A DNA stretch of 64,000 bases from Orobanche coerulescens (lineage: Eukaryota > Streptophyta > Magnoliopsida > Lamiales > Orobanchaceae): the NCBI GenBank assembly GCA_033398695.1, contig CM065815.1, forward strand, positions 97,368,501-97,432,500, read 5' to 3'. Positions 1 to 64,000 of this stretch are shown here, one piece after another. How positions within the stretch are numbered: position 1 is the stretch's first letter; each line of letters opens with the position of its first letter. The notes beneath the pieces are model-generated. The model had not been told where the DNA came from. It did not search any database and saw only the letters and a list, made by a program, of their open reading frames with translations. The translations under genes and the position numbers were made by a program.

Positions 1-531
1 ATTATAAAACTGCTCGCCTAGACGTCACCTAGTCGGGCGCACAACAACGACAATGACAACAACAACAATAACGACAATGATAATGTTGACAACGACAACG
101 ACGACGACAAAAATCGAATTAATAATATTATGCAAATAAAATGAAATGACTCATAAACTTATTGGGCATTACTTAAATAATAAAAAGATGGAATTGTTAT
201 CTGAAGTTCAGTATAAATGTGCATTCAAATTGGGGCATTACATCCTCTATTCTTTCGGACATACACAAATTTATTTTAATTATAAGAACTCCCAACTATG
301 TTGGCAATACACGAAACATCACCTAAGAAATACACAGTAGTAAATACTCGAATCCATTGAGAAATTATACCTAGACTCCTAGTCATAATCATTGTTTTAC
401 ATTGTTTTGCAGATTCAAACCATCAAATCACTTTTGCTCTTATTCATAAAATTGGAAGTAATCCTTGTGAACTTCAACTAAAAACTTCGTAAAGGATGCA
501 AAAAAGAAAACATATACAAAAATTAAATAGT
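1..531. repeat. Direct repeat, left copy (truncated by window edge)
   Basis: This stretch matches 5364-5874 in the same orientation, at roughly 97-98% by eye. Both start within a run that reads ATTATAAAACTGCTCGCC, pass through an AAC/GAC-rich low-complexity stretch (about 44-110), and stop matching near AAAAATTAA. The left end lies outside the window, so the full repeat length is unknown. The two copies bracket a LINE with later insertions. It could be a long target-site duplication, a segmental tandem duplication, or terminal repeats of an unrecognised element. No gene is seen in it. Confidence 0.8.
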
Positions 532-554
532 TTCGTGTAAATGTGCTTCCTGAA

Positions 555-690
555 GTTAGCCTTGAGGACAAGGTTGTTGCCTTGCTATGGAGGGAAGTGT
601 TGAGAGTAATGTGAATGTGGAAATGGGCTTTGACTATGGATCCAAACCTAAGATATGGGGAGTCTATACGAGGAAAAGAGAGGGAATGAT
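555..690 (+). pseudogene. Possible copia polyprotein debris
   Basis: One frame shows EDKVV near 565 and KPKIWGVYTRKR near 640. These resemble the linker that follows the integrase core in plant copia polyproteins. The match is short, broken and from memory of the family, so it is weak. It sits directly against the 5' edge of the LINE piece at about 752. Confidence 0.25.
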
Positions 691-2181
691 AAGGTGTCAA
701 TTTTGGTGCAGGGAATGCATGAGATTTAGTAGCTATATAAGTAATAATGGCCATTCATCTCGTCAGACGCCTTATGGAGAAGTTTACGTAACACCCCGAG
801 ATATTCAGAGTATATTACAGCGCCGTGGACCCCTACATGGGACCCACCAGGCTACAACAAGAAAACACCACTCGACTAACCATCTCGGTTAGCGAGGACA
901 CACATTTAAACAATATGACATATAAAGATACGCCCGGAGCAACCAGCGAAATAAGCATCAACCGACAATGTAACAATTTAAAGTAATACAATACGGAGTT
1001 TGAAATGAAAAGCCTAAGTACTCGCGAGTACAATCTATAAGTTTATAACTGTGGGAACAACCATATCGAAATGGACAAAAGAAATAAAAAGACCCAAATG
1101 CACATGTCAACGACCTTGGCCAACATCCTCGTACTGTCCCGGTGCTCGCTCGTCCGGATAATCATAACCTGAAATCCATAACAAGAATTTCCCCAAAACG
1201 GGTCCCCAAAGGGGTTAGCAATTACGCTAGTACAAGTAATCAAGGCAAACCAATCGCTTACACATTTCATAGTACAATGCACCAAAATCAATTTCAAAAG
1301 CCAAAACCAGACATGTCCTTTCCGGAAACAAACAGTCAAACAATTTGCCTTGGGAACAGGGTAATACCATTGATCCCGCCCGAGGCCTCTAAGGACCCTC
1401 CCGAGCTGGCCATATCGTAAAACAAAACACGCACATGCATCTCCTTGGGAACAGGGTAATACCATTGATCCCGCCCGAGGCCTCTAAGGACCCTGCCGAG
1501 CTGGCTAGCTAAACAAACTCATGAATCCAGGACTCAACCCTTTGGACTCCCTCCGTGATCCCGTCGAACCATCCCGAGGTGAGCAAATCACACACAAAAT
1601 ACATTACCATTCCATGTTAAGCGTAAAGGTTTCCAAAAAATACTTGCCTTGAATAATTGACGATGCAACGAACGGAAGGAAGGACGCCGACGAATGCTAG
1701 TGACCGACAATTACAAACCTAGCAATTCGAAGAACACAATCACCACCAATCCTAACGAATACGGAATTTGAATATACTCGAAAATCCGCCTACGATTCAT
1801 GTATATTCATATAAAAATAACAATGAGGGCGGACCACAACCAAACCCTCTCGATCACAAAAATATCACGAAATATACCATGAATCCGAAGGAGAACCAAC
1901 AATACCAACAAGATTAATCATATTCATTATGAATTAATCTATCATACGGAACGAATCGGACGAAAACATGAAAACCCCCTAATTTACCCAAAACAAGGTT
2001 TTAGGAGTTTACCTCGAATTAATGACGAAGAACACGATTAGATGTTGATAATATACTCCGAAAACTCGAAGAAGATGATAGCTCGGAGTTACCACGCTTC
2101 AAATCGCCGGAAATGCCAAGAAAAATCGCCTAGGAGTCGGATGGGGAGGAGGAGAAATGATAATGGCCGAAATCGGTCAAC

Positions 2182-2203
2182 TCCTGGGTTTATAAACCCA
2201 GGA
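2182..2203. promoter_or_regulatory. TATA-like box inside a 22-bp perfect palindrome (solo LTR)
   Basis: Two 11-bp arms meet at the centre of TTTATAAA; each arm reads TCCTGGGTTTA on its own strand. The palindrome directly follows the cluster of TTACGTACGTAA motifs in element orientation, the expected place for the core promoter of the LTR. Promoter function is inferred. Confidence 0.6.
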
Positions 2204-2204
2204 C

Positions 2205-2366
2205 GCGTTAGGTACGTTAGCCACCACTTGCTAACGTACGTAAGCTGTGTTACGTACGTAAGCCGTAAGGTCCTTACGTACGTAGCCAAAAAGGCAGAAA
2301 TGCCTGTACCATTTTGCACAGTCCGTTACGTACGTAACCAAAGGTGTGTTACGTACGTAACATCCC
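2205..2366 (-). promoter_or_regulatory. Palindrome cluster TTACGTACGTAA (solo LTR)
   Basis: At least five full or near-full copies of the 12-bp palindrome TTACGTACGTAA lie in about 160 bp (for example near 2236, 2250, 2274, 2324, 2349). The cluster ends next to the TATA-like palindrome. The motif contains TACGTA, an ACGT core of the kind plant bZIP proteins bind; that link is inference. Confidence 0.7.
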
Positions 2367-3504
2367 TTCCTGGGGAGTACATGCCTGAATTAGACAAGAG
2401 ATGGGGGGTACCGAAAAGAGTCGAAATACAACGGTGAACAATTCATGATGGTATGAACGTAAAGGATTCGAGGCGACGAATGAAAGTGTTAAAAGAAAAC
2501 ATATTCCCGACTACCCAAAGGTTCGGGAAAACAACAACCATCGTAATTACCCCAAATCTTTGGGAAAATTACGTAACGGCCCAAAACATCTGAAATGAAC
2601 GATACATGGTCGAAACACCAAACAAAAACTCACAAAACGCATATTAACATGAGATGGATCCTTGGCAACCCCGAAATGGTGGTTCCGAAGGACGATTTAC
2701 GAGAATACCCGAAATAGCGACGAAAACAACATGAAACACCGAATCGGGTAAAACGAGTCCGAAACAAGCTCGAACGACAAAAAGTCCAATATTAAATATC
2801 CTCAAAATGTCAATACGTTTACAAGCGAGTTGCCAAAACGAAAATACACCAAAATGAGAATATTCAGAGAAAGGAAAAATGCGGATATTACAGTTTAGAG
2901 AGCGGCGTAAGGACATCCATATGGTGTTCATTGATCTAGAGAAGGCTTATGATAGCATTCTGCGCGATGTTATTTGGAGGAGCCTAGAAGAGAGGATGGT
3001 GTCGTTGCCGTTCGTTAGGGCGATCCAAGACATGTACTCCCAAGGTAGGACTTGCGTTTGGACCCCAACTGGTGACACCCAGTATTTCCCGGTTGAGATA
3101 GGACTACACTAGGGATCGGCACTAAGCCCTCTTCTCTTCGCTCTAATCCTTGACGTCATTTCACGGGGGATACAGGATGGCGTCCCGTGGTGCATGCTTT
3201 TTGCTGACGACATTGTGTTAGTGGCGGAGTCGAGGAGCGAGGTGAACGCGAAGTTGGAGCTATGGAGGTCTAAGTTAGAATCCCATGGCTTGCGTGTGAG
3301 CCGGTCTAAGACCGAGTATCTCTGGTGTAACTTTAGTGGTGAGGCCAACGAGGAAGAAGTAGAGGTAATGATTGCAGATCAGATCGTACCCCGTACGGAT
3401 AAGTTCAAGTATTTGGGTTTGATCATTCAGAAGGAAGGTGAGTGTGAAGATGATGTCACTAATCGTATCAAGGCGGGGTGGCTTAGGTGGAGAGCAGCGA
3501 CTGG

Positions 3505-3971
3505 TAGGGGTGTTCAAAACCGGATATCCGGACTTTCGGATATCTGAAATTTCGAATATCCGAAAGTTCGGATAGTAGATTTTGATATCCGATATCCGTA
3601 TCCGAAATTTCGGATACGGATATCGGATATCAAAATCTCCGGAAAAAATATGAATTTTATTCAGATATCCTTATATTCGAAAAAAAATATTCGGATTTGG
3701 ATATCGGATATCCGAATATCCGAAAAAAACTTCGGATATGGATATCGGATATCCGAATATCCGAATACCTTCTATTATTTAAAATATAAAAAAATAAAAA
3801 ATTTAGGATTTTTCGGATATTTCGGATATCCGAATATTCGATTTTTCTAAAAAGTACTATCCGATATCCGAATCCGAAGTTCCGGATATTCGAACTTCGG
3901 ATATCCGGAACTTCGGATTTTCGAATATTTCGGATCGGATATCGGATATCGGATATTTTTTAACATCCCTA
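3505..3971. mobile_element. hAT-type MITE, 467 bp, rich in GGATATCC
   Basis: The ends TAGGGGTGTTCAAAA and (reverse complement) TAGGGATGTTAAAAA are imperfect terminal inverted repeats. A perfect 8-bp target duplication GCGACTGG lies at 3497-3504 and 3972-3979, which fits hAT-family transposition. The interior consists largely of repeated CGGATATCCGAA and TCGGATATCC units, so it can fold on itself at many places. It has no coding capacity. It interrupts the LINE ORF exactly between the codons around 3504 and 3980. Confidence 0.92.
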
Positions 3972-4503
3972 GCGACTGGGGTCCTGTGCGTCAAGAAAGT
4001 CCCTCTTAAGTTGAAGGGTAAATTCTATAGAGCGGCAATCAGACTTGCAATGTTGTATGGCTCCGAATGTTGGGCGATGAAGAAGTCGCTTGAGAGCAAG
4101 TTGGAAGCGGCTGAAATGAGAATGTTACGTTGGTCGTATGGTCGCACAATGTTGGATAGAATCTCGAATGGGGTTTTCAGGATCGCTCTTGAAGTGGCGC
4201 CCATTTCAGCGAAAGTTAGGGAAGGGAGATTGAGATGGTTTGGAAACGTCCGCAGGAGGCAGGCTTCTGCTCCGGTGAGGAGGGTCGAGAGTTTATTGGT
4301 TGCCGGGGAGAGGAGGAGAGGCAGACCGAGGAGGACGTGGGAGGAGCAGCTGAGATTAGATTTGAAGGCCTTAAACCTTTTCGAGACCATGACTGTTGAT
4401 AGGTGCTCTTGGAGGCACCAGATCAGAGTTGTGGATTCATTTGTAGGGAGCGGTGTTGTAGTTGAGAGCGTCAGGATTGAGTTGTCTCGGTTAGCTTTGA
4501 CCT

Positions 4504-4875
4504 AGAGCATTAGTGTATATCTTATCCTATTGCCTTCTGCGTGTTTTTTTTATTTTTGACAGGTAGCTGTGCGCAGAGTCGACCTCTCTTCGGTTAGAGC
4601 AGCGTTCATCGAGAGTGCAGTTGCCGAAGTCCCCTTAGGTAAGTCTCATGTGAATTAAACCATGGACTCAGGTATGGTCGTGAGCTTTTTCGTATCATAT
4701 GCTTCTTTGTATATACCACTCTTTACTTTGTTGTGCACTTAGCTGGGGGTCTTCACGGAAACAGCCTCCCTACTGTAAAAAGTGAGGGCATGGTCTGCGT
4801 ACATCTTACCCCAGATCCTGCTCTGAGCGGGATATACTGAGTATGTTGGTATGTTTGGTTTGGTTTGATTTTGAG
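4504..4875 (+). mobile_element. LINE 3' untranslated region and TTG-type tail
   Basis: It follows the LINE stop codon. It holds the plant RTE 3'-end signature around 4741-4850 (GGTCTTCACGGAAACAGCCT, then GGTCTGCGTACATCTTACCC) and ends in a degenerate TTGG/TTTGG-rich tail near 4845-4875. Confidence 0.7.
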
Positions 4876-5363
4876 GGAAAAAAAAGACATCTAAGTTTTC
4901 TATTACTTTGTGGGGTCACTTTTTACTAATTTTGGAACACTACGTGCTATGTGCTACTTATCTCTCTTGTAATTGTTCATCACCTTACAAGCTTTCGTCA
5001 TTCTTCCATTAATATTGTTACTGTCTTATACTCATTTTCATATACATCTCCATCAACCTAGGCGTAATAGTCGGTCTCGGCCGACTACCCAACAATCCAA
5101 CCCGTGCTCCGTTTTGTTCTTAATTAAATCAAGTATTCAGTAATCTAGGTAGAAGCTAGACGCAGAAAAATAAAGGGCTTATTAATAACTTGATTGATGA
5201 TATTCGAGATTCAGACTTATTGGAAACGAGGAATCGAAGATGAAACTCCAATATTATTTATGATATGTTGTAATTTTCATTTAGTTAGATGAGCGTTATT
5301 CATTGTCAAACTTATCATGTTTTAAGAATAATTCATATATTATATATTATAAAACACTACATA
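4876..5363. other. Unassigned AT-rich DNA after the LINE tail
   Basis: I see no gene or known element here. If the direct repeats are a long LINE target-site duplication, this segment should match the DNA immediately left of the window. Confidence 0.4.
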
Positions 5364-5874
5364 TTATAAAACTGCTCGCCTAGACGTCACCTAGTGAGGT
5401 GCACAACGACAATGACAACAATGACGACAACGATAATGTTGACGACAATGACGACGACAAAGATCGAATTAATAATATTATGCAAATAAAATGAAATGAC
5501 TCATAAAATTATTGGGCATTACTTAAATAATAAAAAGATGGAATTGTTCTCTGAAGTTCAGTATAAATGTGCATGCAAATTGGGGCATTACATCCTCTAT
5601 TCTTTCGGACATACACAAATTTAATTTAATTATAGGAACTCCCAACTATGTTGGCAATACACGAAACATCACCTAAGAAATACACTAAAGTAGTAAATAC
5701 TCGAATCCATTGAGAAATTATACCTGGACTCCTAGTCATAATCATTGTTTTACATTGTTCTGCAGATTCAAACCATCAAATCACTTTTGCTCTTATACAT
5801 AAAATCGGAAGTAATCCTTGTGAACTTCAACTAAAAACTTCGTAAAGGATGCAAAAAGAAAACGTATACAAAAA
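5364..5874. repeat. Direct repeat, right copy
   Basis: This is the second copy of 1-531. It differs mainly in the AAC/GAC low-complexity run and by scattered substitutions. It ends about 70 bp beyond the stop codon of the RPAP3-like gene, so it probably overlaps the 3' UTR or 3' flank of that gene. Confidence 0.8.
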
Positions 5875-5947
5875 TTAATTAGTAAAAACATAGATCCACT
5901 AAAAACATGTCTTTGGTAATAATAAGTCCGAAAGCAAATCAATATTG

Positions 5948-8900
5948 CTAGTGCACGCCATATCTTGACCGCAAATTACTAAGGATTGCAGCAGAATTCT
6001 TAGTCGCCTTGCTGAAAACTTCATCCCAGATGTCGGAGATATCTGTTTCAAATGAACTCGAGTCTGTCAAATGGAATTGCACTTTCAAATTTTAGCTTCG
6101 AACTTTTGAAACATCACTATGTTTAGTAAAGAGATTTTTATTAAATGTGCAATCTGATTTACACAACTGTAATATATGCTTATAGAGGCACGAGACAGTC
6201 GGTCTTACAGATCAGTCCTCTACACCCGAATCATAAAATTAAAAAAGTAATAATAAAAAAGAAATAGAGAACCCTAAAAAACCTAAAATAACTAAAACAT
6301 AAATAAATTAGAGCAAAGAAACGGAAAATCTAAGAGCTAGAAACCCTATATCAACCAAAAAAACTAACCTTAAAATAGTTAAAAAATCGAAGAAAGAAAA
6401 ACCTGCAAAATTCCCACTAAAGTAAAAACTAAAACAGAACAGTAAAATACTAAAATTAGAGACTTCGTAAGACGGTTTCAAACAAACTTTTGTCATGCTT
6501 AAATTACAAGGATTAATGCTGCAAAGTTCTATCTCTATTTCTCGCTAGCTCCGTAGTTGTTAAAGGCGCGCCTCAGCGCAAGGAGCGCACACAGAGGCAT
6601 ATCGCCTTTTAAGCCCAAAGGAGAGCAACCTCGGTCAGGCGCGCGCCTTGGTGTGCGCCTCTGTATTAGATCTCTTTTCTGTTTTTATTTTTATTTTAAC
6701 ACTTCTAAAGTTGTGTTTATTGTTTTGACACCTTAATTTGGTTAATTATTAAGTTTTTTCTAAATAGTTATATTTTCTTGTCATTATATGTTTATAAGTT
6801 TTGAAGTTTAATTTATTATATTTTTTATGTTTTGTGCACCTTACCTCTCTGAGGCCCTCGCCTCGCCTCGCGCCTTGCGCCTTAGGCGATAGGAGCTCGT
6901 ATTGCCTTGGTGCGCCTTCTGCCTTTAACAACTATGCCTAGCTCTCATTCTCAGTTGTAGTGTGCACAAATACGTGTTAACACATCCGTAACCTTAAAAA
7001 ATGAGCATTCATCAACCCATTCTATCAAATTAGGGTCTAGGAGATAGAAAGCACATTTGAAAGTACGCAGAATCTCATAAACATGACATGCATCCCACGC
7101 ACGCACGACACTCATAAGCGCTCCCAAATTGGTAGACAGGCTTTGCGGGTTCATCTTTCTCGTTATGCAGCTTGCTTTGTGTGGTTCCATGCTATTCAAG
7201 TACAAGGCCTCATCGTACAATGGCACATCAACGATTATTAGTGTTCCACACTAGTTAGTGAAGGAATTTTAAACTTAAAAATAAAGGAAAAGAAAAAGAA
7301 AATATACATATCAAACACGTTCGTAGCATATGGTAGTAACATAAGGATAAGGTGGTATCTATTAGAATGTTTGGAAGAAATATTAAGCACGATAAATTTC
7401 AATAGGTAGATAATTAGGGGGAAAAAACTCCCAGCAACTACAGAGGAATAATCAAGACAAATTAAGCAAGGTTGAAAACCAAAATATCAAATTTTGCTAC
7501 ACAACTCTAATGTTTGGTGTTACTCTGCTTCTGTGCATATCCACGTATATGATCACTCCCAATCAGCATCAGAAAAGATAAAATTAATTTTATACCTGGT
7601 CTTACAGTTGACTTATTTAGAGAAACATCATTATTAGGCAAATCCTGTGATGACACAACACCGTTCATGTTACAGATATTTACATCAACATACCAGCCTT
7701 ATCCGCAGAGGAAAGACACATGATGATCATGTCAAATCTTGGGATTCTGGTCAAATTTTGCAAGTATTCAACACTGAATGCCATGTCTTCCCTGCCGAAC
7801 AAACAAATAAACCTTACATGTACGCTGCCAGTAAACTCATACAAAGACCCCCCCCCCCCCCCCCCCAACATTTATTGAAGGAATAGTGTCTTACATGAAA
7901 AAGGTGGCGATACACCTTATGATGTCAGCAAGTATTGGAGCTGATAACGCATTTTTAAATATCCCAGGTAATGCAGCAGGTGAGGTTGCCTAATTAGTGA
8001 AAAAGACGGATTTAGCTGAGCAATAATATAACGTACATAGTAAGTCGGTATATCTGTTTTTGTTACTGCCTAGATAGTGGCAAGTAAGCTAACAATACAA
8101 TTGTCACTTCATGAGTTCCCTCATTTTTCGTTTGTTTTGAAGCATCAATACAACTAAACAAGAAAATAAATCATGCAGATGTTTTCTGACAGAATAAATT
8201 TTGACCTTTAATAAGCGAGTCTGTAGATCACGGTCACCAGATAATCCTCGCCAAGACATCTCAAAATGATAAGCTGAATTTGGTGGGACAATGTTTTTTG
8301 CAGCTTCAGCCTTGGCAAGACCGGCTGCTTTTGCAGCAAACTCTTGCAAGGATGGCCACAGTTCCTGCTTGCTATTCTTGGGTATCCTCTGCACAAGTTT
8401 TAATAGGGAACAATCACTAAGAGACACCATAACAATATTTTGTTCATGCAATATATTCGAAATTACGCAAAATTATTAGATTTGCAACTAGCTAGATAAC
8501 ATTTTCATTTCAACAGAGGTCATAGTTGCCAGAGGTGAAAGGCGCATCAACGCGACAAGAGTTCTTATCGCCTGAGGCGCAAGGCGAGTGGCGCGCCCGA
8601 GAGAGTCGAAGCGTGAAAATATTAAAAATAAAATAAATGAGATTGTAGAACTTATAAACATACAATGGCAAGAAACCATAATTATCCACAAAAACATAAT
8701 AATTAGCAAAACTGAAGTGTTAGAACAATAAAAACAACTTTAAAAGTGTCGCGACAATCCGCGGTCCTGAAGCTCCAGCGACAGTTGCACAGATCAGACA
8801 GGTTGTTACGATATCCCACATCGATTTTACAAGAAAGTGTGGAAGGGTATATAAGTGGGAGTAAACCCTTTACCTTTGACCATGATTTTGGGTTAAGTTA

Positions 8901-10890
8901 GGATTCCCTAGCTTATAAACAACATCTAAGCCTTAGTCCCAAAATGATTTGGGGTCGGCTAACATGAATCAAACTTTGAAACCGTCAATAATCGTTACAT
9001 AAATAACATAAAAGGAAAAAAGAGGGAAAAAGTAGAGAAAAAAGCAAATAAAAAAAGAGAGTGAAAAAAAAAAAGAAAAAAGAAAAAAAAGAAAAAAAAA
9101 GAAAAAAAAAAAAAAAATGTGTTGCCACTCGGAGTGTGACGTACATGGACGTCCTTTGAGCGGGGATGGATTCTTACGATATCCCACATCGATTCCACAT
9201 GAAAGTGTGGAAATATATAAATGTGAGTTAACCCTTTAACATTGACTATGGTTTTGGGTTAAGTTACCGCTCCCTAGCTTATATGCCTAATACAAGTCCA
9301 CAAGACAACCTGTTCGTTCTAACCTGCACCCTAGGTCTCATTTATTTGCTCTAGCGTGTTTTGTTCTGTTTCTAACATAATACTTGTCAAAAGAGTAAGA
9401 AAGTAAGTTTAGAAGTTACTCCCAAATATTAAAAGTGCTGGAAACAAGAAATTAGCACATCAGTTAAAGGCATGCTTTTTCAGTGAATAAAAAGGCGATT
9501 TGCCTGTGTCTGTGCGCCTCCTGATATGTTTCTCCAAATGAGCAAAACTCCCAATCTCCCGACAAGTTTCTCCCAGAGGATATATTCTATGAAGCATAGA
9601 TACTCTCCCCAAGCTCAAGATCCTGCGGGACCCGGCCAGGTGAAATGCCTTGGATACACGTATCGAGAACAATCACTTCTTTTATTATGTTTTTAATTCC
9701 GGATACTCTATAGAGGGGGTGTTTGTTTTAGGATTAGGTGGGATTTAGAATTCTACTATTTAGAATCTTGGGTATTCTGTGAATAGTAAGAATTCTTGTT
9801 TATCGTATGATTGATTATCCTACTTCTTACTTTAGATGTCAAATCATGTCTACAAAAGTAATGTTGTACTTTATATAGTATTCAATTGTATTATTTATAG
9901 ATAAAAAGAGGAGAGAGTAAACTAGTTGTATTCTTTTAAAATATAAAATACGAGAGAGGCAACTAGTTATATTTTTTAAGTATAAAAAGGGGAGAGAGGG
10001 AAATGATGCGATATAAAGTAGATATATGATGTGTAAGAAGTTGTTGGTTGGGTATTTAAATGTCGAGTCATAAAACAAACGGATATTGGGATTCTGGATT
10101 CCGAATCCTAAACATCACCTCCTAAGGACGCGCTGGGATTCATGTATCTGGGGTCAAATTGCATTTTTTAAACTTTAGAAAGGGATAAAAGTAAAATAAG
10201 CTAAACTTAAAGTTTTAAAAACTAAAATAAAACCAACATAAGCCCACTAAAATAAAACACGTCATGATATTAATTATGATTTTGATATTATTTATGTTGT
10301 AGATCTCTTTATATCCATAACATCTAACTATTTACTTGGCGTATATATATAGGATATATATATATATATCATCAACATTCATCAACAGCACCTTAATCCC
10401 AACTATGTTGGGGTCGGTGGCATGAAGATTATAGTGTCGTTTAATTGTCTAAAATTAGTTAACACCATAACTCATGCAAATAACAAAGTGGCAAAGTTTT
10501 ACGCCGGATGCCCTTCCTGTCGCAACCTTCATATGAAGGAGAAATAGAATGAAATCCAAAACCGTCAACATCATAAGTTTTTCCATTTATATGGAAAATA
10601 TCATGAGACGGCGATGAGTTTGAGATAATTGCTATTGTCATGTCACAATACGTGATTGATATTGTAAAATCAACACATACATCATAGAACATGACGCAGG
10701 TCTTAGAATATGGGTGTTCAGGTATAATTCTAAATGCTTTCCGAGCTCTTTAGTTTCTTCCTCTAATTTAAAATCTTATTGCCAAGCAGCTAAGGATAAA
10801 CATATTCTTTCCAGCCACTTGATCACATTTTCGCTTCACAGTTTAAAAGTTCTGAAAGAAAAGCAGGATACAACAACAACATACAACATC

Positions 10891-10935
<45 letters not shown>

Positions 10936-12072
10936 TTCTCCACATATCATATCCTACATTTTGGAGAAAATATGAATTGTGCATCAGTATGGTATCCTAT
11001 CATCCGCGGCCATGCTTCATATTATATATTACCACTGTTTATAAACAAGTTTTTTATTTTTCATTTTCTCCAAGAGAAAAATGTATATTGATTATAATGT
11101 AATATGATACTGACAACCTAAAAAGACCTGGTCATCATATTCAGTTGATATAGATGTCCGAGATTTTATAGAATCGGGGCCTTCTTCAGAGTTCCAGTTT
11201 AATTTAACGGACTACCACAAATATTACCTTATCCATCCAACTGCATAGAACCTCGGGATAATAAGTTATAAATAGCCTCATTGGTTTTTAGATGCATTCC
11301 TATTCATCCTTGATATAAGTCTGGACCAAAGTGACTGAATACAGGAACCTTATAAAAGTTGCACCGACGGAGATTACATGAGCTGTAAATCCATACCTCA
11401 AAAGAATTGTTTCATCATACTTTTGGCAAAAAAATTGCAGGACACCATCCTGCGAAATACATTCGAAAGGCGGAGTCTAAATTTCATTTTTTTAGTTTTT
11501 TAAATTTTTAGGGTTTATTCTCAGTTTTTCAGATCTTCTAATTTTGGTCAAGGTTTTTCAGTTTTCTGGTATATTCTCATTTTTTTTCAAAGTTAAGATT
11601 AAATTTTAGAGGACCTTGATCCTGTGAAGCAGGGATTCTTCACATACCCCGCGAACTGCGTAGGGGATACGTAGTGGTGCGGGGATGAGGCGGGGTGCGT
11701 ACGGGGTGCGCCAGGTGGCGTATCCCCGTATTTTCACGCAGGGGTGCGGGGGGAAAGGGGGTGCGGGAGGGGTATATTTTGTAATTTTTGGGTCAACTTT
11801 AATAAAACGGGGTGGGCTACTTTACCTTAATTGAAGCAGGGGTGCGGGGGGTGCTTAATCGATCGATTAATTGAATTGAAGTCTTCTGGAAGGCGGCGAC
11901 CCCATCGACCATCTGAGCCATCTCCATCGGCGGCGAGTCGGCGACCCATCTCCATCGGCGGCGGCCATCACCGGCGGTTTCTTCTCTTCGATCCGGTCCA
12001 GGTATGGGTTTTCTTCTTCTCCTGCGATGCGATCTTTCCTTCCCTCATCCCCGTTGCTTTGCTTGTCCAGTT

Positions 12073-12121
<49 letters not shown>

Positions 12122-15100
12122 TCTACTCTTCCAGTTCCAGTATATATATCCGATTTATCTTAGGAAACTAGTAGTGATATATGATGATAAAATAAATCAT
12201 CTTTAGTTAGACATTTTCTTCCGGAAAATATATATATATATATATATATAACTGTTTGTATATTTAATATATTATTAGTACTGTTATGTTAGATCTGTGT
12301 AGTGTGTATACACCAGTGCAGTGAGTGTAATGTGTATTATATGTTATTGTTATGTTATCACTTCGATTGGTAAAAAAAAAATATTAAATTATTAATTTAT
12401 TCTGTTCGATCGGTAAAATATTAATCCCCGTTCTAATGTTTTTTTGTTACATCTAAAATATATATATTTATAATATTTATATATGCCGTATCCCCCGCAC
12501 CCGAATCCCCATATTTTCAAATTTAGTGAATCCCCGTATCCCCGTACTACGCACCCGCACCCCCGCACCCGTGCTTCTTAGCCTTGATCCGAAAGACCAT
12601 CTCAACCTATTGAAATCATGGGGACAAGAAGCCCTGCACAGCCTGATTTTCTAAAATACGAGTAAGACAAAAGCCCCCTGCAAAATATTGCAAAGTTCTC
12701 AAATGCGCTCCTACATTTATATATTCTTTCTGATCCTGAAACACTCCCCTGCGCTTGTCACTTTCACAGTAATCTTCCACTATTGGTCAACTTGCTGGGT
12801 CGCTCATATTACAAAGTTAGAAACACAAAGCAAAGATTTTGATTAGCTACTCAAAAGATATTAAAAGAACAGAAAAAAAAAATTGTATTCTCTAGTTGCT
12901 ACCTTTAGCAAAGAAATTATTTCTACTTTTTCCATTGTTATAATGCTTTAGATTTCTTCCCAAAGCAAACCTATAAGAGTAAGTGATACAGTAAAGCAAT
13001 AAGATGTAATCCTTATCCTTAACATAAAAATATGAAGATGAAACTCCTAACTTGTGGAGACAGAAACAGTAAACAAGTTTGCATTAAAATAAGAACTCAT
13101 CATAAAACCTTTGCAGTCTCTGAGCCACTATCTGCATCAGATCCATTACTTCTCGTGCTGTTTCTTTTCATATCCGTAGATGTGTCCTCAACAACTTCTC
13201 TAATAGTATGTCCCTGCCAAATAAATTTTCGAGGATCGAACAAATAATAAGTAATCGAGCAATTATCCATCATAAGGAGAAGCAACATAACACTAGACCA
13301 GAGTATTCAGATTCAACCCTTCAAGTAGCCTAACAGGAACCTAAGAGCAAAATGACTATTTTCTTTTGACTCACTCCCTGAAGAGCCTATAGTGATACGG
13401 GAAGAAAGTGACATGATTAAAGTTCAGAATCAGACCATGGGATGATCTTCCAGGATCTCGGCCACTCTCCCCTCAGGAGAACTTGGTGAGACAGGTTGAT
13501 TTTGGAGCTTCTGCACATACTTGTTCTTGTTCAACTCTAATTTTCCAGGTCGCGCTCTCTCCATAGAACCTATCGATGCTCCAGATGCCTTCTTCAGAAG
13601 ATCCTGGTATTGCAGTGTCATAAAAACAAAGAATTGCACAAAACAGAGAGGTCATTCACAAGTGGCCTGCTTGCAGGAATCAAAATGTACTCGGTACTTA
13701 AAGAACTTGGCTTGTAAAAAAAAAAAAAAAAAGCCGATTGAAACATAAGTTACGTTGCCTCATGCAGTGGAAAACAATATGAAAGCGAGGGGTACATGAA
13801 TGTAAACCAAGTGATAAAAGAACAACTTCGAACTCAGGAGAGTCCATAAATTCCCAAGTCAATTTTGGGTGCTGGTATTAATCAAGTTGTTAAGTAATCA
13901 GTGACTTGTTTCTGCATTCAGAAGTCCACACAATACAATTCCTGGTTTAACTCTTCTTCAAGTGGATTACGCTTCATCATATAACAAATATCAAGGCATT
14001 GTTCATCTTAATATCACGAACAAACAAGTTCCATGTGTATGTTATAAGGGCAAATTAAGGGTAAATCAAGCACAGGTGTTCAATTTAATAGCCACTGAAG
14101 ACATTTTTTCTCATGACAACTCAAATTTACAATTTACACACTCAACTTGAGAAACTTCAAGCAATTGCATGGGTTGAGAACTATAAAGGGATAAATAAAA
14201 CTCAAGAGGTCAATACAAAAAGAATACCTTCTTAAGCAAATATTTGCACTCAGCATACTGCTTTTTGATCTCTTGGTTTTGTGGCTCCAATCTCAAAGCA
14301 AATTCAACATCTGCAAAAGTTCAGTTATTATATAAGGGAACGATGCTGAAATGATCTCACTCGCAATAAACAAAGCTTTACCATCAACGGCCTCTTTGAG
14401 TTTCGCAAGTTCTTTTCTCGCGGTAGATCGACGGGAATAAGCTTTTATATATCGATCATCTAAATTCAAGGCTTCCGTACAATCATTCTCGGCCTCATGA
14501 AATCTATTGTCCATAGAAAATAAAGCATAAGAAATTTAACTGCATGTTTTCAATGGAATGGCACCCATTTAGTACATCATATATTAAATGTACCTTTTAA
14601 TTTTGATGTATGCCATAGCCCTGTTTGCATAAGCTACTGCAGTTGGTGATAATGCTATGCTTCGTGAATAGCAGTCTACTGCTTCATTGAATTTATTCTG
14701 CTTGAAAAACTCATTACCCTAGAAAACGAAAGATAAAGGAAACATGAGGTGGTTACACTGCTCTTAACGATGAGAACAGAAGTAGTTGAATGGCAAAGCA
14801 TACCAGCTCTTTCTCAGAATTAGCATCAAAAACGCTCTCCTGATATGGTACTGCACTTGATAATCGACTGAGTGCCTCATACTCTTTTAAATAATCGTAG
14901 GACCTCACTGTACTTGTGTTGTCAGGAGAGGGAGTTTTGTCCATTGTCTGTCTACAGTTAACTCTACCGCTATCAGAAAATCGACTAGCATTACTTCTAC
15001 TTGGCTGGCCTGGAGAACCCTTTTCACAAAACATGATACAAAGAGCATACAAGATCATTAGAGTGTAATATAACTTTCATGCATAAACAATGATGTGAGC

Positions 15101-18100
15101 ATGTTAAACAACCAACTTTGGTTGCTTATAGAGCCTGTTAAGCAACAAACCACTGTTTAAAATTAAGTTTACCCAGCCAACTAGACCTTTTAAAGTTTAG
15201 CATATAAATAGCACAGCTCAAGCTCTGACCATAAACCAAAACTATTTAGTCCGAAATAAGTAGACTGAAAACATCATTTTCTTACAACAACAACAACAAC
15301 ATCTAAGTCTTAGTCCCAAAATGATTTGGGGTCGGCTAACATGAATCAAACTTTGAAACCGTCAATAATCGTTACATAAATAACATAAAAGGAAAAAAGA
15401 GGGAAAAAGTAGAGAAAAAAGCAAATAAAAAAAGAGAATGAATGAAAAAAAAAAAAAAGATAACATGAAATAAAAGAAAATAGGAATTAAAAAAAAAAAA
15501 AAAAGGGAAATCAGACTCCATCCACCATCCGTATTCTTTCCCGCCACATTTGCCTCTCCATCGCCATACTTTCTCCAATTCCAAGAAATCGCATATCATT
15601 TTCAATCATTTTCAATCATCTTTATCCAAATTTTCTTCGGTCTTCCTCTACCTTTCACAACATTACTTGCTCCCCAACTTTCTAGCCTCCTCACTGGGGC
15701 ATCAATAGATCTTCTTCTCACATGATCAAACCATCGTAATCGATTCTCCATCATCTTGTCTTCTATAGACGCAACTCTTACCTTCCCTCTGATCACCTCA
15801 TTTCTGAGCCGATCCTTTTTTGTATGACCACACATCCATCGTAGCATACGCATCTCTGCCACATTCATCTTTTGAACGTGACACTGCTTTTTCTGACCCC
15901 AACACTCGGTGCCATATAACAAGCAGCCTAATTGCCGTGCGGTAAAATTTATCCTTTAATCTATGATGCATGCCAGATCACATAAAACCCTGTGGCACTC
16001 TTCCACTTCAACCACCCTGCCTTTATTCTGTGAGCCACATCGCCATCTAGCTCTACATCCTTTTGTATAATAGATACAAGATACCGAAAGAAAGTGAATC
16101 CATGAACAACTTTCCCATCTAATTTGATCATCCCCGACTCTCTATCATCAAGCGCTAAACCTACACTCCATATATTCGGGCCTTACTCGCTCACCCTAAA
16201 GCCTCGAGCTTCCAAAGTATCCTCCAAAGTTCCAATTTCACAGACTCCAACCTTCGTTTCATCAATCAACACAATATCATCTGCGAACATCATACACCAC
16301 GGAACGTCATTTTGAATTTCTCTTGTCAATTCGTCCATGACTATGGCAAAGAGAAAAGGACTAAGAGCAGATCCTTGATGCACCCCAATCGTAATAAGGA
16401 ATTCTTCTGTCCTCCCAACATTAGTACGTACACTTGTACTAGCTCCCTCATACATGTCCTTTATAATGTCAATATATTTCCGCGATACACTCTTCTTTGC
16501 TAAGGCCCACCAAAGTACTTCTCTTGGTACTTTATCATATGCCTTCTCTAAATCAATAAAAACCATATGCAGATCTTTCTTTTATCTCGATAATGTTCCA
16601 TCAATCACGGATAAGATAAATTACTTCCATGGTCGATCTTCCGCATAAATCCAAACCGATTTTCTCATATCTTCACACATTTCCTGATCCTTTGTTCAAT
16701 CACTCGTTCCCACAACTTCATGGTATGACTCATTAGTTTAATTCCGCGATAATTAGAACAATCTTGAACATCACCTTTGTTCTTATACAAAGGGACGAGA
16801 ATACTTTTCCTCCATGCTGATGGCATCTTATTGCTTCTCCAAATCTTATTGAAAAGCATAGTTACCCATTCGATCCCTCTCTCCCCCAAACACCTCCAAA
16901 CTTCAATAAGTATACCATCTGGTCCTTCTGCTTTCCTTGACCCCATCTTCTTCAATGCAATTGTCACTTCACCCTTTTGGATTCTTCTCTTAAACTCTCG
17001 GTTAACCATACTTGAGGGGATGTTTAAATTCCCAATATCTTGTTCTTGATGACCATTGAATAGGGTATCAAAGTATGACCTCCATCTCTCTTTTATCTCT
17101 TTATCTTGAACCAAAACTTTTTGGTCAGTATCTTTTACACATTTAACTTTTCCAATATCTCGCGTCTTCTTCTCTCTCATTCGAGCAAGTTTATAGATAT
17201 CTTTTTCCCCTTCTTTAATATCTAATCTTGCATATAATTCTTGATTGACCTTTGATCGGGCATTTCGCACTGCCTTTTTAGCTTCTGTTCGAGCTTTCTT
17301 GTACTTCTCATAATTCTCATCGCTCGAGCATTTACCCAGTACCTTATAACATTCATGTTTGGTCTTTATCGTTTGCTTAACTTCATCATTCCACAAAAAA
17401 AAATGAAGGTTATTAATCAACATAAATGAATTGCACAATTTCGCAGTCAAATCACTCTGTCATATCAAGGAGGTGTTTCAATAAGGAAAACACAACAGTT
17501 ACACTACCAATGCAGAATCTCTAAAGAGAATATAATATCTCAAGTCAACCTACTTACCAGTTTCCCGTTGCTGACAGCATCTAATCTCAGTTTTTTGTCT
17601 TTGTCCTTCAACGACAATTCCCAATCCTGTAGATTATTTAAAAGACCCTCGAAGTCCTGCTCAACCAAATAATTTCGATAAGAAAAAAAGAAAGGCAATG
17701 AGTTAACTCTTTCCTAATACTACAATAAGATCCACTCAAGTTCGCCCATAACAAGTTGAAAAGATAGGACATCTCAGCAAAGGATGTCTTACAATGTGTG
17801 TCAGCAACTCAGCATTATTTATGTATTCTGTGTATTCGTCTTTTAAACCCTTTTGTGTCTATCTTACACTTTCAAATAAAAGTGCCGGCAACTCGGTCTC
17901 CTATCCACAATGCTTCACTCAAGAAAATACTTTACTACTAATTTAAGTGTACACATGAAAACAAAACAAACCAACAAACAATAATACCAATCATAAAAAC
18001 TTTCTTGTCTTCTACGTTTGAAAGAGTTCAAGGATGCAACTAGGAGAATTATTATTTTTAAATAAAATTGTATTTAACTAAAATAACCAGTATGAAAATT

Positions 18101-18433
18101 AAGAAATGTATTTTTTAAATGAAAAAATAACTGAAAGTAACTAGTATGAACATTAAAAGAAAATTAATCAAAAGGAGAGGTTCTTTCCGAAACTGAGAAT
18201 TGAGAAGCTTATAGTTTGTCATAGAGCAACCGAATAAATCCAACAAATCAAGAAAAAAGATTACTGATTCAAGTTCAAAGCGATAACTATTGCTGACATA
18301 ACATAGCAACAACAACGAAAGGATAACGACAAAAATTTAGCAAAAAAAATGAAGGAAAAAAAAAAGGAAAAAAATGGTAAAACTTTTGTACCTGAGGAAC
18401 ATCGCGAGAGTGCTTGGAGGGGACGGTAGCCAT
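5948..18433 (-). CDS. RPAP3: RPAP3-like TPR co-chaperone, 12 exons, 476 aa
   Basis: I assembled the exons by splice site and phase: 18433-18392, 17656-17558, 15019-14804, 14718-14594, 14503-14382, 14310-14228, 13603-13436, 13213-13109, 8388-8206, 7989-7895, 7791-7694, 6042-5948. All introns are GT-AG, phases agree, and the total is 1431 bp. The N-terminus [20 protein letters not shown] and the [12 protein letters not shown] motif are typical of plant RPAP3 proteins. Residues ~118-225 form three TPRs. Carboxylate-clamp residues for HSP90/HSP70 tails look intact (KELGN, YANRA, KAYSRR). Residues ~358-455 form the RPAP3 C-terminal domain, ending in the [11 protein letters not shown] motif and a short tail. 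In other organisms RPAP3 joins RUVBL1/2 and PIH1D1 in the R2TP complex, which assembles RNA polymerase II and other large complexes. The length fits the family. Four introns carry transposons but all splice sites look sound, so I expect a working gene. Confidence 0.9.
6553..6937. mobile_element. hAT-like MITE in RPAP3 intron 11
   Basis: This 385-bp element has ends GTAGTTGTTAAAGGCGC and (reverse complement) GCATAGTTGTTAAAGGC. An 8-bp near-identical duplication flanks it, CTAGCTCC at 6545-6552 and CTAGCTCT at 6938-6945. Both ends are GCGCC-rich and the middle is AT-rich. A related copy lies in opposite orientation in intron 8 (about 8525-8760). Confidence 0.8.
8525..8760. mobile_element. Degenerate copy of the intron-11 MITE, inverted
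   Basis: It starts CATAGTTGCC and has GCGCC-rich ends. The middle (AGAACTTATAAACATACAAT) is the reverse complement of the matching part of 6553-6937 with few changes. The right end is eroded, so that border is approximate. Confidence 0.6.
8806..8917. repeat. 112-bp direct repeat left of LINE fragment
   Basis: It runs from TTACGATATCCCACATCG to CCCTAGCTTATA and matches 9174-9283 at about 85%. It has a TATATAAG box and looks like the start of a small LTR or promoter-bearing repeat. The two copies abut the LINE fragment exactly on both sides. Confidence 0.75.
8918..9173 (-). mobile_element. 5'-truncated RTE LINE 3' end (intron 8)
   Basis: Read on the minus strand it ends with the LINE 3' signature, CCGACCCCAAATCATTTTGG, and a GTTGTT tail. 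The first ~140 bp match the 3' end of the larger LINE at 15284-15420 almost base for base, including the purine-rich run at 9020-9117. Confidence 0.85.
9174..9283. repeat. 110-bp direct repeat right of LINE fragment
   Basis: Partner of 8806-8917. Both copies end in CCCTAGCTTATA. The arrangement fits a target-site duplication of more than 100 bp made by the LINE, followed by divergence. Confidence 0.75.
9713..10122. mobile_element. Probable MITE in intron 8
   Basis: Terminal inverted repeats GGGGGTGTTTGTTTTAGGAT and (reverse complement) GGAGGTGATGTTTAGGATTC lie about 410 bp apart around AT-rich non-coding DNA. The target duplication is short and unclear (TA), so the superfamily is not assigned. 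Confidence 0.55.
10381..10545 (-). mobile_element. Old RTE LINE or SINE 3' fragment
   Basis: On the minus strand it carries CCGACCCCAACATAGTTGGG followed by a short GTTGATG tail, plus the typical TTGCGACAGGAAGGGCATCC segment just upstream. Both are 3'-end signatures of plant RTE-type elements. It lies in intron 8 of RPAP3. Confidence 0.55.
10890..10935. repeat. (TA)n(TG)n microsatellite
   Basis: About 11 TA units run directly into about 12 TG units. It lies in intron 8. The Tyr-Ile and Cys-Val runs in overlapping reading frames are artefacts of it. Confidence 0.95.
11623..12581. mobile_element. Non-autonomous TIR transposon, 959 bp (intron 8)
   Basis: A perfect 9-bp duplication CCTTGATCC flanks it (11614-11622 and 12582-12590). 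The ends are TGTGAAGCAGGG and (reverse complement) CTAAGAAGCACGGG, followed inward by G-rich GGTGCGGGG runs on one side and C-rich runs on the other. The 9-bp duplication suggests a Mutator-like origin; an 8-bp hAT reading is also possible. The interior has a GC-rich, exon-like block (11890-12003) with two CCATCTCCATCGGCGGCG repeats, ending at GTCCAG before GTATGG, as at a splice donor. The rest is AT-rich with two long TA runs (12075-12119, 12228-12250). No transposase is encoded. Confidence 0.75.
15284..17405 (-). mobile_element. 5'-truncated RTE LINE in RPAP3 intron 2
   Basis: The pieces in order on the minus strand are: a pre-RT linker rich in Lys/Arg and the start of RT with [20 protein letters not shown] (17405-16665); a palm with [32 protein letters not shown] and the [10 protein letters not shown] box (16566-16183); and the C-terminal [21 protein letters not shown] motif (15922-15602). 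Frameshifts separate the pieces. The element ends with the LINE 3' signature and a (GTT)n tail at 15300-15284. The endonuclease domain is missing. It cannot encode an active protein. I found no clear target duplication. Confidence 0.9.
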
Positions 18434-20397
18434 TCCTTGGTCCGCAGTTGGTAGCAATGGTATGAAGAGAGACCTCTGCTGTATAATTCACATTTATAGC
18501 TGTTTCTATCCAGAGTCTTCTACAATTTCAGCGATTACGTTCTCTTACAATACCCGAATACCGCAGTTCAAAACAATGGCAAAATTCTTGATGTCCAAAT
18601 TCGATTATGTTATAAAACTCTTGGTGAAACCTAATAATTGTAAAAATGAATATATAAAATTATCAAGTATTTAAAAAAATAAAGTTTTTACAAGTTTTTT
18701 CTCTCGAAATATTTTTATATATTTAATATAGTGATTATATAAATTTATTTATTTATTCATTGATTTTATTTTATGTTTTATATTTTGAGTGAATACTTTG
18801 TATAAATCTACTATGTATTATTCTCAAAAATTATAGTATATTCTTTCTATAATTAACTAAAAATACTTTTATTTTATTCGAACTTATCAATTCTTTTAAT
18901 GAAATTTACCAATAATGTATTCCACAATTTACTAAAAATAGTAATGTTATACCAAAATATTTATGCCATTGTTCTGTATTCTATTTAAGAAAAAATGTGT
19001 ATATAATTTAATTTTATAAATTAGTATTATTATAAATTAATATTAGTTGAATTTACTTACCATAATAATGTTTTTCAATATAAATTTTGTAGATAAAAAA
19101 ATAGATTTATAATATGTCATAATATTTGAATATTTAGTTAATAAAAATAATGATTGAACTCCAATTTTAAGTATAATTAATGTTTGGCCCGTGCTATCAC
19201 GGGTGTAATATAAAGTGGAGTCAAATATATCATCTAAAAATACTTCTTTTTATACGATATTTTTCATTTGGTTGTTTTTTGAGTTATCATCGCTGCAAAC
19301 CAACATCTTCGTATTTTTTGGGTTAGTCACACGAGAAGAAATCACTGTAGACCAGATTCTTAAGGTATAGCACATCGAGAAATTAAAAGAGAGAGAGAGA
19401 GATGAGAGAGAGAAGAGAGAGACTCTCTTTGACTCTTATTTATAATCATCCAATATGAGATCATAAGAGACCATTGTTCCGCTAAATTTGAACGGTATTT
19501 GAAGACTCAGGCGGTGTCAGTGTTATCTTGGGAATTAATACCTTATCCATCTATGAGAATTTTATATTTGGGGACGTGTGCGATAAAAAAAATCATAATC
19601 ACAAGTCTAGTCCCATTACATAATCTCATAAAGTGGTCTGTATTTCTTAATAGCATCACATGATGAGTCCATACTTCAAATGCTTATGGAGTATGATTTG
19701 TGTTGAGTCATTGCATCTGCAAGAACTTCGTATTCTTGCGAGCAACACTAATTTTATAAAGGTGCATCATGCCGAAAAAATTGACATTGTTAAAAGAGAA
19801 AGCTTTAGGCCAAATAATCATTTATTATTGTCAGTTTATATTTATCATTCATATAAGCAATGATCAAATCTTTATAGCATCCATATATACGCCCTTGAAC
19901 CATCATTCTCTTCCAATGTGCATTTTTTATCATTATGTGAATCCTCTCGCTCTGGAATATATCGTTTTTGTTAGGAACATAATATAAATCTTAATCTTTT
20001 ATAATCTAAAATGTGATAAATTAAATTAAAAAAATTCTAACCTAAAAAAATGTAGAAAAAATACTTTCCAAACTTGTATCTAATTCTTATAAGTATAAAC
20101 AGGCTTCTCACAGAGCCGTACCTAGGCAACTTCATCGTCCACTCATTTTCGTCATATTGAGATCCCTGATCACAATCAATTTGAGTGCTACCACGGTAAA
20201 ATGATGTTTTAAGGTTTACTGAGCAATGGTATGAAAAATAGCGTAAGAATGATCGGACATTTTCAAGGGATTTATATAATCTGGTAAATTTAATATAGGT
20301 AATATAGATATGACATGATCTCGTTAATATATATATAATATAAATACGTTAATTAGAGTAACATCTTGTCATAAATTGAGATCATTAACGTATTGAT
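18434..20397. other. Intergenic AT-rich DNA upstream of RPAP3
   Basis: This should contain the RPAP3 5' UTR and promoter just right of 18433. I see no other gene. A (GA)n run occupies about 19385-19425. A perfect 6-bp-stem hairpin CCCGTGCTATCACGGG at 19188-19203 resembles the motif often seen at the ends of plant Helitron-like repeats, but I cannot define an element. Confidence 0.5.
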
Positions 20398-21232
20398 TGT
20401 TGGTGCAAGATTCGGTATTCGTGCTATTGTCCGGAAGCGTAAATAAAAGTGCGGAAAATAAATCGACACAAGATGTATAGAGGTTCGGCCAAAAGTGCCT
20501 ACGTCCTCTCTCCGTATCTTTTCCTATAAGATAAAGATCAACCTCTGCACCTCTCTTCTATCGATCGAGGGATTACCATTACAATTCTCGTCTTCTATCG
20601 GTCCGAGATAAATCGTTCACACACTTCTCTTTTTGTCGGTCCAAGTTAAACCGTTTTCCTTTTCTATCGGACAAGGAATCAACCTATCTAGCTTTCTATG
20701 GGTACTAGACAAACCTCACGTTGATATATATTGCGATTCTAATAATGTCGGATCCTTGATCCTAATAACACCGAATCGAATCTTATCCTTTCTTTTTCCT
20801 CTCGTGTATATTTTTGTGTATAACACTCAAACACTTATCAATCTAAGCTCAAGTACAACAGCAATAATGATTACAATGGTATCTCAAGTATATATAATTT
20901 GCTCAAGGTTGTTGTGTGGTTTGATACCAAATGGTTTGGTATTTATAGCCATTTTCTTCCAACTAGCCGTTACTGCCAGTCTCACTTAGCATGCGCTAGC
21001 CTCTTCCTTGAGCGTGCGATATTGCCTGTTGCATATGTTAATATTTGCTGTTTACGTACGTTATATGTTGATCAGTTCAGTCTAGTGGCTACTGCCTCTA
21101 TCAGTTAGCGTACGCTAACATTTTCCTGTAGCGTGCGCTAATATTAAGTCATTGCTTGCGTCATATATCCATTTAAAGACATCTGAGAATAAAATTAAAA
21201 ACACCATTCATCACATAATCCGACGCAAAATA
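20398..21232 (-). mobile_element. Element G: Ty1/copia-type LTR fragment
   Basis: It begins TGTTGGTGCAAGATTCGG. It contains GATGTATAGAGGTTCGGCC followed by TGCCTACGTCCTC, sequences I know from copia-type LTRs. It is cut at 21233 by the LTR of gypsy element F, so the far end is off-window. In minus orientation a palindrome cluster (20986-21146) is followed by a TATA-like box at 20939-20946. It may be part of a full element or a solo LTR. Confidence 0.6.
20986..21146 (-). promoter_or_regulatory. Palindrome cluster TTAGCGTACGCTAA (element G)
   Basis: It contains a perfect 16-bp palindrome GTTAGCGTACGCTAAC at 21104-21119 and degenerate relatives at 20985, 21011, 21052 and 21129. A TATA-like TATTTATA (20939-20946) lies about 40 bp beyond it in element orientation. 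The same motif occurs in the LTR of gypsy element A. Confidence 0.65.
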
Positions 21233-21797
21233 TGTAACACCCCCAAAATCGTATAGGAATATTACACGCCGTAGACCCTTTCCACAAGGATCTACCAGGC
21301 TAAACATCCATAAACAACCAAATGCTTGCCCGGCCAGGGTCAAACAATATAATAATACAGACCGTTAAGGTCACTTACACATGAATACACAGACCGATGA
21401 GGTCGCACAACTCCATCAACAGAACCGACTAAAACAACATTACCCACACAGGGGTCGAAGTACAATACAGCGGAAGACCGAAATCAACTCTGACAACACA
21501 ACAAAAATCTAAACAACTCTCGACTCTTGATTAGTATCGTATCTCGTCATCCTCTTGTGCCAATCCTGTGACTGCTCCCCTGAACCTGCATTTACCTGGA
21601 CGCAAAACAGACATTCACCCCCCGATTACTCGGGGGTTAGTAAAACTCCATTGATTTACTAGTGTAAGTATCGAATCATACGAAAAGTAACGAGCAAACA
21701 TTAATCAAGAATTAAACACAATATTCAAGTATCAAATTATTCCCTGGGGTTTTAATAAGGAAATTTAAGCTATGAAGCATTTCGAAAATAAGTTCAT
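21233..21797 (-). mobile_element. Element F 3' LTR, first part
   Basis: It begins TGTAACACCCCC at 21233 and is interrupted by element E after TTCAT (21793-21797). It continues at 30757 to give an LTR of about 2.9 kb. The F insertion would have duplicated AAATA (21228-21232); the partner copy is outside the window. Confidence 0.85.
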
Positions 21798-23805
21798 TGT
21801 AATATCCGTAATTTTTTTCCATTTTAAGCAGTTTCCATTTTGGTGTATGTCTATTTTTATCGACTCGCTTGTAACCGTTTCGACATTTTGAATCTACTTT
21901 ATTCTTGGAGTTTTTCCATTTGGATGAGTTTTGGTGATGTTTTCTCGTAATTTCATTTTATGACATGTTTTGCCGTATGAACGTTCGATTCTCGTAAAAC
22001 TCGTTCGTTTTTGTTGTTTCTTGACTTGTACAAGTTCGTATGGTTGAGTTGGTCATGTTGAAACTTTCGGTTTGTAAATCCGACGTCGTTTCGTGAGTTT
22101 CGGGCACTTGGGCCATTTTCGTAATTTCCTATAAATTTAGGGAAATTCATCTCCTTGTCGTATTTTGGATTCCTCGGTAGTTGGAAGTGCATTTACTTTC
22201 GAGCACTCAGCTTCATTGTTATGAATACCTCGTATTTACACTTTTAATTCTATCCTCGTGTTGTAGTTCGTCGTCGAATCGACTGTGCAGAATTGGTGTT
22301 TAGAATCGGGTTCATTACGTGCATAACGACGTTATGCATGATCCATAACGCACGTTATGACCCTTCACACCAAGACAGACATTTGGTTACGACGTTAACC
22401 AAAGGTTGGGTTACGACGTAACCATCATAACGCACGCGGCTTGTGTTAACGCACGTAACACTTATCGGCCGCTTTTAAACCTGACTCAACCTCAGTCAGT
22501 TTCTTTTCATCCTTCTTCGCCCCTTTTCGCGACGTGAGCGTTCTTGAGCACTTTTGGAGCGATTTTTCCAGAGCAATCCGTGGCTTTCCTCTAGAGATTT
22601 ACTATTGTGTACCAAGGGAGATTTATCTCCAACATTATCATCTTCCATCAGTCGAATCCAAGGTAATTCCTCAGGAACCCTAATTTTGACGAATTTGGGG
22701 GTTTTTCGGGATTCTAGGGTTTAGTTCCGAATTGTTCATCTATATATCGATATTCTTTACCGATTGTGATTATTGAGTGATTCTAAATCCAATTTCCTTG
22801 ATTCTAATCCGCGAATTATCAATACGGGGAGATTTTGCGTAAACCCTCGCCCGTATCGATTGAACGTCTATTGTCGTGATTTGTAATCGGGGTTTTGGGA
22901 GTATTCCTTTCGATTATTGATGTCCGTTGGGACTGAGTTATGCTAATTCTTCATTTAGGAACCGTCGTTTTCCATTCGGATCATCCGTAGTCATTTTTCA
23001 CTTCCGATTCTTCGAAGATGTCACAAAGGCAAGTACTTTACATTTGTTTACATGTTCTAGTATTTGAATTATGGCTATATGTGGTTGTTGTGGGAGGATA
23101 TGTGTATGTTCACCTAGGGCCGGTCCGACGGGGCCTCTAGGGATACGTATTGCCGTGAGTGTGCGTATCGTGAACTGTGGTTAGCCACCCAGGGATGTCC
23201 GACGGGGCTCTGTGGGGTACGGTGGCCGTGAGTCTCGTACCAACGTTTAACTTTGAATTGTGATTTGTTGGAGATAATGTGTTTTGTGATTGTACATTGT
23301 AAATATTCCGGAATATTAAATGCTTTCTAAAATGATTTTTGGCGCATATATTCATCTGATTAGAATGTAGTTCAAATGGATTGTACTTGCACTAGCAGTT
23401 GTCGCTAACCCCAATACTTTTTGTATTTCAGGTATTGATCGTGGGGACAAGCGAGCACTCGAGCCGTATGAGGATGATGGGCAAGCATGATATTGTCCAG
23501 TAGTCGATTCTTGGTGTTTTGTTCTGTTGATTATGGTTGATGTATTGTTTTGGGATTTTTATATTATAAAATTGATTTAAGTACTCGAGTACTTCCCGTT
23601 TGAATTGTTAATGTCGTGTTCCCGCTTTGGGAAATGGATTTAATGTCAGGTGTTAATTGTCGGTTGTATTCTTATTATGAATTGTCGTCTCATTGATGGT
23701 TGTTTGTCTTTGTCGAATGTCTTGTTTAGTACGTTAGCCTGGTGGATTCCACAGTGTGGGGTCCACGGCGCTGTAATATGCCCTGAATGTCTTGGGGGTG
23801 TTACA
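21798..23805 (+). repeat. Element E 5' LTR
   Basis: It is 2008 bp and nearly identical to 28734-30751 except in the palindrome cluster (22313-22462). A TATA-like GCTTTTAAAC lies at 22471-22480. The last 60 bp repeat a TGTAATATGCCC/GTGTTACA theme common to all gypsy LTRs in this window. Confidence 0.93.
22313..22462 (+). promoter_or_regulatory. Palindrome cluster, 5' LTR of E
   Basis: It holds CATAACGACGTTATG, CATAACGCACGTTATG, GGTTACGACGTTAACC and GGTTACGACGTAACC, upstream of the TATA-like box at 22471. Three of these have lost the T present in CGTACG of the 3' LTR. Confidence 0.7.
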
Positions 23806-23810
23806 GAATA

Positions 23811-23827
23811 TGGTATCAGAGCTTAGG
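23811..23827 (+). other. Primer binding site, initiator tRNA-Met (E)
   Basis: TGGTATCAGAGCTTAGG starts 5 bp after the 5' LTR. TGGTATCAGAGC is complementary to the 3' end of initiator tRNA-Met. Confidence 0.9.
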
Positions 23828-23897
23828 TTTATGGATACCTAGGTTGTCGGTTATTTGGGTCTAGTTAAGTGTCGTTTTTGGGACAGTATCACTGCTA

Positions 23898-24960
23898 TGC
23901 CATCATCTCAGTACGCCGGTGCTCGTAAGTTTTTCCTAACTTAACTCGTTTCACCGTTCTGTTCTATTCCTGTCTTAGTATCTTGTTGCGTTTTGCGTTT
24001 GAATTGTACTTACCCATTATTTCTTCAGAATTCCTGCTGGTAGAGGACGCGGACGCGGACGCGGTAGGGGACGTGGCGCAGCCGGTGGGGCGGCCATGTC
24101 CGATCACTCGGGAACTGATTCGGCGGTGCCCTCTTTGTCGAACAGTGTTCCCCCTAGTTCTGGAGGTCAGCAGGACTACCGCTAGCTCCGTAATGCACAT
24201 GAGAATGTTGGAGTGGCTAATATTTTGCGGCAAGTAGCGAACCAGATGACGCTACCGACTCAGCCGTTCTAGTCGGCCAAGCTAATGCCAACCTGGGCCC
24301 GCCACCGGATCCGGCAATGATAAGTTGCTTCAGACGTGATTCGTATGCGTCCTCCGCAGCTTTGATGGTGCTTCCGACCCTTCCTACCGGGAGAATTGGC
24401 TATTCGAGATGGAGAAAGTGTTTGAGGTCGCTAATTGTTCGAGGAGAGGAAAGTACCCATTGCTCAAGCTTCTCGCCAAAGAGGCAAGAACGTGGTGGCA
24501 AGCGGTGAAACCGCGGACTGGCAACCACGTGGGCGAGTTTCGGGATCCGATGGAAGATGAATTTTGCCCATGGCCGGTGAAAGAGGAGAATCCGAGCCTT
24601 CTTTGAGGCTAAGCCCCAAGATGTTCCTATTTCTCAAGCTATCAAGGACTACAATCAACAAATGCATTATGTGAGGAACCAAGTCCGAGATGAGCTAGAT
24701 AAGATCCGCCACTTTGATATGCGGATGAAACCGAGGGTGCGCCACTACATGTCTGGTCTGGGGTGCACGACTTTGAAAGAATATCAGAATAAGGCGATGG
24801 CTTATGAGATGTCGTTTTCTGCGACAGAGATGGCAACCGAAGGAAAGAAACGTAAAACCACGGCCGGGCTGGGAGGCAAGTCAGAGGGTATCCGAAGGCT
24901 CGGCCTGGTTCGCGAGTCTCGGAGTCGGGCCGCCATCGGGGCGAGGAAACGGTTCTAGGT
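23898..24960 (+). pseudogene. Element E gag, degenerate
   Basis: The likely start ATGCCATCATCTCAG at 23898 is followed ten codons on by a splice-like GTAAG (23926). A Gly-Arg-rich stretch follows a TTCTTCAG acceptor-like site near 24025-24060. Several stop codons interrupt the capsid region (for example near 24182 and 24270). Gag residues are again readable from 24662 (RNQVRDELDKIRHFDMRMKP), and a frameshift near 24900-24960 leads into the zinc-knuckle frame. Confidence 0.75.
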
Positions 24961-27391
24961 CTGCTTCTGCTGGTTCTGTTTGTGGTCCTACGTGCTTCAA
25001 CTGTAGTCGTCCGGGCCACATGATGAGTGAGTGTGATAGGCCTCCGATTCAGTGTCTTGCTTGTGGACGGATGGGTCATCATGCTAAGTTCTGTACGAAT
25101 GCAGCTCGAGCTCCAATTACTCAGATATCAGCCCCAGCTGCGGGAGAGCCGAGTGTTAATCAGGCACCGACAGTTCCTCAGCCGCAGCAGAGTTTTGGTA
25201 GAGGTCGAGGACGTGGACAACCTTCTAGAGGGGGAGCTTCTAGTGCGGGGTCTGTTCCGCCCCGGGTTTATGAGATGAGACGAGCAGGAGACCCATACGC
25301 GACGGTGGCTACAGGTACCGTTCACATCCTTGACCATCCTGTTTCCGTATTATTCGATTCTGGTGCTACGCATTCTTTCATATCTATGGATTGTGTGCAT
25401 CGTCTGCATGTTGATTGCTTGGTTGCATGTGAACCATTTGTTGTTAAACTGCCTAGTGGGGATAGCATCGTGGGGGATCGTGAGATTAGGGATTTTCCAA
25501 TGAGTATCGCGGGGAGGGTTTGGCCTTCCAATCTGATTGCGGTAGATATTAGAGATGAGGATCTGATTCTGGGTGAGGATTGGCTGGACCGTCATGGGGC
25601 AATCATGAATTATAGAACGAGGACTGTTTCAATGTTAGCCTCTAACGGTACCGAGCATTCTTTTGTGGGGCATAAGCGGAGTAGCCAGAGACTTTTGATC
25701 AGCGCCTTGAGGGCGGTGAGACTTCTTCGAGGAGATTGCATGGGCTATTGGTGTTACGCTTTGAGATCGGAAGAAGGGGGAGTCGAGCTCTCGTCTATTC
25801 CGGTAGTGTGTGAGTATCCTGATGTTTTTCCAGACGAGTTGCCGGGTTTGCCGCCGGACCGAGAAGTTGAGTTTACCGTCGATTTAGAGCCGGGTGCAGC
25901 CCCTATCTCTAAGACGCCATACCGTATGGCGCCCGCCGAGATGCTGGAGCTGAAGAAACAGTTGGGAGAGTTGCTAGACATGGGGTATATTCGACCGAGT
26001 GCCTCACCTTGGGGCGCACCGGTCCTGTTTGTGAAGAAGAAGGATGGGTCACTTCGTTTGTGTATCGACTACCGAGAGTTGAACAAAGTGACCATCAAAA
26101 ACAAGTATCCGCTTCCGAGGATTGATGGCTTGTTTGATCAGTTGCAAGGGGAAACCGTGTTTTCGAAGATTGATTTGAGATCGGGGTATTATCAGCTCCG
26201 AGTGAAGGATATCGATATTCCGAAGACGGCCTTTCGGACGAGGTACGGACACTACGAGTTTGTGGTTTTGCCTTTTGGGCTAACCAACGCACCAGCCGTG
26301 TTCATGCAGCTTATAAACAAAGTGTTTATCGAGTACCTCGATAAGTGTGTAGTCGTTTTTATCGACGACATCCTGATTTACTCGAGGAGCGAGGAGGAGC
26401 ACGCCCGTCATTTGCATATCGTATTAGATATTTTGAGAACTCAGCATCTTTTTGCGAAGTTCTCAAAGTGCGAGTTTTGGTTACGGGAGGCTATGTTTCT
26501 CGGTCATGTGATCTCGGCCGAGGGTGTTCGTGTAGACCCACATAAGGTAGAGGCAGTGTTGGATTGGGCGCCGCCCAAGAACGTGAAGGAGATTCGCAGT
26601 TTTCTGGGATTAGCCGGGTATTACCGTAGATTCATCGAGGGGTTCTCTAAGCTCGCTCGACCGCTGACTCAGTTGTTACAGAAGTCAGAGAAGTTTGTGT
26701 GGACCGATGAGAGGCAGAATAGTTTTGAGGAGTTGAAGAAGCGGTTGACGACCGCTCCTGTTTTGGCTTTACCGAGTGGTAATGATGGTTTCTCAGTTTA
26801 TAATGATGCTTCGGGCCAAGGGCTCGAATGCGTACTTATGCAGCACGGGAGGACGATTGCATATGCTTCCCGTCAGTTGAAACCGTATGAGTTGAATTAC
26901 CCTACGCACGATCTTGAGTTGGCCGCAGTTGTATTTGCATTGAAGATTTGGCGTCATTACTTGTATGGCTCGTCGTGTCAGATTTTCACCGATCACAAGA
27001 GCCTGAAGTGCATTTTTACGCAGAAAGAGCTTAATATGAGACAGAGGAGATGGTTGGAGTTGATTAAGGACTACGACCTCGAGATTCTATATCATCCGGG
27101 TAAGGCAAATGTGGTGGCAGATGCCTTGAGCCGGAAATCGGTATCGCTTCGGGCGCTTGAGCTACTTACGGCCCAGTCGGGACTTCAGCGAGAGTTTACG
27201 ATGTTGAGCATTGAGGTTGTACTGCCAGAGAGTTCCGGGCAGTTGCGTACTCTTGAGATTTCTTCATCTCTGGTCGATGACATTAAATCAGGACAGTTGG
27301 AGGACCCGATGTTTATTCAGCTTCGAGAGAGTGTAGGGAAGGGGAAAGCCCCAGGATTTGTTATTCATGAGGACGGAGTGTTGAGATTCTG
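24960..27391 (+). CDS. Element E zinc knuckles, protease, RT and RNase H (open)
   Basis: This is about 810 codons without a stop. In order it has two CCHC knuckles ([14 protein letters not shown] and [14 protein letters not shown]); an aspartic protease with [14 protein letters not shown] with [32 protein letters not shown] and the catalytic [10 protein letters not shown]; and RNase H with [13 protein letters not shown] and [13 protein letters not shown]. The RT is typical of Ty3/gypsy. A TGA at 27390-27392 replaces an arginine codon and cuts translation before integrase. In the intact family this would be one gag-pol polyprotein processed by the protease. Confidence 0.9.
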
Positions 27392-27392
27392 A

Positions 27393-28698
27393 GGTCGGTT
27401 GTGTGTTCCGAACGACTCGGAATTGAGACGGAGTATTATGCGAGAGGCTCATGCGTCACCTTACCCAGTCCATCCGGGCTCGAGTAAAATGTATAAAGAT
27501 TTGAGGAAGAATTTCTGGTGGAACGACATGAAGAATGAGGTAGTTCAGTTTGTGGCTAAGTGTTTGACTTGTCAACAAGTCAAGATTGAGCATTAGCGGC
27601 CAGCCGGGTTATTGAAACCACTTCCCGTCCCAGAGTGGAAGTGGGAGGATATCTCTATGGATTTTGTCACGGGTTTGCCGAGGACGAAGACTGGTATGAA
27701 TATGGTGTGGGTGATTGTAGACCGACTGACTAAGTCGGCACATTTTCTGGGCATCAAGGATACTTGGGGTCCAGAAAAGTTGGCTCGTATTTTTATCGCA
27801 CAGATAGTGAGGCTTCATGGTACGCCGAGGACCATTATTTCAAACAGAGATGGCCGATTTGTATCGCATTTTTGGCAGGCGGTGCATAAGGCATTGGGAA
27901 CACAGTTACGTTTGAGCACTTCGTTCCATCCCTGCATCGATGGCGATCCAACGTACCATTCAGACGTTCGAGGATTTGTTGCGCGCATGCGCGTTAGATT
28001 GGAGTAGTGACTGGGATGAGCATTTGGCCTTAATTGAGTTTACTTATAATAATAGCTGGCACGCGTCGATTAAGATGGCACCGTATGAGGCACTTTATGG
28101 CCGACGTTGTCGATCGCCGATATGTTGGGATAAGCCGTCCGATCTAGTTGGCACCGAGCCAGACCTTGTGTTAGAGACAAGGGAGAAAGTTGAATTGATT
28201 AGAAAGAGAATGTTGGCTGCTCAGAGTCGACAAAAGTCCAATGCGGATGTTAGGCGTCGACCTTTGGAGTTTGAGGTGGGAGATCATGTTCTGTTGAGAG
28301 TGTCTCCGACGAAGGGAGTTTTCCGTTTTGGGAAAAAGGGGAAGCTCAGTCCGAGGTATATTGGGCCCTTCGAGATATTGGAGAGAGTCGGTGAGTTGGC
28401 ATACCGTTTAGCCTTGCCTCCGTCGTTGAGTCATGTTCATAGCATATTTCACGTCTCCCAGCTGAGGAAGTATGTTCCGGACCCATCCCACATTATTGAT
28501 TTTGGAGACGTGGAGATCGAGAAGGATGTTACGTTTGAGGAGAGACCCGTCAAGATTTTGGAGCGTCGGGACAAGCAGTTAAGGCACAAAACCATTCCTT
28601 TGGTTAAGGTGCAATGGTCGAGGCACGGAGTAGAAGAAGCGACGTGGGAGTTAGAGGATGATATGCGTTCGAGGCATCCCGAACTTTTTGATTCTTAA
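27393..28698 (+). pseudogene. Element E integrase and chromodomain-like tail, broken
   Basis: The zinc-binding H-H-C-C region (REAHASPYPVHPGS to [12 protein letters not shown]) ends in a TAG at 27594-27596. The core reads [12 protein letters not shown], but the second catalytic aspartate, normally in ISDRD, is Asn here (ISNRD, near 27840). A 2-bp loss near 27945 shifts frame. The remainder (27940-28698) is open and ends in VKVQWSRHGVEEATWE, the chromodomain-like tail. It is probably inactive. Confidence 0.88.
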
Positions 28699-28719
28699 GT
28701 TTCGGGACGAAACTTTATT

Positions 28720-28733
28720 TTAGAGGGGGAGAA
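28720..28733 (+). other. Polypurine tract of E
   Basis: TTAGAGGGGGAGAA lies directly before the 3' LTR and would prime plus-strand DNA synthesis. Confidence 0.9.
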
Positions 28734-30751
28734 TGTAATATCCGTAATTTTTTTCCATTTTAGGCAGTTTCTATTTTGGTGTATGTCTATTTTTATCGAC
28801 TCTCTTGTAACCGTTTCGAAATTTTGAATCTACTTTATTCTTGGAGTTTTTCCATTTGGACGAGTTTTGGTGATGTTTTCTCGTAATTTCATTTTATGAC
28901 ATGTTTTGCCGTATGAACGTTCGATTCTCGTAAAACTCGTTCGTTTTCGTTGTTTCTTGGCTTGTACAAGTTCGCATGGTTGAGTTGGTCATGTTGAAAC
29001 TTTGGGTTTGTAAATCCGACGTCGTTTCGTGAGTTTCGGGCACTTGGGCCATTTTCGTAATTTCCTATAAATTTAAGGAAATTAATCTCCTTGTCGTATT
29101 TTGGATTCCTCGGTAGTTGGAAGTGCATTTACTTTCGAGCACTCAGCTTCGTTGTTATGAATACCTCGTATTTACACTTTTAATTCTATCCTCGTGTTGT
29201 AGTTCGTCGTCGAATCGACTGTGCAGAATTGGTGTTTAGAACTGGGGTCTGTTACGTGCATAACGTACGTTATGCATGACCCATAACGTACGTTATGACC
29301 CTTCACAATTCAGTATAGAAATTTGGTTACGTACATTAACTAGTGTTGGGTTACGTACGTAACCATCATAAAGTACATTAACAGCTTGTGTTAACGTTCG
29401 TAACGCACTGTCAGCGTTTTTAAACCTGACTTAACCTCAGTCAGTTTCTTTTCATCCTTCTTCGCCCCTTTTCGCGACATGAGCGTTCTTGAGCACCTTT
29501 GGAGCGATTTGTCCAGAGCAATCCGTGGTTTTACTCTAGAGATTTACTATTGTATACCAAGGGAGATTTATCTACAATATTATCATCTTCCATCAGTCGA
29601 ATCCAAGGTAATTCCTCAGGAACCCTAATTTTGACGAATTTGGGGGTTTTTCGGGATTCTAGGGTTTAGTTCCGAATTGTTCATCTATATATCGATATTC
29701 TTTACCGATTGTGATTATTGAGTGATTCTAAATCTAATTTCCTTGATTTTAATCCGCGAATTATCAATACGGGGAGATTTTGCGTAAACCCTCGCCCGTA
29801 TCGATTGAACGTCTATTGTCGTGATTTGTAATCGAGGTTTTGGGAGTATTCCTTTCGATTATTGATGTCCGTTGGGACTGAGTTATGCTAATTCTTCGTT
29901 TAGGAACCGTCGTTTTCCATTCGGATCATCCGTAGTCATTTTTCACTTCCGATTCTTCGAAGATGTCACAAAGGCAAGTACTTTACATTTGTTTACATGT
30001 TCTAGTATTTGAATTATGGCTATATGTGGTTGTTGTGGGAGGATATGTGTATGTTCACCTAGGGACGGTCCGACAGGGCCTCTAGGGATATGTATTGCCG
30101 TGAGTGTGCGTATCGCGAACTGTGGTTAGCCACCCAGGGATGTCCGATGGGGCTCTGCGGGGTACGATGGCCGTGAGTCTCGTACCAACGGTTAACTTTG
30201 AATTGTGATTTGTTGGAGATAATGTGTTTTGTGATTGTACATTGTAAATATTCCGGAATATTAAATGCTTTCTAAAATGATTTTTGGCGCATATATTCAT
30301 CTGATTAGAATGTAGTTCAAATGGATTGTACTTGCACTAGCAGTTGTCGCTAACCCCAATACTTTTTGTATTTCAGGTATTGATCGTGGGGACAAGCGAG
30401 CACTCGAGCCGTATGAGGATGATGGGCAAGCATGATATTGTCCAGTAGTCGATTCTTGGTGTTTTGTTCTGTTGATTATGGTTGATGTATTGTTTTGGGA
30501 TTTTTATATTATAAAATTGATTTAAGTACTCGAGTACTTCCCGTTTGAATTGTTAATGTCGTGTTCCCGCTTTGGGAAATGGATTTAATGTCAGGTGTTA
30601 ATTGTCGGTTTGTATTCTTATTATGAATTGTCGTCTCATTGATGGTTGTTTGTCTTTGTCGAATGTCTTGTTTAGTACGTTAGCCTGGTGGATTCCACAG
30701 TGTAGGGTCCACGGCGCTGTAATATGCCCTGAATGTCTTGGGGGTGTTACA
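28734..30751 (+). repeat. Element E 3' LTR
   Basis: It is 2018 bp and pairs with 21798-23805. The palindrome cluster (29250-29405) keeps full CATAACGTACGTTATG and GGTTACGTACGTAACC motifs. The TATA-like box is at 29415-29426. Confidence 0.93.
29250..29405 (+). promoter_or_regulatory. Palindrome cluster, 3' LTR of E
   Basis: It contains two CATAACGTACGTTATG-type motifs and GGTTACGTACGTAACC. It lies upstream of GTTTTTAAACC. Compare the altered copies in the 5' LTR. Confidence 0.7.
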
Positions 30752-30972
30752 TTCATCACCTCGGGAATTTTTGGGATTTCAAAACCTTTAAAACTCTGAG
30801 TCCTGGTTCACCATGCCTTTCAAAAGAAGGGTTGAGGGCTTTAACCCAAATCTTGTTTCATAAATCAACAGTTCACAATACGGAAAACATTTACTCAAGC
30901 TTAGGACTCGGTCCAACATTCATTTTCATAAAACTTTTCCTTTCAAAGCTTTGGTTGTCAAAACATATTCAT

Positions 30973-31470
30973 GACACCGTGATCCACTGTCACGTGTCTC
31001 TGTAGGTTCACAACCCACACGGACTACGCCACGCACAAATAAACAATCATAATCAATTCCGACACCGTGATCCACTATCACGTGTCTCCGTAGGTTCAAC
31101 AACCCACACGGACTATTCCACATACAGATAACCAAACATAACCAATTCCGACACCGTGGTCCACTGTCATGTGTCTCCGTAGGTTCAACAACCCACACGG
31201 ACTATTCCAATCACAACAATCATACACACAGTCCTGACACCGTAGTCCACTGCCACGTGTCACCATAAGCCCCATCGAGCTCACCCAGTTGGACGCACTG
31301 TGTCCGAAACTCATGGTCCACTGCCATGCGTTATCGTAGACCTCGTCAGACCAGAACGATTGGACCTCAGTACCTCACGAAGTTCTGACCCCGTAGTCCA
31401 CTGCCACGAGTCCTCGTAGGTCTCGTCGAACCAACACGAGTGAACTTAGCAGTCACACACATATTCACAT
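30973..31470. repeat. ~85-bp tandem repeat array in LTR of F
   Basis: GACACCGTGATCCACTGTCA-type units start near 30973, 31061, 31150 and 31235, with more diverged ones near 31300 and 31386. Each is followed by GTGTCTCCGTAGGTTCAACA. The spacing is 85-89 bp. Confidence 0.8.
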
Positions 31471-32360
31471 TCACATTCACATTACATACGACAATGAGCA
31501 CAGTTAATCAATCACGTTGATCACCACAAAATCGTACATCACACGCACATAACACAATCTCGACACTCGCAACAACTATCATCAATCAAAGACACACAAC
31601 CAACATAACAAACGATCGGTACACAATACATTGCACAACCAAGTGTACAACCATCCCATATGTACGTCGCAATCCTGCACAAATGGCACAACACCAAACA
31701 CGTATACCAATATAACACTATTATCACAAAGCCTTCAAATTGCGGAATACACAACCAATTCAAACGGAACATATTTACGAAGGCAAGCAAAGTCATCATA
31801 AATCTCATACGTGATTACTAGTCGCAAGATACAAGTCGTATAATAAGATACTTGCCTTAATAACCGCTATCGAACGCTCCGAAGAACACGGTTCGATCGG
31901 GAAGCTCGAACCCCAAAGAAGGCAACGAACGGAAGGGTTCCGACTCAAGTTCTTCACAAGAATTTCATTCCTAAGTCATATCAATGATATATCAACAATC
32001 GTACGATGAATAATAACCGCACAACGCCCAATCCCCCCCTAAGACCTTTTGTCGGACACTTTCAAGGCGTCGACTAAGAACTCAACCGAAACGACGAATC
32101 AATACAATCCAACCGTGGAATAACAAGGAATTCGATATAATATAGCTTAACAAACATCAATCGAAGCAAAAACGAAAGGAAAAACGAATAATAGCCAAGA
32201 ACCCTAAAATTAGGTATAATGTCAAAACACCTCAATTCAACGATGGAATGGTGGAAGGAAGATGATTGATTCGTGCTACAAACTCCAATTCCGATTTATA
32301 CGATGATAGAATGAAACATCCGGATGAAATCGCCCAAGATCGTGATGAAGGAGTGGCAAC

Positions 32361-32546
32361 AAACGGCCCAAATGGCGCCGTGTTCAGCGCCGTATTGCAG
32401 GTCAGCAGGCGACCCCTGTGCGACACGGCGCATAGACACGGCGTAAAATGCCGCGGGTCTTGCGCCGTTTCGCAAGGCAGCGAGCACCACTGGGAAACAT
32501 GGCGCACAGACACGGCGCAGAATGCCGCGGGTCTTGCGCCGTTTTT
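32361..32546 (-). promoter_or_regulatory. Inverted-repeat cluster ACACGGCGC/GCGCCGTGT (F)
   Basis: The cluster has AAACGGCCCAAATGGCGCCG, CGACACGGCGCATAG, ACACGGCGTAAAATGCCGCG (twice, with variation) and TTGCGCCGTTT. The TATA-like box lies about 60 bp beyond it in element orientation. The AAACGG...GCGCCGTGTT module also occurs in the Athila-like element D. Confidence 0.65.
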
Positions 32547-33066
32547 ACACAAGTCAGGCCAGACAGCCTCTAGACACAAGACGACGCTACCAAACCGAAA
32601 GAGACGATAAACCAAAACACGATATACCGACCCAACGGTCCGAGAAAATTACATGCAACAAGAAACAATATCCAATAACCCGAGACGGTCCGAGGTGCAC
32701 AACCAAAAATCGAACAAGGAACAAATTCCCTAAACTTATAGGAAATTACGAAACGGCCCAAACGTCCGAAAATCACGATACGTGATCAAATAACCAAACC
32801 GAAGTTCACAACACGTCTAAAAAAGTTAACGGACTTACGGGAAACTCGAAACAGTAATTTCGAACGAGATTCATAAGAATCGAACTCGAGTGTGGAAAAG
32901 TCGTTAAGAAACACGGAACACAACAAAACAATACCGAAATGAACTCGAATGACAAAAAGTGCAGAATTAATCATTTTAAAAATGATGAAACCGTCCCAAG
33001 CGAGTCGTCAAAATGGACTTCCGCCGAAAAAAGAAATTATCGGAAATCGAAATTGCGGATATTACA

Positions 33067-34104
33067 TACTACCCTCCTTAAAAGAAGTTTCGTCCCGAAA
33101 CTTAAAATAAGTAGGGAGATGCAATATCTCATCAGGAAAACTCAACAAGATACACAAGAACCGAAAAAATCGCGCCCAACGGCGAAACGTTACAAGCAAC
33201 GCAAAGGGATATACGGTGTGAAAACACGCTCCACGACGACCAACACAATGCCACCGGTAGAGACATAATAAAACCAACAAGTGACAAGTGTCATCAAACA
33301 GATAATACAATCAAGTCGATTATCCGAACAATCACAAAACACCATGAACGAAAATTAATATGATTGACCAACCCAACGGTACATCAATCAAAACGCGAGC
33401 CAATCGATGAATAAATACGGAATTCCACCACCCAAGGGTTGGAAGATCGAAAACGAGACTAATTTCCCGAACTTAAGGGAATTACGAAGGAGTCTGAATG
33501 TTCAACAATCACGAAACGAGATCAACAAAAACCGAACAATCAAACGATCGAACCACAACGATCGAGGCAACAAAAATCGAACAGTCATGTTCGAATCACA
33601 AAGAACAATAAAATTCAAACAACAACTCCAAGGTTCACATCTCGACTCGAGACAATATATGATCCAGTGAAAACAACAAGATGTGCATTCACATAAGATC
33701 CACAGGAAAGGGAATAGCAATTGAAAAGTCACAACGACAAACGAGTTATTCCGAAACAATACCACACTCGTTCGATCAACAAAAGCAAGGGGCAGGACAA
33801 GCTCAGAAAATGTCAATGAACATAAACGAGTCGATAGAGTCGAAAATACAGAAGTTTAAAATCCGATCCACTTCGAATAAAAGAACTAGTAGAACCAAAA
33901 GATGTTACTTCCGAACAAGGTTCATAAGGATCGAACCGAACTCGGAAAAGTCACATCGATAAACAGATCGACCCAAAACAAGATCACAGCTCGTTCGAAC
34001 GATGAAACTGAAATACAGAACAAGTCCAGAAAGTATCAACGAACACGAGCGAGTCGATAGACCTGAGAAAGAGGAAATGCAGAAGTTCAAAAACAATACG
34101 GGTA
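33067..34104 (-). pseudogene. Element F polypurine tract and degenerate interior
   Basis: On the minus strand AAGTTTCGGGACGAAACTTC and AAGGAGGGTAGTA come just before the LTR, as in elements A, C and E, so this is the 3' end of F. Sequence that should be pol is barely readable; GATGAGAT before the end may be the last codons of a chromodomain tail. From about 33400 it resembles LTR-like DNA (CGAACTTAAGGGAATTACGA). No usable ORF remains. Confidence 0.55.
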
Positions 34105-35877
34105 TGATCGATCAAAAACTTATCCTAAAAATAGGAGTTTTTGAGTCGCTCGCAAATATATACGAGGTAAAAGTAGTTTGTGGTAAGTTCTACCAAGGTC
34201 TTTTCTCTCGAGGATTGTTCAACAGGACTTCGTATAATATTTTGTATAGATTGCAAGAAATAAATACTAAAATATTCTAAAATATATTTTTTTTATTTTT
34301 AAATTAACTAAATTAAAATGCACTATTTTTAATTTAAACTATTTTTAATAAGAATATTTTAACAAGACTATTTATATTAGACTATTTATATTAAGACTAT
34401 TTTTAATAGACTATTTTTACTAGACTATTTATATTAAAACTATTTTTAATAGACTATTTTTACTAGACTATTTTTAACTAGTGAAAATGAATAGAATTAA
34501 AATGAGTTGGGAATTTATAAAATCTAGGGGATTACGGGTTCATTAAATTAGGTTTTTAATTAAGTATAAGAATTGATTTACACGGATATAAAAGAAAAAT
34601 GATTGTTTATCGAGTAATCAACTTTTCACCTCATAACTTTCGTATTCAAAGGTGTCTTAACCACTTTCGCGATCTTAAGATGTTGATAACAAGATTAACA
34701 CTTGATAGATTGAAAAGATATGTTTCCAATTCACTCAACAATTAATCAAGGAGATTTCATTAATAGAAATAGGATATGATCAATCTCTATTTAAACCAAT
34801 TAGTCCTTTTTAATCAAAATAGTGTAAATCAATCAAATACTCAATATATAACCTAATAGAAATCCCCCTTGCCCTAGGAAGAAAGATTAGCTACTCATTG
34901 GTTTATACAAACTAAAATTATAATAGAAATAATTGATATACATAATATATATATATATATATATAAACTTTTAATTACTAGAACTTAATGAGAATAGATA
35001 AAACTTATTTGAATATGATGAATCAAAGTGCAAGAAACAAACTTCAAAATATAACTTCAAACTTGTTTAAAGGTTATAAGCTTACAAAAATTGAAAGTAA
35101 AATACTAAGTAAAATACTAAGTGCTTATTGATCAAGCACTTTTCAATTACAAACTAAATGAAAGAAACACTTCAAACCAAAAAATGAAATACAAACTAAA
35201 ATTGAGAGTTCTAAGGAAAATATCTTGTTAAAATAAAGGAGTGTTCTTTGCAAGAAGAGGAGGATGATTTTGCAATGGATGAAGATGTCCTTTTATAGGT
35301 GATTTTCAAGAATACAATTGATTATTCAATTTGTGGCATCTTTGACAAGTCTTTGGTGTTTGATTCACACTTGATCTTCCTTGCATGTCTTGATTTTCAG
35401 ATCATTGACTTCATACATAGTTGTTGAGCTCACAAGATGCTAAATGTGGAAAATTCCACAAATATCAGCCTGAAAACGGCGATGCAAAACGGCCCAGTTT
35501 GCCCCGTGTTGTGCGTGTTTTGTGGTGACTCGGTCTCTTCCGGAATACGCGCGAGGACACGGCGCTAAATGCCGGCCGTGTGTGAAATGGCCCAAGACAC
35601 GGCCCTTGTTGCGCCATATGTGAAACGACCTACATAACACGGTCCATTTTGCGCCGTGTTGTATGGTCGTTTTGCCTTGAAAAATTCCCGTCATTTGGAT
35701 TTGATCTTGTTTTCCGTCCTTTTTGATGTTTCATGTCAGTAATCTGTAAAATAACCATTTTTAGCTCATGTTTGGACATATCTGTAAAATATGTATTTTT
35801 AATCACAAATCAGTACGATTATGCCCGTAAAAGGAATATTTTGTATATGAATTTTTAGATCAATTATGCACTAATCA
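34105..35877 (-). mobile_element. Element D 3' LTR (Athila-like Ty3/gypsy)
   Basis: It has termini TGATCGATCA and CACTAATCA on the plus strand and is 1773 bp long. A purine tract on the minus strand (AAGTGTGGGGTATT, 35878-35891) directly adjoins it. That purine tract and the LTR start TGATTAGTGCATAATTGATC are typical of Athila/Tat elements. It contains an inverted-repeat cluster (35472-35668) and, in minus orientation, a TATA-like CCTATAAAAGG (35299-35289). The outer border is inferred from the TG/CA ends because the partner LTR is not in the window. Confidence 0.75.
35472..35668 (-). promoter_or_regulatory. Inverted-repeat cluster in LTR of D
   Basis: It includes two AAACGGCCC/ACACGGTCC...CCGTGTTG modules (35487 and 35638), ACACGGCGCTAAATGCCGG and ACACGGCCC. 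Related modules occur inside D at 39287-39385 and in the LTR of F. Confidence 0.65.
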
Positions 35878-37512
35878 AATACCCCACACTTAATCATTTG
35901 CTTGTCCTCAAGTAAACCTCAGATATGGTATGATTGAACGTACCAATAATTTTACCACACCTCAAGGGATAAATTAGACCAAGTTTTTATAATTTTGTCA
36001 AATCTCAAGAAAGTTTCCTTTTTAAACAAAAAGCATGAATTCATAGAACTCGCCGGATAAGTGTATCGCTCACTCTCAAGTGTATATGGGACATATTTTC
36101 GCTCAAGCTTATTTAATGAAGTGAAAATTTCCATAGGCGTGCAAATCGTCTTTTATCTCTACCACTTGTGTGTGTTACGTTGTGAATCAAAAAGGACTTT
36201 AAGGTTGTAATGTCGGCTCTTTGGTTGGGGTAGGGAAATATGGATAAAGTGACTTGAAACCGAACATTAGAAAATATTCTGAATCGAGTTTTATCAACTG
36301 GTAAGCACTTTAGAAGCTATTTAAGCTTTTTATCAACCCCCTTACTTATGCTTCGATTTATCTGAGCTCTTTTTCTTGCTTTTCAATCAATCATTTTTTT
36401 TTTCTTTTTCCCTTTTTTTCTTTTTTTTACTTGGGTTGTTTATTATCTGTTTTACGCGAATGTAAACGATGGGTCACATGAATACACCCGGTTACTAGGA
36501 TAAAAAACATACACAAGCTGCTTTTATGCATACTCATATCTAAGGTAACTGTTTTACGCGAATGTAAACATGGGTCACATGAATACACCCGGTTACTAAG
36601 TTCCCAAAAACAGCGGAGTAAATATTTTCTCCATTTTTCAACACTACCAACAATATATATCACCCAATGTCACCACACAATATCTTCATCCTTGTCAAAA
36701 ATAATTTCTAACTGTTCAAGTATGGGTCAAAGGATTTATAGCGATGGAAAGCTCAGTATGTGGTTAACAATAAAATAGGCAATAAGCTCAATTGGGTTAA
36801 CGAGGGAATTAGTAATTTTTGGGGTGGGCCGGAAAAAGATTGAAAGGCTAAATAAAAAAAATCGCCTAAAATCACTTTCATTATTTTGCACACACTTCGT
36901 AGTTTTGAGTAAGATACCAATGCACGTTCTAGAGTTTCACAACACAAATAGCGCACTCAATCAAAGGAGATTTTTGCATGATAGCAAGTAAACAACGGCT
37001 CAAAAGCTCACAAGGTTTTAAATATATATGTTTCATGAATTCACACAAAATATTTTATTTTTTTATTTTTTTGGAACAATTGAGTTTAACCTTTCATCGA
37101 AAATTCAAGTTTTAACACATGGTCATTTTACCGTACCAAAATTTTTATAAACAAGTCTTCCGAGGTGAGTAGTAAGACATATTACAAATTGACTGTTGGA
37201 GGTAATTTTTTTTTATTTTAAAAATTCATATATTTCCAATATCACCCCACACTTTAGAAATAAGCATTGTCCTCAATGTATTGAAAAGATAGAAGAAAAA
37301 GGACTCCCTTGTCGTGTGGTACGGTTGATCCTCATAGCAATCCCTAAAAAGAACTTTGAAACAAAAGCAGAAAACCATGTTGAAATAAGTTAAATAAATA
37401 AAAACAAAATCCATAATTGCAAGAAAAAGAAAAAAAAAATACGCAAACAGTCTAAACAAGCCAAAAAGAAAAGAAGTCAGAAAAATAACACAAATAAAAT
37501 AAAAAAATAGCA
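35878..37512 (-). other. Element D: PPT and 3' non-coding region
   Basis: The PPT is at 35878-35891. The rest has no convincing ORF. It contains a direct repeat, with a unit of about 50 bp that begins CTGTTTTACGCGAATGTAAA near 36448 and 36550. Confidence 0.6.
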
Positions 37513-39072
37513 CTAAGCCGATGGCCCGGGTGGTGGTGATGGTGGTCTGATGCCGAAATGCTGCTGAATGCGTGCCATCTGCTCGTCTGATCTGTCGAGA
37601 CGATCGTTTACCTTTTTAAGTTCACTTTTGATAACCTCCTGGTCGTCTCTGATGCAGCCAATCGCCTCCCATATACGACGGAGAAGGGACTGGGACTGGG
37701 GATGACGGCTCGGATGGCGGGATTTGGTGGTCTCTCGTATAGGGCTCTCGTCGTCACCTCCGTCAGTCAGAGAATGTGCCTCGTCGTCGCGCTGTGCGTC
37801 CTCCTCGAATTCGATACCCATTCGGTTACAAGTAGCACGCCTCAATTTGTCCCGGTCTTTAATTACTGTGCGGTCGGCATTTGAGAAGTCAACATCCGCC
37901 TGCTTGAGTATCAACGTGATCAACCGGGGATAAGGAATGGAATGCTTGGGGCTTTTATTCCTTAGGAAATCACGCATGTGATTGTATATAATACTCCCAT
38001 AATTCAATCCCTGTATAGCACCTAGCACATGCACCATTTTATCCAAAAAGTATAAATCCCCAACTCGTACTTCATTTTTACTACTCAAACGAGGAAGAAT
38101 ATTTATGCCGAGAAGATATAAAATGAGGCGATGCTGGTCGGAGAAGGATAAGGTCCCAATCTTCACTCCATCCTTTCGGGAAGGAGTGTACTGGATGTCA
38201 AACCGCGCCATGGCACTACTAGTGTTCCACACCGGTCCTTCTGGGGGATTGAAGGATTTTCTGAAATTTACTTTCTCCCCCTCGTCCGGAGTGTGGAGCG
38301 AGTGATTTATCGAGCTCTCGGTGATTACCACTGGTGTCCCTCTAACTGTGCTTCGTATAGCGTAGTCATCTTTGCGTTTTGCCTCCACGTTGGCGTAGAA
38401 TTCACGGACCAAATCTCCGTAGTAATGATCAGGGAGCTTCAACGCATTCTCCCAATGTAGGTGACTGAAGAATTGAGATAGGTTGAATTTATCTTCAACC
38501 TCTTGTGCGATATCTCTCTCGACCAAAAGTTTGGAATGAGCTCGTTGCTCAAACCATTCCGCATTTTCAGCACTTGTAAAGCGTGTAGCATCAAAGGTCC
38601 CTGTGGTATGCTCTGATTGAGAATTGTCGCTCTCGGTGTCAGAAGATGATGCTAAAGGGCTGGCTGCCCGGCGCTTGCGAGTCCTGGTTGTCCTGCACAA
38701 TTATCACAAGAAAAATTCATTTAAGCATTTCATCGGACACCTTGTAATCGTGATTTAACAAGCTTCCAAATTCATCAATTTATGGACAAAATCTAACCCC
38801 CTGGTACATGAAAGCTTCAAAAACTATACGATTAGCAATAGAACAATACTAATCTAAGCAAAACACCACGAATTTACAAACTTTCATCATGTAAAATTTT
38901 ATAAACCAAAACCATCAAAATTTTGACATAATTTCATTTCAAGTTATCAAAATCCTTACATATAATCCAACAAATGTGTTTAATCACGTGAATAAACGTA
39001 GCCACATATCCATAAACACAATGAGAATCGAATTCGCAGCAAATATTGAAGAATTTTGAAGTAAACTTACAT
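37513..39072 (-). CDS. Element D third ORF (plant transposon protein domain), spliced, ~393 aa
   Basis: The main exon 38692-37513 is fully open. It encodes a basic start (TTRTRKRRAAS), a conserved middle (residues ~40-300, with FFSHLHWENALKLPDHYYGD and VHVLGAIQGLNYGSIIYNHM) of the type found in a third ORF of Athila/Tat elements (putative plant transposon protein, PF20167-like), a predicted coiled coil (~335-375) and a proline-rich end. No good ATG opens this exon. A GTAAGT donor after 39071 and a GTGCAG acceptor at 38693 would remove a 378-bp intron and join AT to G, making the start codon. It lies after integrase, where Athila elements carry their envelope-like ORF. I see no signal peptide or membrane segment, so envelope function is not supported. 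Confidence 0.75.
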
Positions 39073-39250
39073 TGTTGCTTGATGACGAATTTCTGGAAAA
39101 TTCCTAACAAATTTGATGAAAGTAGATTGATTGAGGTGTTATGTATTGAAATAAACTAATCTAAGAAAAAGAAATTTAAAAAATTGGGATTTTTAGGGGA
39201 GGAGGTCGGAGGTTAGGGTGAGAAAGAAATAAGAATGAAAGGCCGACTGT

Positions 39251-39408
39251 GTGTTTAAAAACCCATCTGCTCACACACGATGCTGGAAACGGTTCATTTT
39301 GCGCCGTGTTATGCGCCGTGTCGTACAGTGATATTTGATGGAAACTAGACACGGCGCTGGAAACGGTCCAGATTAGCGCCGTGTTGTTCGTCGTGTCATA
39401 CAGTGATT
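39251..39408 (-). promoter_or_regulatory. Internal copy of the LTR inverted-repeat cluster plus TATA-like box (D)
   Basis: It holds AAACGGTTCATTTTGCGCCG (39287), AAACGGTCCAGATTAGCGCC (39361) and the 10-bp inverted pair ACACGGCGCT (39349) / AGCGCCGTGT (39375). In element orientation a TATA-like TTTTTAAAC (39264-39251) follows, then about 180 bp of leader to the splice donor at 39071. It resembles the LTR arrangement, so I infer an internal promoter for the third ORF. Confidence 0.5.
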
Positions 39409-39508
39409 TTTTTTTGATTTTTCAAAAAAAATAAGAAAAACAATAAATAAATTGGGTTCCCTCCCAATAAGGGCTCATTTAATGTCATTAGCTTGACAAC
39501 TTCCTGTT

Positions 39509-40222
39509 TTAGTCGTGCGACGGATCTTCAAGGGTTATGCTCTCTCCGTGAGGAATTTTCTGATTTTCAAAATAAGGCTTTACCATGTGTCCGTTCACCT
39601 GAAATGACTCTTTGGTTTGAGGATTTATCAGTCTAATTACTCCATATGGAAATACTTCCTCAATCTCGAAGGGTCCCGTCCAGCGTGATTTTAGCTTACC
39701 TGGAAATAATCGCAAACGAGAATTAAATAAAAGTACTTTCGTACCTGGTTCAAGGTGCTTGAGGGTAAGCTTCCGGTCATGAAGTCTCTTGACTTTGTCT
39801 TTGTAAATCAGAGAGTTCTCGTATGCTTCGTTTCTTAACTCGTCTAATTCAGATATTTGTAGCAGTCTTTCCTGTCCAGCTTCTTTCAATTCCATTGAAA
39901 CAACCTTAATTGCCCAATAAGCTTTATGTTCGATTTCAACTGGAAGGTGACAAGTTTTTCCATAGACTAGACGGTAGGGGCTCATTCCCAATGGACTTTT
40001 GTATGCTGTTCGGTATGCCCAAAGTGCATCGACCAATTTTTCAGCCCAATCTTTTCGAGTTGGGTGCACAATTTTTTCCAGGATCCCTTTTATTTGTCGG
40101 TTGCTTGTTTCAGCCTGACCCGACGTTTGTGGATGGTAGGGAGTTGCAATTTTGTGATTTATGCCATTTTTGGCCATAAGCTTGTCAAATAACTTGTTGC
40201 AGAAGTGGGATCCCCCATCACT
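39509..40222 (-). pseudogene. Element D integrase C-terminal part, cut by element A
   Basis: The frame starts at the insertion point with SDGGSHFCNKLFDKLM (second catalytic Asp), then YHPQTSGQAETSNRQIKGIL (catalytic Glu), ALWAYRTAYKSPLGMSPYRL and KSRWTGPFEIEEVFPYGVI. This is a typical Ty3/gypsy integrase core and C-terminal domain of Athila type. It ends at a normal stop at 39509. Element A begins at 40223. TCACT (40218-40222) should be the left copy of its duplication, with the partner outside the window. Confidence 0.9.
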
Positions 40223-43117
40223 TGTAACACCCCAAAAGGCGGCTATTACAGTGCCGTGGACCCCACACTGGGACCCACCAGGCAATATCCAAAACAGATT
40301 AAATAAATATTATTTGTGATACCGAACCACAATGAATAGTCATTACTCCGATTAGGAGTTTATTAAAAATATGGCCAATGGCCTTATAATACACAAGATC
40401 CGAACAACAAGTATAAACCATATGGAGATGGAAAATACTTCAAATGTCAATACAACCAGATAGTAATTTAAATGAAGCAGAAAATAAAATAACATAACAC
40501 GGTTTAACATAACTGGACAACAAATAATGTGGGCCCCCCGAACTAGTATCCTTCGAACCCTTCGCCGTCAACATGCTCTTCCCGTGCCTTGCCTTTGCCT
40601 CGACCTAAAATACAATACAAGTATTTTGCCCATAAGACAAGGTCAGATACACATGATAATTAATTCTTCCGACATTATACAATTCACATATATAGAATTC
40701 AAGGAAAAACATCCCGACTATTAATCATACCCCTCGGGCGTATGAAACAATCAGTCAAAAACCGTCGAACACATCCAATCATACATGGACTATGAACGAT
40801 TAACAATATAGCTCAAGATGGACATCACAGTACGCCCAATCCGGAAATGTGTCCGTGTACATGTCCACCCCGTATACGGAATCCAGAATATACGTGTGAC
40901 GATGTACCTAATTAGCCTCACGAACTACGTCTCGTGTGCACAGTCCAATGCGGAATAACCTCCACGCATGACTATATATGTGCCTGGCTAAAAATCCTAC
41001 ACAATAACCAATCGGAACGCAGATATGATTCCGGATATGTCACGATACAACATGACAACGAATTCAATAAATCACACATCCGATTAAGGATCAAGAAAAC
41101 TCACCGAAGTGAAAATAAAGACCAACGAGATCAACGATTCAAAGCGACGTACTTGGGAATGAAACCCCATGATGAAACGGAATAACGTCAAGGATAATGT
41201 CAAATCACGACAAGCATTTCATAAACATTTCATACACATGAAATGTATAAACATCACAAGAATCTAATCATCATTATAACCAAGCAAGATAACTTGCCTC
41301 AATACGGAGACGAGAATAGTCTTCTTCTTGTTGAAACGAACGAACGGCCCTCGACTAATGTTGTTTTTCTCGAACAATCAACCATAAACGAAATGTATTT
41401 TACTCAATAACATATTCGTATAATTATCACTATAGGATTAGTAAGACGACATCCTACACTCCTTTAGAATAGTTTGATATCTCGAAATATCGAAGCCTTA
41501 TGCCAAGAGTTCTTTTAACATCATTACAACCATAAAAATCGGTTTGCAATATTTTTACCGAATGTTCACATGGTTCATCATAAATAAGAATTCTATCAAG
41601 GGTATGTTTAATAACCAATTATGATGTTAAGATCATCTTATGATGATTAAACTTTCCAAAACATTAAAATGTTGAAGGAACAAAATCTGCACATTTATGA
41701 TCATTCTCCTCTCATCTAAATTGAATATTAAGCTTACAACAAGGTTATTAGTTATGAGATTACACCATATTCATGAAGGTTATCAAAATCTTTCTTTACA
41801 AGGCTGGAAGATCCATTAACATTATGATGAATTCACCATTTATCTAGTATGATGATCAAAACATTCTAAGTTCTCAACACATTAGATTAATGAAAAGTTG
41901 TTGTTGTTGGTTTCACAAATATCCTTAACCATTCAAAATCTTGCTGAGCTAAACATAAGGAGAATATGATTCTTAAGAAATCTGAGCAAGAAGACATCCT
42001 TCTACTTCTAACATGGCTAAGTTCTTCCCAAGGTAAGTGAAAACTTAAAATGGTGTTTAATCACTTTATGATAACAACTCTATTAGTTAAATCCAACTAT
42101 GGTGAAGTTAACTGATTCAAAGGTGTTCTACTGAGCTATTCGTCCAGCAAGATGAGCATGATAGTTACAACATGGTTAAAATCACTATATCATCAAGAAC
42201 ACATCCATCTCAAACCCTTATTTATCATATTCATCAAAAGTGTTAAAAAGGTTGGATTAAAACTATGTTTTACTTGATTAATCTAACTCTAGGTGAAGTA
42301 TAATTCGTTAATACATCAACATATGAAAATGATACAGAGAAGAAAGTACACCTACCTCCAGAAACGAAGAACAACCTCAATGCTATGAGAAAATATACTC
42401 CAAGCTCAAGAACACCTCCTAATCTCCAAGGAAATGAGCTCCACTCCAAGATTTAAGGCTTAGAAGCAAGTTGGGGGAGGTTGATATCGGTTTGGGAGTG
42501 CAGAGGGACGATATATGGAGAGAGAATCGGTTTGGAGTTGTAAAGAAATGAAAAACAGGCTGGTCCTATAAATAGACTGTGCAGACTTAGCGCACGCTAA
42601 CGGTAAGCTTTAGCGTACGCTAACACACTTACGTACGCTAACTGGTTAATATTACGTACGTAAGCGGCTTACAGTGGCTACTGTATTGAATTCGCAGGTC
42701 GTTAGCGCACGCTAATGAAAAAGGGGTTATGCACACTAATAAAAGTTGACTCTGGCCGACATGACAACTCAGACATTACTCACATGCATGCCAACGGCTA
42801 AGAAGTTCACATGCTGAAGTCAACGGTTGCCAGATTCTCTCTTAGCGTACGCAACAGAGGAAACATTACGCACGCTAAGGCACAAGATTAACGTACATTA
42901 ATCATGCTACGTAGCATACGCTACGTCAACAGAAATTTTAAAAAAATGCATCTCTCTAATTAACATTGAATCATCGAGTATGAAATGAAATAACAACGAT
43001 ATGAAGTTCAAATCTATAATACCTCAACATAATACTAAATGCAGCGATTCATGATAATCAGATTATCCGAATAATATAATGACAGGTAAAAATGAAAAAT
43101 TACAGTCGGATATTACA
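40223..43117 (-). mobile_element. Element A 3' LTR (Ty3/gypsy)
   Basis: It is 2895 bp, with termini TGTAACACCCC and CGGATATTACA. A pyrimidine tract (43118-43131, the PPT on the minus strand) and the AGTTTCGTCCTCGAAACT motif adjoin it. It contains the palindrome cluster 42587-42928 and, in minus orientation, a TATA-like box at 42576-42567. Confidence 0.9.
42587..42928 (-). promoter_or_regulatory. Palindrome cluster TTAGCGTACGCTAA / TTACGTACGTAA (A)
   Basis: Eight or more related motifs occur, for example TTAGCGCACGCTAAC (42587), TTTAGCGTACGCTAACA (42611), TTACGTACGTAAGC (42652), GTTAGCGCACGCTAAT (42701) and GCTACGTAGC (42906). The TATA-like TATAAATAG at 42567-42576 lies 11 bp beyond it in element orientation. 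Confidence 0.7.
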
Positions 43118-43131
43118 TACTCCCCCCCTTA

Positions 43132-43997
43132 AAAAGAGTTTCGTCCTCGAAACTAAGGGGTAAATAACTCGGGGTATCTCGCTCGCATACTATCCTCGGT
43201 TTCCCACGTAGCCTCCTTGACTCCGTGTCATGACCACTGAACCTTCAGTAGGGGAATCGTCTTGTTCCGCAACTGCTTGATCCTCCTCTCGAGTATCCAC
43301 ACAGGACGCTCCTCGTACGAATGATCCTCCGCTAATTCAATCTCTTCGAACTGAAGTACATGGCTCGGATCAACAACATATTTCCTCAACTGGGAGACAT
43401 GAAACACGTTGTGAATCTTACTCAAAGTCGGTGGCAAAGCTAGTCGATAGGCCAGATCACCTACACGCTCCAAAACCTCAAATGGCCCAATGTACCTCGG
43501 GCTCAGATTGCCCCTCTTCCCGAAACGAAAAACACCTCGGGTAGGAGACACCTTCATTAACACATGGTCACCAACCTCGAACTCAAGCGGTCGTCGACGG
43601 TGGTCAGCATAAGACTTCTGTCGACTTTGAGCCGTTAACAACCGACTCCTAATCAAAGTGATCTTCTCACGGGCTGCTAATAACATATCGGGTTCCGTAC
43701 CAAGAGATTCTGACAGTTCGTCCCAGCACAAAGGGGACATTCAGCGACGGCCATATAATGCCTCATACGGTGCCATCTGAATCGAAGCGTGCCAACTATT
43801 ATTATAAGTGAATTCCACCAAAGGTAGCTGGGCTTCCCAATCGTCCTTCCAATCAAGAGCACATGCTCTCAACATATCCTCTAGAGTCTGGATGGTTCTC
43901 TCAAACTGACCATCGGTCTGTGGATGAAAAGCCGTACTGAAATTCAAATGCGTGCCCATCGCACGATGAACTGCCTTCCAGAAATGTGACACAAATC
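43132..43997 (-). pseudogene. Element A integrase end and chromodomain-like tail
   Basis: On the minus strand it reads [37 protein letters not shown] and [20 protein letters not shown], then a stop at 43741 in place of a cysteine codon. It continues with VGDHVLMKVSPTRGVFRFGK and RYIGPFEVLERVGDLAYRLA to KTIPLLKVQWS. There TGA replaces an arginine codon (43228), and readable tail residues follow (HGVKEATWETED). The upstream part of the same gene resumes at 62796, beyond copia element B. Confidence 0.9.
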
Positions 43998-46006
43998 TGT
44001 TGGGGTTCGGTGCCTAAAACGAAGGCCCAGCGGAAGCGGTAAAATGAAAAGTAATTCGATCCGAATCCCTACGAGGATCGATCGAGCTACGTATATACGA
44101 ATATATAAACGAAAAGCAAGAGTCGTAAGAAACTAACCCTCGAAGTCCGTTGATTAAATGGTAACCTTCTCTTGAGCTATTCCCCAAGCTTTAGTTTGAT
44201 CTCTACGAGTCCAATCCGCTCCAAGCTCTTGAACGATCCAACGCCGAAAGCACCGCGTCTCTACTTGCCACGCGCCGGAAAAATGACCGGAATGACTAAA
44301 CCTCGTCATCCTCCAAGGATACGGCTAGAACAAGGTTATAAAAGCTATGCAACTCAAGATTACAACACTCTAAGTGTTTAATCTAGTATCTCTCTATCTC
44401 ACAAATATTTTTCTCCAAAAAAAACTTATGAATGTTGTGAAGATGATGATGAATAGTATGAAGCCTTGGAAAAAACTTTTCCTCTCTCATTCTACTTACA
44501 AAAAACGTGAGCACTTGTGGTAGGCAAGGAGATGTGGTCTTCTCTATATATTATCCATCAAATCCCCTCATATCAATCACCTTTTGACAAAATCACCTAA
44601 GGTGATATTTTGTCCCCTTGACAAAACATAAGTCTTCCACCAACATGTGGAGACTATGACCAAGGAAAAGGGAAGGAAAGAGGGGCGGCCATCTAGAAGG
44701 AGCCGGGCGAGTTCGGTCCATTTCGGACTCCCGTGAGTCCAAACAGATAAACTCCGATTTTGTTCCGATGTATTTATATTGATTAATTAATCCAATTAAT
44801 TAATCATATCAAATACATAATAACATAATTAATTTCTCCAAGAAATAATTATATTTATGAATTAAATTAATCACCGAGTAATATATTTAATTTATTTGGC
44901 CGTAAATCAATTTATCCAATAAATCGATTTAAACATCCAATGTTCCAAAATTAGATATCCAATATCTAATATTCATAATGAGAGAATTAGGTTTATTCAT
45001 TCCGTCGTCAATCCTATTGCGCGACTCGGTAGGTCCGTCTCAGTCAGCAATGGGAGGAACCAAAGAGTAGTAGCACCACCTAGCCAGCCTGGCGGCCTAC
45101 ACTGTACCCCAACTGAGAACGAATGATTGGGATCATTTAAGAACTATTCTGTCGTGAATACCAGTAAACGTATAAACCCTTCTTTCAAATGTCCCGATCA
45201 AGTTATAGGGTCACGGTTAGTCAAACCCCATTTGTACTTGACGCTATGCATGCGTTAATGCAAATCGAGATCATCGAGCTCTCGTGTATCTAATACAGCC
45301 AGCTCCAATGCTTTGGCCAAAGACTTATGATCTTATCTGCCAATAACCGCATAGGACATATAACCCTCTCACTAATGGGAGAAAGAATTCTATCTTGGTA
45401 TTCAGTAGGACCTGCTACTTGCCCGTCAAGATGCACGTCGAGGTTGACCCTCGCCTTCCGGTTTATAGGGTCGAACTACTCTAATGAAAATCTTGACGTC
45501 ACAAGCACATCCCTACTAAATCCTCAAGTCGAAGGTTCATGAATACCTATCACAACCTTTCGATTCCATCATTGACTGTCCCAGAGTGAAATCCGTGTGA
45601 CGAATCGAGGGTGAGTCGGTTCGAGTATACTAATCCAATTAGCATACCTATAACGTGTGGTCCCACTAACCATTAGTGTTCGACAGGCACTCTCCTTGTC
45701 AAAGAACATGTCATACAAGTCTTCACATAAACTTAACGCCCAATCAAGTTTCATCGACTTGCGAACGATTAAGTATTTGAGATATAAACCTTTCCAGTGC
45801 CGACCCCCTTATCCAATAAGGAGTAGAACGTTTTGCTCTCAAATACACGGACTAGTTTCTACATGTATATTTACGAGTTAGGAATGCCAGTAACTACCAG
45901 TAAATAAAGAAACATCCATTGCCTTATATTGATGACTTACATAATTACAAGTGCAATGCCCTCACTCAACATCCTCTGAGTGGCATTCGAGGGCATACTC
46001 CTAACA
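43998..46006 (-). repeat. Element B 3' LTR
   Basis: It is 2009 bp and matches 60791-62795 along its full length with scattered substitutions and small indels. The purine tract (AAGTGGGGGAT on the minus strand, 46016-46007) adjoins it. Confidence 0.95.
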
Positions 46007-48845
46007 ATCCCCCACTTGCACTAATTGCCACACACTATGGTATCTAATACCCATGTTCTCCAGATGACGCTCCAAGCTAGTCTGAGAAAGTGGCTTGGTC
46101 AGTAGATCGGCGACGTTGTCGGCCGAGTCTACTCTGTGCAGCACAATGTATCCCTTGCGAACAAATTCTCTTACGAGATGATACTTCCTCTCAATAAGTT
46201 TGGTGCTGTTGTGAAACCTCGGCTCCTTGGCTCGCGCTGACTCCGTCGTTGTCGTGATGCAGTAGACAGCACTCGGACATGGTATCACTTGAAGTTCTCC
46301 CAGAAACTTCTTAATCCAGAACCCTTCTTTGGAAGCCTCCGAGGCTGCTTGATACTCAGCCTGACAGGTGGAATCAGCAGTCGCGCTTTGCTTGGCACTA
46401 CGCCAAGATACCGCTCCTCCATTAATAGTTAATATGTAGCCAGAAGTGGACATCGAGTCGTCCTTCAGTCCTTGGAAGTCCGAAGCATATAGTATATTAC
46501 TCATTTCCTTGCGTTTTTCCTCACTTTGATGACACATCTTCAAGGTGAGTTTTATTCCATGTCGCATCGGTAGGAACCCTCTTTTAGAATCATCCATCTT
46601 AAATCGCTTTAATATCTTATCTATATAGAGGGCTTGGGAAAGGCCTATTGTTCTCTTCGCTCTATCCCGGTAGAGTCGAATTCCAAGAATATAGGTTGCT
46701 TCTCCCAAGTCTTTCATGGAGAAATTACTCGAAAGCCAAGCTTTTACGTAATCGAGCATTCCCACATCATTTCCTATTAGCAGAATATCATCCACATATA
46801 GTACTAAGAATGCGATCTTGCTCCCACTAACCCTCTTGTATACACAAGGTTCCTCTTCATTTTGCACGAAGTCAAACTCTTTGACCGCCTCGTCAAAACG
46901 AAGGTTCCAACTACGCAACGCTTGCTTCAGTCCATAAATGGAATGCTGAAGCTTGCACACTTTCTGAATATCGACTTCGGACACAAAGCCTTTAGGCTGC
47001 TCCATATAGATTTTCTCCTCGAGGAATCCATTATGGAAAGCCGTCTTTACGTCCATTTACCATATCTCATAATCGTGGTAGGCAGCTATAGCAAGCATCA
47101 TGCGAATAGACTTGATCATGGCTACGGGCGAGAAGGTATCGTGGTAATCAATCCCTTACTTCTGGGTATAACCCTTTGCCAGAAGCCTGGCCTTATAGGC
47201 GTCAACCTTGCCATCACCATCAGTCTTTCTCTTGTAGATCCACTTGTTCCCAATAGGCACTATGCCCTTGGGGCGGTCTACTAGAGTCCAGACCTGATTG
47301 ACATGCATCGAGTCTATCTCAGCTTCCATAGCTTCACGCCATTTCGCGGAGTCTACATCCACCATCGCTTGGTCATAGGTCGTCGGGTCGGTCTCTTGGC
47401 TATCACTTGGAACCTCATGAAGACCCAGCTCCTCCAAGTGCACAAGCCCATACCTCTCAGGTAAATGAGACACCCTACTAGACTTACGAGGTGGTTGTAC
47501 TTGTGTTTCAGAAAGTTCGGTTCCAGTTTCTTGCACAGGTGTCTCCCGAGGAGTTTCATTGTATTCTTCTAAAGAAATACTTCTACCTGCTCCGCCTTCC
47601 TGAATGAATTCATCTTCCAGGAAGTGTGCTTGTAAAACAACAACGATCCTTCGATCTTCGGGCATGTAGAATAGATATCCCATCATCCCAGACGAGAATC
47701 CAATGAAACGTCCCTTCACGGACCTAGCTTCCAACTTTTCCACCTTAGTCTTCTTGACATAGGCGGGACACCCCCAAATCCTAATATGATTAAGACTTGG
47801 TTTCCTTCCCTCCCACATATCATGTGGAGTTTTAGAAATGGATTTAGAAGGACATCTGTTCAAGATGTAAGCAGCAGTCAGGAGTGCATACCCCCACAGG
47901 TAAATTGGTAAGTCAGTATAGCCCAGCATGGAACGGACCATGTTTAACAAGGTCCGGTTCCTTCTTTCTGACACACCATTTAACTGAGGAGTACCTGGAG
48001 GTGTTAGTTGTGAAACTATTCCATGTTCCTTAAGGAACTCGTCAAACTCCGTACTCATATACTCGCCACCTCGGTCCGACCAAAGTGCTTTGATATGATT
48101 ACCAGTTTGTTTCTCGACTAGGGCCTTGAATTCCTGGAATTTCTCAAAAGCCTCGGATTTATGTTTCATTAAGTATACATAACCATACCTAGTATGATCA
48201 TCTGTAAACGTAATGAAATATTGATATCCGTCACGTGCTGCTTCCAAAGCACCACATACGTCGGTATGGATTAATCCCAGTTTATCAGCGGCTCTTTCAA
48301 ATGTCCCTGTGAAGGGGGACTTAGTCATTTTGCCTTTTAGGCAAGATTCACAAGTAGGAAAGGGATCTGATCCCAATGGACCCATAAGTCCATCTTTTTC
48401 CATCTTGTAAACCTTGGTCTGACCAACATGACCAAGTCTAAGATGCCATTTCAAAACTTGATTGGTTTCATCCCTACCACGTTTTCTAGTCATAGTATTC
48501 ACAACTACTTTGTTGCTGAGATTTAGATGATACAATCCATTCAACAATGTAGCAGTACCCACTAGTTTATTTCTAAAATAAATTTTGCAGGAACCATCAC
48601 CAATAAAAAATGAAAAGTCTTTTCGGTCCATGACCGGAATGGATACAATGTTTTTGTGCCCCTTGGGCAAAACAAGTACATCTTCTAAAGTCAAAACAAA
48701 GCCGGATTCTAAACCCAAAAGAAGTGATCCTATGTCGGTCGCCTCGACACTATGCCCGCTTCGACCGTGATCATAACTTCTCCAGATCCAAGCTTCCTAC
48801 TTTGTTCAGATCTGATTCATGGTACAAATATGAGAACTAGCACGA
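46007..48845 (-). pseudogene. Element B protease, integrase, RT and RNase H, broken
   Basis: Protease (near 48840) reads LDSRASSH, so the Gly of the DSGA active-site motif is Arg. The open block 48718-47156 has the pre-integrase zinc region (HLRLGHVGQTK to CESCLKGK) and the integrase core with TDVCG, WSDRGGEYMSTEF and GVSERRNRTLL, so D, D and E are intact. Stops follow at about 47153 and 47057. RT (47056-46007) has MDVKTAFHNGFLEEKIYMEQ and the catalytic VLYVDDILLI. About 70 residues that normally lie between SNILYAS and SDFQG are missing in frame. RNase H has TADSTCQAEYQAA and ends in VADLLTKPL. Confidence 0.9.
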
Positions 48846-48899
48846 GAATCCAGTATCCAGAAGTAGAAAATACAAGAGCGAACAATTTGTTTCCAAAAC

Positions 48900-49729
48900 T
48901 AAAGTTCTGCAGAAGTGCCATGAAGAATCGGACAGTCTCTAGCCCGGTGGCCTAGCTCACCGCACTTGAGACAAGCATCCTTCTTCTTCTTGTTCTTGGA
49001 ACCATCGGGGCCTTGCCCTTTCCCTTAGTGGTCCTTAACTTGTGGTCGAGGTTGCTTCTTGGTCTTTTTCTTCTTGTTCTTAGACCTCAGGAGTCGGAAG
49101 AAATCACAAGCGAGACTCCTTCATCCACGGAGTCTTCATCTCGAGGCGAGCGATACAAGTTTGTTCATTAGCCCAGCTAAATTACATGCAATCTCATTGC
49201 AGTTGAAGTTCATAACAAACAGTGAGAAGGAATCAGGGAGAGACTGTAGGATAAGGTCGGTTTGGAGAGAAGTATCCATTTTAAAATCAAGAGCCTCCAA
49301 TCTCTCGATCATGGATATCATTTTGAGGACGTGTTCCCCAACCTTCTCACCTTCCTTCATCCTTGCACCGAACAGTTGCTTGAATATCTCATATCTAGCA
49401 GTTCTGCTGTGCTTACCATAAAGTTCGGTTAAGTGAGATAGAATCTGCCTAGCAGAAGTCATTTTCTCATGAGCTCTCTGAAGCTCATTAGACATGGAAG
49501 CTATCATATAAGCACGGACTTTCACGTCATCCTTAACCCACTTTTCGTGGTTTTCAATCTCTTCCTGATTGGCTCGGGTCCGCACAGGAGGCGCCGGAAT
49601 GTCCGTGTCCAAGACGTATCCCGGTGCCTTTATACTGAGGACAATCATCAGATTGCGGAGCCAATCCACAAAGTTAGGTCCTATTAAGGTGTTCTTTTCG
49701 AGCAGAATTGCGAGTGGATTCATTGTCAT
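48900..49729 (-). pseudogene. Element B gag with one zinc knuckle
   Basis: The open part 49729-49136 (197 aa) is a UBN2-type copia gag, with NFVDWLRNLMIVLSIKAPGY near the start and ILSHLTELYGKHSRTARYEI further on. After a break it continues into a Lys-rich stretch and an intact CCHC knuckle CLKCGELGHRARDC (about 48980-48940). Gag would form the particle that packages element RNA. Confidence 0.88.
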
Positions 49730-51084
49730 ATTGAGATTTGAGTCTGCATTAAGTATAACAGATTAATTAGTGACTTGTTATATTATGATCTGAGTATAGA
49801 ATTAAGGTCTTTTCTATTCTTGTTACCCATCTCCCACTATTTTTATCGGAATAACACACTCCCATGTGAAATCCGGAAGTATGGTCGCTCTACTTCATAG
49901 TGGTGATCGAGTTCTTTATAAATCTTAATAGAGGGCAACCGAACAGGTTTCTAGTCTATTAATTTTCATAAAGTGGTGTCCAACACCAACCCACTAATGG
50001 ATGATTCGATCTTCTTTTTCCCCTTGTTCACTCCCCTCAACCTATACGGTTTCTATGGTTCGTGAACAAGTTAAGTTTATACCATCGACGCAAATCAGTT
50101 TCACAATTGAATCTTATCCAGCAACCTATCAGGTTTCTAGGGATAAAATTTGCTCCAACCGAAGGCATCCAATGCGCTCCCGGTAATTTATCCGTCCTCC
50201 CCGAACGACTACCCCGATAACTCGGAAGCATAGCACATCCGGTTTGGATTTCAATTTCCCGAAAACTCGATGGAGGGAAGGAAAACCTTGAAACCTTATA
50301 AACTTAATTATTTGTTGTGGGAGAATTATCGCGATTAACGTTACACTTTGCACATTAATCATTTAAACGCGTTTGTGGCATTCATACAATATGAAACAAC
50401 CATTCACAACCTAGTTGCTACCAACATGTGGTTCATGGACCGTTCCTAGAAAACAAAAACTCTGTAATCTAATTACAAGTCTTTGTCTTGAATCTTCGTC
50501 TTCTCGAAATGGATCTTCCTCCGGTCTTCGTCATTACATATAAATTTTACATTGAAAATTGCATCCTAGATACAAATTTTTCTAGTAAAATAAATAGGCT
50601 CAAAACGGCCTTTACAACCCAATCGAATAAAACGAACAATTCAAAAACTAAGTCCACGAACCACATCCCCATTCAAAAGCATTCATCCAATAAATACTAA
50701 ATAAATGGAAAGCGTAGAGATACATTGATCCAATCAACAATACGAACCGATCAAATCGATTCACACAATCGGTAATATGATAACGTTCAAAATAATTCGG
50801 TCGACCATAAATATTCTAATTAATCAAAATTCCCTTATAAAATGAAATACTATAAATCATTTTAATCATATTAAATCCAATTTAATATGCGGGAGATTAA
50901 TTTTTTAAGAATACACGGAAAAATTGAGCTGGGGCGAAATTGGGCTGCCTGACCGAGTCACCCTCGGCAGCTTTCCGGCAGACAGGCCTGGCGTGGCCGA
51001 GTCACGCTCGGCAGCTGCCGGCCAGGCACGACCCATGTCTCCTGACACGGTCGGGTCTGCCTGGAAGTGGCCTGGGGACTGCCG
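49730..51084 (-). other. Element B leader between gag and the C insertion
   Basis: I found no ORF of known type. The last 150 bp (50935-51084) are GC-rich with inverted motifs such as GCCGAGTCACGCTCGGC. The same kind of sequence resumes at 60460 beyond element C, so C (TSD TGCCG) landed inside this GC block. Confidence 0.6.
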
Positions 51085-53329
51085 TGTAACACCCCAATAC
51101 ACAAATGGGACATTACACGCCGTAGAACCCTCATGAGGTCTACCAGGCTGACACTTGACACATAAACCACAATATAATCCCAAATGATGCATTCAAAAAG
51201 TAACTAAGGCCGTGGCCTCGGCCAAAACATTTTAACGGAGTACATGAATATAAGATAAATACCAATTCATTGCCCACGCAGGGGACTTAAACCAAGTTTC
51301 AAAGTAAACAGTCTAACTCCGGTACTCGACAAATGCAATGACACAACATAAAAATACTGACTCGAGCCACATCATCAAGCCATCCCATCCTTTACGTGCG
51401 TGCCCCGTGCCAGCTCCTCAACTCTCCCGGTACCTGAAATGCATAAGACGCATTTCCCCCATTTAAGGGGTTAGCATTCGAATAGCTAGTGCAAGTACAC
51501 AATTACACAACATTATATACAAAACGGTTTTAAACAATCATCTCAACCATAAGTCATTTGCCACATATATATTCCGGAATACTACATTGGCAATCAAAAA
51601 CAGTTTCCAAACATCACGATGTCACAAAATCACAACTGGTATCCCGTGGCCGTACCCCTTAGTATCGACCCCCAGACATCCCGTCGAACGCTCCGGGTGG
51701 GATACCACTTCCGCGGCCGTACCCCTTAGTATCGACCCCGGACATCCCGTCGGACACTCCGGTGGAAGTTCAATCACACACGCACCCCTACCACTTCCAC
51801 GGCCGTACCCTTAGTATCGACCCCGGACATCCCGTCGGACACTCCGGGTGGAAGGAACACAACTCACGCACCCAAAAATCACCATTTATCATTCATTTCG
51901 AAAATCACAACATACATAACGAAATGTAATACATGTACTTGCCTTGAACACGATGAAACAAGGGAAACAACGAAGGAATAGGTTTTGGTCCGAACAATCC
52001 TCCCAAATCCGCTCCTAGCACAACAACGGTATACAACAAGTCTCAATAATGCGGAAAGGTAAGAATTAATCCTAATTCTACCCGTTGGGACAATTCATCG
52101 GACACTACGCGTGCGTAAGGAAATGAAATTGGTCAATGGTGCAATAACGGGATTTCATCCCAACCAATAACAAGAAAACCAAGGGTCACGAGTATACTAT
52201 CAAAATCTAACAACAACATCGGTTAATTCGGATTAAAACACAAGATCACCACCAAACCCTCCCCAAAATCATACTAGGGTCAAAGGAGTTCTTACCTCTT
52301 GAAGATTCAAGCCCTATGATCCGAAGAACACGCGCTAGATCCACAATCCGAGCTACACGATCGAAGGAAGATGAAGAAAAACACACAATCAAATGGTAGA
52401 TGGAGGAAAATCCCCCTCTCAACCCTCTCTCTCTCGCGTACGGTGGAAGGAAGGAAGAAATGAGTGAATTCGCTGAATAAAAACGCATATATAGCGCTGA
52501 CCGCGTTGTGTGCCGCTTTCACTGAATCGTGCCGCGGCACAGCCAAAATCGCGCCTGATGATCGCCGACCGCTCGTTGCCGCGGCTCATTCGAATTGTGC
52601 CACGGCTCGACTCGGCATGTGCCGCAGATCGCCGGGATCGTGCCGCGGCACGCAGTCTGATCGTTTTGGCCGGCAAGTGCCACACGGTGTGCCGCGGCCT
52701 GCACAAGTGTGCCGCGCACCGACTTCATGTGCCGCGGCGCACAATCCTTGTGCCGCGGCACACGGTACAGTTTGCTCGGACAACAGCTGGGTGATGTGTG
52801 TGCCGCGGCGCACAGTCCATGTGCCGCGGCCCACACCCCCCCTCGGGTCCCAAAATGACGAAAAATGATCCGGAAAGAGAATAAAAGCAATAGGGATCGA
52901 TATTTGGGCAACGATAACACGAAATTGAAGTACGGAATCCAAAAACGATCTGAGGTACACAACCAGAGTCGAACAAGGCACAAATTCCCTAAACTTCTGG
53001 GAAATTACAAAAACGGCCCAAACATCCGAAAAATCACGACACAACGTCGGATTAACAATCCGAAACTCACAACATGCTCTAATCAAACACACGAGCTCAT
53101 GGAAGTAAGAAAATGATGAAATCGAACGAGTTTAACAAGAATCGAATACACAAGAGACAAAATATATCACAAGATTAAATTACGTAAAAACATTATCGAG
53201 ACCCATCTAAACGGAAAAACTCCAAGCACAAAATAGGTTCGGAATTACAAAACAGTGCCAAGCGAGTTGTCCGAAACGAATACGCACCAAAAATAGAAAT
53301 TACTAAAAATAGAAAACGCGGATATTACA
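51085..53329 (-). repeat. Element C 3' LTR
   Basis: It is 2245 bp and nearly identical to 58229-60454 outside the palindrome cluster. It carries three tandem units with GGCCGTACCCCTTAGTATCG (near 51650, 51717 and 51801). A TATA-like CTATATATGC lies at 52493-52484 on the minus strand. Confidence 0.95.
52497..52835 (-). promoter_or_regulatory. Palindrome cluster GTGCCGCGGCAC, 3' LTR of C
   Basis: More than ten GCCGCGG cores occur, several within the 12-bp palindrome GTGCCGCGGCAC (for example 52529, 52639, 52749). The cluster abuts the TATA-like CTATATATGC. The Arg/Ala/Pro-rich reading frames here are composition artefacts. Confidence 0.7.
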
Positions 53330-53341
53330 TTATCTCCCCCT
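53330..53341 (-). other. Polypurine tract of C
   Basis: AGGGGGAGATAA on the minus strand lies directly before the 3' LTR. The AAGTTTCGGGACGAAACTTA motif just upstream is also found in E and F. Confidence 0.9.
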
Positions 53342-53365
53342 AAAAAATAAGTTTCGTCCCGAAAC

Positions 53366-54628
53366 TTACAACACGAATAACTCGGGGTATCTCGACCTCA
53401 TACTCTCCTCTGTTTCCCACGTGGCTTCCTCGGATCCATGCCTCGACCACTGCACTTTGACCAAAGGAATGGTTTTGTGCCTGAGTTGCTTCACTCGGCG
53501 CTCTAAGATCTGAATCGGCCTCTCCTCGAAGGTAATGTCGGGCCCTAACTCGATCTCTCCAAAATCAATAATATGGCTAGGGTCCGATACGTACTTCCTA
53601 AGCTGGGAAACATGAAATACGTTATGCACGTGGCTCAGGGACGGCGGCAAGCCTAATCGATACGCAAGCTCTCCGACTCTATCTAAAATCTCAAACGGCC
53701 CGATATATCTCGGACTAAGTTTACCCTTCCGACCGAAGCGGTAAACTCCCCGAGTCGGCGACACCTTAAGCAAGACGTGATCTCCCACCTCAAACTCCAA
53801 CGGTCGGCGACACGTATCGACATAAGACTTCTGCCGACTCTGGGCCGTCAACAATCTACCACGAATCAGGGTAATCTTCTCCCTCGTCTCAACTATCATG
53901 TCGGGCTCGGTACCGATTAACTCGGACGTATCGTCCCAACACAGCGGTGATCTGCACCTCCTTCCATACAACGCTTCGAATGGTGCCATTTTGATCGAGG
54001 CATGCCAACTATTGTTGTACGTGAACTCGATCAACGGCAAGTGTGTCTCCCAATCATCCTTCCAATCTAAGGCACAGGCTCTCAACATATCCTCTAACGT
54101 CTAAATCGTCCGCTCCGACTGTCCGTCAGTCTGAGGGTGGTAAGACGTACTGAGTCTCAACTCGGTCCCTAAAGCTCGGTGAACCGCCTGCCAAAAATGT
54201 GATACAAAACGGCCATCACGATCTGAAATAATACTCTTAGGAGTCCCATGCAATCTCACGATCTCCGCAATAAACACTCGGGCCAGCCTCTCTGGCCCCC
54301 ACGTGTCCTTAATACTTAGAAAATGAGCTGATTTGGTTAGTCGATCAACAACGACCCAAATCATGTTCATTCCCGTCTGGGTCTTAGGCATACCGGTAAT
54401 GAAATCCATAGTAATATCCTCCCATTTCCATTCCGGGATAGGAAGTGGTCGTAACAGCCCCGCGGGTCGCTGATGCTCGATCTTAACCTGCTGACAGGTC
54501 AGACACCTCGACACAAACTCGCTAACGTCTGCCTTCAAATTACTCCACCAGTAGTTGCTCCTCACATCCTTGTACATTTTACTCGTACCAGGATGTATGG
54601 AGTAAGGTGTAGCATGAGCTTCACTCAA
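53366..54628 (-). pseudogene. Element C integrase and chromodomain-like tail
   Basis: The zinc region ([20 protein letters not shown] to [15 protein letters not shown]) is followed by a core with [28 protein letters not shown] and [12 protein letters not shown], so the visible catalytic residues are kept. A TAG at 54098-54100 replaces a glutamine codon after ERTI. The second half (54088-53366) is open, with [40 protein letters not shown] and the tail VKVQWSRHGSEEATWE. Another TAG (54631-54629) separates this block from RNase H. Confidence 0.92.
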
Positions 54629-55860
54629 GATCTTCTATCTCAGCTCAATATCACACGGTACACAAAGTCTACTGCGAAACCTCAAAAATCCATCATCGTG
54701 AACCACAAATCCAGGGGCTTTCCCTTTCCTCACATCCTCCCTCAGCTGGACTAAAAACGGATCGTCATACTGCTTCGCCTTGATATCATCCGTCATGGAC
54801 GAAGTGATCTCTAATGCACATAACTGGCCCTGAACTCTCTGAACCCAAACCTCAATATTCTGACCGATGAAATCTCGCTGGATCCTACTCTGCGGTGTGA
54901 GTACCTCTAGCATCTGTAAAGCCATCGGTTTTCGGCTCAACGCATCAGCCACTACGTTGGCCTTACCCGGATGGTAAAGTATCTCAAGGTCGTAATCTTT
55001 AATTAGCTCTAACCACCTATGCTGTCTCGTATTCAACTCTTTCTGGCTGAAGACGTACTTCAGACTCTTGTGATCCATAAAAATCTTACACGATGACCCA
55101 TAGAGGTAATGCCTCCAGATTTTTAAGGCGAAAACGACCGCATCTAACTCCAAATCGTGCGTGGGATAATTTACTTCATAAGGTTTCAATTGGCGGGACG
55201 CATAAGCAATCACTCTGTCTCTCTGCATCAAAACACATCCTAGACCAAGGCCCGAAGCATCACTATACACTACAAAGTCCTCGTTCCCCTGAGGTAATGC
55301 TAAAACGGGCGCGGTAGTCAGATGTCTCTTTAACTCACAAAGCCGTCCCCGCCTGTCTCACCCACTCGAACTTCTGAGTTTTCTGGAGCAACTGAGTGAG
55401 TGGTCTAGTGATCTTAGAAAATCCCTCAACGAATCTGCGGTAATAGCCGGCAAGACCCAGAAAACTCCTCACCTCCTTCACATTCTTAGGTGGCTCCCAA
55501 GCCATCACTGCCTCTATCTTCTGCGGATCTACCCGAACTCCCTCTGCTGAAATCACATGCCCGAGGAACGTCACTTCCTCGATCCAAAACTCACACTTAG
55601 AGAACTTCGCGTACAACTGTTCAGCCCTCAAAGTGTCTAATACAATCCGGAGATGTAAGGCGTGCTCCTCCCGACTCCGTGAATAGATAAGAATATCGTC
55701 GATAAAAACGACTACGAATTTGTCCAGATACTCAATAAAAACTTTGTTCATCAACTGCATGAACACTGCTGGGGCATTGGTTAGCCCGAAAGGCATAACC
55801 ACAAACTCGTAATGGCCATATCTCGTCCGAAAGGCGACTTTGAATATCGACGCCCAATTC
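54629..55860 (-). pseudogene. Element C RT (second half) and RNase H
   Basis: It contains [20 protein letters not shown], the catalytic [30 protein letters not shown] and RNase H with [15 protein letters not shown] and ADALSRKPM. Small deletions near 55810-55890 break the frame to the first half of RT. A further frameshift near 55330 separates RT from RNase H. Confidence 0.92.
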
Positions 55861-57720
55861 TCAATCGGTAGTAGCCCGATCGCAAATCAATTTTGAAAAG
55901 ACTGCCGCCTCAAGCCGATCAAACAAATCGTCAATCCTGGGCAAAGGGTATTTATTTTTGATGGTCAGCTTGTTTAATTCTCGATAATCGATGCATAAAC
56001 GAAGTGACCCATCTTTCTTCTTAACGAAAAGTACGGGCGCACCCCAAGGCGATGCGCTCGGTCGAATATACCCTTTATCTAACAATTCTCCCAACTGGTT
56101 CTTCAACTCTAACATCTCCGACGGTGCCATACGGTACGGTGCTCGAGAAATAGGGGCTGCATTCGGCTCAGGATCGATAGGAAACTCCACCTCTCGCTGC
56201 GGTGGTAAACCCGGCAAGTCGTCTGGGAAAACATCGGGATACTCACTAACAACTGGAATTGACGACATTTCAACTCCACCATCTCCCGCCTTCAGAGCAT
56301 AACACCAGTAGCCGACACAACCCTGGTTCAAAAGTTTCATCGCCTTCAAGGCGCTAATCACGCTCCCCGATCTACCCGGCTTACAGCTGACGAGAGTATG
56401 CTCGGTGCCATCCTCGGCCACGATCGAGATAGTACGAGTCCGATAGTTCATGATAGCACCGTGACGCTCTAACCAGTCGTCCCCGAGGATTAAATCCTCA
56501 CCCTTGAGGTCGATAACAATGAGGTTCGAGGGCCAATCTCGGCTCCCGATCCTCACGGGGCAATCCCTAACTTCCCGGTCCCCAACCATACGATCCCCGC
56601 TAGGCGTACCCACCACAAATGGTTCACACTCAAACAAGCGGTTAAAGCCAATACGATTCACACAATCCGATGCAATAAAGGAATGGGTAGCACCCGAATC
56701 AAAAAGCACGGAAACTGGATGAGTAAGGATCTGAGTGGTACCTGATGCCACCGGAATGTCCGCCTCCTCTGTGCGCCTCATCTGGTACAATCGGGGGTGG
56801 ACTGAACCCGAACTCGAGGCTGCGCGGCGATCCGGCTGTCCCCGACCTCTACCGCGACCCGAACCCTGCGGAACCTGAGTAGCTGGAGTATTATGATCCC
56901 TCTGATCAGTAGTGGTAGTCGTAACTCTAGCGGCCCTGGTGGCTCTCTCACAATGAGTCGCCCGATGCCCGGTCTGCCCGCAAGTGTAGCAAGTAACGGG
57001 GGGAAAAGGACAATCCTTCATCAAATGCTCATATTGGTTGCAGTTAAAACAAACCTTGCCACCAGAAGCGACGGACTGAACTGAACGGTTACCCTGAGAT
57101 CCACCGGCCTGATGGAACGACCTCTTCCCCGGTATGGGAGCAGAACGAGACCTCAAAAACTGACCACCCTTCCCGGTCGAGAATCCACCGGTAGTCTTCT
57201 GCTTCTTAGCTTCCGAAACCGACTCTAATTCCGGAACCGCCATCTCGATCGCTAGGGCGCGATCCTGGTATTCTTTCAAAGTGGCACACATGAGCGGTGC
57301 CATACTCTGCCTAATATGCGGCTTCATTCGCATATTGAAGTAACGGATCTTATCAGCCTCCGTTCTTACTTGATCTCTTACGAACCCCAACTGCTGATTG
57401 TAAGAAATGATGGCCTGAGAAATAGGCACATCCTGAGGTGTAGCGGTGAAGAATTCCACAATTCTGCGCTCCTTGACTGGCGGCGGACAATACTCTGCTT
57501 CCATAGCAGCCTTGAATTCCTCCCAAGTAGCTCGACGGTCTCTGGGCACAACGGCCTCCCACCAATCCGCAGCTTCCTTATCCAGAGGTACTGGCAATAT
57601 GTACCTCCTGTCTTCGTGACAAGCTACGGCATCGAAGGTCTGGACAACCGAAAGAGCCAATTCTCCCAACCGAGGGAGTCGAGGATCCGAGAAACGAGGA
57701 GGGTGCATCTTAGTCACCAT
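55861..57720 (-). CDS. Element C gag end, zinc knuckles, protease and start of RT (open)
   Basis: This is 619 open codons. Gag capsid has [20 protein letters not shown] and [20 protein letters not shown]. Two knuckles follow: [14 protein letters not shown] (the usual Gly before His is Glu) and [14 protein letters not shown]. Protease has [15 protein letters not shown]. The linker [20 protein letters not shown] leads into RT with [20 protein letters not shown]. The frame is lost at 55861, where single-base deletions follow FSKL. It is part of a gag-pol polyprotein. Confidence 0.9.
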
Positions 57721-58124
57721 CTCAAGCCACTTACTAGCCTCCTCTTAGGTGTCGGGGCGGATTCTCGCGTCCACCCCGAGCTATCTCGAGTAAGTTGCGC
57801 TACCAATCGGCCAAGTACGGCAAGAGCTCTGGCCGGCATTATTACCCGACGGCACTGAGTGAGAGGCTGAGTCCGCAGAGGACTGAGAAAGTGAGCCCTC
57901 CTCATTATCAGCACCCCGACCACGGCCTCGGCCGCATCCCCTAGCCGGTCTACCACGACCTCTCAACATACTGAAGGAAAATAAGAAAAGGACAATATCA
58001 GGAAGATTCACAATTCACAAAGTTGGCAACACAAGTCACGATTCCGAACAGCGCAAGAAAACGAATTACAGAGATATAAGAGTTCGCGGAGACTTACAGC
58101 CACGGGTCGCACGAAAAGACGGTA
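57714..58124 (-). pseudogene. Element C gag N-terminus with mini-exon
   Basis: A start ATGCTACCGTCTTTTCG (about 58124) opens ten codons that run into GTAAGT. About 130 bp later TTTTCCTTCAG precedes a Gly-Arg-rich segment (GRGRPARGCGRGRGRG). Stops near 57780 and 57750 break the link to the main frame. Element E has the same layout. Confidence 0.65.
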
Positions 58125-58207
58125 GCATGATGATATTAGGCTCAACGACTGACTCTAATGACGCAACTGACAGACCCAAAATTCACCGACAGCCTAGGTA
58201 TTCAAAA

Positions 58208-58224
58208 CCTATGCTCTGATACCA
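58208..58224 (-). other. Primer binding site, initiator tRNA-Met (C)
   Basis: The minus strand reads TGGTATCAGAGCATAGG, four bases after the 5' LTR. Confidence 0.9.
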
Positions 58225-58228
58225 TAAA

Positions 58229-60454
58229 TGTAACACCCCAATACACAAATGGGACATTACACGCCGTAGAACCCTCATGAGGTCTACCAGGCTGACACTT
58301 GACACATAAACCACAATATAATCCCAAATGATGCATTCAAAAAGTAAGTAAGGCCATGGCCTCGGCCAAAACATTTTAACGGAGTACATGAATATAAGAT
58401 AAATACCAATTCATTGCCCACGCAGGGGACTTAAACCAAGTTTCAAAGTAAACAGTCTAACTCCGGTACTCGACAAATGCAATGACACAACATAAAAATA
58501 CTGACTCGAGCCACATCATCAAGCCATCCCATCCTTTACGTGCGTGCCCCGTGCCAGCTCCTCAGCTCTCCCGGTACCTGAAATGCATAAGACACATTTC
58601 CCCCATTTAAGGGGTTAGCATTCGAATAGTTAGTGCAAGTACACAATTACACAACATTATATACAAAACGGTTTTAAACAATCATCTCAACCATAAGTAA
58701 TTTGCCACATATATTCCGGAATACTACATTGGCAATCAAAAACAGTTTCCAAACATCACGATGTCACAAAATCACAACTGGTATCCCGTGGCCGTACCCC
58801 TTAGTATCGACCCCCAAACATCCCGTCGAACGCTCCGGGTGGGATACCACTTCCACGGCCGTACCCCTTAGTATCGACCCCCAGACATCCCGTCGGACAC
58901 TCCGGGTGGAAGTTCAATCACACACGCACCCCAGTCCACTTCCACGGCCGTACCCCTTAGTATCGACCCCCAGACATCCCGTCGGACACTCCGGGTGGAA
59001 GGAACACAACTCACGCACCCAAAAATCACCATTTATCATTCATTTCGAAAATCACAACATACATAACGAAATGTAATACATGTACTTGCCTTGAACACGA
59101 TGAAACAAGGGAAACAACGAAGGAATAGGTTTTGGTCCGAACAATCCTCCCAAATCCGCTCCTAGCACAACAACGGTATACAACAAGTCTCAATAATGCG
59201 GAAAGGTAAGAATTAATCCTAATTCTACCCGTTGGGACAATTCATCGGACACTACGCGTGCGTAAGGAAATGAAATTGGTCAATGGTGCAATAACGGGAT
59301 TTCATCCCAACCAATAACAAGAAAACCAAGGGTCACGAGTATACTATCAAAATCTAACAACAACATCGGTTAATTCGGATTAAAACACAAGATCACCACC
59401 AAACCCTCCCCAAAATCATACTAGGGTCAAAGGAGTTCTTACCTCTTGAAGATTCAAGCCCTATGATCCGAAGAACACGCGCTAGATCCACAATCCGAGC
59501 TACACGATCGAAGAAAGATGAAGAAAAACACACAATCAAATGGTAGATGGAGGAAAAACCCCCTCTCAACCCTCTCTCTCTCGCGTACGGTGGAAGGAAG
59601 GAAAAAATGAGTGAATTCGCTGAATAAAAACGCAGATATAGCGCCGCGTTGTGCAGCAGCCGCGGCTCACCAATCGTGCCGCGCACAGGCCAAAATCGCG
59701 CCTGATCGGCCGACCGCTCGTTGCCGCGGCTCATTCAAGTGTGCCGCGGCTCGACTGCATGTGCCGCAGATCGCCGATCAGGCCGCGGCACGCTGCTGAT
59801 CGGTTTTGGCCGCAAGTGCCACACGGTGTGCTGCGGCCTGCATAAGTGTGCCGCGGATCGACTGTGCCGCGGCGCACAATCCTTGTGCCGCGGCACACGG
59901 ATGCTTTTCTGACAACACTGGTGATGTGTGCTTGGCGCAGTCCCTGTGCCGCGGCCCACACCCCCCCTCGGGTCCCAAAATGACGAAAAATGATCCGGAA
60001 AGAGAATAAAAGCAATAGGGATCGATATTTGGGCAACGATAACACGAAATTGAAGTACGGAATCCAAAAACGATCTGAGGTACACAACCAGAGTCGAACA
60101 AGGCACAAATTCCCTAAACTTCTGGGAAATTACAAAAACGGCCCAAACATCCGAAAAATCACGACACAACGTCGGATTAACAATCCGAAACTCACAACAT
60201 GCTCTAATCAAACATACGAGCTCATGGAAGTAAGAAAATGATGAAATCGAACGAGTTTAACGAAAATCGAATACACAAGAGACAAAATATATCACAAGAT
60301 GAAATTACGTAAAAACATTATCGAGACCCGTCTAAACGGAAAAACTCCAAGCACAAAATAGGTTCGAAATTACAAAACAGTGCCAAGCGAGTTGTCCGAA
60401 ACGAATACGCACCAAAAATAGAAATTACTAAAAATAGAAAACGCGGATATTACA
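58229..60454 (-). repeat. Element C 5' LTR
   Basis: It is 2226 bp and pairs with 51085-53329. Three GGCCGTACCCCTTAGTATCG units lie near 58791, 58857 and 58945. The TATA-like box is altered here (CTATATCTGC, 59642-59633). Confidence 0.95.
59641..59960 (-). promoter_or_regulatory. Palindrome cluster GTGCCGCGGCAC, 5' LTR of C
   Basis: It is the same motif type as 52497-52835 but about 20 bp shorter, with many 1-8-bp differences confined to this block. Confidence 0.7.
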
Positions 60455-60459
60455 TGCCG

Positions 60460-60790
60460 GACACGGCCCGTGTCACCAGATACGGCCGAGTCACCCTGGC
60501 AGCTTCCTGCCCTTTGTCCGAAAAGTCATCCGACGACGATTCGGAGCTAGATTTTTGACCGGATATCCAATATATATATTTTTAGACTTTCATATCTTCA
60601 ATATAAATCATATTTCCCAGAAATTTAAGATTTATATTTAGACATAAACTTACGAAAAATACAATTATTACGAACGAAAAACATATACCACGATTATGAC
60701 TAAAATGATTCCAAATCATTCACCATCTAATCGAGCATTCCAAATGCCAATATGGTATATACGATCGCAAGACCTACGCTCCGATACCAC
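60460..60790 (-). other. Element B leader, part beyond C, with PBS
   Basis: GC-rich start (60460-60520) with GGCCGAGTCACC, then AT-rich DNA. The PBS on the minus strand reads TGGTATCGGAGCGTAGG (60789-60773), initiator tRNA-Met type, one base from the LTR. Confidence 0.8.
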
Positions 60791-62795
60791 TGTTGGGGTT
60801 CGGTGCCTAAAACGAAGGCCCAGCGGAAGCGGTAAAACAAAAATTAATTCGATCCGAATCCTTACGAGGATCTATCGAGCTACGTATATACGAATATATA
60901 AACGAAAAGCAAGAGTCGTAAGAAACTAACCCTCGAAGTCTGTTGATTAAATAGTAACCTTCTCTTGAGCTATTCCCCAAGCTTTAGTTTGATCTCTACG
61001 AGTCCAATCCGCTCCAAGCTCTTGAACGATCCAACGCCGAAAGCACCGCGTCTCTACTTGCCATGCACCGGAAAAACGACCGGAATGACTAAACCTCGTT
61101 ATCCTCCAAGGATACGGCTAGAACAAGGTTATAGAATCTATGCAACTCAAGATTACAACACTGTAAGTGTTTAATCTAGTATCTCTCTACCTCACAAATA
61201 TTTTTCTCCAAGAAAAACTTATGAATGTTGTGAAGATGATGATGAATAGTATGAAGCCTTGGAAAAAACTTTTCCTCTCTCCTTATACTTACAAAAAACG
61301 TGAGCACTTGTGGTAGGCAAGGAGATGTGGTCTTCTCTATATATTATCCATCAAATCCCCTCATATCAATCACCTTTTGACAAAATCACCTAAGGTGATA
61401 TTTTGTCCCCTTGACAAAACATAAGTCTTCCACCAACATGTGGAGACTATGACCAAGGAAAAAGGAAGGAAAGAGGGGCGGCCATCTAGAAGGAGCCGGG
61501 CGAGTTCGGTCCATTTCGGACTCCCGTGAGTCCAAACAGATAAACTCCGATTCCGTTCCGATGTATTTATATTGATTAATTAATCCAATTAATTAATCAT
61601 ATCAAATACATAATAACATAATTAATTTCTCCAAGAAATAATTATATTCATGAATTAAATTAATCACCGAGTAATATATTTAATTCATTTGGCCGTAAAT
61701 CAATTTATCCAATAAATCGATTTAAACATCCAATGTTCCAAAATTAGATATCCAATATCTAATATTCATAATGAGAGAATTAGCTTTATTCATTCCGTCG
61801 TCAATCCTATTGCGCGACTCGGTAGGTCCGTCTCAGTCAGCAATGGGAGGAACCAAAGAGTAGTAGCACCACCTAGCCAGCCTGGCGGCCTACACTGTAC
61901 TTAACCGAGAACGAATGATTGGGATCATTCAAGAACCATTCTTTCGTGAATACCAAGAACGTATAAAACCTTCTTTCAAATGTCCCGATCAAGTTATAGG
62001 GTCACTCTACCAAACCCCATCTGTACTTGACGCTATGCATGCGTTAATGCAAATCGAGATCATCGAGCTCTCGTGTATCTAATACAGCCAGCTCCAATGC
62101 TTTGGCCAAAGACTTATGATCTTATATGCCAATAACCGCATAGGACATATAACCCGCTCACTAACGGGAGAAAGAATTCTATCTTGGTATTCAGTAGGAC
62201 CTGCTACTTGCCCGTCAAGATGCACGTCGAGGTTGACCCCGGCCTTCTGGTTTATAGGGTCGAACTACTCTAATGAAAATCTTGACGTCATAAGCACATC
62301 CCTACTAAATCCTCAAGTCGAAGGTTCACGAATACCTATCACAACCTTTCGATTCCATCATTGACTGTCCCGGAGTGAAATCCGTGTGACGAATCGAGGG
62401 TGAGTCGGTTCGAGTATACTAATCCAACTAGCATACCTATAACGTGTGCTCCCACTAACCATTAGTGTTCGATAGGCACTCTCCTTGTCAAAGAACACGT
62501 CATACAAGTCTTCACATAAACTTAACGCCCAGTCAAGTTTCATCGACTTGCGAACGATTAAGTATTTGAGCTATAAACCTTTCCAGTGCCGACCCCCATA
62601 TCCAATAAGGAGTGGAACGTTTTGCTCTCAAATACACGGACTAGTTTCTACATGTATATTTACGAGTTAGGAATGCCAGTAACTACCAGTAAATAAAGAA
62701 ACATCCATTGCCTTATATTGATGATTTACATAATTACAAGTGCAATGCCCTCACTCAACATCCTCTGAGTGGCATTCGAGGGCATACTCCTAACA
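60791..62795 (-). repeat. Element B 5' LTR
   Basis: It is 2005 bp and pairs with 43998-46006. Differences are spread along the length, unlike in C and E. Confidence 0.95.
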
Positions 62796-63405
62796 AAATC
62801 GCCCATCACGGTCTGATACAATACTCTTGGGGGTACCATGTAATCTCACGATTTCCTTAATAAACAGCTAGGCCAATCTCTCGGGACCCCACACGTCCTT
62901 AATCTCCAAGAAGTGGGCTGATTTGGTCAGACGGTCCACAATCACCCAAATCGTATTCATTCCTCGACGACTCGTCGGCAAGCTAGTGATAAAATCCATA
63001 GATATGTCCTCCCATTTCCACTCGGGAATCGGGAGCGGTTTCAGCATTCCTGCGGGTCGCTGGTGCTCAATCTTAACCTGCTGACAGGTTAAACATCTCG
63101 AAACGAATTCGGCAACCTCACGTTTCATATTCCCCCACCAATAATTCTACTTCAAATCCTTATACATCTTGCTAGATCCCGGGTGAATAGAGTATGGGGT
63201 AGCATGGGCTTCTCTCATGATAGAGTTCCTCAACTCTTCGTCAGCGGGTACACAAACTCGATTTCTAAAGCGTATCAATCCATCCTCGTGGATCACGAAT
63301 CCAGGGGCTTTCCCTTGGGTTACCTCATCCCGAACTCGAGATAAGAATGGGTCCATAATTTGCTTCGATTTGATCATATCATCAAGAGATGAAGAAATCT
63401 CAAGG
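62796..63405 (-). pseudogene. Element A integrase, upstream part
   Basis: It reads [20 protein letters not shown], a TAG, then [40 protein letters not shown] and [20 protein letters not shown], another TAG, and SDRDGRF up to the B insertion. It joins 43132-43997 once B and one TSD copy are removed. At least two nonsense codons show it is dead. Confidence 0.9.
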
Positions 63406-64000
63406 GTGCAAAGTTGTCACTGAATATGCTGTAACCAAACTTCAATTTCTGGCCTCATAAGGTCCAACTGCAACTCTCTCTGTGCTGTCAAACGGCTCAG
63501 CATCTGCTCCTGCACTGTCTTACGGCTCAAAGCGTCAGCAACCACATTTGCTTTACCCGGATGATAAAGGATCTCGATATCATAGTCCTTGATTAATTCT
63601 AGCCACCTTCTCTGTCTCATGTTCAACTCCTTCTGAGTAAAAATGTACTTTAAGCTCTTGTGGTCTGTAAAGATCTGGCAGGTAACTCCATACAGATAGT
63701 GACGCCAGATTTTCAAAGAAAACACCACGGCTGCTAACTCCAAGTCATGGGTCGGATAGTTAACTTCATAGGGTCGTAATTGTCTCGATGCATAGGCAAT
63801 CACTTTCCCTTCCTGCATTAGTACACATCCCAGGCCCTATCTCGACGCGTCACTATACACCACAAATCCTTCCGTTCCTTTTGGTAAGACCAAAACAGGT
63901 GCCGAAATCAATCGACTCTTGAGCTCATCAAAACTTTGCTGACATGCTTCTGACCACAAATACTTCTTATCCTTCCGCAGTAAGTTAGTCATCGGTTGCG
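63406..64000 (-). pseudogene. Element A RNase H, running off the window
   Basis: It contains [40 protein letters not shown] and [20 protein letters not shown] lies near 63838 before the GLGCVLMQ motif, and a TGA near 63417. RT should follow to the right of the window. Confidence 0.9.

What the first reader, a model, noticed from the sequence alone, without database searches (positions are those of the whole stretch)
2182..59960. A palindrome cluster just upstream of the TATA-like box in seven unrelated LTR families
In the solo LTR, G, E, F, D, A and C, 130-340 bp of short self-complementary motifs lie next to a TATA-like box in element orientation. The spacing is about 10-170 bp. The motif differs by family: TTACGTACGTAA (solo LTR, E), TTAGCGTACGCTAA (G, A), GTGCCGCGGCAC (C), ACACGGCGC/GCGCCGTGT (F, D). 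Ty3 and Ty1 elements share the plan, although the rest of their LTRs is unrelated. I infer that these are the upstream activating elements of the LTR promoters, formed by local amplification of a palindromic binding site. They are also dense in CG, so they could be methylation targets or form cruciforms. I do not know of a formal description of this as a general LTR feature.
Basis: partly seen in the sequence, partly recalled or inferred. Interest (0 to 1): 0.8.

Follow-up and report, generated by a model that had tools for sequence, protein, structure and literature searches.

The report
Spaced palindrome arrays in retrotransposon promoters
Many retrotransposons in this genome, probably a plant's, carry rows of one short mirror-symmetric DNA word set about 23 letters apart just in front of their likely start-of-transcription signal, and the same layout recurs in elements of two superfamilies, which points to a shared DNA-binding protein that has not been identified.

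Summary
The clusters are real, but not as described. Solo, E, F, A and C are one Ty3 chromovirus lineage, D another Ty3 type and G Ty1, so they are not seven unrelated families. Solo, G, E, A and C hold contiguous palindromes; F and D hold spaced half-sites. The main result is a shared layout: TAGCGYRCGCTA / TTACGTACGTAA palindromes 23-24 bp apart with unrelated spacers, and TATA-like DNA 19-27 bp past the last site in 17 of 26 arrays (orientation partly chosen by TATA). Pairs of the TAGCG form within 30 bp of each other occur 471,302 times (reversed control 0); 87 of the first 100 listed are 23 or 24 bp apart. A second motif, CAGTAGCCACTG, lies 29-32 bp from a palindrome in 98 of 100 listed places and occurs in Ty1 and Ty3 LTRs. 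I read the arrays as upstream promoter elements bound by a sequence-specific factor; binding is inferred. Palindromic repeats before TATA are already described for Sireviruses (PMC2829016). The shared spacing and motif across Ty1 and Ty3 did not turn up in my paper searches.

The parts
2182..2203 (-). TTTATAAA at the centre of a perfect 22-bp palindrome, solo chromovirus LTR
2204..2362 (-). solo LTR array, 6 sites of TTACGTACGTAA type, gaps 23,52,24,18,24, then 21 bp to TATA; LTR start about 2892
20396..21174 (-). G, Ty1-type LTR as matched by other copies
20985..21150 (-). G array, TAGCGYRCGCTA-type sites, gaps 23,54,42,23; TATAAATA (minus) at 20940-20947, 49 bp from last site
21083..21094 (.). 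second motif (TAGTGGCTACTG, one mismatch) in G, 23 and 31 bp from neighbouring palindromes
21798..23805 (+). E 5' LTR; its array (about 22314-22470) is strongly diverged from the 3' copy
24777..27392 (+). E reading frame with RVT_1, RNase H and aspartic protease
28734..30751 (+). E 3' LTR, Ty3 chromovirus type
29257..29412 (+). E array (TAACGTACGTTA/TTACGTACGTAA), last gaps 43,24,18,23, then TTTTTAAA (about 29417-29424) at 23 bp
32375..32545 (-). F array: spaced half-sites ACGGCGC/GCGCCGT; LTR start about 33066
35476..35660 (-). D LTR array: spaced half-sites, TATAAAAG 179 bp downstream
37513..38700 (-). D ORF in env position, Pfam Transposase_32
39284..39393 (-). D internal array between integrase remnant and env-position ORF; TTTTTAAA follows (about 39255-39262)
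39509..40309 (-). D integrase remnant (rve below Pfam cut-off)
42586..42925 (-). A array, 9 sites, gaps 23,23,23,140,51,23,18,23, then TATTTATA (about 42567-42574) at 23 bp; LTR start about 43117
42672..42683 (.). second motif CAGTGGCTACTG in A, 20 and 31 bp from neighbouring palindromes
51085..53330 (-). C 3' LTR, Ty3 chromovirus type
52510..52835 (-). C 3' LTR array GTGCCGCGGCAC, 11 sites, gaps 20-22 and 47-50; TATATATG downstream
58229..60455 (-). C 5' LTR
59650..59955 (-). C 5' LTR array, 10 sites; no TATA by the pattern used

Best explanation
The clusters are upstream promoter arrays in the U3 part of LTRs. Each palindrome is a dyad-symmetric binding site, most likely for a protein dimer. 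Sites of the main class are set 23-24 bp apart and the TATA box usually lies about 22 bp past the last one, so bound dimers would stack against the basal transcription complex. Shown: motif, spacing, TATA position, second motif and their recurrence in Ty1 and Ty3 LTRs. Inferred: that a protein binds, that it activates transcription, and that one host factor or a small family serves many element families.
For: TTAGCGTACGCTAA: 30,429 places, 1 for the reversed word. TAGCGYRCGCTA pairs up to 30 bp apart: 471,302 against 0; first 100 listed: 54 at 23 bp, 33 at 24 bp, 12-42 possible. In 45 arrays of 12 flank-families, 120 of 266 neighbouring distances are 23 or 24 bp, and exact 23 occurs in 10 of 12 families. 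Of 157 pairs at 23 bp, 156 usable, 120 spacers are distinct; spacer columns carry 0.07 bit, palindrome columns about 1.45 (the latter inflated by how sites were found). Palindrome then TATAAA within 30 bp: 93,934 against 3; 71 of 100 listed are 19-24 bp centre to centre. TATA-like DNA lies 19-27 bp past the last site in 17 of 26 arrays. Half-sites match each other more than under within-array permutation: all four flank bases 0.367, maximum of 2000 permutations 0.333; first two bases 0.725, which the best permutation equals.
Against: No binding, transcript or methylation data. No known factor fits all variants: NAC sites (PMC4081100, passages) fit only TTACGT forms and their palindromic spacing is not met. 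F and D use spaced half-sites and C a 20-22 bp spacing, so one factor cannot serve all. 24 of the 53 loci were chosen because they hold the motif. Many arrays are related, and the 100-row listings come from the start of one contig, so counts are not independent. In one search the orientation of arrays without other evidence was set to the side where a TATA had been seen, the TATA pattern was broad, and sites could have three mismatches; 4 of 26 arrays have TATA at 42-49 bp, 2 at 83-100 bp, 3 none.
Confidence: 0.7

Rival explanations
1. Promoter modules (array, second motif, TATA region) were exchanged between Ty1 and Ty3 elements, so the shared layout is common descent kept by selection rather than independent gain. 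This concerns origin and can hold together with the best explanation.
For: With palindromes masked, Ty1 G and Ty3 L047 share GCAGTAGCCACT[A/G]GACTG at the same place (z 9.8-9.9). The Ty1 element of L021 and chromovirus-group L050 share TATAAATAGGACATT.CC (z 5.9). Gaps 23-18-23 before TATA (24 or 19 in places) recur in solo, E, A, L021, L035, L048 and L029. E and L036/L041/L047 LTRs are 86-91% identical on both sides without a match across the promoter module, so modules get replaced.
Against: 16 of 78 masked pairs exceed z 4, one of them two G copies and several within chromoviruses; G against A reaches only 2.4. The shared words could be further binding sites. No exchange junction was seen.
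Confidence: 0.4
2. The palindromes act as RNA: hairpins in the transcribed U3 of the 3' LTR, for packaging or as templates for small RNAs, as proposed for maize Sireviruses.
For: Folding z-scores: solo -5.5, A -4.7, F -4.6, E -3.9, D internal -2.6. Idea in print for Sireviruses (passages of PMC10760457).
Against: C -1.9, L012 -1.4, L021 -1.3, L006 -1.1, G -0.6: not common to the 10 arrays folded, while spacing and TATA position recur.
Confidence: 0.1
3. An element-encoded DNA-binding protein, not a host factor, binds the arrays, as VANC proteins do for VANDAL transposons (recalled).
For: Motif class differs among arrays: TAGCG/TTACG, CGGCCG, CCGCGG, CGGCGC.
Against: The same motif serves Ty1 and Ty3 elements. 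Extra ORFs were not searched for systematically.
Confidence: 0.12
4. Neutral tandem duplication of a short unit.
For: TTACGGCCGTAA units of L012 have similar spacers by eye.
Against: For the TAGCG/TTACG class, spacer identity within a locus is 0.29 against 0.27 between loci, while palindromes and spacing persist.
Confidence: 0.05

Closest known systems
Sirevirus repeated motifs (RM boxes), Bousios et al. 2010, PMC2829016 (passages and section 9 read)
   Different: Called Sirevirus-specific, with a CGG-CCG core in all but one; here mostly Ty3 elements, other cores, and a 23-24 bp spacing with a TATA register that the passages I read do not mention.
[quoted passage not shown] 2016 (not held; known to me through passages of PMC10760457)
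   Same: Clusters of palindromic motifs in the LTR cis-regulatory region.
   Different: Linked there to secondary structure and small RNAs; here strong folding is not common to the arrays tested.
Tnt1 and Tto1 repeated U3 activator boxes (recalled; symmetry of Tnt1 box I is mentioned in PMC2829016)
   Same: Short repeated activator motifs in U3.
   Different: Not compared by sequence here.
NAC transcription-factor sites, PMC4081100 (passages read)
   Same: TTACGT and TACGT half-sites occur in part of the arrays.
   Different: TAGCG, CGGCCG and CCGCGG forms do not fit, nor does the palindromic spacing CGTN7-8ACG.

Membership tests
Sirevirus RM array | many copies of one palindromic motif in the LTR | tested here: met
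   A 9 sites, C 11, L006 18, L035 18 (up to 3 mismatches); solo 6 and G 5 have fewer than eight
Sirevirus RM array | array shortly upstream of TATA | tested here: met
   5 of 11 arrays with independent orientation within 20 bp; 17 of 26 at 19-27 bp
Sirevirus RM array | CGG-CCG core | tested here: not met
   cores CGYRCG, CGGCCG, CCGCGG, CGGCGC
Sirevirus RM array | carrier is a Sirevirus (Ty1) | tested here: not met
   E is Ty3 by RVT_1; C and A share SH3_Tf2-1 with it. The L020/L021 element is Ty1 by RVT_2; its Sirevirus likeness is recalled
Sirevirus RM array | second array upstream of env | tested here: inconclusive
   D alone: spaced half-sites at 39284-39393 before ORF 38700-37513; other copies could not be searched
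Sirevirus RM array | array forms a CpG island | tested here: inconclusive
   array CpG o/e 0.93-1.83 in 15 arrays; above flanks in D and A, about equal in solo and E, below in F
NAC binding site | TTNCGT[G/A] half-site | tested here: inconclusive
   TTACGT forms fit, TAGCG forms do not
NAC binding site | palindrome CGTN7-8ACG | tested here: not met
   CGT and ACG are adjacent in the sites
Ty3 chromovirus (E, C) | Ty3 polymerase domains | tested here: met
   E: RVT_1, RNase H; C: FIDDILIY motif and aspartic protease, gag, SH3_Tf2-1
Ty3 chromovirus (E, C) | chromodomain | tested here: inconclusive
   Chromo E about 2e-4 in both, below Pfam's cut-off
Ty1/copia (G) | tRNA-Met-type primer site (recalled) and copia gag | tested here: met
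   ATTGGTAT[C/T]GGAG-type site beside L029, L030, L032 of 8 loci; PF14223 in L033, between two G LTR copies; no reverse transcriptase seen there

The most novel reading that the evidence does not exclude
Much of the LTR-element transcription in this genome runs through one shared promoter design: palindromes every 23-24 bp, a second motif CAGTAGCCACTGGACT 29-32 bp from a palindrome, and TATA in register, with nearly half a million palindrome pairs. Ty1 and Ty3 elements obtained it partly by swapping promoter modules, and one unidentified DNA-binding protein or small protein family reads it, so a single factor could set the activity of many retrotransposon families at once.
Probability: 0.35. 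Interest if true: 0.87.

Novelty: new variant of a known kind. Interest (0 to 1): 0.72.

Why it matters
If right, retrotransposon families of two superfamilies in one genome answer to the same DNA-binding factor through a strict spacing code. The factor becomes findable with a repeated 23-bp bait, joint amplification of such families would be explained, and the arrays offer a large natural data set on how binding-site spacing is kept while the DNA between sites drifts. Palindromic promoter arrays, described as Sirevirus-specific within Ty1, would extend to Ty3 elements.

Tried and rejected
Helical phasing: 20-21 bp in C fits two turns, 23-24 bp does not; dropped. CpG-island reading as a general rule. 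SPL/SBP factors (GTAC core; search listing only): CGCACG and CGCGCG variants lack GTAC. NAC: partial fit. Simple tandem duplication: rejected for the main class. Six 12-mers in papers: 4 papers of 5.39 million hold any, with non-plant titles. Paper searches on palindromes with Sirevirus, gypsy, chromovirus, U3 and promoter terms: in the listings and passages seen, none gives this spacing in Ty3 elements; subscription journals are mostly not held. Passages of PMC11963269 and PMC6911290 were seen and not used. A z-scan with 30 shuffles was swamped by AT repeats. A read of window 6100-8800 found no Pfam family. D arrays in other copies and the GTGCCGCGGCAC spacing genome-wide did not complete.
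Full report
Setting. The window lies on contig C15 of an unnamed 3.65-Gb genome of 1279 contigs, probably a flowering plant (inference from size and elements). I checked the seven clusters and then followed the motif into a contiguous 200-kb stretch of contig C1 picked by coordinate alone, eight loci found with the G LTR, the interval between two G LTR copies and 20 loci chosen because they hold TTAGCGTACGCTAA (L001-L004 were chosen the same way).

What the elements are. E (21798-23805, 28734-30751) and C (51085-53330, 58229-60455) are LTR pairs. E has RVT_1, RNase H and protease; E, C and A have SH3_Tf2-1; E and C a chromodomain below Pfam's cut-off. E, A and C align internally. Solo, E, F and C align at the LTR start, A only with other copies; all five start TGTAATATCC. 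D is another Ty3 type with a Transposase_32 ORF and an integrase remnant (Athila likeness recalled). G is Ty1: 3 of 8 loci show a tRNA-Met-type primer site (type recalled) beside the LTR, and the interval between two G copies 6 kb apart, taken as one element, holds a copia gag.

Are the clusters more than chance? Solo, E 3'LTR, A and both C LTRs beat all 300 shuffles for repeated contiguous palindromes; G p=0.007, E 5'LTR p=0.027; F and D fail and instead show inverted half-sites at varying distances, D LTR weakly (p=0.017). In the cruder scan only solo, E and A stand out. D has two groups, one in the LTR and one between integrase remnant and env-position ORF; Sirevirus boxes also lie before ENV (PMC2829016).

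The layout. The automatic search found 45 arrays of three or more sites, 17 of them in the unselected 200 kb. Three arrays of other motifs were dropped (two GGATATCC, one AAACCGGTTT) and L001-L004 and L025 left out as duplicates; F, D, L014 and the window's own G were not found by it. By flanks the 45 fall into 12 families, the largest (21 arrays) holding the chromoviruses. Of 266 neighbouring distances 84 are 23 bp and 36 are 24 bp; 23 bp occurs in 10 of 12 families. In 157 pairs at 23 bp, 156 usable, 120 spacers are distinct, and spacers in one locus are no more alike (0.29) than between loci (0.27). Genome-wide, TAGCGYRCGCTA pairs up to 30 bp apart occur 471,302 times, control 0; of the first 100 listed, 54 are at 23 and 33 at 24 bp. 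These come from the start of C1 and include related copies.

TATA. Of 11 arrays with independent orientation, 5 have a TATA-like word within 20 bp downstream. Of 26 arrays, 17 have one centred 19-27 bp past the last site, 4 at 42-49, 2 at 83 and 100, 3 none. In one search orientation was partly chosen by earlier TATA scans, the pattern was broad and many arrays are related. The strict word TATAAA follows a palindrome within 30 bp 93,934 times, control 3; 71 of 100 listed are 19-24 bp centre to centre. At random places in the sample a strict TATA lies within 40 bp on one given side in 6.7%. Near the promoter the gaps read 23-18-23 (24 or 19 in places) in solo, E, A, L021, L035, L048 and L029, and 51-53 then 23-24 in L006, L012, L018a, L033, L034, L047, L050 and L051. 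L021 lies in an LTR pair around an RVT_2 frame, thus Ty1.

Second motif. CAGTAGCCACTG, up to two mismatches, occurs 20 times within 120 bp of a palindrome and 17 times elsewhere in 328 kb. In seven G loci and the window's G it sits 23 and 31 bp from its neighbours; in the chromovirus-group loci L036, L047, L050 and L051 22-23 and 29-31 bp; in A 20 and 31; in L006 and L007 32 and 32; L033, L039 and L040 vary. Genome-wide it precedes a palindrome 8,746 times, control 0, 98 of 100 listed at 29-32 bp, with several unlike spacers. With palindromes masked, G and L047 share GCAGTAGCCACTRGACTG.

How it most likely works. Dyad-symmetric sites at one spacing, random spacers, half-sites that match each other more than permutation on two of three measures and a TATA at a preferred distance fit rows of bound dimers abutting the basal complex. 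That is inference. RNA folding is strong (z below -3.8) in 4 of 10 arrays, moderate in D internal and weak in 5. Whether the layout spread by exchange of promoter modules or by repeated selection is open. Replacement inside chromoviruses is indicated by E against L036, L041 and L047: 86-91% identity on both sides and no match between.

An unexplained result. The two LTRs of one insertion should start identical, yet the arrays differ at 20.7% of sites against 2.0% elsewhere in E, 18.4 against 1.2 in C, 4.1 against 0.8 and 9.9 against 1.9 in two C1 elements. Against a special role of the arrays: L017/L018 shows mainly gaps, L012/L013 no clear peak, the second C1 element has another hot stretch outside its array, and two pairs without a known array also have local peaks (76860, 172032). 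The E 5' array matches nothing above 90% among 40 scored candidates, while the 3' array has 39 others at 94-96%, so the 5' copy is the outlier. Alignment error in repeats adds to the figures. I do not know the cause.

Novelty. Palindromic arrays before TATA are known in Sireviruses and were called specific to them (PMC2829016, passages and section 9); a later paper says cis-regulatory arrays of transposons are sometimes palindromic (PMC10760457, passages). What did not turn up in my searches are the Ty3 carriers with this 23-24 bp spacing, the TATA register and the second motif across Ty1 and Ty3.

Noticed in passing
window 3510-3980; L012:2735-3090: hAT-like insertion (by eye) with GGATATCC palindromic repeats, ends TAGGGGTGTT/AACATCCCTA and repeated flank GCGACTGG, in a reverse-transcriptase-like stretch; a similar array lies in L012.
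   Followed up: partly
window 21798-30751 and 51085-60455; C1 elements at 50.013 and 50.095 Mb: Arrays of the two LTRs of one insertion differ about 5 to 15 times more than the rest of the LTR in four of six array-bearing pairs compared; cause unknown.
   Followed up: partly
window 2182-2203; L018 about 8763-8787; L033 about 2510; L029 TATA: TATA-like box at the centre of an inverted repeat in four LTR families, seen by eye and not tested against chance.
   Followed up: no
window 39284-39393 and 32375-32545: D internal array and F (chromovirus) share CTGT[A/G]CGACACGGCGCAT, seen by eye.
   Followed up: no
window 43997-46007 and 60790-62796: Ty1-type LTR pair (2.0 kb) enclosing the C element; no CG palindrome array found in it.
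   Followed up: no
window and L005-L024: Bulk CpG observed/expected is 0.96, high for transposon-rich plant DNA (expectation recalled).
   Followed up: no
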